Origin: Akkermansiaceae bacterium
GTDB lineage: Bacteria; Verrucomicrobiota; Verrucomicrobiia; Verrucomicrobiales; Akkermansiaceae
Assembly (NCBI GenBank): GCA_903875675.1
Contig: CAIQXC010000670.1
Location: forward strand, 1 to 37,373
Reading direction: 5' to 3'
DNA length: 37,373 nucleotides
In this document: positions 1 through 37,373 of the stretch, one piece after another
How positions within the stretch are numbered: the stretch's first letter is position 1
Layout: each line of letters opens with the position of its first letter
Notes under the pieces: generated by a model
What the model saw: the letters and a program-made list of their open reading frames with translations, nothing else
Databases searched by the model: none
What the model was told of the DNA's origin: nothing
Translations under genes and position numbers: made by a program

Positions 1-346
1 AGCCTGCGCCGCGGTGCATTTCCTTGGCGAGTTGCGTTAGGTGATCGGCCGCGAGCATGAAATGACCGCCACCGCCGTCCGCATAGAAAAGAATGGTGTC
101 GGCTTGGGCGAGTTCCTGGGAGCTGGGCCACTCGGCTCCCAAATGGACGGTGGTGGTCAGCGGCAGCCCGCTGGCATCGAGGCATTTTTTGAGCAGCAGG
201 ACCCCCGCATTGTGCTCGTGCTCGCCCGGACCGTGTGACGGTTGGCCTGCCAGCAGCAGAATATGGGTGGTTGCGGGAGCGGCGAAGGTGGACACCACCG
301 TGGACACGGAGGCAAACAAAATGGCGAACAATGAGCGGATTTTCAT
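1..346 (-). CDS. ThuA-like domain protein, secreted (C-terminus outside window)
   Basis: The minus strand reads from an ATG at 346 straight through to the window edge, giving the first 115 residues. A signal peptide occupies about residues 1-24 (hydrophobic, ending in AFAAP-like small residues). It is followed by a strand and the sequence LLAGQPSHGPGEHEHNAG and later FYADGGGGH. That pairing (HGPGEHEHNAG then DGGGGH) is what I know from ThuA-like proteins of planctomycetes and verrucomicrobia, which have a glutamine-amidotransferase-like fold and are often linked to sugar use. The exact reaction is unknown. The product is probably periplasmic. The remainder of the gene lies before base 1, so length and C-terminal domains cannot be judged. 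Confidence 0.72.
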   Translation of the reverse strand, partial: MKIRSLFAILFASVSTVVSTFAAPATTHILLLAGQPSHGPGEHEHNAGVLLLKKCLDASGLPLTTTVHLGAEWPSSQELAQADTILFYADGGGGHFMLAADHLTQLAKEMHRGAG

Positions 347-524
347 GCGGTGATTGGCTTGGTTTCGACAGTCTGGCGCGTCTTAGCCAGCGCGTCGAGC
401 CCGAAATCTGCGATGAATCACAGCGTTGGACATTTTCATTCCAGGCAAACTTGAAGAACACACGCACTGGAAAAGGGACTGCAAGAACAGGCGGAGCTGG
501 CCCGTAGCTGCGACACGCATACGG

Positions 525-1220
525 ATGAATTGGACCGATACAACTCTGGTGATGCTTCCCGGCCTTCATGGCACGGCTCGACTCTACGAGCCGGCGCTGG
601 CTCTGGATTGGGGTGGCATGCAGGCAGTTGCGATGGCCCTGCCTGGCCACGGAGCGCAGGATTATGAAGCACTGGCCAAGGGCCTATCATCCACCCTGCC
701 GCCGGGTGACCTGGTGCTGCTGGCCGAATCCTTTTCCACCCCCTTGGCGATGCTGCTGGCCGCCAAAGCGCTGCCACGCGTCAAGGCATTGGTACTGGTC
801 AGCGGGTTTTGCTCCAGCCCCCAACCTGGCGGAATCGGCTGGTTGCCGCTTCAGCCGATTTTTTCACTTACCCCCCCGGTGTTCCTGCTGAAACAATTCC
901 TAACAGGCGAGGATGCCTCCCCGGATTTGCTGGCCGCACTAACTAACACGGCGGACCGGGCACCAGCCGCCACATTGGCCGAGCGGGTGCGGGTCGTGTT
1001 GGCATTGCGAGAGGAGGATTGCCCGGACTTGGCCGGATTACCGGTGTTGCTGCTGCAGGCGCGGCAGGACCGGGTGATTCCTTGGGACGCCCAATCGCAG
1101 CTCGAGCGGCATTTTCCAGAGGCCGCCTGCCATTGGATTGATGGACCGCATTTGCTGATGCAAACCCGCGGGCAAGAATGCCGCGAGGCGGTACTCGGGT
1201 TTCTGGCAGGCGGCCATTGA
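525..1220 (+). CDS. Alpha/beta hydrolase (231 aa)
   Basis: This is a compact alpha/beta-hydrolase-fold protein. Visible landmarks are an oxyanion-hole loop PGLHG (residues 12-16), a nucleophile elbow LLAESFSTP with Ser69, a candidate acid Asp182 in ARQDRVIPW, and a candidate catalytic His209 in DGPHLL. The usual G-x-S-x-G elbow is A-E-S-F-S, so both glycines are replaced by small residues. I know this form from a subset of uncharacterised bacterial hydrolases. No signal peptide is seen, so it is probably cytoplasmic. The frame is open from a TTG at 426, but the fold begins right after the ATG at 525, so I use that start. Substrate is unknown. It is the same strand as the symporter downstream but separated by 235 bases. 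Confidence 0.8.
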   Translation: MNWTDTTLVMLPGLHGTARLYEPALALDWGGMQAVAMALPGHGAQDYEALAKGLSSTLPPGDLVLLAESFSTPLAMLLAAKALPRVKALVLVSGFCSSPQPGGIGWLPLQPIFSLTPPVFLLKQFLTGEDASPDLLAALTNTADRAPAATLAERVRVVLALREEDCPDLAGLPVLLLQARQDRVIPWDAQSQLERHFPEAACHWIDGPHLLMQTRGQECREAVLGFLAGGH

Positions 1221-1283
1221 GCAGCCATGGCATGCAGCCCGCCACGCCGCTTTGGCTAGACCAGGAAAGTGTCAGGGGTCACA
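1219..1283. repeat. Left copy of a degenerate dispersed repeat
   Basis: Bases 1241-1257 are an exact 17-bp match to 37097-37113, in the same orientation. A shared 9-mer (GAGCAGCCA) lies upstream at 1219-1227 and 37055-37063, and partly matching sequence continues for about 25 bases downstream, ending in a GGGT-CAC-like word. It begins at the stop codon of the hydrolase gene. The rest of the interval up to the symporter start at 1456 shows no gene I can support. Confidence 0.45.
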
Positions 1284-1455
1284 GGATGTGCAAGCCGTCT
1301 CGCGGAGGGGTTTCTCGCAAACCAGGAACGTGAGAGGAATGCCGGAATACCAAGGGGCGATGGGTTAGCGTGCCGAGCGGATGGATTCGGCTGCGCTGGT
1401 CATTTCCGACTTCTTTTGATTGACGGGTCGCGAAAATCCCCCCAGCCTCCGCCGC

Positions 1456-3456
1456 ATGACTTCGTTCTTAACTGCAAATTGCGCGTTGTTGTTAGCCAAC
1501 GCCGTCAATCTAGCTCCGGTGGATTACTCCATTTTGCTGATTTACGTGGTGTTTGTGCTTGGCATTGGTTTTGCGTTGAAGCGCTATATGAAGACATCGG
1601 CGGACTTTCTGACGTCGGGCCGCTCGATTCCGGCATGGGTCACCGGGTTGGCCTTTCTATCGGCCAATCTGGGTGCGCTGGAATTGGTGGGCATGACCGC
1701 CAGCGGTGCCAAATACGGGATTGCCACCTGTCATTTTTATTGGGTGGGGGCCATCCCCGCAATGATCTTTCTCGCCGTGTTCATGATGCCGTTTTACTAC
1801 GGTTCCAAAGCCCGATCAGTGCCGGAGTACCTCAAACTTCGATTTGACGAGCGCACCCGCTGCCTGAACTCGATTTCCTTCGCGGTGATGACGATGTTTG
1901 CCTCAGGCATCTCCATGAACGCCCTGGCAAAACTCCTCCACCAGTTGCTCGGCTGGAACTATGACGTGAGCCTGTGGATCTGCTCGGCCATCGTCCTCGC
2001 CTACGTGCTAAAGGGCGGGCTGACGTCCGCCATCTACACCGAGGTGCTGCAATTTTTCATGATTGTGCTGGGCTTCGCGCCGATTGTTTACCTCGGCTTG
2101 CAGGACGTCGGGGGCTGGGAGCACTTGAAAGGTCTGTTAGGCACTGTCGCCCAAAATCCCGGTGCCTTGGAACTCAACACCCACAATTTCAAGCCGGACG
2201 CATGGACCAGCGCATGGAAGCCACTGCTAGGCGGAGCGGAGGGCAACCCGATGAGCGTGGACTTGTTTGCGATGCTCTTCGGGTTGGGGTTTGTGCTGTC
2301 CTTCGGTTACTGGTGCACCAACTTCCTGGTCGTGCAACGGGCGATGGCCGCAAAAAATATGAGTGCCGCCCGCCGCACTCCCCTCATCGCCGCGGTGCCC
2401 AAAATGATTTTCCCGATATTGGTGATTTTGCCCGGCATGATCGCCGCCGGCCTGGCCCTGACGGCCAAGGACGGCTACCGTTTGCCACCCAAGCCGCTGG
2501 CCGCTGCAGAATATGCCAAAGCGCTGCCTGCGGTGAAAAAGGCAACCGGGATGGATGCGCAGGCGGCTTTTGATAGCATCAGTGCAGCGACCGGGATGAA
2601 GATGAGCTCGGAGAAAGTTGCGGCGCTCGTCAAGGATGCGGCCACCCTCGACGAAGAAGCCGTCAAAGCCCAACTCCAAGAAGCTGTGGTCGAAAATGAC
2701 TACGATGGCGTCATTCTTTCCTTGGTGAAAAAATACTGCCCACCCGGCTTGCTCGGCTTGGCCCTGACCGGATTGCTGGCATCCTTCATGTCTGGCATGG
2801 CTGGCAACGTCACCGCCTTCAACACGGTGTGGACCTACGACCTCTATCAGGCATACATCGCCAAGAACAAGAGCGACGAGCACTACGCTTGGATGGGCCG
2901 TGCAATCACCGTGGTGGGCATCCTGCTGAGCATTGCCTGCGCCTATCTGGTAAGCCGTTGGTCCAATGCCATGGATATCATCCAGTTGGTGTTCGGCTTC
3001 GTCAACGCCCCGCTGTTTGCCACATTCCTGTTAGGCATGTTCTGGAAGCGCACCACCAGCCACGGTGCCTTCTTCGGCCTGCTCGGTGGCATTGGCACCT
3101 CTGCCCTGTTCCACTCACTCTCCACCTCCTCGGGCAACGCTTTGGGCATCAAAGGCGGGTACCTCTGGGATTGGACAGGCAAGACACTCGCTGATGTGCC
3201 GGAACGCCTGTCCTTCGGTAGCGACATGGCCCAAAACTTCTGGCTGGCCAGTTTTGCGTTCATCGCCTGTTTTGTCATCACCCTCGGTGTCTCGCTGGCC
3301 ACTGCCCGCACCAAGACCGACGAGGAACTCACCGGCTTGGTGTATTCGCTCACGCCGAAGATTGTGGACCACGAGGACTCCTGGTTCCTGCGGCCCTCCG
3401 TCATTGGCATCCTCCTACTGGTGGGTTGCGTGATTCTGAATATCATCTTCTGGTAA
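1456..3456 (+). CDS. Sodium:solute symporter, SLC5/SSS family (666 aa)
   Basis: This is an inner-membrane secondary transporter that by family imports a small solute, often a sugar or related compound, with Na+. The sequence shows many hydrophobic helices with SSS-family landmarks: an early FLTSGRSIPAWVTGL stretch (discontinuous helix region), RSVPEYLKLRFDERTR after the third helix, and LASFMSGMAGNVTAFNTVW-YDLY in the helix near the Na2 site. Between the helix ending near residue 330 and the next one there is a long soluble insertion (about 80 residues, Ala/Lys/Glu-rich, starting at GYRLPPKPLAAAEY). The frame is also open from a TTG at 1420, but the first ATG is 1456. The small membrane protein at 3493 follows closely and may be co-transcribed. 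Substrate specificity cannot be read from the sequence. Confidence 0.9.
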   Translation: MTSFLTANCALLLANAVNLAPVDYSILLIYVVFVLGIGFALKRYMKTSADFLTSGRSIPAWVTGLAFLSANLGALELVGMTASGAKYGIATCHFYWVGAIPAMIFLAVFMMPFYYGSKARSVPEYLKLRFDERTRCLNSISFAVMTMFASGISMNALAKLLHQLLGWNYDVSLWICSAIVLAYVLKGGLTSAIYTEVLQFFMIVLGFAPIVYLGLQDVGGWEHLKGLLGTVAQNPGALELNTHNFKPDAWTSAWKPLLGGAEGNPMSVDLFAMLFGLGFVLSFGYWCTNFLVVQRAMAAKNMSAARRTPLIAAVPKMIFPILVILPGMIAAGLALTAKDGYRLPPKPLAAAEYAKALPAVKKATGMDAQAAFDSISAATGMKMSSEKVAALVKDAATLDEEAVKAQLQEAVVENDYDGVILSLVKKYCPPGLLGLALTGLLASFMSGMAGNVTAFNTVWTYDLYQAYIAKNKSDEHYAWMGRAITVVGILLSIACAYLVSRWSNAMDIIQLVFGFVNAPLFATFLLGMFWKRTTSHGAFFGLLGGIGTSALFHSLSTSSGNALGIKGGYLWDWTGKTLADVPERLSFGSDMAQNFWLASFAFIACFVITLGVSLATARTKTDEELTGLVYSLTPKIVDHEDSWFLRPSVIGILLLVGCVILNIIFW

Positions 3457-3492
3457 CCCCCTCGCGTCATCCACCTCTAACTCATCACTCTC

Positions 3493-3708
3493 ATGGGACT
3501 CGATCTTCGCAAACCAATCGGCTACTTCTTCCTGCTTCTCGGCGTCATTCTGGTTGGCCAAGGATTGCTGACCTACAGCAACACGGCCATGTATGTCAGA
3601 TCCCTGGGCATCAACATCAACCTCATTTGGGGGGCTGTGCTCATCGTGTTCGGGCTGGCGATGCTGGTGCCGGCCCTGCTGTGCAAGGGCGGCGACGACG
3701 GCAAGTAG
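3493..3708 (+). CDS. Small two-helix membrane protein (71 aa)
   Basis: The product has a short charged N-terminus (MGLDLRKP), a first hydrophobic helix at about residues 9-27 and a second at about 43-63, then a charged tail (CKGGDDGK). It starts 36 bases after the symporter stop on the same strand, so the two are probably co-transcribed. I do not recognise a named family. An accessory subunit of the transporter is an inference from position alone. It converges with purT, with 20 bases between the two stop codons. Confidence 0.72.
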   Translation: MGLDLRKPIGYFFLLLGVILVGQGLLTYSNTAMYVRSLGININLIWGAVLIVFGLAMLVPALLCKGGDDGK

Positions 3709-3728
3709 ATGGGCGGTATCGTTGTGCC

Positions 3729-4943
3729 TCAGGGCTTGACGGGCCTCACCCGGCTCGCGGCGAGTTTCGCCCGGGTGCGGGCTTCTGAGGTATCGGTGCC
3801 GGTGGCCAGCGCGACGCCCATGCGGCGGCGGGCGAAGGATTCCGGTTTGCCGAATAGCCGCAAGTCGCTGTTAGGGACGCGCAGCGCCTCGCTCACCCCG
3901 GCAAAGGCGATACCCGTATCCGTGAGTTGGCCGTAGATGACGGCGGAGGCGCCGGGGCAGCGCAGCGAGGTATCCACCGGCAAGCCGAGGATGGCACGGG
4001 CATGCAATTCGAATTCGTTTTGGACCTGCGAACACATCGTCACCATGCCGGTGTCATGTGGGCGGGGGCTCACTTCGCTGAACCACACGTCATCGCCCTT
4101 GACGAACAACTCCACCCCAAACAACCCCAGACCGCCCAAGTCTCCGGTCACCTTGCCAGCGATGTCGCGGGCCCGCTCCAAGGCCAGCGGCGACATCACC
4201 TGCGGTTGCCAGCTTTCCACATAGTCGCCGTGGACCTGCACATGGCCAATGGGCTCACAAAAATGAGTTTCGCAACTGCCGTCCTCTGCCAATGCCCGCA
4301 CCGTGAGCAAGGTGATTTCGTAATCGAAGGCGACCACTCCCTCGACAATGACCCGCCCCTGATTGACCCGGCCGCCGCTCGCAGCATAGTTCCAAGCGGC
4401 ATCCACTTGATCTGGCCCATCGACCTTCGACTGGCCTTTGCCCGACGAGGACATCACCGGCTTGATGATGCATGGATAACCAATGTCAGCGATGGCGGAG
4501 CGCATTTGTTCGAGACTGTTGGCAAATTGATAGGGAGAAGTCGGCAGGCCGAGGGTCTCTGCGGCAAGTCGCCGGATCCCCTCACGGTTCATTGTCAGAC
4601 AGGTCGCCCGTGCCGTGGGAATGACCCGTGCCATGCCTTCGCGCTCCATTTCCTCAAGCATCCCGGTGGCGATCGCCTCAATTTCCGGCACAATCACATC
4701 CGGGCGCTCCTCCTCGATGAGCGCTCGCAGGGCTGCGCCATCGGCCATGTTGATGACGTGGGAGCGATGGGCAACTTGGTGGCCCGGGGCATCGGGGTAG
4801 CGGTCCACGGCGATGGTTTCTATGCCGAAGCGTTGCAGGGCAATGATCACCTCCTTGCCCAATTCGCCGCTTCCTAACAACATTACACGGGTGGCGCAGG
4901 CGCTCAGCGGGGTGCCGAGGATGGTGGATGGAATGGCGGGCAT
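3729..4943 (-). CDS. purT: Formate-dependent GAR transformylase PurT (404 aa)
   Basis: PurT makes formylglycinamide ribonucleotide from glycinamide ribonucleotide, formate and ATP, the third step of purine synthesis, without using 10-formyl-tetrahydrofolate. The protein is an ATP-grasp enzyme of normal family length. Seen in order: pre-ATP-grasp Rossmann motif [10 protein letters not shown] (22-31), substrate loop PEIEAI (86-91), ATP-binding [12 protein letters not shown] (161-172), and metal/nucleotide region [20 protein letters not shown] followed by PHDTGMVT. The ATG at 4943 gives the expected N-terminus. It stands alone, is cytoplasmic, and converges with the symporter genes. The window also has a PurC-PurE fusion at 29486. 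Confidence 0.95.
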
Positions 4944-5011
4944 ATAGGTAAAATGGCAAGTGGCGACGGGCGGCAGCCGATGCGGGATTCACCGGGGCTG
5001 GGCTCGCGCAA

Positions 5012-5039
5012 GAATTAGCCATCTCATGCGTCCTGCCAA
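5012..5039 (-). promoter_or_regulatory. Possible purT promoter
   Basis: Read on the minus strand, TTGGCA and TAATTC are separated by 16 bases, about 70 bases upstream of the purT start. The match to a sigma-70-type promoter is fair but not compelling. No purine-responsive operator or riboswitch could be recognised here. Confidence 0.28.
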
Positions 5040-5115
5040 GCGCAGAACTCAGCAATGCGGCAGCGATTCTAGCGAGGCTTCGCCTCAGACGATGCGAAAT
5101 GTGAAGAGGATTGCT

Positions 5116-5215
5116 GATTGCCGATTGATGCTTGCTGATTTTTGAAGTGATCTTGAAAGTGCGCCCTGCGCGAATCAAGCGCACATCAACCATCCGAATT
5201 CAACAATCGGCAATC
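5116..5215. repeat. 12-bp inverted repeat with TGATTGC-like words
   Basis: GATTGCCGATTG at 5116-5127 is exactly complementary to 5204-5215. Between and beside them are related words such as GATTGCTGATTG and GCTGATTTTTG. The arms are 76 bases apart, so this may be a pair of binding sites or the remains of a non-coding repeat rather than a simple hairpin. Confidence 0.5.
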
Positions 5216-5319
5216 GTTCGACTGAGCTCACGCCGAAGTCAGCCTGTCACGTCTCCCGTTCAGGAACTTAACTCAGTCACCACAAATTCTGGTTCATCAT
5301 AACTCTAACAGCCATCCCA

Positions 5320-5454
5320 ATGACTTCTCCCCTCCCCTCCCTTCATCTCGCCATGCTCCTCGCCCTCTGGCAAAAACTCCCGCCCGATCCCACCGACCCC
5401 GAAGTCCAACGCAACATCGCCATCACCCAGCCCCTGCTCTGGCTAATACCGTGA
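5320..5454 (+). CDS. Possible 44-aa hypothetical protein
   Basis: This is a short ATG-started frame, MTSPLPSLHLAMLLALW then a Pro/Asp-rich middle, ending in WLIP. It has no recognisable domain and is Leu/Pro-rich. It lies 57 bases ahead of the NIPSNAP start on the same strand. It could be a leader or small peptide, a decayed gene end, or chance. I include it only because base use in it resembles coding sequence and nothing else explains the segment. Confidence 0.22.
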   Translation: MTSPLPSLHLAMLLALWQKLPPDPTDPEVQRNIAITQPLLWLIP

Positions 5455-5511
5455 GGCACCGGTTCCGTGGTTTATCTTGCCCATAACTTCCCACCGGATT
5501 ACCATCAGCCC

Positions 5512-6303
5512 ATGACCCACAATCTAACCACCGTCTTGCTTGCGGCAGCCCTGTCCTTCGCCACTGCCACTGCCACTGCCACTGCCTCAGCCGAGGACCA
5601 TGCCAAGGATTCCCGCCTTTATGAACTGCGCACCTACCATGCGGAGGCCGGCAAACTCGACGCCCTGCTAGCCCGCTTCCGCGATCACACCGTCAAACTT
5701 TTCGAAAAACACGGCATGACCAACATCGGTTATTGGGTGCCCGTCGATAACAAGGACAACCTTCTCATTTACCTCCTCGCCTATCCAGACCGCACCACCC
5801 GTGATGCTTCCTGGGAAAAATTTCTGGCGGATGACGCTTGGAAGAAAGCTGCCGCCGCATCAGAAAAGAACGGCAGGCTCGTGAGCAAAGCCGATCAACT
5901 TTTCCTGACTGCCACCGACTTCTCGCCAGGCTTCAGCACCGCAAGCACCTCCGGCGAGAGTCTCTTCGAAATGCGCACCTACACCACCCCCCCAGGCAAG
6001 CTACCGGCTTTGCACAGCCGCTTCCGGGACGTCACACGCGCTCTTTTCGCCAAGCACGGCATCACCAACCTCGGCTACTTTCAGCCGGTTGCAGGCCAAC
6101 CCGCGGCTAACGAAACATTGCTCTACTTCGTCGCTCACAAAGATGCCGCGGCCTCACAAAAATCCTGGGAAGCATTCCGTGCAGATCCCGCCTGGGTGGC
6201 CGCAAAAAGCGCCTCGGAAGCTGCCTCCGGCGGCTCGCTAACCGTTCCGGACGGGGTCGTTTCCATCCTCCTCAAGCCGACCGATTTCTCCCCAGTGAAG
6301 TGA
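5512..6303 (+). CDS. Secreted protein with two NIPSNAP domains (263 aa)
   Basis: An N-terminal signal peptide (hydrophobic stretch LLAAALSFATATATATASA) is followed by two tandem NIPSNAP-type ferredoxin-like domains. The first begins at RLYELRTYHAEAGKLDAL (about residue 35) and the second at LFEMRTYTTPPGKLPAL (about residue 150). Each continues with a FR-H/D-T-LF-KHG(M/I)TN-GY-x-PV segment and a YL(L/V)A(Y/H)-SWE(K/A)F stretch. The repeats match each other closely, pointing to internal duplication. NIPSNAP domains belong to the dimeric alpha-beta barrel fold. Function in secreted bacterial versions is unknown. The ATG at 5512 is preferred over a GTG at 5467 because the signal peptide starts there. 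It converges with the deacetylase gene with 10 bases between stops. Confidence 0.9.
   Translation: MTHNLTTVLLAAALSFATATATATASAEDHAKDSRLYELRTYHAEAGKLDALLARFRDHTVKLFEKHGMTNIGYWVPVDNKDNLLIYLLAYPDRTTRDASWEKFLADDAWKKAAAASEKNGRLVSKADQLFLTATDFSPGFSTASTSGESLFEMRTYTTPPGKLPALHSRFRDVTRALFAKHGITNLGYFQPVAGQPAANETLLYFVAHKDAAASQKSWEAFRADPAWVAAKSASEAASGGSLTVPDGVVSILLKPTDFSPVK
5560..5586 (+). repeat. GCCACT hexanucleotide microsatellite in a signal peptide
   Basis: Four consecutive copies of GCCACT plus a partial fifth encode alternating Ala-Thr in the signal peptide of the NIPSNAP protein. The unit is 6 bp, so copy-number changes would keep the frame and only lengthen or shorten the hydrophobic region. Confidence 0.85.
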
Positions 6304-6313
6304 GCCGCGGATT

Positions 6314-7099
6314 TCACAAGCGGTGCCGACCGCGGCTAAAGGCCAGGCAAAACTGCAAAAGACTGACTTTCCCGTTCGTTCCGATGCGCGGCATCGCATG
6401 GGGGTTCACTTCCGACCACGGCATGATACGCGACTTAATGCCCACCGCACAAACCATTCCGGCCTCGCGAGCCAGTCGCACATCCCTCTCGCCAAAACGC
6501 CCGAATGGATAGGCAAAACTCGTACATGGCACTCCGGTCATGGCCTCCGTCGCGCGAATCGACCCGTCAATCTCGTGGCGCGCCCCAACATCGTCCAAGC
6601 GGGTCAAATCCGGGTGGGTCAGGGTATGCGCTCCAAACTCAACACATCCACTCTGCTGCATCGTCTGAATTTGCCCCACATCGAGCAACCCCGGATCTTG
6701 AATCCCCGGATTTATGAAAACCGTCATCTTGGCCCCGTGCTTCTTAACAATCCGGTAGGCTTGCGTAAAATTATCAACGTAGCCGTCATCAAGCGTGATC
6801 GCTACGAAGCGGCCTTCCTCTTGGCGATTCATCCTGTCAACCAGTTCGGAAAGCGTGCAAAATTCCGCCTTTCGGCGCTTGAGCCAACGGATTTGCCGTT
6901 CAAACGAGTGCGGCTGAGTGTTCATCGCACTGGGAGGACTGGTGGGGCAAATGTGATGATAGAGCACAACCCGCGCCCAACCCTTGCCCCAAGGTTTTGG
7001 CACCTTCCACCATGTGTGATGGGCCGAAAAGATCGCAGCAACAACAAATAAGCCAACAAGGATGCATGCAAATTGCATTCCTGAAACGATCGACATCAT
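6314..7099 (-). CDS. Polysaccharide deacetylase (NodB domain), membrane-anchored (261 aa)
   Basis: By family this removes acetyl groups from an envelope polysaccharide using a divalent metal. An N-terminal helix (about 7-24) would anchor or export the protein. The NodB domain shows TLDDGY (102-107) with the base/metal Asp pair 104-105, and the metal-binding HTLTHP motif (158-163), then FAYPFGRFGERD. These are the standard catalytic motifs 1 to 3, so the enzyme should be active. Two adjacent ATGs (7099 and 7096) could start it, and no clear Shine-Dalgarno sequence separates them. It is divergent from the thioredoxin-like gene at 7371. Substrate (peptidoglycan, capsule or other) is unknown. Confidence 0.9.
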   Translation of the reverse strand: MMSIVSGMQFACILVGLFVVAAIFSAHHTWWKVPKPWGKGWARVVLYHHICPTSPPSAMNTQPHSFERQIRWLKRRKAEFCTLSELVDRMNRQEEGRFVAITLDDGYVDNFTQAYRIVKKHGAKMTVFINPGIQDPGLLDVGQIQTMQQSGCVEFGAHTLTHPDLTRLDDVGARHEIDGSIRATEAMTGVPCTSFAYPFGRFGERDVRLAREAGMVCAVGIKSRIMPWSEVNPHAMPRIGTNGKVSLLQFCLAFSRGRHRL

Positions 7100-7152
7100 T
7101 CGGTTCGGATTTTGGATTATTGGGTTCGAAAAAAAAATGTAACCAGACAGCG

Positions 7153-7180
7153 AAATCTACGTCTCAGATAAATCTACGTC
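7153..7180. repeat. Pair of 11-bp direct repeats in divergent promoter region
   Basis: AAATCTACGTC occurs exactly at 7153-7163 and 7170-7180, with a 17-bp repeat period. It sits between divergent genes, 54-81 bases upstream of the deacetylase start. Two direct sites about 1.6 helical turns apart could bind a transcription factor. This is inference. Confidence 0.5.
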
Positions 7181-7370
7181 CGGAATAAAATTTTTCAACT
7201 TCAATGTTGCACCCGGTACGGCAACCTCCGGCAAATGAACAGCGAGAGTATTTTCTTGGCATTTCCTGCGCAACGGGTACACTGCCCGCTGGTTTACACT
7301 GCCGCTGCCCCACGCCAATGCCGTAGCTAACCTCCCCCCGCCTCAGCAACCAACCCCAAAATCGCCAGCC

Positions 7371-8036
7371 ATGAACCGTATCCCGCTCTATCTATTTTCC
7401 TGCCTGCTTTTCAGCTCCGCCGCACTGCATGCGGAGTACCGCAACTGGACCAATGCCGAAGGCAAAACCATCGATGCCGAACTCACCAAGGTGGATGGCG
7501 ACAACGTCACGTTCCGCCTCCGAGGCGGCAACAGCACCGTCTATCCGCAAGCCAAACTCTCTGAGGCCGACCGCGACTACATCGCAAAAAACCCGCCCTC
7601 CGCCACCGCATCGGGCAAATCGGCAGGTGCCACCGCTGCGCCCGTCGTGGAAGCGGATCGCAAAGCGAAGTGGCAGACGAAAATGACCAAGGCCCAAGAA
7701 GAGGCCAAGAAAACGGGCCTGCCGATTCTCGTACTCTTCACAGGCACATCATGGTGCCCGTACTGCGTCAAGTTAGAGGGGGCGGTTTTTTCCAAGAAGG
7801 AATTTTCCACCTTCGCCGATAAGAACCTGGTTCTTCTCAAGCTGGAGTTCGGCCCCGGTGGATCAACTACTAACAAGGAATCCAAGAAACTTCAAAGCGA
7901 GTTCGGCGTCAGCGGCTTCCCCACTTATTTTCTCACCGACGCCGAAGCCACCAAGTTGGCACAAGGGGGGTACCATGACGGCATCACTCCCGAGGTATTC
8001 GCCGCTTGGGTAACCAGCGCCGCCAAGCCCAAGTAA
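7371..8036 (+). CDS. Secreted SHD1-thioredoxin-like fusion protein (221 aa)
   Basis: A signal peptide (about 1-21) is followed by an SHD1/SLA1-like beta domain (about 23-73: YRNWTNAEGKTIDAELTKVD then YP-KLSEADRDYI). A charged Ala-rich linker comes next, then a thioredoxin-fold domain with the CxxC site WCPYC (Cys129, Cys132) and a cis-Pro region GFPTYF. The protein should be exported and could reduce, oxidise or isomerise disulfides. SHD1 domains fused to other folds are common in planctomycetes and verrucomicrobia and are thought to bind protein or surface ligands. The ATG at 7371 gives the expected signal peptide. It stands 88 bases ahead of the PQQ-propeller gene and may be co-transcribed with it. 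Confidence 0.87.
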   Translation: MNRIPLYLFSCLLFSSAALHAEYRNWTNAEGKTIDAELTKVDGDNVTFRLRGGNSTVYPQAKLSEADRDYIAKNPPSATASGKSAGATAAPVVEADRKAKWQTKMTKAQEEAKKTGLPILVLFTGTSWCPYCVKLEGAVFSKKEFSTFADKNLVLLKLEFGPGGSTTNKESKKLQSEFGVSGFPTYFLTDAEATKLAQGGYHDGITPEVFAAWVTSAAKPK

Positions 8037-8124
8037 TTCACGAGTGGGAAACTTTCCTGCCGGAGATTCCACGAAAGAATTCGCCAGAGTCGGCGTAGCC
8101 TGCACTTACACAATTAAAAATCAA

Positions 8125-9396
8125 ATGAATACACGGCAGCGATTGGAGTTGGGCATGATGGTGGCGGGTCTTGCGCTCGGGAGTTTGCCTGCGACGGGCA
8201 AGGATTGGCCGCAATTCCGCGGGCCTGAGCTTGACGGCAAATCCACTGAAACGGGCATCATCAAGAGCTGGGAGCAAAAGGCCCCTGAATTGGCGTGGAT
8301 GGGCGAGGGGCTGGGCAACGGCTACGGCGGCGTCTCGGTGGCAGCCGGGCGCATTTACACCACCGGCGACTTTAAGGGCGGCCAGGGTGTGGTGGCGCTC
8401 AATGCCAAGGATGGCAAGGTTCTGTGGACCACGGTGTTGACCGAAGGGGTTCCAAAGCACGGATATGAGGGTTCGCGCTGCACACCAACGGTGATCGGAG
8501 ACCACCTGTGGGTGACCACCTCCAACGGCATGGTGGCCTGCCTGAGCACTGACGGCAAGTTGGTCTGGAAGAAAAGTTTTGATAAGGAATGGGGCGGCAA
8601 AATGATGTCGATGTGGGGCTTCGCGGAATCGGTACTCGTCGATGGCAACTCCGCCATCTGCACCCCCGGCGGCCCGGACGCCATGATGGTGGCCCTCAAC
8701 AAAGACAGCGGTAAAGAACTCTGGAAGTGCCACGTGCCAGAATTCGGCAGCAACGGAAAACCCGGCGCTGCCTACAGCACCGCCGTCATTTCAATGGGCG
8801 CAGGCGTCAAGCAATACGTGCAGATGACCGGCCACGGGGTTATCGGGGTGCGTGCGGCGGACGGAAAATTCCTCTGGGGCTACGATCACTCTGCCAACGG
8901 CACTGCTAACATCTCCAGCCCGGTCGTTTCCGGCGACTACGTCTTCAGTTCAAGCGCCTACGGGGCCGGCTCCGGCTTGGTGAAACTTGAAAAAGACGGC
9001 GATGGCGTGAAGGCCAGCGAGGTGTACTACCTCGGGGCCGACGTCCTCCAAAACCATCACGGCGGCATGGTGCTGGTGGATGGCAACCTCTATTGCGGCC
9101 ACAAGCAAAACGGCGGAGACCTCGTCTGCATCGACCTCAAGACCGGTAAATTCCTCTGGGGTCCGATCAAGGGGCTCGGCAAGGGATCTGCCTCCGTCAC
9201 CTACGTGGACGGCCACCTGATTTTCCGCTATCAAGACGGCTTGGTGGCGCTGGTGGAGGCTACGCCCAAGGAATTTCACCTGCTGGGGTCCTTCAAGCCG
9301 GAATTCCAAGAAAAAGAATCTTGGTCCTATCCGGTGGTCAGCGGCGGCCGGCTCTACCTGCGTGAACAGGATAAAATCATGTGCTATCAGCTCTGA
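8125..9396 (+). CDS. Secreted PQQ-like beta-propeller protein (423 aa)
   Basis: After a short signal peptide (to about residue 24) the mature protein begins with KDWPQFRGPELDGKSTETG, the usual opening of the planctomycete/verrucomicrobial family of PQQ-like beta-propellers. Propeller blades are visible as repeated A-(D/K)-DGK-LW segments: LNAKDGKVLW, LSTDGKLVWKK, LNKDSGKELWKC, RAADGKFLWGY and IDLKTGKFLWGP. No quinoprotein dehydrogenase cofactor ligands could be confirmed, so a scaffold or BamB-like role is as likely as an enzyme. The frame is open from further upstream, but ATG 8125 directly precedes the signal peptide. A second in-frame ATG at 8155 is possible. Confidence 0.88.
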   Translation: MNTRQRLELGMMVAGLALGSLPATGKDWPQFRGPELDGKSTETGIIKSWEQKAPELAWMGEGLGNGYGGVSVAAGRIYTTGDFKGGQGVVALNAKDGKVLWTTVLTEGVPKHGYEGSRCTPTVIGDHLWVTTSNGMVACLSTDGKLVWKKSFDKEWGGKMMSMWGFAESVLVDGNSAICTPGGPDAMMVALNKDSGKELWKCHVPEFGSNGKPGAAYSTAVISMGAGVKQYVQMTGHGVIGVRAADGKFLWGYDHSANGTANISSPVVSGDYVFSSSAYGAGSGLVKLEKDGDGVKASEVYYLGADVLQNHHGGMVLVDGNLYCGHKQNGGDLVCIDLKTGKFLWGPIKGLGKGSASVTYVDGHLIFRYQDGLVALVEATPKEFHLLGSFKPEFQEKESWSYPVVSGGRLYLREQDKIMCYQL

Positions 9397-9472
9397 AGCT
9401 GCAGACGTGGCCTGCCTCTGACGTCCTAACCTCCGCCCCAGCATTGGCTGTCATTCGGAAAATCCGTTGATC

Positions 9473-9577
9473 CCGTATTGGCTCCGGGCAAAACCGTATT
9501 GGCTCCGGGCAAAACCGTATTGGCTCCGGGCAAAACCGTATTGGCTCCAGGCAAAACCGTATTGGCTCCAGGCAAAA
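9473..9577. repeat. Five tandem copies of a 21-bp unit
   Basis: The units occupy 9473-9493, 9494-9514, 9515-9535, 9536-9556 and 9557-9577. Each starts CCGTATTGGCTCC and ends GGCAAAA. Units 1-3 are identical, and units 4-5 share one G-to-A change, which shows that they arose by duplication of a variant unit. The flanks (GTTGATCC before, AACGCC after) do not continue the pattern. Confidence 0.95.
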
Positions 9578-9659
9578 AACGCCGGACCACCCTTGCGCGG
9601 GCATGCTGCCCAACACTATCAATTTAACGCTCTTTGATCGGAAGTCAGCGCTTTCCGCC

Positions 9660-9730
9660 TGTCTGCACATGAAACGCCAGGCTGGAAGCCCGTCATCCAT
9701 GACAGGCAGGATGCCTATCCTCCTGCTCAA
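9660..9730. repeat. Segment resembling a dispersed non-coding repeat
   Basis: Read on the minus strand, this piece would encode RRIGILPVMDDGLPAW. That pattern resembles spurious 'RIGILPV/GLEAYPT' frames which I associate with multicopy non-coding repeats in planctomycete and verrucomicrobial genomes. Only one copy is in the window, so the assignment is from memory and not shown by the sequence. Confidence 0.35.
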
Positions 9731-9776
9731 TTGACCGTATCAGGCATGCTGCCCGCCGCCATTCTTCAGCACGGGT

Positions 9777-10076
9777 TCAGGCTTGGGCAGCGGCCGGAGC
9801 CGGTGCGGCAATCCCTTTGCGAATATTGTCGAAGGTGGCTTCGATGAGCTGCTTGCCCTGATCGCCGTTATTGTTGTAAATGGCAGACATCGTCTGAATC
9901 GTGTTGGCGGCTGGTCCGGCAAAGTTGAACGTGCAATTGATTACCTCACATTGGTTGAGAACAAAGGGACCGTAGCCGAGCACCACAAACCGGCAGTCGC
10001 GAAAGACGCAAGTGTCGTACTCGTGGAAGTCTAGCAGGACTTCTTCATTCGCAAAGGTGTTTTTGACGATTTTCAT
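9777..10076 (-). CDS. Small beta-helix/pentapeptide-like protein (99 aa)
   Basis: The product starts MKIVKNTFANEEVLLDF and has short repeated strands of the type C-x-F-x-(D/N)-C (CVFRDCRF, CEVINCTF), with regular Phe and Cys spacing. This resembles pentapeptide-repeat or right-handed beta-helix proteins. It then has a helical tail and an Ala/Pro end. There is no signal peptide or membrane segment, so it is probably cytoplasmic. I do not recognise a named family. The start is the ATG at 10076. It is on the same strand as the SDR gene upstream, 96 bases away. Confidence 0.68.
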   Translation of the reverse strand: MKIVKNTFANEEVLLDFHEYDTCVFRDCRFVVLGYGPFVLNQCEVINCTFNFAGPAANTIQTMSAIYNNNGDQGKQLIEATFDNIRKGIAAPAPAAAQA

Positions 10077-10172
10077 AAGGCGGGAGTTCTGTTAGTCGGT
10101 GGAAAGCCCATCGAAGCGGGTTTTGCCTGGCAATGCAATCTTTTGCCTGCACCGGAGCGGAAGAAACCACGC

Positions 10173-10820
10173 TCAGGTGGCGGGCCTGCTGTCCAACTGG
10201 AAAAACTGGCCAGAGGTATGCGGAAGTTGATGGTGAAGGTGGTGGATAAATCCGGCGACCGCAGCGGGCGTGTTGAAAGCATCCAAGGCGTGCTCGGCTC
10301 GGATGGCAGCGCGCCGGAGAGCCGTCACCTGGCGGGTCATCGGTGTCTCCAAAAACCCCGGAAGGATGGCATTGACGCGGACGCCGTGGCGGCCGTGACG
10401 CGCGGCAAGCTGTTGGGTGAGGCCTAGCAGGCCGGCCTTGGCCGTGGCGTAGGCAGCTTGCCCGACAGGAGGGTGGCGTGCCGAAAAGCTGGAAATAAAA
10501 ACAATGTGGCCGCTGCCGCGTGCCAACATGCCGGGCAATACCGCTGCGGCACAGGCTTGGGCACCGCCAAAATTCACCGCGATGACGTCGTCCCAAGCCC
10601 TTTCAGATAGGTGGGCCAGCGGGGCGTCACGGGTGAGTCCCGCCGCACAAATGAGCAAATCCACCGAGCGCCCGCTAAAATACCCGCACAGCGCCGCCGC
10701 ATCGCAGACGTCGAGTTCGCCGTGACCGGGTGCGGACGCTTGCCACAGCGGGCTGTGAAAGGCAGCAGACAGGGCTCGACCGAGCCCGCCGCCGCCGCCG
10801 GTAATGACGAGTTGAAGCAT
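10173..10820 (-). CDS. SDR-family oxidoreductase, FabG-like (215 aa)
   Basis: This is a classical short-chain dehydrogenase/reductase. Visible motifs are the cofactor-binding TGGGGGLG (7-14), CAAG (58-61, the structural NNAG position), catalytic Asn83 in VNFGG, Ser in FISSFS (110-111), and Tyr124-x3-Lys128 in YATAK. The following VRVNAILPGFLETPM is also typical. It is somewhat shorter than most FabG proteins (about 245 aa), with a compressed region after the Rossmann start. NADPH-dependent carbonyl reduction is expected, substrate unknown. The fold begins at ATG 10820. An upstream in-frame start at 10859 would add a basic Pro-rich tail and is less likely. It is divergent from the ExbB gene with 87 bases between starts. 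Confidence 0.88.
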   Translation of the reverse strand: MLQLVITGGGGGLGRALSAAFHSPLWQASAPGHGELDVCDAAALCGYFSGRSVDLLICAAGLTRDAPLAHLSERAWDDVIAVNFGGAQACAAAVLPGMLARGSGHIVFISSFSARHPPVGQAAYATAKAGLLGLTQQLAARHGRHGVRVNAILPGFLETPMTRQVTALRRAAIRAEHALDAFNTPAAVAGFIHHLHHQLPHTSGQFFQLDSRPAT

Positions 10821-10907
10821 GCGCCGGGGATGCTGGCGCGGGGGCGGCTCGGGTGGCAAGCTTTTGGTGCTGGTCAGCTGTGGATGGGCAGGGTAGTTTG
10901 TCGCCGG

Positions 10908-11633
10908 ATGATCTTGGGATTGATGGAACCATCGGGCTTGATCGAACGGGGCGGACCTCTGGTCTGGATCCTGTTAGCTCTGGCGTTTGTCGGCACGGTC
11001 TGCGTGATCGATCGCTTGTTTTATTTCCACCGGGCCCGCATCAACGTCGGGGACTTGCTGGTGGGGCTGGCGCATCACATCCGGCGCCGGGCATTTGCGG
11101 AGGCGTTGCACGAAGCGGCGCGGGCACCCGGCCCGGTGGCACGGGTGACCCATGCGGCGCTGCTGCGCTACTACCTGCCGCGGCAGGATTTGCGCGATGT
11201 GGTGCAGGAGGCCGGCCAGTTGGAAGTACCGCAAATCGAAAACAACATCCGTGCCATCCTTGGCGTGGCTCTCTTGGCACCTCTGGTGGGCATGCTCGGC
11301 ACCATGGTCGGCATGGTCGAGACCTTCCAGCTCGTCAGCGAACAAGGCAGATTCTCCGGCCCTGGCGAACTCTCCGGCGGAGTCTTCACCGCCTTGATTA
11401 CCTCAGTGGTGGGACTGACCGTGGCGGTGCCCATGTATGTGTTTTACCTGTTTTTCCTAGGACGCGCCAAGCGCTTGGTGCAACGCATCGAACGAGCCGG
11501 CATTGAAATGGTCAACCTGATCTCAGACGCCCGGGAGGAAGCCGAATTCGCACCGTTCCGCAGTGAAGTGAGCGCTGGCAAAGGCGTGGCCAATTCCCCT
11601 CGCAAAGTTTCCCCTCGCGAAGTTTCCCCATGA
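10908..11633 (+). CDS. ExbB/TolQ/MotA-family proton channel protein (241 aa)
   Basis: This is an inner-membrane stator-type subunit that, with ExbD-type partners, uses proton flow to do mechanical work on the envelope. Three helices are seen: about 17-38, 115-140 and 160-185. The helix-2 signature GMLGTMVGM (128-136) and the helix-3 stretch FTALITSVVGLTVAVP carry the conserved Thr residues of the family. The tail has two copies of a short SPR(K/E)V repeat. The start is the ATG at 10908 (another at 10923). The frame extends further upstream but only through sequence opposite the SDR gene. Its stop overlaps the next start (ATGA), so it is translationally coupled to the ExbD-like gene. It heads a five-gene operon to 13558. 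Confidence 0.88.
   Translation: MILGLMEPSGLIERGGPLVWILLALAFVGTVCVIDRLFYFHRARINVGDLLVGLAHHIRRRAFAEALHEAARAPGPVARVTHAALLRYYLPRQDLRDVVQEAGQLEVPQIENNIRAILGVALLAPLVGMLGTMVGMVETFQLVSEQGRFSGPGELSGGVFTALITSVVGLTVAVPMYVFYLFFLGRAKRLVQRIERAGIEMVNLISDAREEAEFAPFRSEVSAGKGVANSPRKVSPREVSP
11595..11629 (+). repeat. 15-bp tandem repeat at the end of the ExbB gene
   Basis: Two 15-bp units (11595-11609 and 11610-11624, TCCCCTCGC-AAGTT with one difference) and the first five bases of a third lie at the 3' end of the gene and encode SPRKV-SPREV-SP. They run directly into the ATG of the ExbD-like gene. Confidence 0.85.
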
Positions 11634-12091
11634 AGTTGGAGATGACATTGCCTGAACGCCCCGGCTTCCTGCACGCGCTGCCGGCCTTCAATCTGTTTTT
11701 ATTGCTGATGCTATTTTTCAGGTTAGGGCCAGCGCTTGTCTCGCAATCTGGGGTGATGTTGGATATGCCGCCATCCAAGTTTCAAATGGAGCGCTTCCGC
11801 GACACCCTAGTAGTCACCTTGAGCCCCGGCCAAGGCGGCCCGAGCATCCACTTGCAACGTCATCCGGTGACGCTGGAAGAATTGGCGCAGCGCCTCGACA
11901 GCCTGCGTGCCGAGGGAGTCGCGGCCAAATCCGTCATTTTGCTACAAACCGATGCAGCAACGCCGGTGGGTGAAGAGCGCACGGTGGCAGAGTTGATCGT
12001 AGGCAAGGGGTTCCGCCTTGCGATGGTTGGCAAAGCGCCTCCCAAACTGCGGACTGCTGCCAGCCCAGACCCCAGCCAACCGGATTCATGA
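11630..12091 (+). CDS. ExbD/TolR-like protein lacking the key Asp (153 aa)
   Basis: The topology is that of ExbD: a short cytoplasmic tail, one membrane helix (about 17-37), and a periplasmic domain with the typical (I/V)-L-Q-T-D-A strand and a final alpha/beta unit. The helix reads LPAFNLFLLLMLFF. Aligned by eye with the two ExbD proteins at 18491 and 18937 (PMIDVLLVLLIFF and PMVDVVFVIMLFF), Asn21 sits where ExbD proteins have the proton-carrying Asp. It is coupled by overlapping stop/start codons to genes on both sides. It either works with another acid residue, forms a non-proton-conducting complex, or relies on a different ExbD. Assignment is good on context and topology. Confidence 0.78.
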   Translation: MKLEMTLPERPGFLHALPAFNLFLLLMLFFRLGPALVSQSGVMLDMPPSKFQMERFRDTLVVTLSPGQGGPSIHLQRHPVTLEELAQRLDSLRAEGVAAKSVILLQTDAATPVGEERTVAELIVGKGFRLAMVGKAPPKLRTAASPDPSQPDS

Positions 12092-12882
12092 GCCCGGCCC
12101 AGACCAACCTCAAGGATCTGAACAGCAGGCCGGTGCAGCTGCTATTCCACTGGCTCAGCCCCTCCAACTCGCTTGTGACCACTTGCGCCCCCATCGTCTT
12201 GGCCACCCTAGTCTTCGCTGTGCTGCTGGGCTTGGTGCGCATCAAGGTGGCCGCCCCTCAATTCAAAATGGCCAGCAAAGCGTCGTGGATGCTGCTGCCT
12301 GCCAGCGCCAACGGTGTGTCATGGGCACTGCGAGCCAAAGAGGGAGGCCCAATGCTGGCACGCTACGAACCAACCGAGTGGCAGGGGTATGCACCCTTGG
12401 CGCAAGAATCGTTGCTGGCGACGCGCCTCCCCGCCCTCGCCTACGGCCCAAGCCTGCGGCCGCTACCTGGCATCCCGCTCGCCCAAGCTCAGGCGCTCGC
12501 CGACAAGGGCGAAGCCGTTCTGCCGCGCCGTGTGCCGATAAGCGCCGCACGCCAAAACCTGCCTGCGGGCCGCTTGGCACCTGCGCTCTATCCCTTGTCT
12601 GCGCTCGGAACCAGTAGCCTGCCACACGATTTGCCGACGTTCACTGGAGAGGTCGATTCAGCACTGGCGGCCACCGACTGGCGCTTTTTGCTGCGCCTCC
12701 ATCCTGACGGCGGGGTGGCCGAGGCGGTGTCGCTGACGCGGGCGACGGGAACGGCCGCTGCCCCCTTGGAAAACTGGCTCCATGGGGTGGTTTTTGATCC
12801 AAAACTGGCTGCCGACGGTGGCTGGCTGGCCGTCGGAATCAGATTTAACAACTCACCCGCAAATGGAACTGACCCTCACTGA
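12088..12882 (+). CDS. Divergent TonB-like energy-transducer protein (264 aa)
   Basis: It has a cytoplasmic tail of about 28 residues, one membrane helix (about 29-51), a long Ala/Leu/Pro-rich periplasmic stretch, and a C-terminal module (about 197-258) reading WRFLLRLHPDGGVAEAVSL then LENWLHGVVFDP and WLAVGIRF. That order (strand with DG turn, helix, F-x-P, final strand) matches the TonB C-terminal domain pattern. The membrane helix lacks the S-x3-H motif of TonB. It occupies the TonB position after ExbB and ExbD, with ATGA overlap upstream and overlap with the following gene. I infer a divergent transducer. A simple structural protein is the alternative. Confidence 0.6.
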   Translation: MSPAQTNLKDLNSRPVQLLFHWLSPSNSLVTTCAPIVLATLVFAVLLGLVRIKVAAPQFKMASKASWMLLPASANGVSWALRAKEGGPMLARYEPTEWQGYAPLAQESLLATRLPALAYGPSLRPLPGIPLAQAQALADKGEAVLPRRVPISAARQNLPAGRLAPALYPLSALGTSSLPHDLPTFTGEVDSALAATDWRFLLRLHPDGGVAEAVSLTRATGTAAAPLENWLHGVVFDPKLAADGGWLAVGIRFNNSPANGTDPH

Positions 12883-13102
12883 GTTTGTGTGTTTGGCGCT
12901 GGGCGGTTCACTCGCACTGGTGTTGTTCGCCGCCCTGCTCTCACGCTTCTTCCATTCCCGTGGAGAACGCCATGCCCTCGCCCGCCGAGTCATCTGCCGC
13001 CTCTGTTTGCACGCCTTCGAGGATTCCTCGCTCAGCCCCATCGTCACCTGCCCAGCTTGCAGGGCCAGCACCGAACGCCGCCACCGCGGCAACCTCGGGT
13101 GA
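12863..13102 (+). CDS. Small membrane protein with zinc-ribbon-like motif (79 aa)
   Basis: An N-terminal membrane helix (about 8-28) is followed by a basic region and two CxxC knuckles, CRLC and CPAC, about 20 residues apart, which suggests a cytoplasmic or membrane-proximal zinc ribbon. It starts inside the end of the previous gene (20 bases overlap) and ends 18 bases before the YkgJ-type gene, so it is a member of the ExbB operon. I do not recognise a named family. The frame is open upstream, but the ATG at 12863 puts the helix right after the start. Confidence 0.66.
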   Translation: MELTLTEFVCLALGGSLALVLFAALLSRFFHSRGERHALARRVICRLCLHAFEDSSLSPIVTCPACRASTERRHRGNLG

Positions 13103-13120
13103 ATCCCGCACCAACACCCG

Positions 13121-13558
13121 ATGACCCCCATCGCAGCCATTCAAGCCGTGCGTGCCGTCTATGCCGAGTTGGCATGCCTTCCTCTCCAGCGCTCCTGCAG
13201 CACGCTGACCGAGTGCTGTCGCTTCCGCCTCACCGGACGCACGCCCTACCTGACCCGCGGCGAATCGTTCGTGGCCGCCTCTGCCTGGCGGGCAACCGGG
13301 CGCACCTCCATCCCGCGCCCCTCTGACGGTGCCTGCCCTTTCCTCGCTACCCATGGCCGTTGCCAAATCTACGACGGCCGCCCCTTCGGCTGCCGCACCC
13401 ATTTTTGCCACGCCGCCGGCGGGCCCTATCGCCGCTCCGATGTCCGCAACCTCATCCGCCAACTCGAAACCATCGACGCCCAGTTGGGCGGTTGCGGCGC
13501 AATGAACCTGCTCACCGCCCTCCAACACACGCTTGCTGCCTCACGACAAGCCAGATGA
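13121..13558 (+). CDS. YkgJ-family cysteine cluster protein (145 aa)
   Basis: The cysteine pattern C-x5-C-C near residues 26-33, then GACPFL, GRC-x-IY-GRPFGCRTHFC, is the YkgJ (UPF0153) signature. These are small cytoplasmic proteins thought to bind Zn or an Fe-S cluster. Biochemical function is unknown in the family. It is the last gene of the ExbB operon. After it there is no gene until 13651. A role in maturing or regulating the membrane complex is only an inference from position. Confidence 0.82.
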   Translation: MTPIAAIQAVRAVYAELACLPLQRSCSTLTECCRFRLTGRTPYLTRGESFVAASAWRATGRTSIPRPSDGACPFLATHGRCQIYDGRPFGCRTHFCHAAGGPYRRSDVRNLIRQLETIDAQLGGCGAMNLLTALQHTLAASRQAR

Positions 13559-13584
13559 AACACCGGACTTTGACAGTTAGATCA

Positions 13585-13602
13585 AAAAATCATTTGATTT
13601 TT
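13585..13602. promoter_or_regulatory. Perfect 18-bp palindrome, possible operator
   Basis: AAAAATCA-TT-TGATTTTT is a perfect palindrome (8-bp arms, 2-base centre). Its right arm overlaps the proposed -35 of the next promoter. It could be an operator for the operon at 13651, or a weak AT-rich hairpin ending the preceding operon. Confidence 0.5.
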
Positions 13603-13627
13603 CATTGACCCGGTGGAGCAATATGAT
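13599..13627 (+). promoter_or_regulatory. Likely promoter of the TPR-ExbBD-toroid operon
   Basis: TTTTCA (13599-13604) and TATGAT (13622-13627) are separated by 17 bases. The -10 matches the consensus in 5 of 6 positions. Transcription would start about 17 bases before the ATG at 13651. The 18-bp palindrome overlaps its -35. Confidence 0.5.
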
Positions 13628-13650
13628 CAACCTCCTGAAAACGCTTTCGC

Positions 13651-16614
13651 ATGGCAGCCAGAAACTCGACCTCCTTACTTGCCCTTATCGCGTGGACCGC
13701 GCTATCAACAGTCCTGATTGATACTGCTGCGGCGCTGCCTCAGGCGACCCCGCCACTGGTGCCACCAAAGGCACCCATCAAGACCGTGGCGATCGCCGCC
13801 CTAAACCGAATGCTTCATGAAGCCGAGGCGGCGTTTGAAGCCAAGGAATACGCGACGGTCGTCACCAAACTTGAAGCCCTCATCAAGCTTCTCAACCCTC
13901 AGACGGCCAATGACGAAATGATGGAGGAGTTGTACTTCAAAATCGGCCTTGCCAATCTGCTCGCCAGCCAATTCGCCGAAGCTGAGACCGCCTTCACCGA
14001 CTGCGCCACCAAGTATCCCAATGGGATGTTTGCCAGTCGCTGCGCCTTGGGCGTCGGCAAGGCCTGCATGGGTCAGGACAACGCAGCCAAGAAAGAACTC
14101 GCCATCAAGGTGTTCAAGGTGGCCATGAAGGATCCAAAGCTCAATGCCGAAGCGGGTCTGGCCCTAGCCATGCTCTACAGCGAGACCGGCAAGCGCAAGG
14201 AAGCCATGGACGTCTTCAAGTCGTTGATGGGCGCGGACATCCGCAGCGCCAGCCAAACCACCGCTGCCGTGGGCGTCATCAACCTGCTCGCCGACGAAGG
14301 CAAACTCGAGGACCTCGTGTATTACCTCGACCGCCTGACGAATCAAGCCGGGGTGCGGGACGCCATTGCTTGGTACACCAATCAGGTGATTGTGCGCGGC
14401 GATGAATGCATGATGGCTCACGACTTTGATACGGCTCTGGCCATCTTTCAAACGATTCCCTCCCGCAACCAGATTGTCGATATTCAGACGCAGTCGCTCG
14501 ACGCTCAGCGCAAGATCATTGCCATTCTTGATCGCGCCATTGCCAAGGAGGATGCTGACGAAAAGAAGACCCCCAATGCACCCTTGGTACGCGGCATTGC
14601 ACGCGAACTCGTCGCAAGCCTCAACCCAGCCCTCGAAGCGAATGAGAAGGCTCTCGCCGCGATCAAGGAAATCAAGGATCTCGATGCCTCCCTGCTGTAT
14701 CGCCGCGGCCACTGTTTCTATGAACTCACGCGTCGTGAGGAGGCACGTCTTTGCTTCAGCACCCTGCGCCTGAAGTACCCCACCTACAAGGAGAACAAGA
14801 TCGCCGCCTACACCGAAATCATGATCATGCAGGAGCTCAAAAAGAGCGCCGGCTTGCTCGAACTCTGCAAGGCCTATCTCACCGCCTATCCAGAATCCAG
14901 CGACGCCGAAGCCGTCGCCACCCTCGCCGGCGAACTCCTCGTCGAACAAGCAAAATGGCCGGATGTCATCACCTACTATGCCGACCTCGAATCCCGCTTC
15001 CCAAAATCCACCCACCTCGACCGCTTTATCTTCTATCAAGGACTGGGACATTTCCTCAACGCCGGGGATGCAGCCGATTTCGCGCTGTCCACCCCCATGT
15101 TTGAAAAAGTCAACCGAAGCTACCCCAAGAGCGAGTTGTACGAACCCGCCCTTTACTATCTGGCGATGACGTATTTCCTGAGCAACGAGTACAAGAAAAC
15201 GGTGGCCGCCTGCTCCGAGTACCTCAGCAAGTATCCCAACGGATTGTATGCCGGCGACATGCAATATCGCCTCTCGTTCGTCGATTCGAACGACCCGCGA
15301 GTGCAGCCGGACAAGATCATCAACGACATTGAGGAGTTCATGAAGAACCATCCGACTGACGTCTCCAATGGTTCGATGCTGTGCCTGCTCGCGGATACCT
15401 ACAAAAAGAAGAACATGGACGACGAAGCTGCGGAGGCGTTCAAGAAGGCCGTCTGGAGCAAGAGCCCCGATGACGTAACCCAATACGCACTGGATTCCGC
15501 CACCACAATTCTTCAAGCAAAGAAGGATTGGAGCGCCATCGCTGAAATGCACGGTGCTTTCCTCAAGGACAATCCCGACAGCCAGCTGGCACTCCTGTCA
15601 GCAGGCAAAGTGGTGCAGATGAAAATCCGCGAAGGCAAAGGCGAGGAAGGCGCTCGAATCCTCGCCGAAAGCCTGCGCACCCGCATCAGCAATCCCAAAG
15701 TCCAACAAGTCGAGTACCTCCTCGACCTCATGGTCCAAACCCTCGTACCGCGCAAAAAACCTGCCAAGGAGGAAATGGAAGCCCTCGCCGAGCAACTCGA
15801 CGAACAACTCGTCGAAACCCTCAAACAGGTAGTCGGCGACAAGCCCAATCCCACCGCCACCGCTCGCATGTTCTACGCCCAAGCCCGTCTGAGCCAGTTG
15901 CTCTATCGGACGAGCCGGACCGACCGCTCAGACCTCTTGCTCAAGGGCATCGCCACCAACTATGCCAGCGAACCGGCCGTGCTCAGCCCGACCCTCCTCT
16001 CCGTGTGTGGCGACATTCTGCTTCAGGAAGAAAATCTCGACGGTGCACAAGCCATGTACCGACGCCTCGATGATAGCTACAAAGACTCTCTCTTCGCGGA
16101 TGCCGGCCCACTCGGCCTCGGTAACGTCGCCCTCGCCCGAAAAAAACCCGAGGAGGCCCTCAAAATCTTCGAGGATACCCTCGCGAACAATAAGGGCACC
16201 TCACGCTTCTGCGAAACCACCCTCGGCAAAATCCAAGCCCTCGTCGACCTCGGCAAATTCGAAGATGGCCGCAAATTGGCCGAGCAAGTGGTCGGCGACA
16301 AAATGTTCCACGGCGAAATGGCCGGCAAAGCCTATCTCATGCTGGCCGACAGCTACCGGGTCGAGGCCGCCCAAGCCGCCCCCGGATCTGATCCGAATGA
16401 ACTCATGCGCAAGGCCTATGCCACCTACCAACGGATGTGCATCACCTACCAAAGCCTCCCGGAAATTTGCGCCGAAGCGTATTGGCAGGCCGCTGAAACT
16501 GCCAAGGGACTCAATGAATTCGGCCTCGCCTCGGAGAACTTGAAAGCACTCACCACCCTTCCTAAACTTCAAAACACCAGGCGTGCCAGAGAAGCCAAGG
16601 ACAAATCCTTATGA
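13651..16614 (+). CDS. Exported TPR-repeat protein (987 aa)
   Basis: A signal peptide (about 1-29, ending in a small-residue AAALP stretch) is followed by an almost wholly helical protein built of TPR-type repeats. Units such as AEAAFEAKEYATVVTKLEAL, AETAFTDCATKYPNGMFA, ARLCFSTLRLKYPTYKEN, AAEAFKKAVWSK and AQAMYRRLDDSYKDSLFAD recur, many with the (K/R)-YP pattern seen in YbgF/BamD-like repeats. The protein is probably periplasmic and a protein-protein scaffold. It starts the operon that includes ExbB, two ExbDs and the toroid protein, and its stop overlaps the next start. It recalls the TPR partners of Tol-Pal and TonB systems, but at this size it is not a simple YbgF. Confidence 0.85.
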   Translation: MAARNSTSLLALIAWTALSTVLIDTAAALPQATPPLVPPKAPIKTVAIAALNRMLHEAEAAFEAKEYATVVTKLEALIKLLNPQTANDEMMEELYFKIGLANLLASQFAEAETAFTDCATKYPNGMFASRCALGVGKACMGQDNAAKKELAIKVFKVAMKDPKLNAEAGLALAMLYSETGKRKEAMDVFKSLMGADIRSASQTTAAVGVINLLADEGKLEDLVYYLDRLTNQAGVRDAIAWYTNQVIVRGDECMMAHDFDTALAIFQTIPSRNQIVDIQTQSLDAQRKIIAILDRAIAKEDADEKKTPNAPLVRGIARELVASLNPALEANEKALAAIKEIKDLDASLLYRRGHCFYELTRREEARLCFSTLRLKYPTYKENKIAAYTEIMIMQELKKSAGLLELCKAYLTAYPESSDAEAVATLAGELLVEQAKWPDVITYYADLESRFPKSTHLDRFIFYQGLGHFLNAGDAADFALSTPMFEKVNRSYPKSELYEPALYYLAMTYFLSNEYKKTVAACSEYLSKYPNGLYAGDMQYRLSFVDSNDPRVQPDKIINDIEEFMKNHPTDVSNGSMLCLLADTYKKKNMDDEAAEAFKKAVWSKSPDDVTQYALDSATTILQAKKDWSAIAEMHGAFLKDNPDSQLALLSAGKVVQMKIREGKGEEGARILAESLRTRISNPKVQQVEYLLDLMVQTLVPRKKPAKEEMEALAEQLDEQLVETLKQVVGDKPNPTATARMFYAQARLSQLLYRTSRTDRSDLLLKGIATNYASEPAVLSPTLLSVCGDILLQEENLDGAQAMYRRLDDSYKDSLFADAGPLGLGNVALARKKPEEALKIFEDTLANNKGTSRFCETTLGKIQALVDLGKFEDGRKLAEQVVGDKMFHGEMAGKAYLMLADSYRVEAAQAAPGSDPNELMRKAYATYQRMCITYQSLPEICAEAYWQAAETAKGLNEFGLASENLKALTTLPKLQNTRRAREAKDKSL

Positions 16615-17591
16615 AACTTCGTGCCCTCACACCTCCGCTCCCATTCCGTAGCGTGCTGCTCTCACTGAGCACGGGTGGCTTGCTTGCCCTCTCCCAAGCT
16701 CTCGCAGCCCCGGACGCTGCCGCCCCGACTGCTCCCGCAGCCCCGGCCAAGCCCGCCGCTCCTGCCAAACCTGCCAAACCTGGAACTCCCGCTGCCGCCC
16801 CAGCAGCCGCCCAACCCCCGACAGCCCTCGGGCCCACCCAAATCGTCCTCCAAAACGGGGTGTCCCTGCCATTGTCGGCAGTCGCGCTGAAAGGCGAAAA
16901 TTACGAAGTAAAGGTGGAAACCGGGCGCTTCGAAGTCGGCAAGACCATCCCGGTAACCTCGGTGGACCATGTGTTTGGTGATAAACCTGCGGCCATCAAT
17001 CAAGCCATCGCCTTGGTGCTAACCGGAAAACCGGTCGATGGTAGAAAGCTTCTCATCCCGCTTCTCGCCGAGCACAAGGATTCGGCAAAACTGCCGGGCA
17101 ACTTCTGGTTGGAGGCGGCTCGTGTGTCGCTCGTAGCTAACGCATTGGAAGGCGCTGGCCCCCAATGTGATTCCCTCGGCAAAGAGATTTCCGCCGTCTC
17201 GCCTGTATCACCCGATCCCTTCGTCGCCCTCAGCAAAGCTCTGGTGATGCATAAAACCGTCAAACTCGCCGATCGACAGGCCGCCCTCAAGGCCCTCACA
17301 ACCGACGCCCAACCCGCAGACGTGTGCGCCTATGCCAGCTTCTTCCTGGCACGTTTGCTGCAAGAAGAAAAACGCGATGCCGAGGCGCTGGAAGCCTACC
17401 TCGCCGTGCCCTGCTTGTTTCCCTCCGGCGGAATGATGCTTAACGGGATGGCCCAGTTAAAGGCAGCAGAGTTCCTAACTGCCGCTGATCGCCGCAGCGA
17501 GGCGGTTGCTCTGGCCCAGTCTGCGATGCGCTACACCAAGGATACCTTGGGTCACGATCTGGCCAACGACCTCTACCAAAGCATCAAATAA
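16611..17591 (+). CDS. Exported Ala/Pro-linker protein with helical repeats (326 aa)
   Basis: A signal peptide (about 1-32) leads into an Ala/Pro/Lys-rich flexible linker (about 33-72, repeats of PAKPA). A small beta module follows (IVLQNGVSLPLSAVALKGENYEV), then a helical domain with TPR-like helices (FFLARLLQEEKRDAEALEAYLAV). No enzyme motif is seen. It overlaps the TPR gene by four bases and is 62 bases before ExbB, so it belongs to the same operon. The Pro/Ala linker suggests reach across the periplasm. I do not recognise a named family. Confidence 0.78.
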   Translation: MKLRALTPPLPFRSVLLSLSTGGLLALSQALAAPDAAAPTAPAAPAKPAAPAKPAKPGTPAAAPAAAQPPTALGPTQIVLQNGVSLPLSAVALKGENYEVKVETGRFEVGKTIPVTSVDHVFGDKPAAINQAIALVLTGKPVDGRKLLIPLLAEHKDSAKLPGNFWLEAARVSLVANALEGAGPQCDSLGKEISAVSPVSPDPFVALSKALVMHKTVKLADRQAALKALTTDAQPADVCAYASFFLARLLQEEKRDAEALEAYLAVPCLFPSGGMMLNGMAQLKAAEFLTAADRRSEAVALAQSAMRYTKDTLGHDLANDLYQSIK

Positions 17592-17653
17592 CGCTGATCC
17601 CATCCATCCAAACTCTCAAACACCCCCCCAACCACCCGCATACCTCCAACTCA

Positions 17654-18454
17654 ATGAAAAATGCCATTAAATACGCCGCCGTCGCGGCCCTGATGTTCCT
17701 GCCCATGGTCGCTTTTGGCGCGGATGGTGCCCAGCAAGCCGTCGTGGTCAAAAAAACCTTCATCCAAGTCCTCAAGGAGGGCGGTTGGTGTATGTATCCC
17801 ATCGGTCTCTTCTCCATTGGCACCGTTTGGCTCATCATTGACCTTTGGATTCGTACCAACGCCAAGAAAATGACCCCCGAACCCGATGTGTTCAGCGCCA
17901 AACAGGCGTTTCTCGCAGGCGACTACGTAACGGCTTATCAATCCATGAAATCCGCCGTCAGCCCCTTCGCCAAAGTGATCCAAGCCGCGCTCAGCTCGGT
18001 TGGCCACGGCAAGGATGCCACCGAGGAAGCTCTCCAGGCCGAAGTCGATAAAGTCAGCTCAACCCTGCAAACCCGCGTCAACTACCTCTCCGTTATCGGC
18101 GTTTGCAGCCCGATGGTCGGGCTGCTCGGCACCGTCTCCGGGATGCGCGGTGCCTTCGCCGCACTCGGTACCTCGGGCATCGGCGACACCTCAAAGCTCG
18201 CCGAGCACATCGGCGAAGTGCTCATCGCCACCGCATCGGGCCTCTTCATCGCCATTCCCGCCTTCATGGGATTCTATTTCCTGCGCAACAAGCTCCAAAC
18301 TGCCATCCATCACCTGGAGAGCGAAGCTTCGGCCTTGTTCCGCAATGCACCCTATGACTACCTCAGGGATGCGGATGTCGGCCAGGAAGAGACCTTCGCA
18401 GCGATGCCGCTGTGGATGCAAACCGAGCAGGCCGCCGCACCGGAATCCTTCTGA
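17654..18454 (+). CDS. ExbB/TolQ/MotA-family proton channel protein (266 aa)
   Basis: By family this is the main membrane subunit of a proton-driven ExbB-ExbD motor. It has an N-terminal signal-like helix (1-22, ending AFGAD), as in the longer ExbB proteins. Three membrane helices follow at about 45-66, 143-170 and 188-212. The signature SPMVGLLGTVSGM lies in helix 2, and VLIATASGLFIAIPAF in helix 3 holds the conserved Thr/Ser. A cytoplasmic loop with a helical hairpin sits between helices 1 and 2. It is the first gene of the motor part of the operon and precedes two ExbD genes. Confidence 0.92.
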   Translation: MKNAIKYAAVAALMFLPMVAFGADGAQQAVVVKKTFIQVLKEGGWCMYPIGLFSIGTVWLIIDLWIRTNAKKMTPEPDVFSAKQAFLAGDYVTAYQSMKSAVSPFAKVIQAALSSVGHGKDATEEALQAEVDKVSSTLQTRVNYLSVIGVCSPMVGLLGTVSGMRGAFAALGTSGIGDTSKLAEHIGEVLIATASGLFIAIPAFMGFYFLRNKLQTAIHHLESEASALFRNAPYDYLRDADVGQEETFAAMPLWMQTEQAAAPESF

Positions 18455-18490
18455 TGTCCCAATCCTTTCCCACCCTAACAACCAAAGACC

Positions 18491-18940
18491 ATGGCAGGCG
18501 GCGGCGGCAGTACTGAAAGCGGCGAACCGGAATTCCAGATCGCGCCGATGATCGACGTGTTGCTGGTGTTGCTCATCTTCTTCATGTGCATCACCACTGC
18601 GGAAATTTTGAAGGTGGACTCGTCCATCACCTTGCCGGTATCGGCCAGTGCAAAACCGCACGATGCCAAGATGACCAAACAGGAAATCGCCATCAACGTG
18701 CGTTGGAATGCCCAAGCCAATAAGGCCACGGTCTTGGTTGAAGACAAGGAATTCAAGACCCCTGGTGACATGATCGCTTATCTGAGGAGCCGCATCGAGG
18801 CCAAGCCCAATATGCGTGCCCTCATCCGTGGTGACCGCATGTTGCCGGCCTCCGAGATTCAGAAAGTGATGGACCTCGTCGGCCAAGCCACATTTGTGGA
18901 CATTGCCTTCTCAGCAGCCAGCAAGGAAAAAGCCAAATGA
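18491..18940 (+). CDS. ExbD/TolR-family protein, first copy (149 aa)
   Basis: A cytoplasmic tail of about 17 residues leads to one membrane helix with the proton-carrying Asp22 in APMIDVLLVLLIFFM. A periplasmic ExbD domain follows (LPVSASAKP, ALIRGDRMLPASEIQKVMDLVGQA). All expected family features are present. Its stop overlaps the start of the second ExbD (ATGA). Paired unlike ExbDs with one ExbB suggest a heteromeric peptidoglycan/partner-binding dimer. Confidence 0.92.
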   Translation: MAGGGGSTESGEPEFQIAPMIDVLLVLLIFFMCITTAEILKVDSSITLPVSASAKPHDAKMTKQEIAINVRWNAQANKATVLVEDKEFKTPGDMIAYLRSRIEAKPNMRALIRGDRMLPASEIQKVMDLVGQATFVDIAFSAASKEKAK

Positions 18941-19389
18941 AAAAGCGCCACAAGAAGGAATCCTCTGAAGTCAACCTCGGCTTCCAAATCGCTCCGATGG
19001 TTGACGTGGTGTTTGTCATCATGCTCTTCTTCATGGTGCTGGCCGGGGCCGTTCAGACGGAAAACACGCACAACACCAAGTTGCCCGGCACCATTCCGGT
19101 GAAGGATGACACGCCGACGCCCGACGAAATCTCCATCCGTATCGAAGACGACGGACAGGTATTTCTCAATGACGAACCGGTGGACAAACCTGAGGCCAAG
19201 ACCTTGCCAGAGTTGGCTGGTAACCTCATCAACCTTCACAACCTCTCCATCTCCGCGAATTCCCCCGAAGTGATGGTGACCATCTACGCCAACGAACTCG
19301 CCCGCTATGAGCGCGTCATCGACGTATTGGATGCCCTCACCCGGGCAAAAATTGGCAATGTGACGTTTCAAGCCGTCGCGCCAGAGTAA
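18937..19389 (+). CDS. ExbD/TolR-family protein, second copy (150 aa)
   Basis: It has a short basic cytoplasmic tail, one helix with Asp23 in APMVDVVFVIMLFFMV, and a periplasmic domain in which LNDEPVDKPEAKTLPELAGNL and VMVTIYANELARYERVIDVLDAL give the usual ExbD strand-helix order. It is distinct from the first copy outside the helix, so the pair is not a recent duplication. It overlaps the preceding gene by four bases and is followed after 43 bases by the toroid gene. Confidence 0.92.
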   Translation: MKKRHKKESSEVNLGFQIAPMVDVVFVIMLFFMVLAGAVQTENTHNTKLPGTIPVKDDTPTPDEISIRIEDDGQVFLNDEPVDKPEAKTLPELAGNLINLHNLSISANSPEVMVTIYANELARYERVIDVLDALTRAKIGNVTFQAVAPE

Positions 19390-19432
19390 CATGTTTCTGT
19401 AGTTTGAAAAGCCCCCAACCAACCCGACCATT

Positions 19433-21022
19433 ATGAACCATCAGGAAGAATACGAACAAGAGCAGGACCAAAATCTGGAAGAACTCGAAGCCATGGGTCC
19501 AGCCCCCATCACCAAATTGACCTTGTGGGATAAAATGGGCGGCCGCGCTCTAACCGTCGCGGTGGTGGTTCACTTGCTCATTCTGGCTCTTGGGGCGTTT
19601 TGGATTTTCCAAATCATCAAGCAGCCTGAAATTATTCCTGACTTCTTGCCACCAGGTGGTGGCGGCGGCGAGCGCAGCGCGGATCATGCCGTCAAGGAGA
19701 AGAAAATGAAGACCATCGTGCCCATCTCCAAGGCAAAACGGGTGGTCGCTGAAGGGGCGCGCTCCACTTACACGATCCCCGACCAAGGCGATAAATTCGG
19801 CGAAATGTCCCCCCTAACGTCACTCGGCGGCGGCGGCATGTCCGGCGGTTTGGGCGGTTCCGGCTCGGGCCATGGCTTTGGCAAAGGCAGCGGCAATGGC
19901 AATGGCATGGGCAACGGCAAAGGCAGCGGCAGGCTCTTCGGTCTCATTCCTCTGGCGATGAGCAAGCGCTGCTCCAAGGGCGACCGCCTCCAGCGCATCG
20001 CCGATAACGGCGGCGTTCCTGCCTGCGAGGATGCTGTGCTCAAAGGTCTGCGCTGGCTCAAGGCCAATCAGAATGCCGACGGATCCTGGAGCGGTCAGAG
20101 CTCGGTGGCCATGACCGGCCTCGCCCTCCTCGCCTACTTCGGCCACTGCGAAACCCCGGCCTCCGATGAGTTCGGCGAATCCTGCCTCAAGGGTATCGTT
20201 TACCTCGTTGAAATTGGCATGAAGAACGATGGCAAAATTGCCGATAACTACACCGCCAACCACTGGTCCTACGAGCACGGCATCGCCACTTATGCCCTCG
20301 CCGAGGCTTACACGTTCTGCAAAGAAATCGGCCAGGTCGTCCCCTACCTCGATGAAGTCGTCCAAAAAGCCGGCCAATTCATCATCGACCATCAGCACCA
20401 AAACGGCGGCTGGGCATATGCCTATGCGGTGACTGGCGGCCATACCGACATGTCGGTGGTCGGCTGGCAGATCCAGGCCATGAAAGCCTGCCTCCACACC
20501 GGCCTCAAGTTCCAAGGCCGGGCAACCTGCCTCACTCGTGCTTGGAAGTACCTCGCGTCCTGCCAGAACGTCAACGGTGGCTATGGCTACTCCGGCCCCA
20601 ACTCCGGCGTGGCGGATTATTTTACCCTCACCGGTGTGGGTGCCCTCTGCCTGCAAATGTGGGACAAGGGCAACGGCATGGAAGTGAACCATGCGATCAA
20701 GTACATCGAGGATCACACGAAGTTCGACTACAACGGCGTCTGCAGCGACCTCTACGGCCACTATTACGAAAGCCAGGCGATGATGCAACGTGGCGGCGAT
20801 GCCTGGAAATTCTACAATGGCATCTTCCGCGACCAAGTCCTGAACAATCAGGAAGCCGATGGCTCGTGGAAGGCCCCGGGCGGTGGTGGCAAGATCCGTG
20901 CCGCAGCGCCTAGCTATCAAGGCGACAAGGTCTATCGTACCTGCCTTTGCACCCTGATGCTCGAAGTGTACTACCGCTTCCTCAGCACTGGCGTCGGCAG
21001 CCACAGCGGTGGCATCCAATAG
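19433..21022 (+). CDS. TonB-type anchor fused to alpha/alpha toroid (prenyltransferase/squalene oxidase repeats) (529 aa)
   Basis: An acidic cytoplasmic tail (1-25) leads to one membrane helix (about 39-62) with His47, the same kind of in-membrane His as in TonB. A periplasmic stretch and a Gly/Asn/Ser-rich linker (about 132-167) follow, then a toroid domain (about 185-515). Repeats in the domain show the QW-like pattern: NADGSWSG, QNGGWAYAYA, NVNGGYGYSG and EADGSWKAPG, each followed by a helix. The DxDD acid motif of squalene-hopene cyclase is not seen, so cyclase activity is unlikely. It is last in an operon after ExbB-ExbD-ExbD, the place of TonB. I infer a proton-driven transducer whose output domain is the toroid. 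Family membership (squalene-cyclase-like fold) is firm, the role is inference. Confidence 0.88.
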   Translation: MNHQEEYEQEQDQNLEELEAMGPAPITKLTLWDKMGGRALTVAVVVHLLILALGAFWIFQIIKQPEIIPDFLPPGGGGGERSADHAVKEKKMKTIVPISKAKRVVAEGARSTYTIPDQGDKFGEMSPLTSLGGGGMSGGLGGSGSGHGFGKGSGNGNGMGNGKGSGRLFGLIPLAMSKRCSKGDRLQRIADNGGVPACEDAVLKGLRWLKANQNADGSWSGQSSVAMTGLALLAYFGHCETPASDEFGESCLKGIVYLVEIGMKNDGKIADNYTANHWSYEHGIATYALAEAYTFCKEIGQVVPYLDEVVQKAGQFIIDHQHQNGGWAYAYAVTGGHTDMSVVGWQIQAMKACLHTGLKFQGRATCLTRAWKYLASCQNVNGGYGYSGPNSGVADYFTLTGVGALCLQMWDKGNGMEVNHAIKYIEDHTKFDYNGVCSDLYGHYYESQAMMQRGGDAWKFYNGIFRDQVLNNQEADGSWKAPGGGGKIRAAAPSYQGDKVYRTCLCTLMLEVYYRFLSTGVGSHSGGIQ

Positions 21023-21092
21023 CTTATATGTGACGGAAGGTAATTTAGCGCTTGTCAGGCGCTCCCATTTTGTGATTCCCTTAGCGTGATAG

Positions 21093-21121
21093 GTGCCGCC
21101 CACTCGTGGCGGCACTTTTTT
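21093..21121 (+). terminator. Rho-independent terminator after the ExbBD-toroid operon
   Basis: A perfect 8-bp stem GTGCCGCC / GGCGGCAC (21093-21100 and 21108-21115) with a 7-base loop is followed by six T (21116-21121). It ends 11 bases before the GTG start of the pseudopilin gene, so the cassette must be fed by read-through or by a promoter within the hairpin region. A weaker hairpin (AGCGC / GCGCT) lies just upstream near 21047-21063. Confidence 0.9.
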
Positions 21122-21132
21122 CCCCACGCTTT

Positions 21133-21792
21133 GTGAAAACTCACCCCACATCCCGCACCGGTCTGCCGGTCGGTGGCTTTTCCCTCGTCGAAATCGTGGC
21201 CGTCATGGCCGTGATCGCTCTGCTTCTCACTGCGGGCATCTACGCGTTGGGCAGCACCGGCGGACAGGCCCGGCAAGTCGCCACCACGACCGTCGTCGGC
21301 ATGTTGGAACAGGCGCGGACCAGCGCCATCACATCGCACTGCGTCGTCGTGCTGGCCGTGGCCGAGCCGGGCGAATATCCGTCCAACGACCATCGATGCC
21401 GCCTCGGGTTATTCAAAATTCACGAGTGGCCGGCCAAACCCGCGACTCTGGATGGCATCCCTCTCGGCCACTGGCAATCCCTGCCCGTCGGCGTGATCAT
21501 CCTGCCGGGCAGCGTCAGCGGCCTGCGAAATCCGCGTGACGAGCCAGCCATCACAATCCGTTACCTCGCGGCTAACCAAGCCACCTCAGGCCTCTTTTTT
21601 CTCCTCGCCTTCTCGCCACGCGGATCCCTGCTGTGGCCGTCCGGCGCGGATCCACTGGCGCTGCGCATCGCCGAAGGTGCCTACCGCAACGGCCAACCCA
21701 CTCCTAACACACGAAGCCGCTCCGGTGGCATCGCGGAAAGCCACTTGCAGATCGGCCGAATCACCGCCCGGCCCTATCAGTTTGACAAATGA
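21133..21792 (+). CDS. Pseudopilin, Verru_Chthon cassette protein D-like (219 aa)
   Basis: A prepilin leader ends at Gly15, with the mature start FSLVEIVAVMAVIALLLTAG (Glu at +5 of the mature protein). This is the classic type IV pilin/pseudopilin cleavage and methylation site for PilD-type peptidase. The C-terminal part is a beta-rich globular domain with a late LFFLLAFSPRGSLLWPSG segment. Size and order in a four-gene set match the Verru_Chthon D family (TIGR02596), which I recall from Verrucomicrobium and Chthoniobacter. The start is a GTG at 21133, because no ATG lies between the terminator and the leader. An upstream GTG at 21106 would lie inside the terminator loop. It is membrane-anchored or assembled into a pseudopilus. 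Confidence 0.8.
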   Translation: MKTHPTSRTGLPVGGFSLVEIVAVMAVIALLLTAGIYALGSTGGQARQVATTTVVGMLEQARTSAITSHCVVVLAVAEPGEYPSNDHRCRLGLFKIHEWPAKPATLDGIPLGHWQSLPVGVIILPGSVSGLRNPRDEPAITIRYLAANQATSGLFFLLAFSPRGSLLWPSGADPLALRIAEGAYRNGQPTPNTRSRSGGIAESHLQIGRITARPYQFDK

Positions 21793-21816
21793 CCCCAAAC
21801 AGAAAGAGCGAAACCA

Positions 21817-22353
21817 ATGGTAGCCCTCTCCCAATTTTGGATCAAACCACGCCGTCCTCAGCGAGGGCCGATTGTGGGTTCCTCGCTCATCGAAGTGCTC
21901 ATGGCCATGGGCATACTGGCGGTGGTGCTGCCACTGATATTCGCTGTGCTGGCCCGTGCCAGCCAAAGCTACGCCGAGGCGCAAGCTGAAACCCGTTGCC
22001 TGTCGATCCTGCCCGCCTGCATGAATGAAATTGAGGCCGCACAGCAAGGCACGACTCGCTATCTACCTGCCCTCCCCTGCGGCGTCCTCTTCCCCGCTCC
22101 CGGTACCATTCTCGCCCTCGCCTTTGCCCGCGATGGCCGTCTCCTCGGCTGCGTCGCCCCTGCGGCCTACCTCGCCGGCACCCGTCGACTTGCCGACGAG
22201 CCGATCCGCTATCTCGCCTCGTTGCACACCGAGCCCGCTCCAGCCCAACCCAACATGCCGACCATGCTCCACCTGCGCATCACTCTGGAGTATCCACCGG
22301 CTGCCCCAATGGCCAAGCGTCGGCACCTGGATTTTCACACATGCATCCCATGA
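21817..22353 (+). CDS. Pseudopilin, Verru_Chthon cassette protein B-like (178 aa)
   Basis: A long basic leader (1-21) ends in Gly21, followed by SSLIEVLMAMGILAVVLPLIF, giving the G-S-S-L-I-E prepilin site with the conserved Glu at +5. The mature domain is about 155 residues with two or three conserved-looking Cys. It ends in a strand reading LHLRITLEYPP, as in PilV/GspI-like minor pilins. The start ATG is 24 bases after the D gene stop, and the C gene starts inside its end. Position and size fit TIGR02598. Confidence 0.8.
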   Translation: MVALSQFWIKPRRPQRGPIVGSSLIEVLMAMGILAVVLPLIFAVLARASQSYAEAQAETRCLSILPACMNEIEAAQQGTTRYLPALPCGVLFPAPGTILALAFARDGRLLGCVAPAAYLAGTRRLADEPIRYLASLHTEPAPAQPNMPTMLHLRITLEYPPAAPMAKRRHLDFHTCIP

Positions 22354-23120
22354 ACACCACCGGCCACTTGCGACGCGCCTTCACTCTCATCGAGGTGTTG
22401 CTGGCGATGAGCGTGGGACTGCTGGTGCTCATCCTCGCGCTTTCGATGCTTGGGCGAACCCGCGATGAATCCGCACGCCTCGACGAGAGTGTCGCCGCTG
22501 ATCGGGATGCCCGCGCCGTAATCACCCAGCTCACCGCCGATCTACAAAGCGCCTCGTTTCACCAAGCCAGCGTGTTCGACCAAAGCGACACCCCATGGCC
22601 CGGCGACCGCCTCGGCATCTTCAGTCTTCAAGCCCCGGACGCACAAGCGCCGGCTGACCACATGGGTGACCTTTGCGCCATTCATTACTACCTCAAGGAT
22701 CAGCTCATCTCAGGCAAGACCGTTCGCTGCTTGATGCGCGGTTTCCGCCCTAGCAGCGACACATTCCAAGCCCTCCGCCTCAAACAGCCCACCTCCCTCT
22801 TCACCTGTTCCAAACGCGACGAAGCCCTCGCCTTCGGGATCATCTCATTCGAGGCCCGCCCGCAAATCCGTAACCCCGCAGGCCAATGGCAGGCCTGGGA
22901 CCCCCTTATGGCTCAAGCCCCCGCCGCCATCGCTTTCCGCCTCGTCATCGCCCGCCGAGAACTCGCCGCCAAACTCATCCATACCGCCGCTTGGAACGGC
23001 GACGGCACCGCCCGAGGTCTGTTAGGAATGCCCTCCATGGCTCTCAGCAACCGCCACCTCGAAGTGTACACAGCCATCATCCGCTACGGTCATCCGGCCC
23101 TAACTGAACGTAGGCTTTAA
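22341..23120 (+). CDS. Pseudopilin, Verru_Chthon cassette protein C-like (259 aa)
   Basis: The leader ends RRA followed by FTLIEVLLAMSVGLLVLILAL. The residue before the cut is Ala13 rather than Gly, which PilD-type peptidases can accept but which is less common. Glu18 is at +5. The globular domain is PilW/GspJ-like in size. It begins at ATG 22341 (overlapping gene B by 13 bases) or ATG 22350. It is followed 13 bases later by the large A gene. TIGR02599 is the family I would expect to match. Confidence 0.8.
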   Translation: MHPMNTTGHLRRAFTLIEVLLAMSVGLLVLILALSMLGRTRDESARLDESVAADRDARAVITQLTADLQSASFHQASVFDQSDTPWPGDRLGIFSLQAPDAQAPADHMGDLCAIHYYLKDQLISGKTVRCLMRGFRPSSDTFQALRLKQPTSLFTCSKRDEALAFGIISFEARPQIRNPAGQWQAWDPLMAQAPAAIAFRLVIARRELAAKLIHTAAWNGDGTARGLLGMPSMALSNRHLEVYTAIIRYGHPALTERRL

Positions 23121-23133
23121 CCGTCCCGAAGCC

Positions 23134-26076
23134 ATGTCCCAATACGCCTTGAAACCAGCCTTCATCCTGCCGACAGTGCTCTTTGTTATCTCGGCCTTGC
23201 TCATCCTCGCCGTAGGCCTGCTCCTCAACATAGGCCTCGAACGCCACTCCGCTCGCTCGTACGTTGACTACCAACGCGCCGAATTGGCCGCTACCGCCGG
23301 CCTCCAACAAATCGAAGCCAGCCTCAGGCACGCCACCTCCAACGACACGTTCCTTGTGTTGGAATCCATCTGCAAACCATCCAAGCCGACCGACCGCCAA
23401 CCCGCACCCCACCTATTCATCGCGCAGGGCCGGAGCGCCCCGAACCACACATTCATCTTCAGTTACCTCCCGCTCTTCAGTGCCACGCGTCAACCGGCGG
23501 ACACGACTTGGCTCAGCGCGCCGGACGCTGCAGGACTCGTGCCTGCGGTGTCTGACGTCCACCTCGATCTCAGTCCCCTGCCCTACCTTGAGCCGCTCCG
23601 CCTCGCCTGGGTTCCCATTCTCAATGAACGCCACCAGCTCGTCGCTCGCTACGCCTTCTGGGTTGAGGACTTGCAGGCTAAACTCGATCCTCGGTCCATT
23701 GGCAATGCCGATGGCCCCAACGCCTCCGCGCTTGCTCCAGGCTGGCCATTTCCCGCTCCAGCCCTCGATCCCAACCCCGACCATCCAGCGCTCGGCCCCA
23801 TCGCCCTTCACGCCATCGATCCAGCCTCCACCACCGCCCAACCCGGCAAGCTCCCTCAATCGCTCATCTCCAACCGCCATGCTTTGATCTCCCCAGACTC
23901 GCTGCTCGCCGCCGCCAACTTCCATCCCCCTCTAACCCGCGACCCCCACGGCCATCTCACTGATCCGGCGGCCTGCGCCGTCGAGGAAAATTTGGCAACC
24001 ACCACCCGCCCCTACCTGGAGCGGCCGTGCGTCCCCTACGTCTCCGGCATCGCCGCCTCAGTCGCGGCATCCCCCAAACTCAACCTCAACTCCCTCCTGG
24101 CCCTAGGCCCGGACGGCGTCGCCCCTATGGCCGCATTCATCAAGCTGGCCCTGCCGGAATTTGAAACCCGCAAAGGTGGGTTCCCCGACGACTACCTCCA
24201 ATCCCTTGCCGCCAACGCGATCGACTACGCAGACGCCGACTGCCAATCCACCCTCGTCGCTGGCAGCCACCGCGGCATCGATGCCTTTCCGCTCATCAGC
24301 GAGGTGATCCTGCAAGTCCACTACGCCGGTGAGCAACAACTCAACGGACGCCGCATCCTCAATTGGCGCCTCAAGTTGTTTGCCGAACTCTGGAACATGT
24401 CCAACATCGACGTCAGCGGCACCTTGCGCCTCAGCTACGAAGTGGCCCTGCCTATGGACGGTATCGGTGCCGGTTCCAGTTCCAAACGCTTCGACGACCC
24501 CGCCCTGCTCGACGATTCCACTAAAACCAGCCACCACCTCACAAAAATCGCCGGCAAATTCTGGTCGCCTGAGATCAACGCGACCCTGCGTGCCAATGAG
24601 TACAAAACCTATGAGGCCGCCGACGTTGCCTACGCCTTGGACGTCGGCCCCACCAGCATCACGGTGGCTAACCATTTCAGTCTGACCGAGCCGGAAGGTG
24701 CCACCGGCATCTCCCTGCTTTGGAACGGCCAGGAAGTGGATCGCGCCACCGCCATCATCCGCCAAAAATCGGGCCTCGAGTTCAATATCTCCACCCCTCG
24801 CTATGCTTCCAAGGCCACCGTCGCCGCCCTGAGCTTCGGGGCCTTCGGCTCCGAAATTGACAACCCCGGAGACCCTCGCATTTCCTACTACCTTCGCAGT
24901 ACTCCTCTCGCCGAAAATGCCAATCCGGAAAACTCCAGCCCTAACCGCCGCAACATCCGCCGCAGCACCATTTACGATGCAGACTCACCCCGCAAACCCA
25001 AAACCTACGGCAGAGTGCTGCCATCGGAATGGCCGGACGGTGGCCATGATTCCGCCGTCGGATCCTGGCCGCTGTCTGAGGACGACGCCGTGACCCCCAC
25101 CGATGCACGCTACCTCTGGGCCCAATCTCCCGTCGCCTGCCAAGCCCCCCAACGCATCTCAAATGCCGGACGATTCTTCAGCGCCACCGAACTCGGCCAC
25201 GTCTTTGACCCGGTCTTATGGCTGCCCACCTTCGATAATCCACAGGACACCGCTTCCATCCGCAGGGGACTCATGCCCGCCAACCGCTGTGCCTGGCCCG
25301 ACGTGCTCGCCGCCAGCCCTCCCAGCACCGACCACGGCGGCGGCAATTCGCTGCGCATCGGCCGCCCGGAACACGCGGCCTTTGACCAACCCGGCAAGCG
25401 TGCCTTTCACCTGCTGGATTTGTTCCATGCCGGCCGCTCGCGCTCCCCGGAGCCCGCCCTTCGCGAGGGCCATCTGGTCGAAATCTGCGGCCATGTGAAT
25501 CTAAACACCGCCACCAGGGATGTCCTGCGCGTGATGGCCGCCGGCGCTCTGGGACAGGACCCATCGCTGGCAACCGTCCCTGACCCCCTCACCCATCAGG
25601 CCGCGCCTCTCATGGCTCCCCCACCCACTCTAACCACTCTATACGCCCCGTCCACCGGTAACCAATCCGAAGCAGACTGCATCGCCGACGCCATCATCCG
25701 CTCGCGACCGTTTGCCAGTCCCTCGCAACTTGCCATGGTCAAGGATCCGGATGCCAAGCCGATCTTCGGCAACCCTAACATGTACCGCCCCGGCATCCAC
25801 GTACCCAACAACACACGCGTCCAATGGAGTGATGCCGCCGCAGAAGAGGTGTTCGCCCGCATGTACGAAGCTTCCACGGTTCGCTCGCGCAACTTCCGTG
25901 TGTGGGTCGTCGGCCAAGCCCTCGCGCCGACCCCTACCGCGAACTCCGCGCCGCAAGTTCTCGCAGAGGTCCGCAAGGTCTTCACCCTGTTTGCCGATCC
26001 CGGCCAGCGAAACGGCGACGGCGATATCAACCCTGATCAATCGAAATGCTCCGTCATCCATGAAAACTCCTTCTGA
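23134..26076 (+). CDS. Large pseudopilin-associated protein, Verru_Chthon cassette protein A-like (980 aa)
   Basis: An N-terminal helix (about 9-32: FILPTVLFVISALLILAVGLLL) without the usual charged +5 Glu is followed by RAELAATAGLQQIEASL. This is the layout of PilX/GspK-like proteins. A very long external part with beta-rich domains follows. Near the C-terminus are a helix-hairpin-type stretch (VEICGHVNLNTATRDVLRVMAAGALG) and RSRPFASPSQLAMV, as in GspK helix-hairpin segments (NxNTA). This is the biggest member of the cassette (TIGR02600 type). In type II secretion GspK caps the pseudopilus, so a tip role is a reasonable inference. The next gene overlaps its end by 17 bases. Confidence 0.8.
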   Translation: MSQYALKPAFILPTVLFVISALLILAVGLLLNIGLERHSARSYVDYQRAELAATAGLQQIEASLRHATSNDTFLVLESICKPSKPTDRQPAPHLFIAQGRSAPNHTFIFSYLPLFSATRQPADTTWLSAPDAAGLVPAVSDVHLDLSPLPYLEPLRLAWVPILNERHQLVARYAFWVEDLQAKLDPRSIGNADGPNASALAPGWPFPAPALDPNPDHPALGPIALHAIDPASTTAQPGKLPQSLISNRHALISPDSLLAAANFHPPLTRDPHGHLTDPAACAVEENLATTTRPYLERPCVPYVSGIAASVAASPKLNLNSLLALGPDGVAPMAAFIKLALPEFETRKGGFPDDYLQSLAANAIDYADADCQSTLVAGSHRGIDAFPLISEVILQVHYAGEQQLNGRRILNWRLKLFAELWNMSNIDVSGTLRLSYEVALPMDGIGAGSSSKRFDDPALLDDSTKTSHHLTKIAGKFWSPEINATLRANEYKTYEAADVAYALDVGPTSITVANHFSLTEPEGATGISLLWNGQEVDRATAIIRQKSGLEFNISTPRYASKATVAALSFGAFGSEIDNPGDPRISYYLRSTPLAENANPENSSPNRRNIRRSTIYDADSPRKPKTYGRVLPSEWPDGGHDSAVGSWPLSEDDAVTPTDARYLWAQSPVACQAPQRISNAGRFFSATELGHVFDPVLWLPTFDNPQDTASIRRGLMPANRCAWPDVLAASPPSTDHGGGNSLRIGRPEHAAFDQPGKRAFHLLDLFHAGRSRSPEPALREGHLVEICGHVNLNTATRDVLRVMAAGALGQDPSLATVPDPLTHQAAPLMAPPPTLTTLYAPSTGNQSEADCIADAIIRSRPFASPSQLAMVKDPDAKPIFGNPNMYRPGIHVPNNTRVQWSDAAAEEVFARMYEASTVRSRNFRVWVVGQALAPTPTANSAPQVLAEVRKVFTLFADPGQRNGDGDINPDQSKCSVIHENSF

Positions 26077-26761
26077 TATTCTCCACCTCGCCCTGGCCGC
26101 GGCCGCCTGCCTTCTCAGCGGCTCTCTAACGTCCACAGCAGCCCCGGCTACCCCTGCCGATATCCCCGCCTTTGCCCGCCTCATCGATGCCGTGGCGCAA
26201 GGCCAGGACAAACTGCGGCTCTTCATCGACGGTGAATCGATGAATCCCGACGGCTACATTCTGGGCGACGTCACCGGGGGCATCGGTCTCAAACCCGGCC
26301 CGCATGAATTCACCCTCAAACGCCCCGGCGTGAGTGATGGTGTGACCCGCATCACCCTTGCCGCAGGTCACACCATCACCCTCATCGCCTTTGCCGAACA
26401 AATCCCCGCATCCGAAAACAAACCCGCGTATTGGGCCATACGTATTCTCCGACTCCGGCAAATGGAACCCGTCACCAAACGCTCCGCCACCTTTGTCTCC
26501 GTCTCACATACCCCTGAACACGAAGTGGAAATCCGTTCCCCTAACGGAAAATGGACTGCTGTCACGGTCAAACGCCTGGCCTTAACTCAATCCCCCATCC
26601 TCTATCCAGAGGGCTACGTTCCCCTGCGCTGCCACTCGCAAAAACTCCCCTCCATCCCGGTCGGCGGGCCAGGCAACTACCTCGTCCTCCTCTACGACGA
26701 TGCTGCCGGCCTCCTCCAGTCCCTCAACCTCCAAGACTACAAATACCTCAGCGCAGATTGA
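26060..26761 (+). CDS. Secreted protein at the end of the pseudopilin cassette (233 aa)
   Basis: A signal peptide (about 1-27, ending STAA) precedes an all-beta protein with a short N-terminal helix. It contains LFIDGESMNPDGYILGDVTGG and HEFTLKRPGVSDGVTRITLAAGHTITLIA, which looks like a small immunoglobulin- or PEGA-like sandwich, and ends in a strand-rich region (GGPGNYLVLLYDDAAGLLQSLNL). It overlaps gene A by 17 bases, so it is co-translated with the cassette. I do not recognise a named family. A surface or adhesive cargo of the pseudopilus is only a guess. Confidence 0.78.
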   Translation: MKTPSDILHLALAAAACLLSGSLTSTAAPATPADIPAFARLIDAVAQGQDKLRLFIDGESMNPDGYILGDVTGGIGLKPGPHEFTLKRPGVSDGVTRITLAAGHTITLIAFAEQIPASENKPAYWAIRILRLRQMEPVTKRSATFVSVSHTPEHEVEIRSPNGKWTAVTVKRLALTQSPILYPEGYVPLRCHSQKLPSIPVGGPGNYLVLLYDDAAGLLQSLNLQDYKYLSAD

Positions 26762-26900
26762 TGCCAATGTGGCCACTGTTATACCAACCCATGATCGAAA
26801 GGTGGCAGCGGAAACAGCCACTGCGGCGGTAACGCTGAGACCTATATGGACGTTGGCCAAGCCATGGCTGGCCTGTTGAAGAACCCAAAGTGAATCCAGA

Positions 26901-26917
26901 GGGGGAAATGATCCCCC
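26901..26917 (-). terminator. Possible terminator hairpin after rpsI
   Basis: GGGGGA / TCCCCC form a 6-bp stem with a 5-base loop, 8 bases beyond the rpsI stop on the minus strand. No run of T follows, so termination would be weak or factor-dependent. The rest of 26762-26925 shows nothing else I can name. Confidence 0.35.
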
Positions 26918-26925
26918 GTCGGGAC

Positions 26926-27321
26926 TTAACGCTTGGAGAACTGGAAGCGCTTGCGAGCACCGGGCTGGCCGGACTTCTTGCGTTCCTTCATGCGCGGATC
27001 TCGGGTCAGAAAGCCAAGTGGCTTGATGACCTTGCGGTTTTCCGGGTCCACCTGGGTGAGCGATCGGCTGATGGCGTGGCGGATGGCGATGGCTTGGGCA
27101 TGGATACCACCGCCCTTAACCACGACTCGGAGATCGAACTTGTTGACCAGCGTGAGCTGCTGGAAGGGAGCCAAGATGCTGTTCTGGAGTTCCGCAGTGG
27201 GCAGATATTCTTCGAAGTGGCGGCCATTGATGGCAATTTGGCCGGTGCCTTCAGTCATCCATACACGGGCAACTGCGGTTTTGCGGCGACCTGTGGCGCT
27301 GGTGGTGGGAGTGGCGGTCAT
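26926..27321 (-). CDS. rpsI: 30S ribosomal protein S9 (131 aa)
   Basis: S9 is part of the 30S head. Its C-terminal tail reaches the P-site tRNA. Seen: the N-terminal ATGRRKTAVARVWM, middle VVVKGGGIHAQAIAIRHAISRSL, and the very conserved end RDPRMKERKK then the ARKRFQFSKR tail. The start at ATG 27321 gives standard length. It follows rplM by 20 bases on the same strand, the usual bacterial pair. Confidence 0.97.
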   Translation of the reverse strand: MTATPTTSATGRRKTAVARVWMTEGTGQIAINGRHFEEYLPTAELQNSILAPFQQLTLVNKFDLRVVVKGGGIHAQAIAIRHAISRSLTQVDPENRKVIKPLGFLTRDPRMKERKKSGQPGARKRFQFSKR

Positions 27322-27341
27322 GAGTAAGAATGGATTGTTAG

Positions 27342-27773
27342 TTAGCGAACTTCGTAAACAGTGGGTTGCTGAGCTTCGTGCGGGTGGGCCTCGCCAGCGT
27401 ACACCTTGAGCTTGCCGTATTGGGCGCGGCCAAGACGGGTCTTGGGAAGCATTCCCCACACCGCCCGCTCGACCAATAAAATTGGGCGCCGCTCCCGCAC
27501 TTGCCGCGGGGTCTCCACATGCTTGCCGCCGACGTAGCCGGAAAAACGCGTGTAAATCTTGGCTTGCTCCTTGTTGCCACTCAACAATACTTGGTCGGCA
27601 TTGATGACGACGACAAAATCGCCCGTGTCAACATGGGTGGTAAATATCGGCTTGTGTTTGCCACGGAGCAGGCGGGCTGCCTCCACGGCGACCTGGCCGA
27701 GGATTTTGTCCTTGGCATCGATCACAAACCATTTGCGCTCGACTTCGTGCGGCTTGGCGGAAAACGTCTTCAT
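27342..27773 (-). CDS. rplM: 50S ribosomal protein L13 (143 aa)
   Basis: L13 is an early-assembling 50S protein that binds 23S rRNA. Landmarks are [29 protein letters not shown], then [17 protein letters not shown] and [21 protein letters not shown], all at normal spacing and family length. The start is the ATG at 27773, with a likely promoter at 27836-27864. It is first of the rplM-rpsI operon. Confidence 0.97.
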
Positions 27774-27835
27774 GTGCTTTTATGGGAAATCTTCGGGCGC
27801 GGCGAACGGCCACCGTCGCAGGCGAAGGGGGGCGC

Positions 27836-27864
27836 AATCTAGGAACCCGGCCCCACACTGTCAA
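27836..27864 (-). promoter_or_regulatory. Promoter of rplM-rpsI
   Basis: On the minus strand TTGACA and TAGATT are separated by exactly 17 bases. The -35 is perfect consensus, and the -10 has 4 of 6 matches. The leader RNA would be about 56 bases long. I see no obvious L13-type autoregulatory fold, but cannot fold it here. Confidence 0.7.
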
Positions 27865-28015
27865 TCCGAAAATCGCGGGTTTTTTTTCACAATTCAAATT
27901 TCGAGGAAGTTTTGCCTCAATTGCAACGGACGCTTGCCAAGGCAGCGGACACGCGCCATGCTAAGCGCTCCGCCATCACTCCTTTCCCGTAACTTCTCAT
28001 CCCCGTCCCCAAGCC

Positions 28016-29404
28016 ATGCCTGAGATCACCGAAAAAGAACTCCCGCACAACCTCAAGCCCCTTTGGCTCAAAGCCCTCAGCGCCGTTCAAACCAACAATC
28101 TGTCCTATGCCGTGAGCCTGTTGCAGGCCGTGCTCAAGGACGGTCCTGGGTTTTTGGACGGGCGCAAGATCCTGCGCAATTGTGAGATCCAACTCTGCGG
28201 CGGCCCCAAGAAAAAGGGCGGACTCTTCAGTATTCAGACCGGCGGCATGGGCCTGATGAAACTCGCCAGCCAAGCAAAAAAGGATCCAGCAGGCAGCCTC
28301 CCACTCATTGAAAAGGAACTCGAAAAGGACCCCTACAACGAGTCCGCTAACGATTTGCTCTTCGATACCTTCGTCCGCATGGAATTGTTCGAGTCCGCAG
28401 CCTTCGCCTTGGAAACCGTCCGCAAAGGCTACCCCGAAAACGCCAAACTGCTGCACAAACTTGCCGAGTTCTATTTCACCCGCGACCTGCACCTGGTCGC
28501 CTCAGACGTTTACAACGACATTATCAAACACCACCCGACCGACTCCGCCGCCATCGCCGGTGCCAAGAACGCCTCGGCCCGGGCATCCATGGCCAAAGCC
28601 AAGTGGGACGAGAACGCTGATATGCGCAGCCTGATGCGCAATGCGGCTGAAGTGGAGGAGCTCGAAAAGTCCACCCGAACCGGCCTCACCAAGGAACAAT
28701 TGGAAGAACGCCGCGACCGCACCATCGAGAAATACAACGCGGATCCGAACCACCTCACCACTGTCAAGGATCTGGCGAACCTCTACGAGCAACTCGAAGA
28801 CTGGCACAACGCCCAGACATTCTACGAATGGGCGCACACTCTCAGCAATGGAGACGTCGCCCTCAGCACCAAGGCCGGCCAGATGAAAGACCGCGCCGCC
28901 GAGTCCGATATCCGCAACCTCGAGGCCGCCGCCGCCGCCGACCCCAGCAACGCCGACCTCCAAGCCGCACTCGCCGCCCACAAAGCCGAGCGCCTTGCCT
29001 TAGTGGTCGCCGAGGCCAAGCGCCGCGTCGAACAGAACCCAACTGACCCTCAACTGCGCTATGAATTGGGCAACGCCCTCTATCAGGCCGGTGACCACAG
29101 CGGAGCGATTCTCCACCTCCAGCAGGCGACGCGCAATCCGCACATTCGCACCAAGGTGCTACTGTTGCTAGGCCGGACTTTCAAGGCTAAGGGGATGTTC
29201 GACCTCTCCATCAAACAGTTGTCGGACGCCATCGCCGACCTCCATGCCATGGACAACACCAAGAAGGAAGTCCTCTACGAAAAAGGCATCCTCCACAACG
29301 AAATGGGTGACAAAACGCAGGCACTGGATTGCTTCAAACAAATTTACGAAGTCGATTACAGCTACCGCGACGTCGCTCAGCGCGTGGAATCGTCCTATCA
29401 ATAG
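28016..29404 (+). CDS. Tetratricopeptide-repeat protein (462 aa)
   Basis: There is no signal peptide. The protein is predicted cytoplasmic and is helical throughout. TPR-like units include LPLIEKELEKDPYNESANDLLFDTFVRM, AAFALETVRKGYPENAKLLHKLAEFYF, LANLYEQLEDWHNAQTFYEWAHTLS, LRYELGNALYQAGDHSGAILHLQQAT and YEKGILHNEMGDKTQALDCFKQIYE. A charged helical segment (about 200-245) is coiled-coil-like. It is divergent from rplM, with 242 bases between starts. It probably acts as a scaffold, partner unknown. Proteins of this layout are common and uncharacterised in verrucomicrobia. Confidence 0.83.
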   Translation: MPEITEKELPHNLKPLWLKALSAVQTNNLSYAVSLLQAVLKDGPGFLDGRKILRNCEIQLCGGPKKKGGLFSIQTGGMGLMKLASQAKKDPAGSLPLIEKELEKDPYNESANDLLFDTFVRMELFESAAFALETVRKGYPENAKLLHKLAEFYFTRDLHLVASDVYNDIIKHHPTDSAAIAGAKNASARASMAKAKWDENADMRSLMRNAAEVEELEKSTRTGLTKEQLEERRDRTIEKYNADPNHLTTVKDLANLYEQLEDWHNAQTFYEWAHTLSNGDVALSTKAGQMKDRAAESDIRNLEAAAAADPSNADLQAALAAHKAERLALVVAEAKRRVEQNPTDPQLRYELGNALYQAGDHSGAILHLQQATRNPHIRTKVLLLLGRTFKAKGMFDLSIKQLSDAIADLHAMDNTKKEVLYEKGILHNEMGDKTQALDCFKQIYEVDYSYRDVAQRVESSYQ

Positions 29405-29485
29405 CCGCAACCGCGGCCTCAGAACGCCTGACCTTGTGGGAGCCCCATTGCCTGAGGCACGGCAAGCCAACCCAAGCGGCACGCA

Positions 29486-30796
29486 TCAATTTTCCAGCAC
29501 GACCACATTGGTGCTGCGTTCCTCGATGGCGCTGCGCAGGCAGGCGTGGAGCTGAGGGTTGTGCAATGCGAGAATCCCCAGCGCGGCAAGGACGGCATTG
29601 GTGGGATTGAGCACTGTCATCACCGGCACATTGCTAGGGGTGCGAAGCGACGACCAGACGTCGTCCGGGAAGGATTCATATTGGGCCGGCAAAGTGATGA
29701 CCGGCACGCTGGTGGCGGCGGAGAGCGTCGGCCCGGCACCGTTAGACATGCCGATGCAAGCAAGCACCACGCAATCGGGCACCTCCTGGGTGAGCCGCGC
29801 CAGTTCCAACAGACTACGCACGGGTTCTTTGTGTACCGAACAGGCCATTGCAACCGTGGGGATTTGTCCCTCCGAGAGTCGCTCCACGGCTTCGGCGAGC
29901 CCGTTGAGATCATCCTTCGGCGAGCCCGCCCAAAGGATCACGCGCTGCTGCGGCAGCCCGAAGCGAGCGGTGAGTCGCTCGACAAGTTGGTAGCTTCTAA
30001 CAACATCTGACAACTCGCCGCCATCCCGGTAAATTTGCTTGTCGATGTAGGCACCGTCCTCCAGCACCCGCCAAGAATCATTGTCGATGACGTCGGCGAG
30101 GAGCAAGTGGCCGGAGGGATCGATGCCGAATTCGACCTTCATATCGACGAGTTTGCGGCCCAGTAGTTGCCAGGCTTTTTCGAGAACGAGAAATGTTTGG
30201 CGGGCACGGCGCGACATTTCCACAAACAACTCGCTTTCACCGGGCTGGGTGAACACCTCACTTTCCGCCATCACGAGAAACGGTTGTTGCGTGGCAAACG
30301 GCTTGGCGGGATGATACAGACTGATGGTGGCTGCCGCTTCGTCCCAAATCATGTAAGGATCGTCGCAGGTCAGCTCATGCTGCTGCCAGCGGCGGTCCTT
30401 CGTTTTAAGGAAAAACTCGACGATGAGCCGTGGAAACAACTGGCCCTTGGCGAGATGCGGCGCTCGTTTGAGAAACGAACCATGGGCCTCGCGCCGGGTG
30501 ACCACTTCATAGGGCAGCATCTGGCACTTGGGCGCGATGAACCAATCCGGCCCGCCCTGGGCATCGAAGGCCACCGGAATTTTGCAGTCTTTGAGCAAAC
30601 GGAAAACATTGCAGGCGGTCTGGGTCGCAATCCGGCCCTTGTCCGGAATCACATCGTGCTTGGCCCCGTCCCCAGCCGTGATGTCATCCTTGGCTAACAG
30701 GATAACGCGAGTCAAATCATCCTTCTTTTCAATGATACGCTTGGTTTTTCCTTCGGAAATCGTGCGTCCAAGTAGCGCTGTGAGGTCGTCGTGCAT
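29486..30796 (-). CDS. PurC-PurE fusion (SAICAR synthase / AIR carboxylase), PAICS-like (436 aa)
   Basis: This bifunctional purine enzyme has SAICAR synthase in the N-terminal part (about 1-260) and AIR carboxylase in the C-terminal part (about 284-436). The PurC part shows SEGKTKRII (14-22), KDDITAGDG, RREAHGSFLKR, DMKVEFGID and LLADVIDNDSWR (232-243). The PurE part shows WAGSPKD, CSVHKEP (319-325), GMSNGAGP (349-356) and DDVWSSLR (378-385). The domain order and the wording SxHK, SNGxGP and DVWSSLR are those of animal PAICS with class II PurE, which uses CO2 directly and needs no PurK. Fusions of this order are known from eukaryotes. No PurK is present in the window. It is cytoplasmic, transcribed alone, with start ATG at 30796. 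Confidence 0.92.
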   Translation of the reverse strand: MHDDLTALLGRTISEGKTKRIIEKKDDLTRVILLAKDDITAGDGAKHDVIPDKGRIATQTACNVFRLLKDCKIPVAFDAQGGPDWFIAPKCQMLPYEVVTRREAHGSFLKRAPHLAKGQLFPRLIVEFFLKTKDRRWQQHELTCDDPYMIWDEAAATISLYHPAKPFATQQPFLVMAESEVFTQPGESELFVEMSRRARQTFLVLEKAWQLLGRKLVDMKVEFGIDPSGHLLLADVIDNDSWRVLEDGAYIDKQIYRDGGELSDVVRSYQLVERLTARFGLPQQRVILWAGSPKDDLNGLAEAVERLSEGQIPTVAMACSVHKEPVRSLLELARLTQEVPDCVVLACIGMSNGAGPTLSAATSVPVITLPAQYESFPDDVWSSLRTPSNVPVMTVLNPTNAVLAALGILALHNPQLHACLRSAIEERSTNVVVLEN

Positions 30797-31167
30797 GGCA
30801 GGCCAAGAAAGTGCCAGCCACCGCCACTGCCGTCAAGCCGTATGCCCGACACCCCACACACAGATGAGCGCGATAGGCGTCATCCCCGCATCTGGCCATC
30901 AGGTTGGAATTTGCATACAATCGGTGAAAGTACGATGGCCGTTAGCCACTAAGATGTTAGAGTTCTTTTGCTTTCCGAGTCTGATGAGGTAGCGCCCAAG
31001 AGTCCCATTGATAAGAATCGCCAGCAAGGTGAAAAGCGTCCTGATCCCAAGGGGCTCGATTTTGAATACTTCAAGGCACAAGCGAGAGAATTTTGACCTA
31101 ACGAAAAATTCAAGACCCGCGGTGTTGGACCTGATTGGATTGCCTGCGTCTTACACGGGGCTAGGGC
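30797..31167. other. Gap between hisH and the PurC-PurE gene with a gene remnant
   Basis: The only protein-like signal in these 371 bases is the cation-transporter remnant listed at 30899-31081. The remaining bases next to the PurC-PurE start should contain its promoter, but no convincing -35/-10 pair was seen. Confidence 0.55.
30899..31081 (-). pseudogene. Remnant of a cation diffusion facilitator transporter
   Basis: The frame reads IEPLGIRTLFTLLAILINGT then LGRYLIRLGKQKNSNILVANG and HRTFTDC before losing the pattern. That is the stretch spanning the third and fourth membrane helices of CDF metal exporters, ending with the conserved (A/D)NGxHxxTD motif. About 45 codons remain. Neither the first helices nor the cytoplasmic domain are found on either side in any frame, and no ATG starts it. 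I read it as a decayed insertion or deletion remnant. Confidence 0.55.
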
Positions 31168-31788
31168 TTATGGAGCGAGACCGAGGAAATTGCTGATGAG
31201 GCGCAGGCCTGCTTGCTGGCTTTTTTCCGGATGGAACTGGCAGGCGAGGAGGTTGGGCAACTCGATGGCGGCCGCAAAGACGTCCTCGCCGTATGAACTC
31301 TGCGCGGCAATCACCGAGGCGTCGTCCGGCACCGGAAAATAGGAATGCACAAAATAGAAATACGGCTCGGTACCCAGGCCCTGCCAACGACCCGCATCCG
31401 GCGTTCGCGGCTCGGCTGAGTTCCAACCGATGTGCGGAATCTTTAATCCGGGCATCTCCTTGAAGCGGCGCACCGTGCCTGGCACCAGACCCAGCCCGGC
31501 CACCCCGGGACTCTCCTCGCTGGCATCCAACAATATCTGGTAGCCAAGACAAATCCCCAAATACGGCTTCCCCGCGAGAACCCAACGACGGATCGGATCC
31601 AACAAATCACGGCTGGCCAATTGTCCCATGCAATCCCCAAACGAACCCACACCGGGGAGCACCAAATGCGTCGAATCCGTCAAATCGGGTGCCGCGCCAG
31701 CAATGCTAGGTTCCACTCCAAGGGCGGCCAGGGCATTGGCGACGCTGCGCAGGTTGCCCGCGCCATAATCGATGAGGGATACCTTCAC
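31168..31788 (-). CDS. hisH: Imidazole glycerol phosphate synthase glutaminase subunit HisH (206 aa)
   Basis: HisH releases ammonia from glutamine and hands it to HisF to make imidazole glycerol phosphate and AICAR. The class I glutamine amidotransferase triad is complete: Cys80 in LGICLGYQ, His186 and Glu188 in QFHPEKS. PGVGSFGDCM and HIGWN are also typical. Length is normal. The start overlaps the hisB stop by four bases, so the two are translationally coupled. HisF is not in the window. Confidence 0.96.
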   Translation of the reverse strand: MKVSLIDYGAGNLRSVANALAALGVEPSIAGAAPDLTDSTHLVLPGVGSFGDCMGQLASRDLLDPIRRWVLAGKPYLGICLGYQILLDASEESPGVAGLGLVPGTVRRFKEMPGLKIPHIGWNSAEPRTPDAGRWQGLGTEPYFYFVHSYFPVPDDASVIAAQSSYGEDVFAAAIELPNLLACQFHPEKSQQAGLRLISNFLGLAP

Positions 31789-32378
31789 AGCGCTTCCTTC
31801 GTGCTGGGAATGCCTTTGACCCGGGCGTCCCGCTGGCAGGCGTCACGCAGGGCTCGGGCCACACCTTTGAAGATGGCTTCGGCGATGTGGTGGCCATCAC
31901 GGCCGTAAAGCAGCTCCACATGAATATTGGCACGCAGGTTAGATGCAAGCGCCCGGCAAAACTCCTCGACGAGCGTGAAGGGGAAATTCGGCGCGGAGGC
32001 CGTCCCGACGGCGGCTCGAAACTCAAGGTGCGGCCGGTTGCTCAGATCGACGACCACCCGTGCCAGTGTCTCATCCATGGGCAGATAGGCGCAACCGTAG
32101 CGGCCGATTCCCAGCTTGCTACCAAGCGCCTCGCGCAGGCACTCGCCAAGCACGATACCGGTGTCTTCCACAGTGTGGTGGAAGTCAACCGTTAGATCGC
32201 CGATTGCCTTCACCCTCAGATCGAACAAGCCATGCCTAGCAAACAGGGTAAGCATGTGATCGAAAAACGGGATACCGGTGGCGACATCCGCCACGCCCGT
32301 GCCATCCAGATCGATAGAGAGGTCAATGGTGGTTTCCGCAGTTTGGCGGAAGCGGGTGGCGTTGCGCGGGCTATCCAT
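31785..32378 (-). CDS. hisB: Imidazoleglycerol-phosphate dehydratase HisB (197 aa)
   Basis: This dehydrates imidazole glycerol phosphate to imidazole acetol phosphate with two Mn2+ ions. The metal motifs are DFHHTVED (His67, His68) and GRDGHHIAEA (His163, His164), with GIPFFDHMLT at 35-44 and VEEF (Glu139). It is monofunctional (no N-terminal phosphatase), of normal length. The ATG at 32378 is preferred. An in-frame GTG at 32405 would overlap the previous gene. It sits 13 bases after the PTPDL-like gene. Confidence 0.96.
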   Translation of the reverse strand: MDSPRNATRFRQTAETTIDLSIDLDGTGVADVATGIPFFDHMLTLFARHGLFDLRVKAIGDLTVDFHHTVEDTGIVLGECLREALGSKLGIGRYGCAYLPMDETLARVVVDLSNRPHLEFRAAVGTASAPNFPFTLVEEFCRALASNLRANIHVELLYGRDGHHIAEAIFKGVARALRDACQRDARVKGIPSTKEAL

Positions 32379-32391
32379 GAATCCAGAGGGA

Positions 32392-33510
32392 TTATTTTTC
32401 CTCACCGGGCGTCAGGCCACTGGCTTTGGCAGCGTCTTGCAGGGATTTAAGATAACGCGGTGGCAGAGCGGCGGCCTCGACGATGGCGAGTTCCTTGGTC
32501 ATTTCTTCAGCATCTGCTTCGCTGTGAAGAACTTTCCAAGCATGCCGGAAAATCTTGCCACCGTCGGCAGCAACAGGCGGTAAAGTGCTGAGTCGCTGAA
32601 GTTCCGATGTGGCCAAGCTGAGGTTATCGTCGAGGGATTGCTTGAAATCGGCATTGGGGGTGACCCAAAGCTGGGAAGCGGCCTTCTCACGCTGATAGAG
32701 TTTTTCCAGCTTAGCGGTATCATCATCGATGGCCTTTTGGGTATTCTGGCGTTCGCCCGGGGGCAAGGAATCAATTTCCGCCTTGCGCTTGTCCATGCGG
32801 GCCTCAAACGTCTTGAGGCTGGCGTCAACTTGGCCGCGCAGGGATTGCAAGGCATTGACCACCACCGGTAACACCTCCCGATAACACGCCGCGCTTTGAT
32901 ACTCCTTGTCCAACTCGGCGAAGGCACGCAAGGCCGTGAGCCATTGGGCATTCTTGGCGGCCCTGCGGATTTTTCCCTCCAGGATGCGGGCATCCATGTC
33001 AAAAGCATTGGCGCGGTATTCTGCGGCCTTGATGATGAGTCCGTCCACTTTTCGACCTCCGGCGGCCACTTCGGCACTCTCATCACTTAGGGTTTTGAGA
33101 ATCTCGGTGGCCTCCTTCACCTTGGAACCTTTAGGAAATTTAAGCAAAAAGGCTTTCACCGCCTGGATCCGCTGCTGGTAATCGTCAGCCGTTAGAAAAT
33201 CGGGGGTTGGCGTCAACTTGGCGATGGCCTCAAACGCCTTGGCGTCGGGTTTGTCGGTGACCATTTTGACGATATCCGCCTTGGGGACGATTCTCTGCTC
33301 CCCGATACCGGGCTTGCGATGATACTCGATGACGTAGGAATCGCCATCGATGCGAATGACCTCACCTATCAAGACAGTTTTGTCCTTGAGGGTGAACTCA
33401 CCTTTTAATACCGTACCGTCCTTAAGAACGACGGGAGCGGCGGAAGCCAGATGAGCGACGGAAAATCCGGCGAAGATGGCCAGTGATAAAACGGTAGATG
33501 TGAATTTCAT
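32392..33510 (-). CDS. Secreted PTPDL-like protein (372 aa)
   Basis: A signal peptide (1-24, LASAA end) is followed by a small beta domain (26-85: LKDGTVLKGEF, LIGEVIRIDGDSYVIEYH) recalling SH3/SLA1-like modules. Then comes LTPTPDFLTADDYQQ, the PTPD word I recall from a verrucomicrobial family named after it, and a helical, charged rest with a coiled-coil-like part (about 225-280). Function is unknown and the location is probably periplasmic. It is followed closely by hisB and preceded by the lipoprotein gene 31 bases upstream, so it appears to be part of one transcription unit. The metabolic link with histidine synthesis is unclear. Confidence 0.75.
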   Translation of the reverse strand: MKFTSTVLSLAIFAGFSVAHLASAAPVVLKDGTVLKGEFTLKDKTVLIGEVIRIDGDSYVIEYHRKPGIGEQRIVPKADIVKMVTDKPDAKAFEAIAKLTPTPDFLTADDYQQRIQAVKAFLLKFPKGSKVKEATEILKTLSDESAEVAAGGRKVDGLIIKAAEYRANAFDMDARILEGKIRRAAKNAQWLTALRAFAELDKEYQSAACYREVLPVVVNALQSLRGQVDASLKTFEARMDKRKAEIDSLPPGERQNTQKAIDDDTAKLEKLYQREKAASQLWVTPNADFKQSLDDNLSLATSELQRLSTLPPVAADGGKIFRHAWKVLHSEADAEEMTKELAIVEAAALPPRYLKSLQDAAKASGLTPGEEK

Positions 33511-33541
33511 AAAGTGTGGGCAATGGAGGGCGGCGAACTAT

Positions 33542-35719
33542 TCACCGATTTGCCGGAGATGGCAAGAGAGCATCTTGCAAGGATTCCGGAGTGGCCGCCT
33601 CCAAACTTGATTGATCGGCCCGAATAATCTTGACCACTCCGTCAGCAACGCCATCCGCAGCGGTGGCTACCCGGCGTTTCACCAAACGCAGTGGCAAGCG
33701 GGTAAGGGCGGCCTCCATGGCCGGGGTGAGGAGCTTACCACAAAGAACCAGCGGCGCGTAATGGCGCACCAAGGTGGCTTGAATCAAGTCCGTGTGCATC
33801 ACCGGTTGCTCGAGGGCGACCATCGGCAGCGGAACCGTTATCCGGCTCAACGATTCCACCAAGGGCCTGCCCCGCGCCGCCAATCGGCACTCCGCCATCG
33901 AAATGAGGCCCGCAGAGGACTCATCAAAAAGCATCGTCAGGTCGGTGACCGGCAGATCAATAATTTTGGCATTATCCGGGCATTCCTTGAGGAAATTCGA
34001 GGCGGTAAAGCGCTCAGCTGCGGTGCTGGCAAGATCATCGGCCCAGGCAAGGTGCTTTTCCTCGCCGGTGATATCTGCCACGTCAAGAGTGGCCTGCAAG
34101 GCGAGGCCGTAGAGGAAGGCGCGGCCCGCTGCCACTGACGGCGGGGCTTTGGTGGCATACGCCCAGAGCTGGGGGCCGTCACTAAACGTCTTGCGGACAT
34201 GCCCGAGCAAAGCAACCGCCTTGTCACGCAACAGAGGATTAGCCGTCGCTCCATAGGCCAGCGCATAGACCGACACCATCCGCAAGGTGGTGGCGGCATG
34301 CTCGGTTTCATCCCGCGTGACGGCCCCAAGGCGCTCGTCACGCGCTTTAAGCAGGATTTTGCGAGCTGCCTCAAAACGGGGCTTGAACGCCTCCGGAGTA
34401 AGCCCCAGCCCACTGGCGATTTCACTCATGGGCTTCGTCCAACCGAGGGTGTTGCCGCGGAAAAATTCACGGGTTGGATCCGCTTCGTACGGTAGATTTC
34501 CCAAGCCGCGCATACCGGTGGCGGCCGTCCACCACGCCACATCGTCGGCGGGCAGGATCTTGCGGATTTCCTCGATCGTCCACAACCAGCATGTGGACCG
34601 TTCGCCGGGCGAGTCGCCGATGGCGAAGCCGCCGCCGTGGGCGGAAAAGGATTTTTCGACGTAGGCGAGCACGCCCAGCGCCCGCTCGAGGACCAGCGGA
34701 TCACCGGTCGCCTGATAGGCCCGGAGCAAGGCGGCGATGGCCCGAGCCTGGCCACCGGCTTCGCGGTCGAACACTGGAAAGGCCCAGTTGCCTGAGCGCC
34801 GCACCGAGAAGAGACCGCCATCAAGTGGGTCGAACATCGGGCTCGGAAGCAGGTCTTTGAGCAACTCTTTGAGCATGCTCAAACTGCGTGCTCGCTCTTC
34901 CTTTGGCAAAGACTCAGTGATGGCCGCGCTGGCTAGCAATTCCAGCGTGCCGGATGGAAACTGCCCGCCGGCTTGATCAAACGAACGGGACACCGGATCG
35001 TAGAACGACGTGAGTTGGCGGATCGCTTTGACCACATCAAGGGCCGGCTGCTTGCTGGCTTGATCTTCGTTGCGGCGGATGCCGATTCTGATGCGCCGTG
35101 ACTTATTATCGGCTTCACTGTTTTTTCTCACGTAATCTGGATCGCCAGTCCACGAGCGCATCAGCAAGGCATGTGATTTGTCAAACAACTCGCGAGCGGA
35201 ATTCGTCGTCCCTCCCGATACCGGAATCCATGCCACAGGGTTGGCGTCAGGCGTCAACCACACAAACATTGGCAACTGCACCGGCACCTTGATTTCCAGC
35301 GCCAGATCGGCCGCCAGCAGCCCCAGTTCCCGGCTTGCATCGGCATCGACGAGAACCGGCACATAATTGTCATTGATCTGTGCCACCAGCGCCGCATCGC
35401 CTGACATATCACTCAAAACCTTGTGATAAGCACTTTGCTGCGGCATGGCGATGACCAAAAATACCATGCGTTTGGCCGCTTTGGCCCGCTCAAAAGTTTC
35501 CTGGACCCATGGTTGCCAGCGAATCGGCGATTTGGCTTGGCTTTGATAAATCAAGCCCGGCAACCCGGCAATACTATTGGCCCGCAACTCGGGTGCCAGC
35601 ACCGTTGGCTCATCCGCTGTTACCGAGGCCTGTTTGCGACACGACGTCACCGCTAGCAGGACCATGCCGCTTACGGCAAGAGCCACACCTACCCGCCTGA
35701 TCATAACCGTGAGCTTCAT
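33542..35719 (-). CDS. Lipoprotein with degenerate DUF255/YyaL-like domain (725 aa)
   Basis: A lipoprotein signal ends in LLAVTSC (Cys27). The first domain (about 65-200) follows the thioredoxin-like DUF255 layout of YyaL/SPATA20 proteins: SPIRWQPWVQETFERAKAAKRMVFLVI, then a loop, then NDNYVPVLVDADASRELG. The usual CxxC site (CHWCH) is replaced by QQSAYH, so disulfide chemistry is lost. The remainder is an alpha/alpha barrel-like domain (TTSFY..FDQAGGQF, GGLFSV, WLWTIEEI, GNTLGWTK). The start is the ATG at 35719. The role is unknown and a sugar- or protein-binding function is possible. Confidence 0.82.
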   Translation of the reverse strand: MKLTVMIRRVGVALAVSGMVLLAVTSCRKQASVTADEPTVLAPELRANSIAGLPGLIYQSQAKSPIRWQPWVQETFERAKAAKRMVFLVIAMPQQSAYHKVLSDMSGDAALVAQINDNYVPVLVDADASRELGLLAADLALEIKVPVQLPMFVWLTPDANPVAWIPVSGGTTNSARELFDKSHALLMRSWTGDPDYVRKNSEADNKSRRIRIGIRRNEDQASKQPALDVVKAIRQLTSFYDPVSRSFDQAGGQFPSGTLELLASAAITESLPKEERARSLSMLKELLKDLLPSPMFDPLDGGLFSVRRSGNWAFPVFDREAGGQARAIAALLRAYQATGDPLVLERALGVLAYVEKSFSAHGGGFAIGDSPGERSTCWLWTIEEIRKILPADDVAWWTAATGMRGLGNLPYEADPTREFFRGNTLGWTKPMSEIASGLGLTPEAFKPRFEAARKILLKARDERLGAVTRDETEHAATTLRMVSVYALAYGATANPLLRDKAVALLGHVRKTFSDGPQLWAYATKAPPSVAAGRAFLYGLALQATLDVADITGEEKHLAWADDLASTAAERFTASNFLKECPDNAKIIDLPVTDLTMLFDESSAGLISMAECRLAARGRPLVESLSRITVPLPMVALEQPVMHTDLIQATLVRHYAPLVLCGKLLTPAMEAALTRLPLRLVKRRVATAADGVADGVVKIIRADQSSLEAATPESLQDALLPSPANR

Positions 35720-35837
35720 GATGGTTTTTTAGTAGCGCGCCGCTTTGGGCTCCGACTGCGCCGCGCTTCCACGCTAAATAAAAAACTTCCCCTCTGGCAA
35801 GCACAAGCTAGGTTGGCGCCACAATTTCCTCCAAAGC

Positions 35838-36605
35838 GTGACCAGTATTGCTGTTTCCAGTCAAAAAGGCGGAGTGGGTAAAACCACTCTGTCGATCAAT
35901 TTGGCCCATGCCTTCGCACGGACCGGCGTCAATACCCTCTTGGTGGACGCCGATCCCCAGGGGGCCGTCGGTCATTCGCTCACCCGCCAATCTCAGCTGC
36001 TGAGCGGGTTTTACGACTTTCTTGCCGATCCCAGCCTGCCGCTGGAGCCAATGGTGGTAGCCACCCGCTTAGCCACCTTCTCGCTGGTGCCCAGCGGCCG
36101 GGCCAGCGAATACGACGTCGGCGGGGCGGGCGGCCATCTGGCACGGGTGCGGGCATTTTTGCGGGGTGCCGCCGCTGTCGGCTTCCAACTCTGCCTCATC
36201 GATACCGCTGCCGGCCTCTTTGGTATCAGCGGCGATGTGGTCGCCGCCTGCGATTCCATCCTCATTCCCCAGCAGGCTGAACCGTTGGGGATTCGCTCCG
36301 TGCCCAAATTGCTCGAGGAGCTCGGCCGCCTGCGCATCAGCAATCCGCGCCTCAATGTACTGGGTGTGTGCCTATCAATGGTCCAAGCTGACTTGCCCGA
36401 AAGCCGTGACGTAGGGCTGGCACTCCGCCATTTGCTACCCCCCGAATGGCTGTGCCAAACGCAAATTCCGCGCGACCCATTGTTTGTCCGAGCCAGTGCC
36501 CGCGGGCTGCCGGTAGGCGCGCTAGCGGAAGGAGCCGCTGCGCAGGGCGTATTTGACGCGCTTCGCGGCGAAATTGCCGCCAAGCTCGCCAAGCTCAGCA
36601 ACTGA
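35838..36605 (+). CDS. ParA-family ATPase, orphan (255 aa)
   Basis: A deviant Walker A motif KGGVGKTT (10-17, with the signature Lys10), VDADPQG (36-42) and a switch-like DTAAGLFG segment mark it as ParA/MinD/Soj type. These dimerise on ATP and position DNA or protein complexes. No ParB or centromere-like sites are next to it, and no partner gene is seen. The start is a GTG at 35838 because no ATG lies nearby. It is divergent from the lipoprotein gene (118 bases between starts). Confidence 0.88.
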   Translation: MTSIAVSSQKGGVGKTTLSINLAHAFARTGVNTLLVDADPQGAVGHSLTRQSQLLSGFYDFLADPSLPLEPMVVATRLATFSLVPSGRASEYDVGGAGGHLARVRAFLRGAAAVGFQLCLIDTAAGLFGISGDVVAACDSILIPQQAEPLGIRSVPKLLEELGRLRISNPRLNVLGVCLSMVQADLPESRDVGLALRHLLPPEWLCQTQIPRDPLFVRASARGLPVGALAEGAAAQGVFDALRGEIAAKLAKLSN

Positions 36606-36679
36606 GCTGAGTTCAGGCGAATGAACTCCTTGGGGGTGGAGGACACCGGGCCAGCGCTGCAAACTGTGGAGCAGGGGCT

Positions 36680-36961
36680 TCATGCGACGAGTTGCTAGCC
36701 CATCCCCCGACGGGTGAGAATCCGCGCTTTGCCAAATTTTTGGCGCAGCTTGTAGATGTAAACATCGAGCCTATTCGACATCGAATCGTCGCGCTCGTCA
36801 AAAAGTTGCTCATGCATCTCCCAGCGTGTTACCACCCCGTAGCGGTTCCGGGCGAGGAGCTCTAGCAACTCATATTCGCGCGCCGTGAGGGCGACCAAGC
36901 GGCCGTCGAGCGTCACCGTGCTGACCTTTAAGCTGGCGCGAGCCAGAATCCTGGTGAGAAG
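36680..36961 (-). pseudogene. Response-regulator remnant (OmpR/PhoB DNA-binding domain) with in-frame stop
   Basis: The frame reads LLTRILARASL then VTLDGRLVALTAREYELLELL, VTRWEMHEQLFD, NRLDVYIYKLRQKF and ILTRRGMG. This is the winged-helix domain of OmpR/PhoB regulators. TAG at 36695-36697 replaces the conserved Tyr codon of GMGY. Past it the same frame reads QLVA and then TGA at 36680-36682. That TGA overlaps an ATG (36683), as kinase genes usually do, but only a dozen plausible codons (MKPLLHSLQRW) remain. The receiver domain is missing upstream. The wider frame to 37138 is not regulator-like. Confidence 0.75.
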
Positions 36962-37054
36962 TGAGGCTTGCTGGGGTGGCCGTGCGACGAGGCATCGAGC
37001 CAAAGCAGTATCGTGCTTCACTTGCCACAAGCAGTCCATACCTGCGCGGCTCAT

Positions 37055-37139
37055 GAGCAGCCACTGCATGGAGTGCTGAGGAAAGGGAGCGGGCCTGCCA
37101 CGCCGCTTTGGCTCAACCGGGAGAGTTGTTGGGTTCACA
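37055..37139. repeat. Right copy of a degenerate dispersed repeat
   Basis: Bases 37097-37113 are an exact 17-bp match to 1241-1257, with flanking partial matches described under the left copy. Between the 9-mer and the 17-mer this copy is 20 bases longer. It lies where the receiver domain of the response regulator would be expected. Confidence 0.45.
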
Positions 37140-37247
37140 AACGCCCTACAAATCGAGCATTAAAATTTACAGGGTCTCCTCAAACGAATTGGAATGATTC
37201 ATCTGTCTCGTTAAACAACCGGCGTCCCTGGTCGGCTTTGCGGCGGG

Positions 37248-37276
37248 TTGACAGGTGGAGCGCGGGTAGGTACCCT
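37248..37276 (+). promoter_or_regulatory. Likely promoter of the Rpn-like gene
   Basis: TTGACA (37248-37253) and TACCCT (37271-37276) are separated by 17 bases. The -35 is perfect and the -10 has 4 of 6 consensus matches. The start site would fall within a few bases of the ATG at 37285, so the mRNA may be leaderless. The rest of the 36962-37284 stretch contains only the dispersed repeat. Confidence 0.5.
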
Positions 37277-37284
37277 GTGGCGGA

Positions 37285-37373
37285 ATGACACGCTTTCTCG
37301 ATCCCCGCAGCGACATTGTGTTCAAACGGATTTTCGGTGAGCACCCGGAGATTCTTCGTGAGTTTCTCAATGG
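37285..37373 (+). CDS. Rpn-family nuclease/putative transposase (N-terminal part, cut by window)
   Basis: The first 29 residues MTRFLDPRSDIVFKRIFGEH then PEILREFLN match the well-known start (LDPKxDxxFKxIFG) of Rpn/PD-(D/E)XK transposase-like nucleases, which promote recombination by cutting DNA. Catalytic residues lie further in and outside the window. Such genes are often mobile and multi-copy. Nothing more can be said about its integrity. Confidence 0.8.
   Translation, partial: MTRFLDPRSDIVFKRIFGEHPEILREFLN

Follow-up and report, generated by a model that had tools for sequence, protein, structure and literature searches.

The locus raises the question of whether two ExbB/ExbD operons and a set of pseudopilin genes that follow one another on one strand belong to a single envelope machine. 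The DNA analyzed here, which we call the window, is an entire contig (C670; 37,373 nucleotides, 37.4 kb) from the draft genome of an Akkermansiaceae-related bacterium (952 contigs, 92% complete), and its nearest named record is L172 (MAG Umea1p3_bin-495), in which the toroid protein is 99% identical. From 10923 to 26761 every gene lies on the + strand, forming a block of about 16 kb and 16 genes in which the largest intergenic gaps are about 90–110 bp. A preliminary description of this DNA had noted the two ExbB/ExbD operons, the exported 987-residue TPR protein, the toroid protein, and five secreted or pseudopilin genes, on one strand with little spacing, and all are found there as it placed them; it was likewise correct that the cluster holds no secretin, assembly ATPase, or PilC-like gene, as our search within the cluster recovered none of the three. 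No tRNA or Rfam feature was found in the window, and outside the block, at 29486–30796 on the − strand, lies a fused purine enzyme with SAICAR synthetase and AIR carboxylase domains in one protein. Blast maps of relatives split the block into three modules that correspond to recurrent operons, namely module A (exbB-exbD-264aa-zinc ribbon), module B (TPR-326aa-exbB-exbD-exbD′-toroid), and module C (ppD-ppB-ppC-CASA-sec5). The features, in gene order, are as follows.

10173–10859, − strand: SDR-family oxidoreductase (NCBIfam FabG/SDR), left border of the conserved block and divergent neighbor in L173, L204, L180, and G237
10923–11633, + strand: ExbB-A (MotA/TolQ/ExbB; Pfam MotA_ExbB, 4e-21); orthologues begin MEPSGL, and 10923 is probably the start, 10908 being the alternative
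11630–12091, + strand: ExbD-A, with Asn21 at the position of the proton-carrying Asp (Pfam ExbD, 9e-7; alignments)
12088–12882, + strand: 264-aa protein with one TM helix and a C-terminal region that faintly resembles TonB_C; it is the third gene in operon A and is conserved there
12863–13102, + strand: 79-aa protein with one TM helix and two CxxC pairs (zinc ribbon-like; weak RING-like match); conserved fourth gene of operon A
13121–13558, + strand: YkgJ-type CxxCxxCC protein (Pfam CxxCxxCC), in some block-bearing species only
13651–16614, + strand: exported 987-aa TPR protein (Pfam TPR_6; TIGR02795, YbgF/CpoB-like, 1e-24)
16611–17591, + strand: exported 326-aa protein (exp326); most copies of module B have it between TPR and ExbB
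17654–18454, + strand: ExbB-B (Pfam MotA_ExbB, 3e-26)
18491–18940, + strand: ExbD-B1, Asp22 present (Pfam ExbD, 6e-16); Asp in all orthologues seen, including two rows missed by the search pattern that read PxIDC
18937–19389, + strand: ExbD-B2, Asp23 present (Pfam ExbD, 5e-19); Asp in 43 of 43 orthologues
19433–21022, + strand: toroid protein, with TM helix 37–62 containing His47, disordered Gly-rich linker 67–178, and alpha-alpha toroid 179–515
21023–21132, + strand: toroid-ppD spacer with two hairpins and compensatory changes; U-tract only in the window's genome
21133–21792, + strand: prepilin-like ppD, in GspH-like position (IV_pilin_GFxxxE; weak Verru_Chthon_D); start corrected to GTG 21133, the ORF caller's 21106 falling within a hairpin
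21817–22353, + strand: prepilin-like ppB, GspI-like (weak N_methyl and XpsI/ComGE/GspI)
22341–23120, + strand: prepilin-like ppC, GspJ-like (N_methyl over cut-off; weak Verru_Chthon_C)
23134–26076, + strand: 980-aa GspK-like protein, CASA (GspK model; hhalign to GspK)
26060–26761, + strand: secreted 233-aa protein, sec5 (start corrected to 26060), with no Pfam match; fifth cassette gene in most relatives

We think it probable that three envelope modules, each autonomous elsewhere, have become united in this region in a lineage-specific manner, with module B acting as a toroid force transducer and module C as a pseudopilus tip set. The distribution of the modules bears on this most directly. 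In a sample of 73 genomes of the genus, scored for a close CASA and for an orthologue of ExbB-B at 51% identity or more, both genes were present in 38, on the same contig in 6 and on different contigs in 32, a count of separation that is limited by fragmented drafts; the flanks, where long enough, show other genes. The preliminary description had proposed comparing gene order in other genomes and took separation of the cassette from the ExbBD-toroid operon in most genomes with both as speaking against its proposal, and this is the arrangement we found; its view of one cluster holds within the window's clade but not across the genus. The six linked genomes are the window's own (G000), G233 (Umea1p3_bin-495, L172), G198 (V1-690, L204), G199 (V1-1361, L173), G232 (LJ-7-9m_bin-1240, L177), and G241 (Loc090519-7m_bin-1587, L180), where we infer the pairing of the G handles with the named records. 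The whole A-B-C block, from SDR to sec5, is present with its order unchanged in L180, L204, and L173, and is covered in part in L177 (TPR to CASA) and L172 (exp326 to sec5). A comparison of 56 kb of G241 and 37 kb of G198 with the window found in common the SDR-to-sec5 block and otherwise a single 24% match, the neighbors on both sides of the block being different from the window's. In the CASA tree the linked genomes form one well-supported clade, and they group together in the ExbB-B tree. Two further genomes group with them: G219, in which B and C lie on different contigs with non-B sequence beyond ppD, and, in the ExbB-B tree, G237, which keeps A and B and has other genes in place of C.

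Because the linked six make up one clade, keep the block order, and differ in the genes outside it, the joining would most simply have arisen once and been mostly kept, while being reversible. The sequences indicate that each of A, B, and C forms a conserved operon of its own in most Verrucomicrobiales, and that a single event in the ancestor of the window's clade brought the three together. A chance juxtaposition confined to this contig was considered when a first order-wide sample had B and C apart in every mapped relative, and was discarded once the block was found in other species, where a conserved gene order between different flanks suggests more than chance. A neutral neighborhood, created by one rearrangement with too little time for separation and with no functional link, is rather unlikely: it would account for the single origin, for the separated modules of G219, and for the missing cassette of G237, but in G241 and G198 the intact 16-gene block has gene neighborhoods unlike the window's, which argues for some constraint. 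The genome left out as a control, G123, has orphan toroids without ExbBD. Elsewhere, in L157 (G140; 15582–19990), a distant ExbB-ExbD-ExbD-TPR set lies about 4 kb downstream of the cassette, the sole such case among the mapped unlinked cassettes and possibly due to chance.

Does such constraint reflect a shared machine? Module B occurs without C in the single-contig genomes G103, G189, and G231, and C occurs without B in the well-completed genomes G212, G228, and G197. Among genomes at least 90% complete, the association of B with C was not significant (Fisher p 0.41 when any cassette is counted, 0.11 when the close type alone is); across all genomes including drafts, close CASA against ExbB-B gave p 0.009, a value that may come from incomplete drafts without both. 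Since B and C occur freely apart and complete genomes have B without C, these genomes give no sign that either depends on the other. We found no evidence that the ExbBD motors energize or regulate the pseudopilins, as the preliminary description had suggested; the modules occur independently of each other, with G237 keeping A and B in the absence of the cassette, and the link between motor and cassette remains, as that description also put it, positional only.

In the toroid-ppD spacer, between B and C, the second of two hairpins is followed by T6 and is terminator-like (about 21090–21117), so that the terminator proposed earlier between the toroid and pilin parts is real in the window; a corresponding two-hairpin spacer is present in L172, L173, L177, L180, and L204, but the U-tract is absent from the sister genome and the four other block-bearing species. 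Because the spacer lacks the U-tract there, read-through from B into C is possible in block-bearing species other than the window's. In an alignment of six sequences, 8 of the 27 predicted pairs were changed on both sides, and the overall covariation term was about neutral (+0.42). Cassettes elsewhere have different upstream regions, and a dispersed REP element was ruled out, as a search of the window and six other contigs of the same genome found the motif a single time, in the window.

These observations bear on whether A-B-C is one trans-envelope machine in which the ExbBD-toroid motor energizes, anchors, or gates the pseudopilus in this clade. The whole block is conserved even though its flanks have been replaced, its spacing of about 0.1 kb is kept despite a cassette identity of only 56–69% between block-bearing species, a conserved adjacency that could reflect a real physical partnership and counts against the autonomy of the modules, and both systems act in the periplasm. 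We nevertheless regard a single machine as improbable, given that the modules lie apart in most genus genomes with both, that each is found alone (including in the single-contig genomes named above), that a clade member lacks C, that a terminator-like hairpin stands between B and C in the window, and that the known pseudopilus motor is an ATPase. ExbBD powering of a pseudopilus is possible but unsupported; the specific form in which the clade's ExbBD-toroid transducer and pseudopilin tip make up one machine, with a proton-driven 5:2 motor, and not only an ATPase, moving or gating the pseudopilus, we consider very improbable. That B and C lie so close is most likely a matter of common regulation or of envelope physiology in the clade, and not of motor-driven pilus action.

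Operon B encodes two different ExbDs, and the toroid gene lies in one conserved operon with ExbB and both ExbDs, in which the pore Thr and the TM Asp are present. In the AF2 model of the toroid protein the linker (67–178) has pLDDT under 50 and the toroid (179–515) is mostly above 90, and this C-terminal domain is confidently predicted as an all-helical alpha-alpha toroid, being neither a TolA/TonB C-terminal fold nor a vWA domain. Where ExbBD genes precede the toroid gene, the TM His was present in every case (42 of 42), whereas among 52 interior toroids whose TM was readable and which had no ExbBD upstream, 44 lacked it, 3 (Akkermansia) had a far-end His only, and 5 had a proper His, an association counted without phylogenetic correction and with five to eight His-bearing toroids lacking adjacent ExbBD genes. 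The best reading of module B is a TolA/TonB-like force transducer driven by the proton motive force, with an alpha-alpha toroid as its periplasmic end. Proton flow through ExbB5-ExbD-B1/B2 would move the TM helix of the toroid protein, gripped via His47, and the helix would pass force through the disordered Gly-rich linker to the periplasmic toroid; this, partnered by the exported TPR protein, would act on the outer membrane or peptidoglycan. Module B would thus work like TolA or TonB, with the toroid as the business end.

The closest folds to the toroid domain are squalene-hopene cyclases (Foldseek 1e-5; Z 27, for the cyclase C-terminal toroid), and QW-like repeats are present, raising the alternative of a terpene cyclase-type enzyme, anchored in the membrane, that would make or modify a lipid and have the ExbBD genes as incidental neighbors. 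The acidic DxDD motif is not conserved, however: the 2sqc "DVCD" (DVDD in the wild type) aligns to GHTD in the window, the last Asp (D339) alone being retained. Moreover, the protein is tethered to the membrane by a TonB-like helix whose His tracks ExbBD neighbors, and its gene keeps its place in an operon together with ExbB and a pair of ExbDs. We consider an enzymatic role remote and retain the force transducer.

Module B resembles TolQRA and ExbBD-TonB in its 5:2-type proton-driven motor genes, His-bearing transducer helix, and CpoB/YbgF-like TPR partner, but it lacks the TolA/TonB C-terminal domain, has two ExbDs, and is accompanied by neither TolB nor Pal in the cluster. A closer counterpart is the family of vWA force transducers of PVC bacteria (Mol Biol Evol 2025; PMC12204202), in which a TPR gene, a TolQ-like gene, and two different TolR-like genes accompany a transducer with a conserved His in its TM helix, a disordered linker, and a globular periplasmic vWA domain. 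Gene order and transducer layout are alike in the two, and the difference lies in the periplasmic end, an alpha-alpha toroid in place of vWA. Neither "toroid" nor "squalene" was found in the main text of that paper, and a literature search for ExbB with squalene and Planctomycetes found nothing.

Toroids and related proteins are also seen in other settings. Orphan toroids without ExbBD neighbors, mostly without the TM His, occur in L073–L083, L097, and others, and tandem toroid sets in Akkermansia-like genomes (L080, L081). The window's own genome has further toroid genes (L148 on C939, L150 on C201, L149 on C914), among which one, with an adjoining ExbD, is 68% identical, one lies beside a TPR987-like gene without ExbBD, and one is inside a 1062-aa protein. 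Proteins at L071:6897–8240, L072:11833–13269, and L141:2052–3377 combine the same TonB-like N-terminus and Gly-rich linker with a different C-terminal part, some of this type lying directly 3′ of a toroid gene, and are possible further transducer types. In many genus members module B is often followed by a more distant ExbB (~32%) and ExbD (~25%), often with a TPR protein (19%), as in L068:10476–14155, L178, L182, L190, L198, and others.

Module C is best read as a GspH-I-J-K-like minor pseudopilin set whose machinery is encoded elsewhere. The products of ppD, ppB, and ppC have prepilin-like N-termini, and three small prepilin-like genes followed by a GspK-like gene match the layout of T2SS GspH-I-J-K and T4P FimU-PilV-W-X; unlike those sets, the cluster has no secretin, ATPase, GspF, or major pseudopilin, and CASA, at 980 aa, compares with about 320–360 aa for the GspK-type proteins seen here. 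The T2SS GspK model NF037980 matches 20 of 23 CASA orthologues (best 1.2e-7), the window CASA scoring 20 bits against a cut-off of 130, and the N-terminal part of CASA aligns with GspK-type proteins of other Verrucomicrobiota (hhalign probability 81%, E 1.3e-5); a sequence search of the PDB gave no match for CASA. Matches of PF03934 to proteins of 755–870 aa in other families were rejected as GspK, most looking like Tex-type HhH proteins or wrong frames. The module also resembles the Verru_Chthon cassette A–D (TIGR02600/02598/02599/02596) in phylum, gene kinds, and an A protein of ~1000 aa, and TIGR02600 matches 9 of 23 CASA orthologues (best 1.5e-8). Because the window proteins match these models far below cut-off (13–25 bits against curated cut-offs of 51–332), the cassette is, as judged by these profiles, a relative of Verru_Chthon and not a member; a literature search on "Verru_Chthon" found nothing. 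Other contigs of the genome carry secretins (C87, C611, C926, C105), GspF/PilC-type genes (C408, C611), and a prepilin peptidase (C911). The motor of a pseudopilus is the GspE/PilB ATPase, and module C would give a T2SS/T4P-type machine, encoded elsewhere and driven by its own putative ATPase, a GspH-I-J-K-like pseudopilus tip in which CASA is K. Orphan pseudopilins are common in the phylum, with 67 PulG-like copies in one genome (PMC13274419).

Module A departs from the expected motor. The cluster had been described as holding two proton-motor operons; two ExbBD operons do exist, but the first is doubtful as a proton motor because ExbD-A has Asn21 where ExbD, TolR, and MotB have the proton-carrying Asp. 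Asn occupies this site in the window and its clade, and comparison of the Asn-bearing ExbD-A with orthologues in L128–L147, L173, L180, and L204, across 24 tree rows, found N in 17 rows, D in 7, and no fewer than five D/N changes on the tree. Of 39 genomes tested, 36 have exbD-A, almost always in single copy; it was not found in the two Akkermansia-like genomes. ExbB-A is strongly conserved and keeps its pore threonines (GMLGT, ALITS). In the window's lineage module A is probably an ExbBD pair without the usual mode of proton conduction. The C-terminus of the 264-aa protein gave a weak hhalign match to TonB_C in a plausible register (33%, E 4.5e-4) with no Pfam match, too little to name the protein TonB, and its AF2 model (pLDDT 39) was too poor for use; ordinary TonB_C genes adjoin ExbB elsewhere in the genome (C549, C331). 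The YkgJ-type gene downstream of module A is present in L180 and G237, and none was found in L173 or L204.

The toroid-type force transducer and the Asp-less ExbD are the most notable content of the region. In the ExbD-A family an Asp supposed to be essential has switched to Asn and back, beside an ExbB-A that is highly conserved, raising the question of what role an ExbBD complex has without its proton carrier. The ring-shaped toroid transducer would be a new end on an architecture published in 2025 with a vWA end. For the study of the envelope in this lineage, the locus offers a natural experiment, in which three modules have been joined in one clade, are separate in sister species, and have been partly lost in G237.

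Follow-up and report, generated by a model that had tools for sequence, protein, structure and literature searches.

The Ton and Tol systems are the textbook routes by which the proton energy of the inner membrane is carried to the outer membrane, each with a single type of arm, and the gliding motor AglRQS of myxobacteria combines one TolQ-like with two TolR-like subunits. In the cryo-EM structure, Ser16 and His20 of TonB touch ExbB (PMC12215075), and the D-box strand of TonB is gripped by ExbD (PMC10907165). Recently (2025), transducers with a transmembrane (TM) helix bearing His and a vWA domain, placed after TPR-tolQ-tolR-tolR genes, were predicted in the PVC group, with the docking of the His modelled and no phenotype (PMC12204202).

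The stretch of DNA analyzed here (the window) comprises 37,373 nucleotides of an Akkermansiaceae bacterium (GCA_903875675.1, CAIQXC010000670.1:1-37373), a lake bacterium related to Akkermansia whose genome is a MAG of Akkermansiaceae type, and a 99% identical copy was found in CAIKHZ010000068 (Akkermansiaceae bacterium). An earlier note had read positions 17654–21022 as an ExbB gene, two unlike ExbD genes with intact Asp and a toroid protein, and the ORFs, the Pfam matches and the alignment of the Asp residues confirm this gene set (Table 1). The operon starts upstream of 17654, at the gene of a TPR protein. This gene and the following P326 (together 13651–17591) overlap by 4 bases, P326 ends 62 bases before ExbB, all have the same orientation and both belong to the operon. 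The TPR protein has CpoB/YbgF-like repeats and a signal peptide (by eye). P326 has a signal peptide (also by eye), a small beta domain and TPR-like helices (model pLDDT 84); it matched no Pfam family above the cut-off, and its fold search gave weak TPR matches only. The nearest solved relatives of the ExbB are TolQ (7e-14) and ExbB, and in NCBIfam both the ExbB and the ExbDs scored best against the TolQ/TolR models, with scores far under the equivalog cut-offs. The start of the second ExbD overlaps the stop of the first, and both subunits retain the proton-binding Asp (APMID, APMVD), as do all aligned relatives. Two neighboring gene groups were also seen in the window: upstream (10611–12882) a second ExbB-like/ExbD-like pair with a 264-aa gene of no assigned family, which is found too in L076 and partly in L108, and downstream (21106–26076) four genes with pilin-like N-termini, weakly similar to the Verru_Chthon cassette proteins C and D and to GspK, which follow the toroid gene in the same order in L075, L076, L080, L083, and L108.

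Table 1. Genes of the toroid operon and parts of the toroid protein, with positions counted from the first base of the window.
Feature	Position	Strand	Evidence
TPR protein, 987 aa, periplasmic	13651..16614	+	Pfam TPR_6 3.5e-17, NCBIfam tol_pal_ybgF 1.3e-24
P326, 326 aa	16611..17591	+	conserved place in relatives
ExbB/TolQ-like motor subunit	17654..18454	+	PF01618 E 3.4e-26
ExbD/TolR-like subunit a, FQIAPMIDV	18491..18940	+	PF02472 5.9e-16
ExbD/TolR-like subunit b, unlike a, FQIAPMVDV	18937..19389	+	PF02472 5.1e-19
TM-anchored toroid protein (putative transducer), 529 aa	19433..21022	+	
TM helix, residues 37–61, His47 in-membrane (codon 19571–19573)	19541..19615	+	model helix
Linker, residues 62–173	19616..19951	+	mostly pLDDT <50; conservation in alignment A5
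Alpha/alpha toroid, 12 helices, residues 174–517	19952..20983	+	mostly pLDDT >90

The toroid protein was modeled with AlphaFold2 from 42 aligned relatives, and the model agrees with the succession of membrane helix, Gly-rich linker and toroid that had been proposed. The best match of the toroid among solved structures is squalene-hopene cyclase (Z 27.3, rmsd 2.8, 287 residues, 20% identity), while the Pfam matches of the protein to SQHop_cyclase and Prenyltrans are weak and sub-threshold; no match to TonB_C (PF03544) was obtained. Three QW motifs can be recognized in the toroid by pattern, and a motif check agrees with the earlier note that the DxDD cyclase motif is absent. As read from the sequence, the nearest conserved Asp-x-x is D339-M-S341, with no Cys; the beta subunit of protein prenyltransferases has the zinc ligands Asp-x-Cys ... 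His. A class II terpene cyclase or prenyltransferase was set aside as the primary reading, since the fold fits and the motifs do not, and a thioester toroid of the complement/TED type was ruled out because the CGEQ motif is absent. In the usual layout of alpha/alpha toroids, alternate helices are inner and outer. With the helices assigned in this way, the six inner ones are more conserved than the outer ones (mean entropy 0.75 vs 1.36) and carry strongly conserved residues (D339, E291, Y441, Y444, and Q448), which suggests that the cavity is a ligand or partner site.

His47 is invariant in alignment A1 (19/19) and also in A5, which takes in versions of the arm with vWA and PA14 domains. The helix had been called TonB-like, and this stands for the in-membrane His; the other half of the SxxxH motif is missing in this protein, where Ala43 replaces Ser at position -4, although the TM helix of most distant members does have SxxxH (e.g., GSVIFHV, VSVILHV), the spacing of Ser16 and His20 in TonB. 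The linker is disordered in the model (pLDDT <50 over residues 93–173) and consists of a DFxP segment just past the membrane, ~24 residues beyond the His, a KRVxAEGA...IPD segment and a Gly-rich run, the first two being conserved in A5. By analogy with the TonB D-box, the DFxP segment is a candidate ExbD-docking strand.

The order TPR-P326-ExbB-ExbD-ExbD-toroid recurs within the group of about genus rank to which the locus belongs and, outside it, in further families of Verrucomicrobiales (L047, L050–L054). Among 20 regions from other lineages of the phylum, picked by toroid score alone, the run ExbB-ExbD-ExbD-toroid was present in 11 (L191, L193–L196, L198–L203), in most cases with TPR and P326-like genes upstream. 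Recurring in so many genomes, the gene order is not due to chance, and the linkage of toroid and ExbBD genes, on which the earlier note had staked its reading, is kept throughout the order and elsewhere in the phylum. Outside the phylum, a plasmid search gave one toroid, on a Planctomyces plasmid, with no motor gene among its listed neighbors. Several variants were also observed. Three or more ExbD genes, not two, are found in the motor operons of L290–L293 and L027. A second ExbB-ExbD-TPR module and then an arginine-decarboxylase-like gene lie downstream of the toroid in L016–L026 and L081–L103. In L299 (1765–4758), ExbB-ExbD-ExbD is followed by a 997-aa protein with propeller, peptidase and PDZ domains (by eye) and without the anchor module. 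Finally, VIT-vWA-toroid fusions with an ITIH-like front and the toroid at the end occur in L055:183-3371, from the same genome as the locus, and L067:5421-8672 (domain scan for L055).

The toroid is one of several domains found on this anchor. Homologous operons of the order end in a protein that joins this anchor and linker to a vWA domain (L211 and L212; sub-threshold Pfam match, DTSGSM by eye), and in L301 and L302 the toroid slot is occupied by a PA14-type arm in which a SAM domain comes first (PA14 by Pfam in L301, by eye in L302). The arm may also sit before the TPR gene, with vWA in L292 and L293 and a PA14-type domain in L294, and in L084, L087, and L157 a PA14 arm adjoins the toroid operon. 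The presence of vWA or PA14 on the same anchor and motor operon indicates that the heads are interchangeable. When the anchor module alone was used as query, it turned up in 73 of 118 relatives, and two closed genomes hold 20 and 13 copies of it; all the non-toroid arms examined (35/35) keep the His. Both closed genomes have a motor operon of the same type without an adjacent arm, so that their arms would act in trans. Anchor and locus-type ExbB (called at E <= 1e-50) are both present in 71 of the 118 genomes and both missing in 41, leaving six discordant, two with the anchor only and four with the ExbB only (Fisher p 1e-24, uncorrected for relatedness). One of the anchor-only genomes is 57% complete, and the other has a contig ending inside ExbB. 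Regarding the PA14 arms, the SAM domain of L301:4680-6317 and L302:6355-7929 is N-terminal and presumably cytoplasmic, and the PA14 arms of L250, L256, and L257 adjoin large autotransporter-type beta-strand-repeat proteins, one of them fused to a chondroitinase-AC-like domain; this adjacency (4 of 8 neighbors tested, around 3 PA14 arms) comes without a background rate and is a lead only.

The in-membrane His follows the proximity of the motor genes. A TM segment is present in 141 toroid proteins; 51 of them count as adjacent, with ExbB or ExbD on the same strand no more than 4 kb away, and the His is present in 50 of the 51. The sole exception (L182/L196) has an intact operon, the protein at L196:7049-8584 lying in a complete operon with a TM helix devoid of His, and the second toroid of the same genome (L197) is likewise. 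The 66 toroids without the His comprise this adjacent one, 38 without ExbB/ExbD in the retrieved DNA, 25 with short flanks and two with ExbB/D nearby outside a same-strand run. Their helices are mostly of the type TISSIVIALL..., plus copies from a different genus within the family, with His at the distal end of the helix, and the linker segments partly recur in those without a motor neighbor. Another 15 toroids bear the His away from ExbBD. On the toroid tree the His changes about four times, and His and adjacency are phylogenetically clustered rather than independent events; an independent-pairs test of the two was not significant, with too few independent changes. Tandem toroids without a motor-type His were seen in L165–L174, which belong to g24, a different genus within the family, and no close homolog of the locus ExbB was found in three g24 genomes tested.

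Overall, the coupling of the toroid protein to the ExbB/ExbD motor is well supported, and we give a probability of about three in four to the reading of this locus as a proton motive force-driven transducer of the TolA/TonB kind, in which the toroid would be one of several heads on a common anchor served by one motor. The proton-driven device suggested in the earlier note is supported by the linkage, by the His tracking adjacency, by the co-occurrence of anchor and ExbB and by the published vWA transducers. An ExbB pentamer and an ExbD pair would form an inner-membrane motor of the 5:2 type, on the side of which the helix of the toroid protein may dock via its His, as TonB and TolA do, while the periplasmic domains of the ExbDs may grip the DFxP segment. 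Protons flowing through ExbB/ExbD would set the arm in motion, by a pull or a rotation, and the flexible linker of ~110 residues, which could cross the periplasm if extended, would relay the motion to the toroid. As to what the toroid moves or presents, we infer that its cavity might bind a ligand or partner at the peptidoglycan, at the outer membrane or among the TPR proteins of the operon, the TPR protein and P326 being the first candidates. Against this reading weigh the phylogenetic clustering of His and adjacency, the lineage of L196 with its operon but no His, and the partial recurrence of linker segments in His-less toroids away from a motor. The Ser/Trp pair in TM1 of ExbB, a contact of TonB/TolA, points the same way, since it occurs only with altered spacing; a Trp is conserved in most ExbBs of the module, but the pair was not counted as support. 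More broadly, we lean toward a single ExbB-ExbD-ExbD' motor driving exchangeable TM-His arms (toroid, vWA, PA14; up to about 20 per genome), a general-purpose periplasmic winch powered by protons whose job would be set by the head.

Other explanations have to be considered. The toroid could be chiefly an enzyme acting on glycans or lipids that is tied to the motor so as to be positioned or regulated, any force on it being incidental; its fold is common to many enzymes (terpene cyclases, GH76, epimerases) and residues of its inner helices are strongly conserved, but DxDD is absent, the nearest conserved Asp-x-x is D-M-S and not the D-x-C of prenyltransferases, and the vWA and PA14 heads that replace it are binding domains and not enzymes of one pathway, which makes this unlikely even as the foremost of the alternatives. 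Unlikely too, and ranked just after it, is a device for motility or surface adhesion like AglRQS, rather than for envelope maintenance or transport. The one ExbB with two unlike ExbDs and the pilin-like genes of the Verru_Chthon type, which come right after the toroid gene at this locus and in its near relatives, would fit such a role, and gliding has been suggested for the vWA outputs (PMC12204202); yet no gliding gene was identified, and only a few close relatives have the pilin-like genes next to the operon.

That the locus is a variant Ton system for nutrient uptake, the toroid engaging TonB-dependent receptors, seems very improbable. The genome has at least four matches to such receptors, but it also has two ordinary TonB_C proteins, on contigs with their own ExbB, which could serve them, while the receptor-binding beta domain of TonB is absent from the toroid protein and none of the tested genes of the operon and its flanks encodes a receptor. 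As the genome retains TonB_C genes, ExbBs and receptors, the toroid system is additional to Ton, and the replacement of TonB claimed in the earlier note applies at this locus, which has no TonB_C, and not genome-wide. We consider least probable of all that toroid and motor genes are neighbors with unrelated envelope functions and no physical coupling. This would account for the His-bearing toroids away from ExbBD and for the many related toroids that are never near one, but not for an order kept over large divergence, the conservation of the His, the swapping of heads in the same slot and the genome-wide co-occurrence.

If one motor does serve toroid, vWA and PA14 arms, the energization of the envelope in Verrucomicrobiota would be far more versatile, and proteins annotated as enzymes for their prenyltransferase/squalene oxidase repeats would act as heads that work mechanically or bind ligands. 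Variants provided by nature, with swapped heads, lost His or lost motor, make the coupling directly testable.

Compared with described systems, the locus shares with ExbBD-TonB the ExbB/ExbD families, an N-terminal TM helix with a conserved His and a periplasmic linker, and differs in having a Gly-rich rather than Pro-rich linker, two unlike ExbDs and TPR partners, and no TonB_C. It resembles TolQRA-Pal in its motor subunits, nearest to the TolQ/TolR models, and in its CpoB/YbgF-like TPR protein, but it lacks the C-terminal domain of TolA, and neither TolB nor Pal was found among the operon genes tested. With AglRQS it has in common one TolQ-like and two TolR-like subunits, whereas the anchored toroid arm is different and no Glt genes were identified. 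Fold and QW motifs are those of squalene-hopene cyclases and prenyltransferase toroids, from which it is set apart by the missing DxDD, the membrane anchor on a disordered linker and the motor operon. The closest likeness is to the vWA transducers of PMC12204202, with the same TPR, tolQ-like and two unlike tolR-like genes and a TM-His arm in which a disordered linker precedes a globular domain, although here the head is an alpha/alpha toroid and there is no vWA. The earlier note knew of no characterized example; a vWA version of the operon plan was predicted in 2025. The main text of PMC12204202 makes no mention of toroid, PA14 or squalene, and we found no description of a toroid or PA14 domain with ExbB/TolQ in the open-access literature, one elsewhere being possible. 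The toroid locus can therefore be placed with an operon plan that had recently been predicted in a vWA version, as one more form of it.
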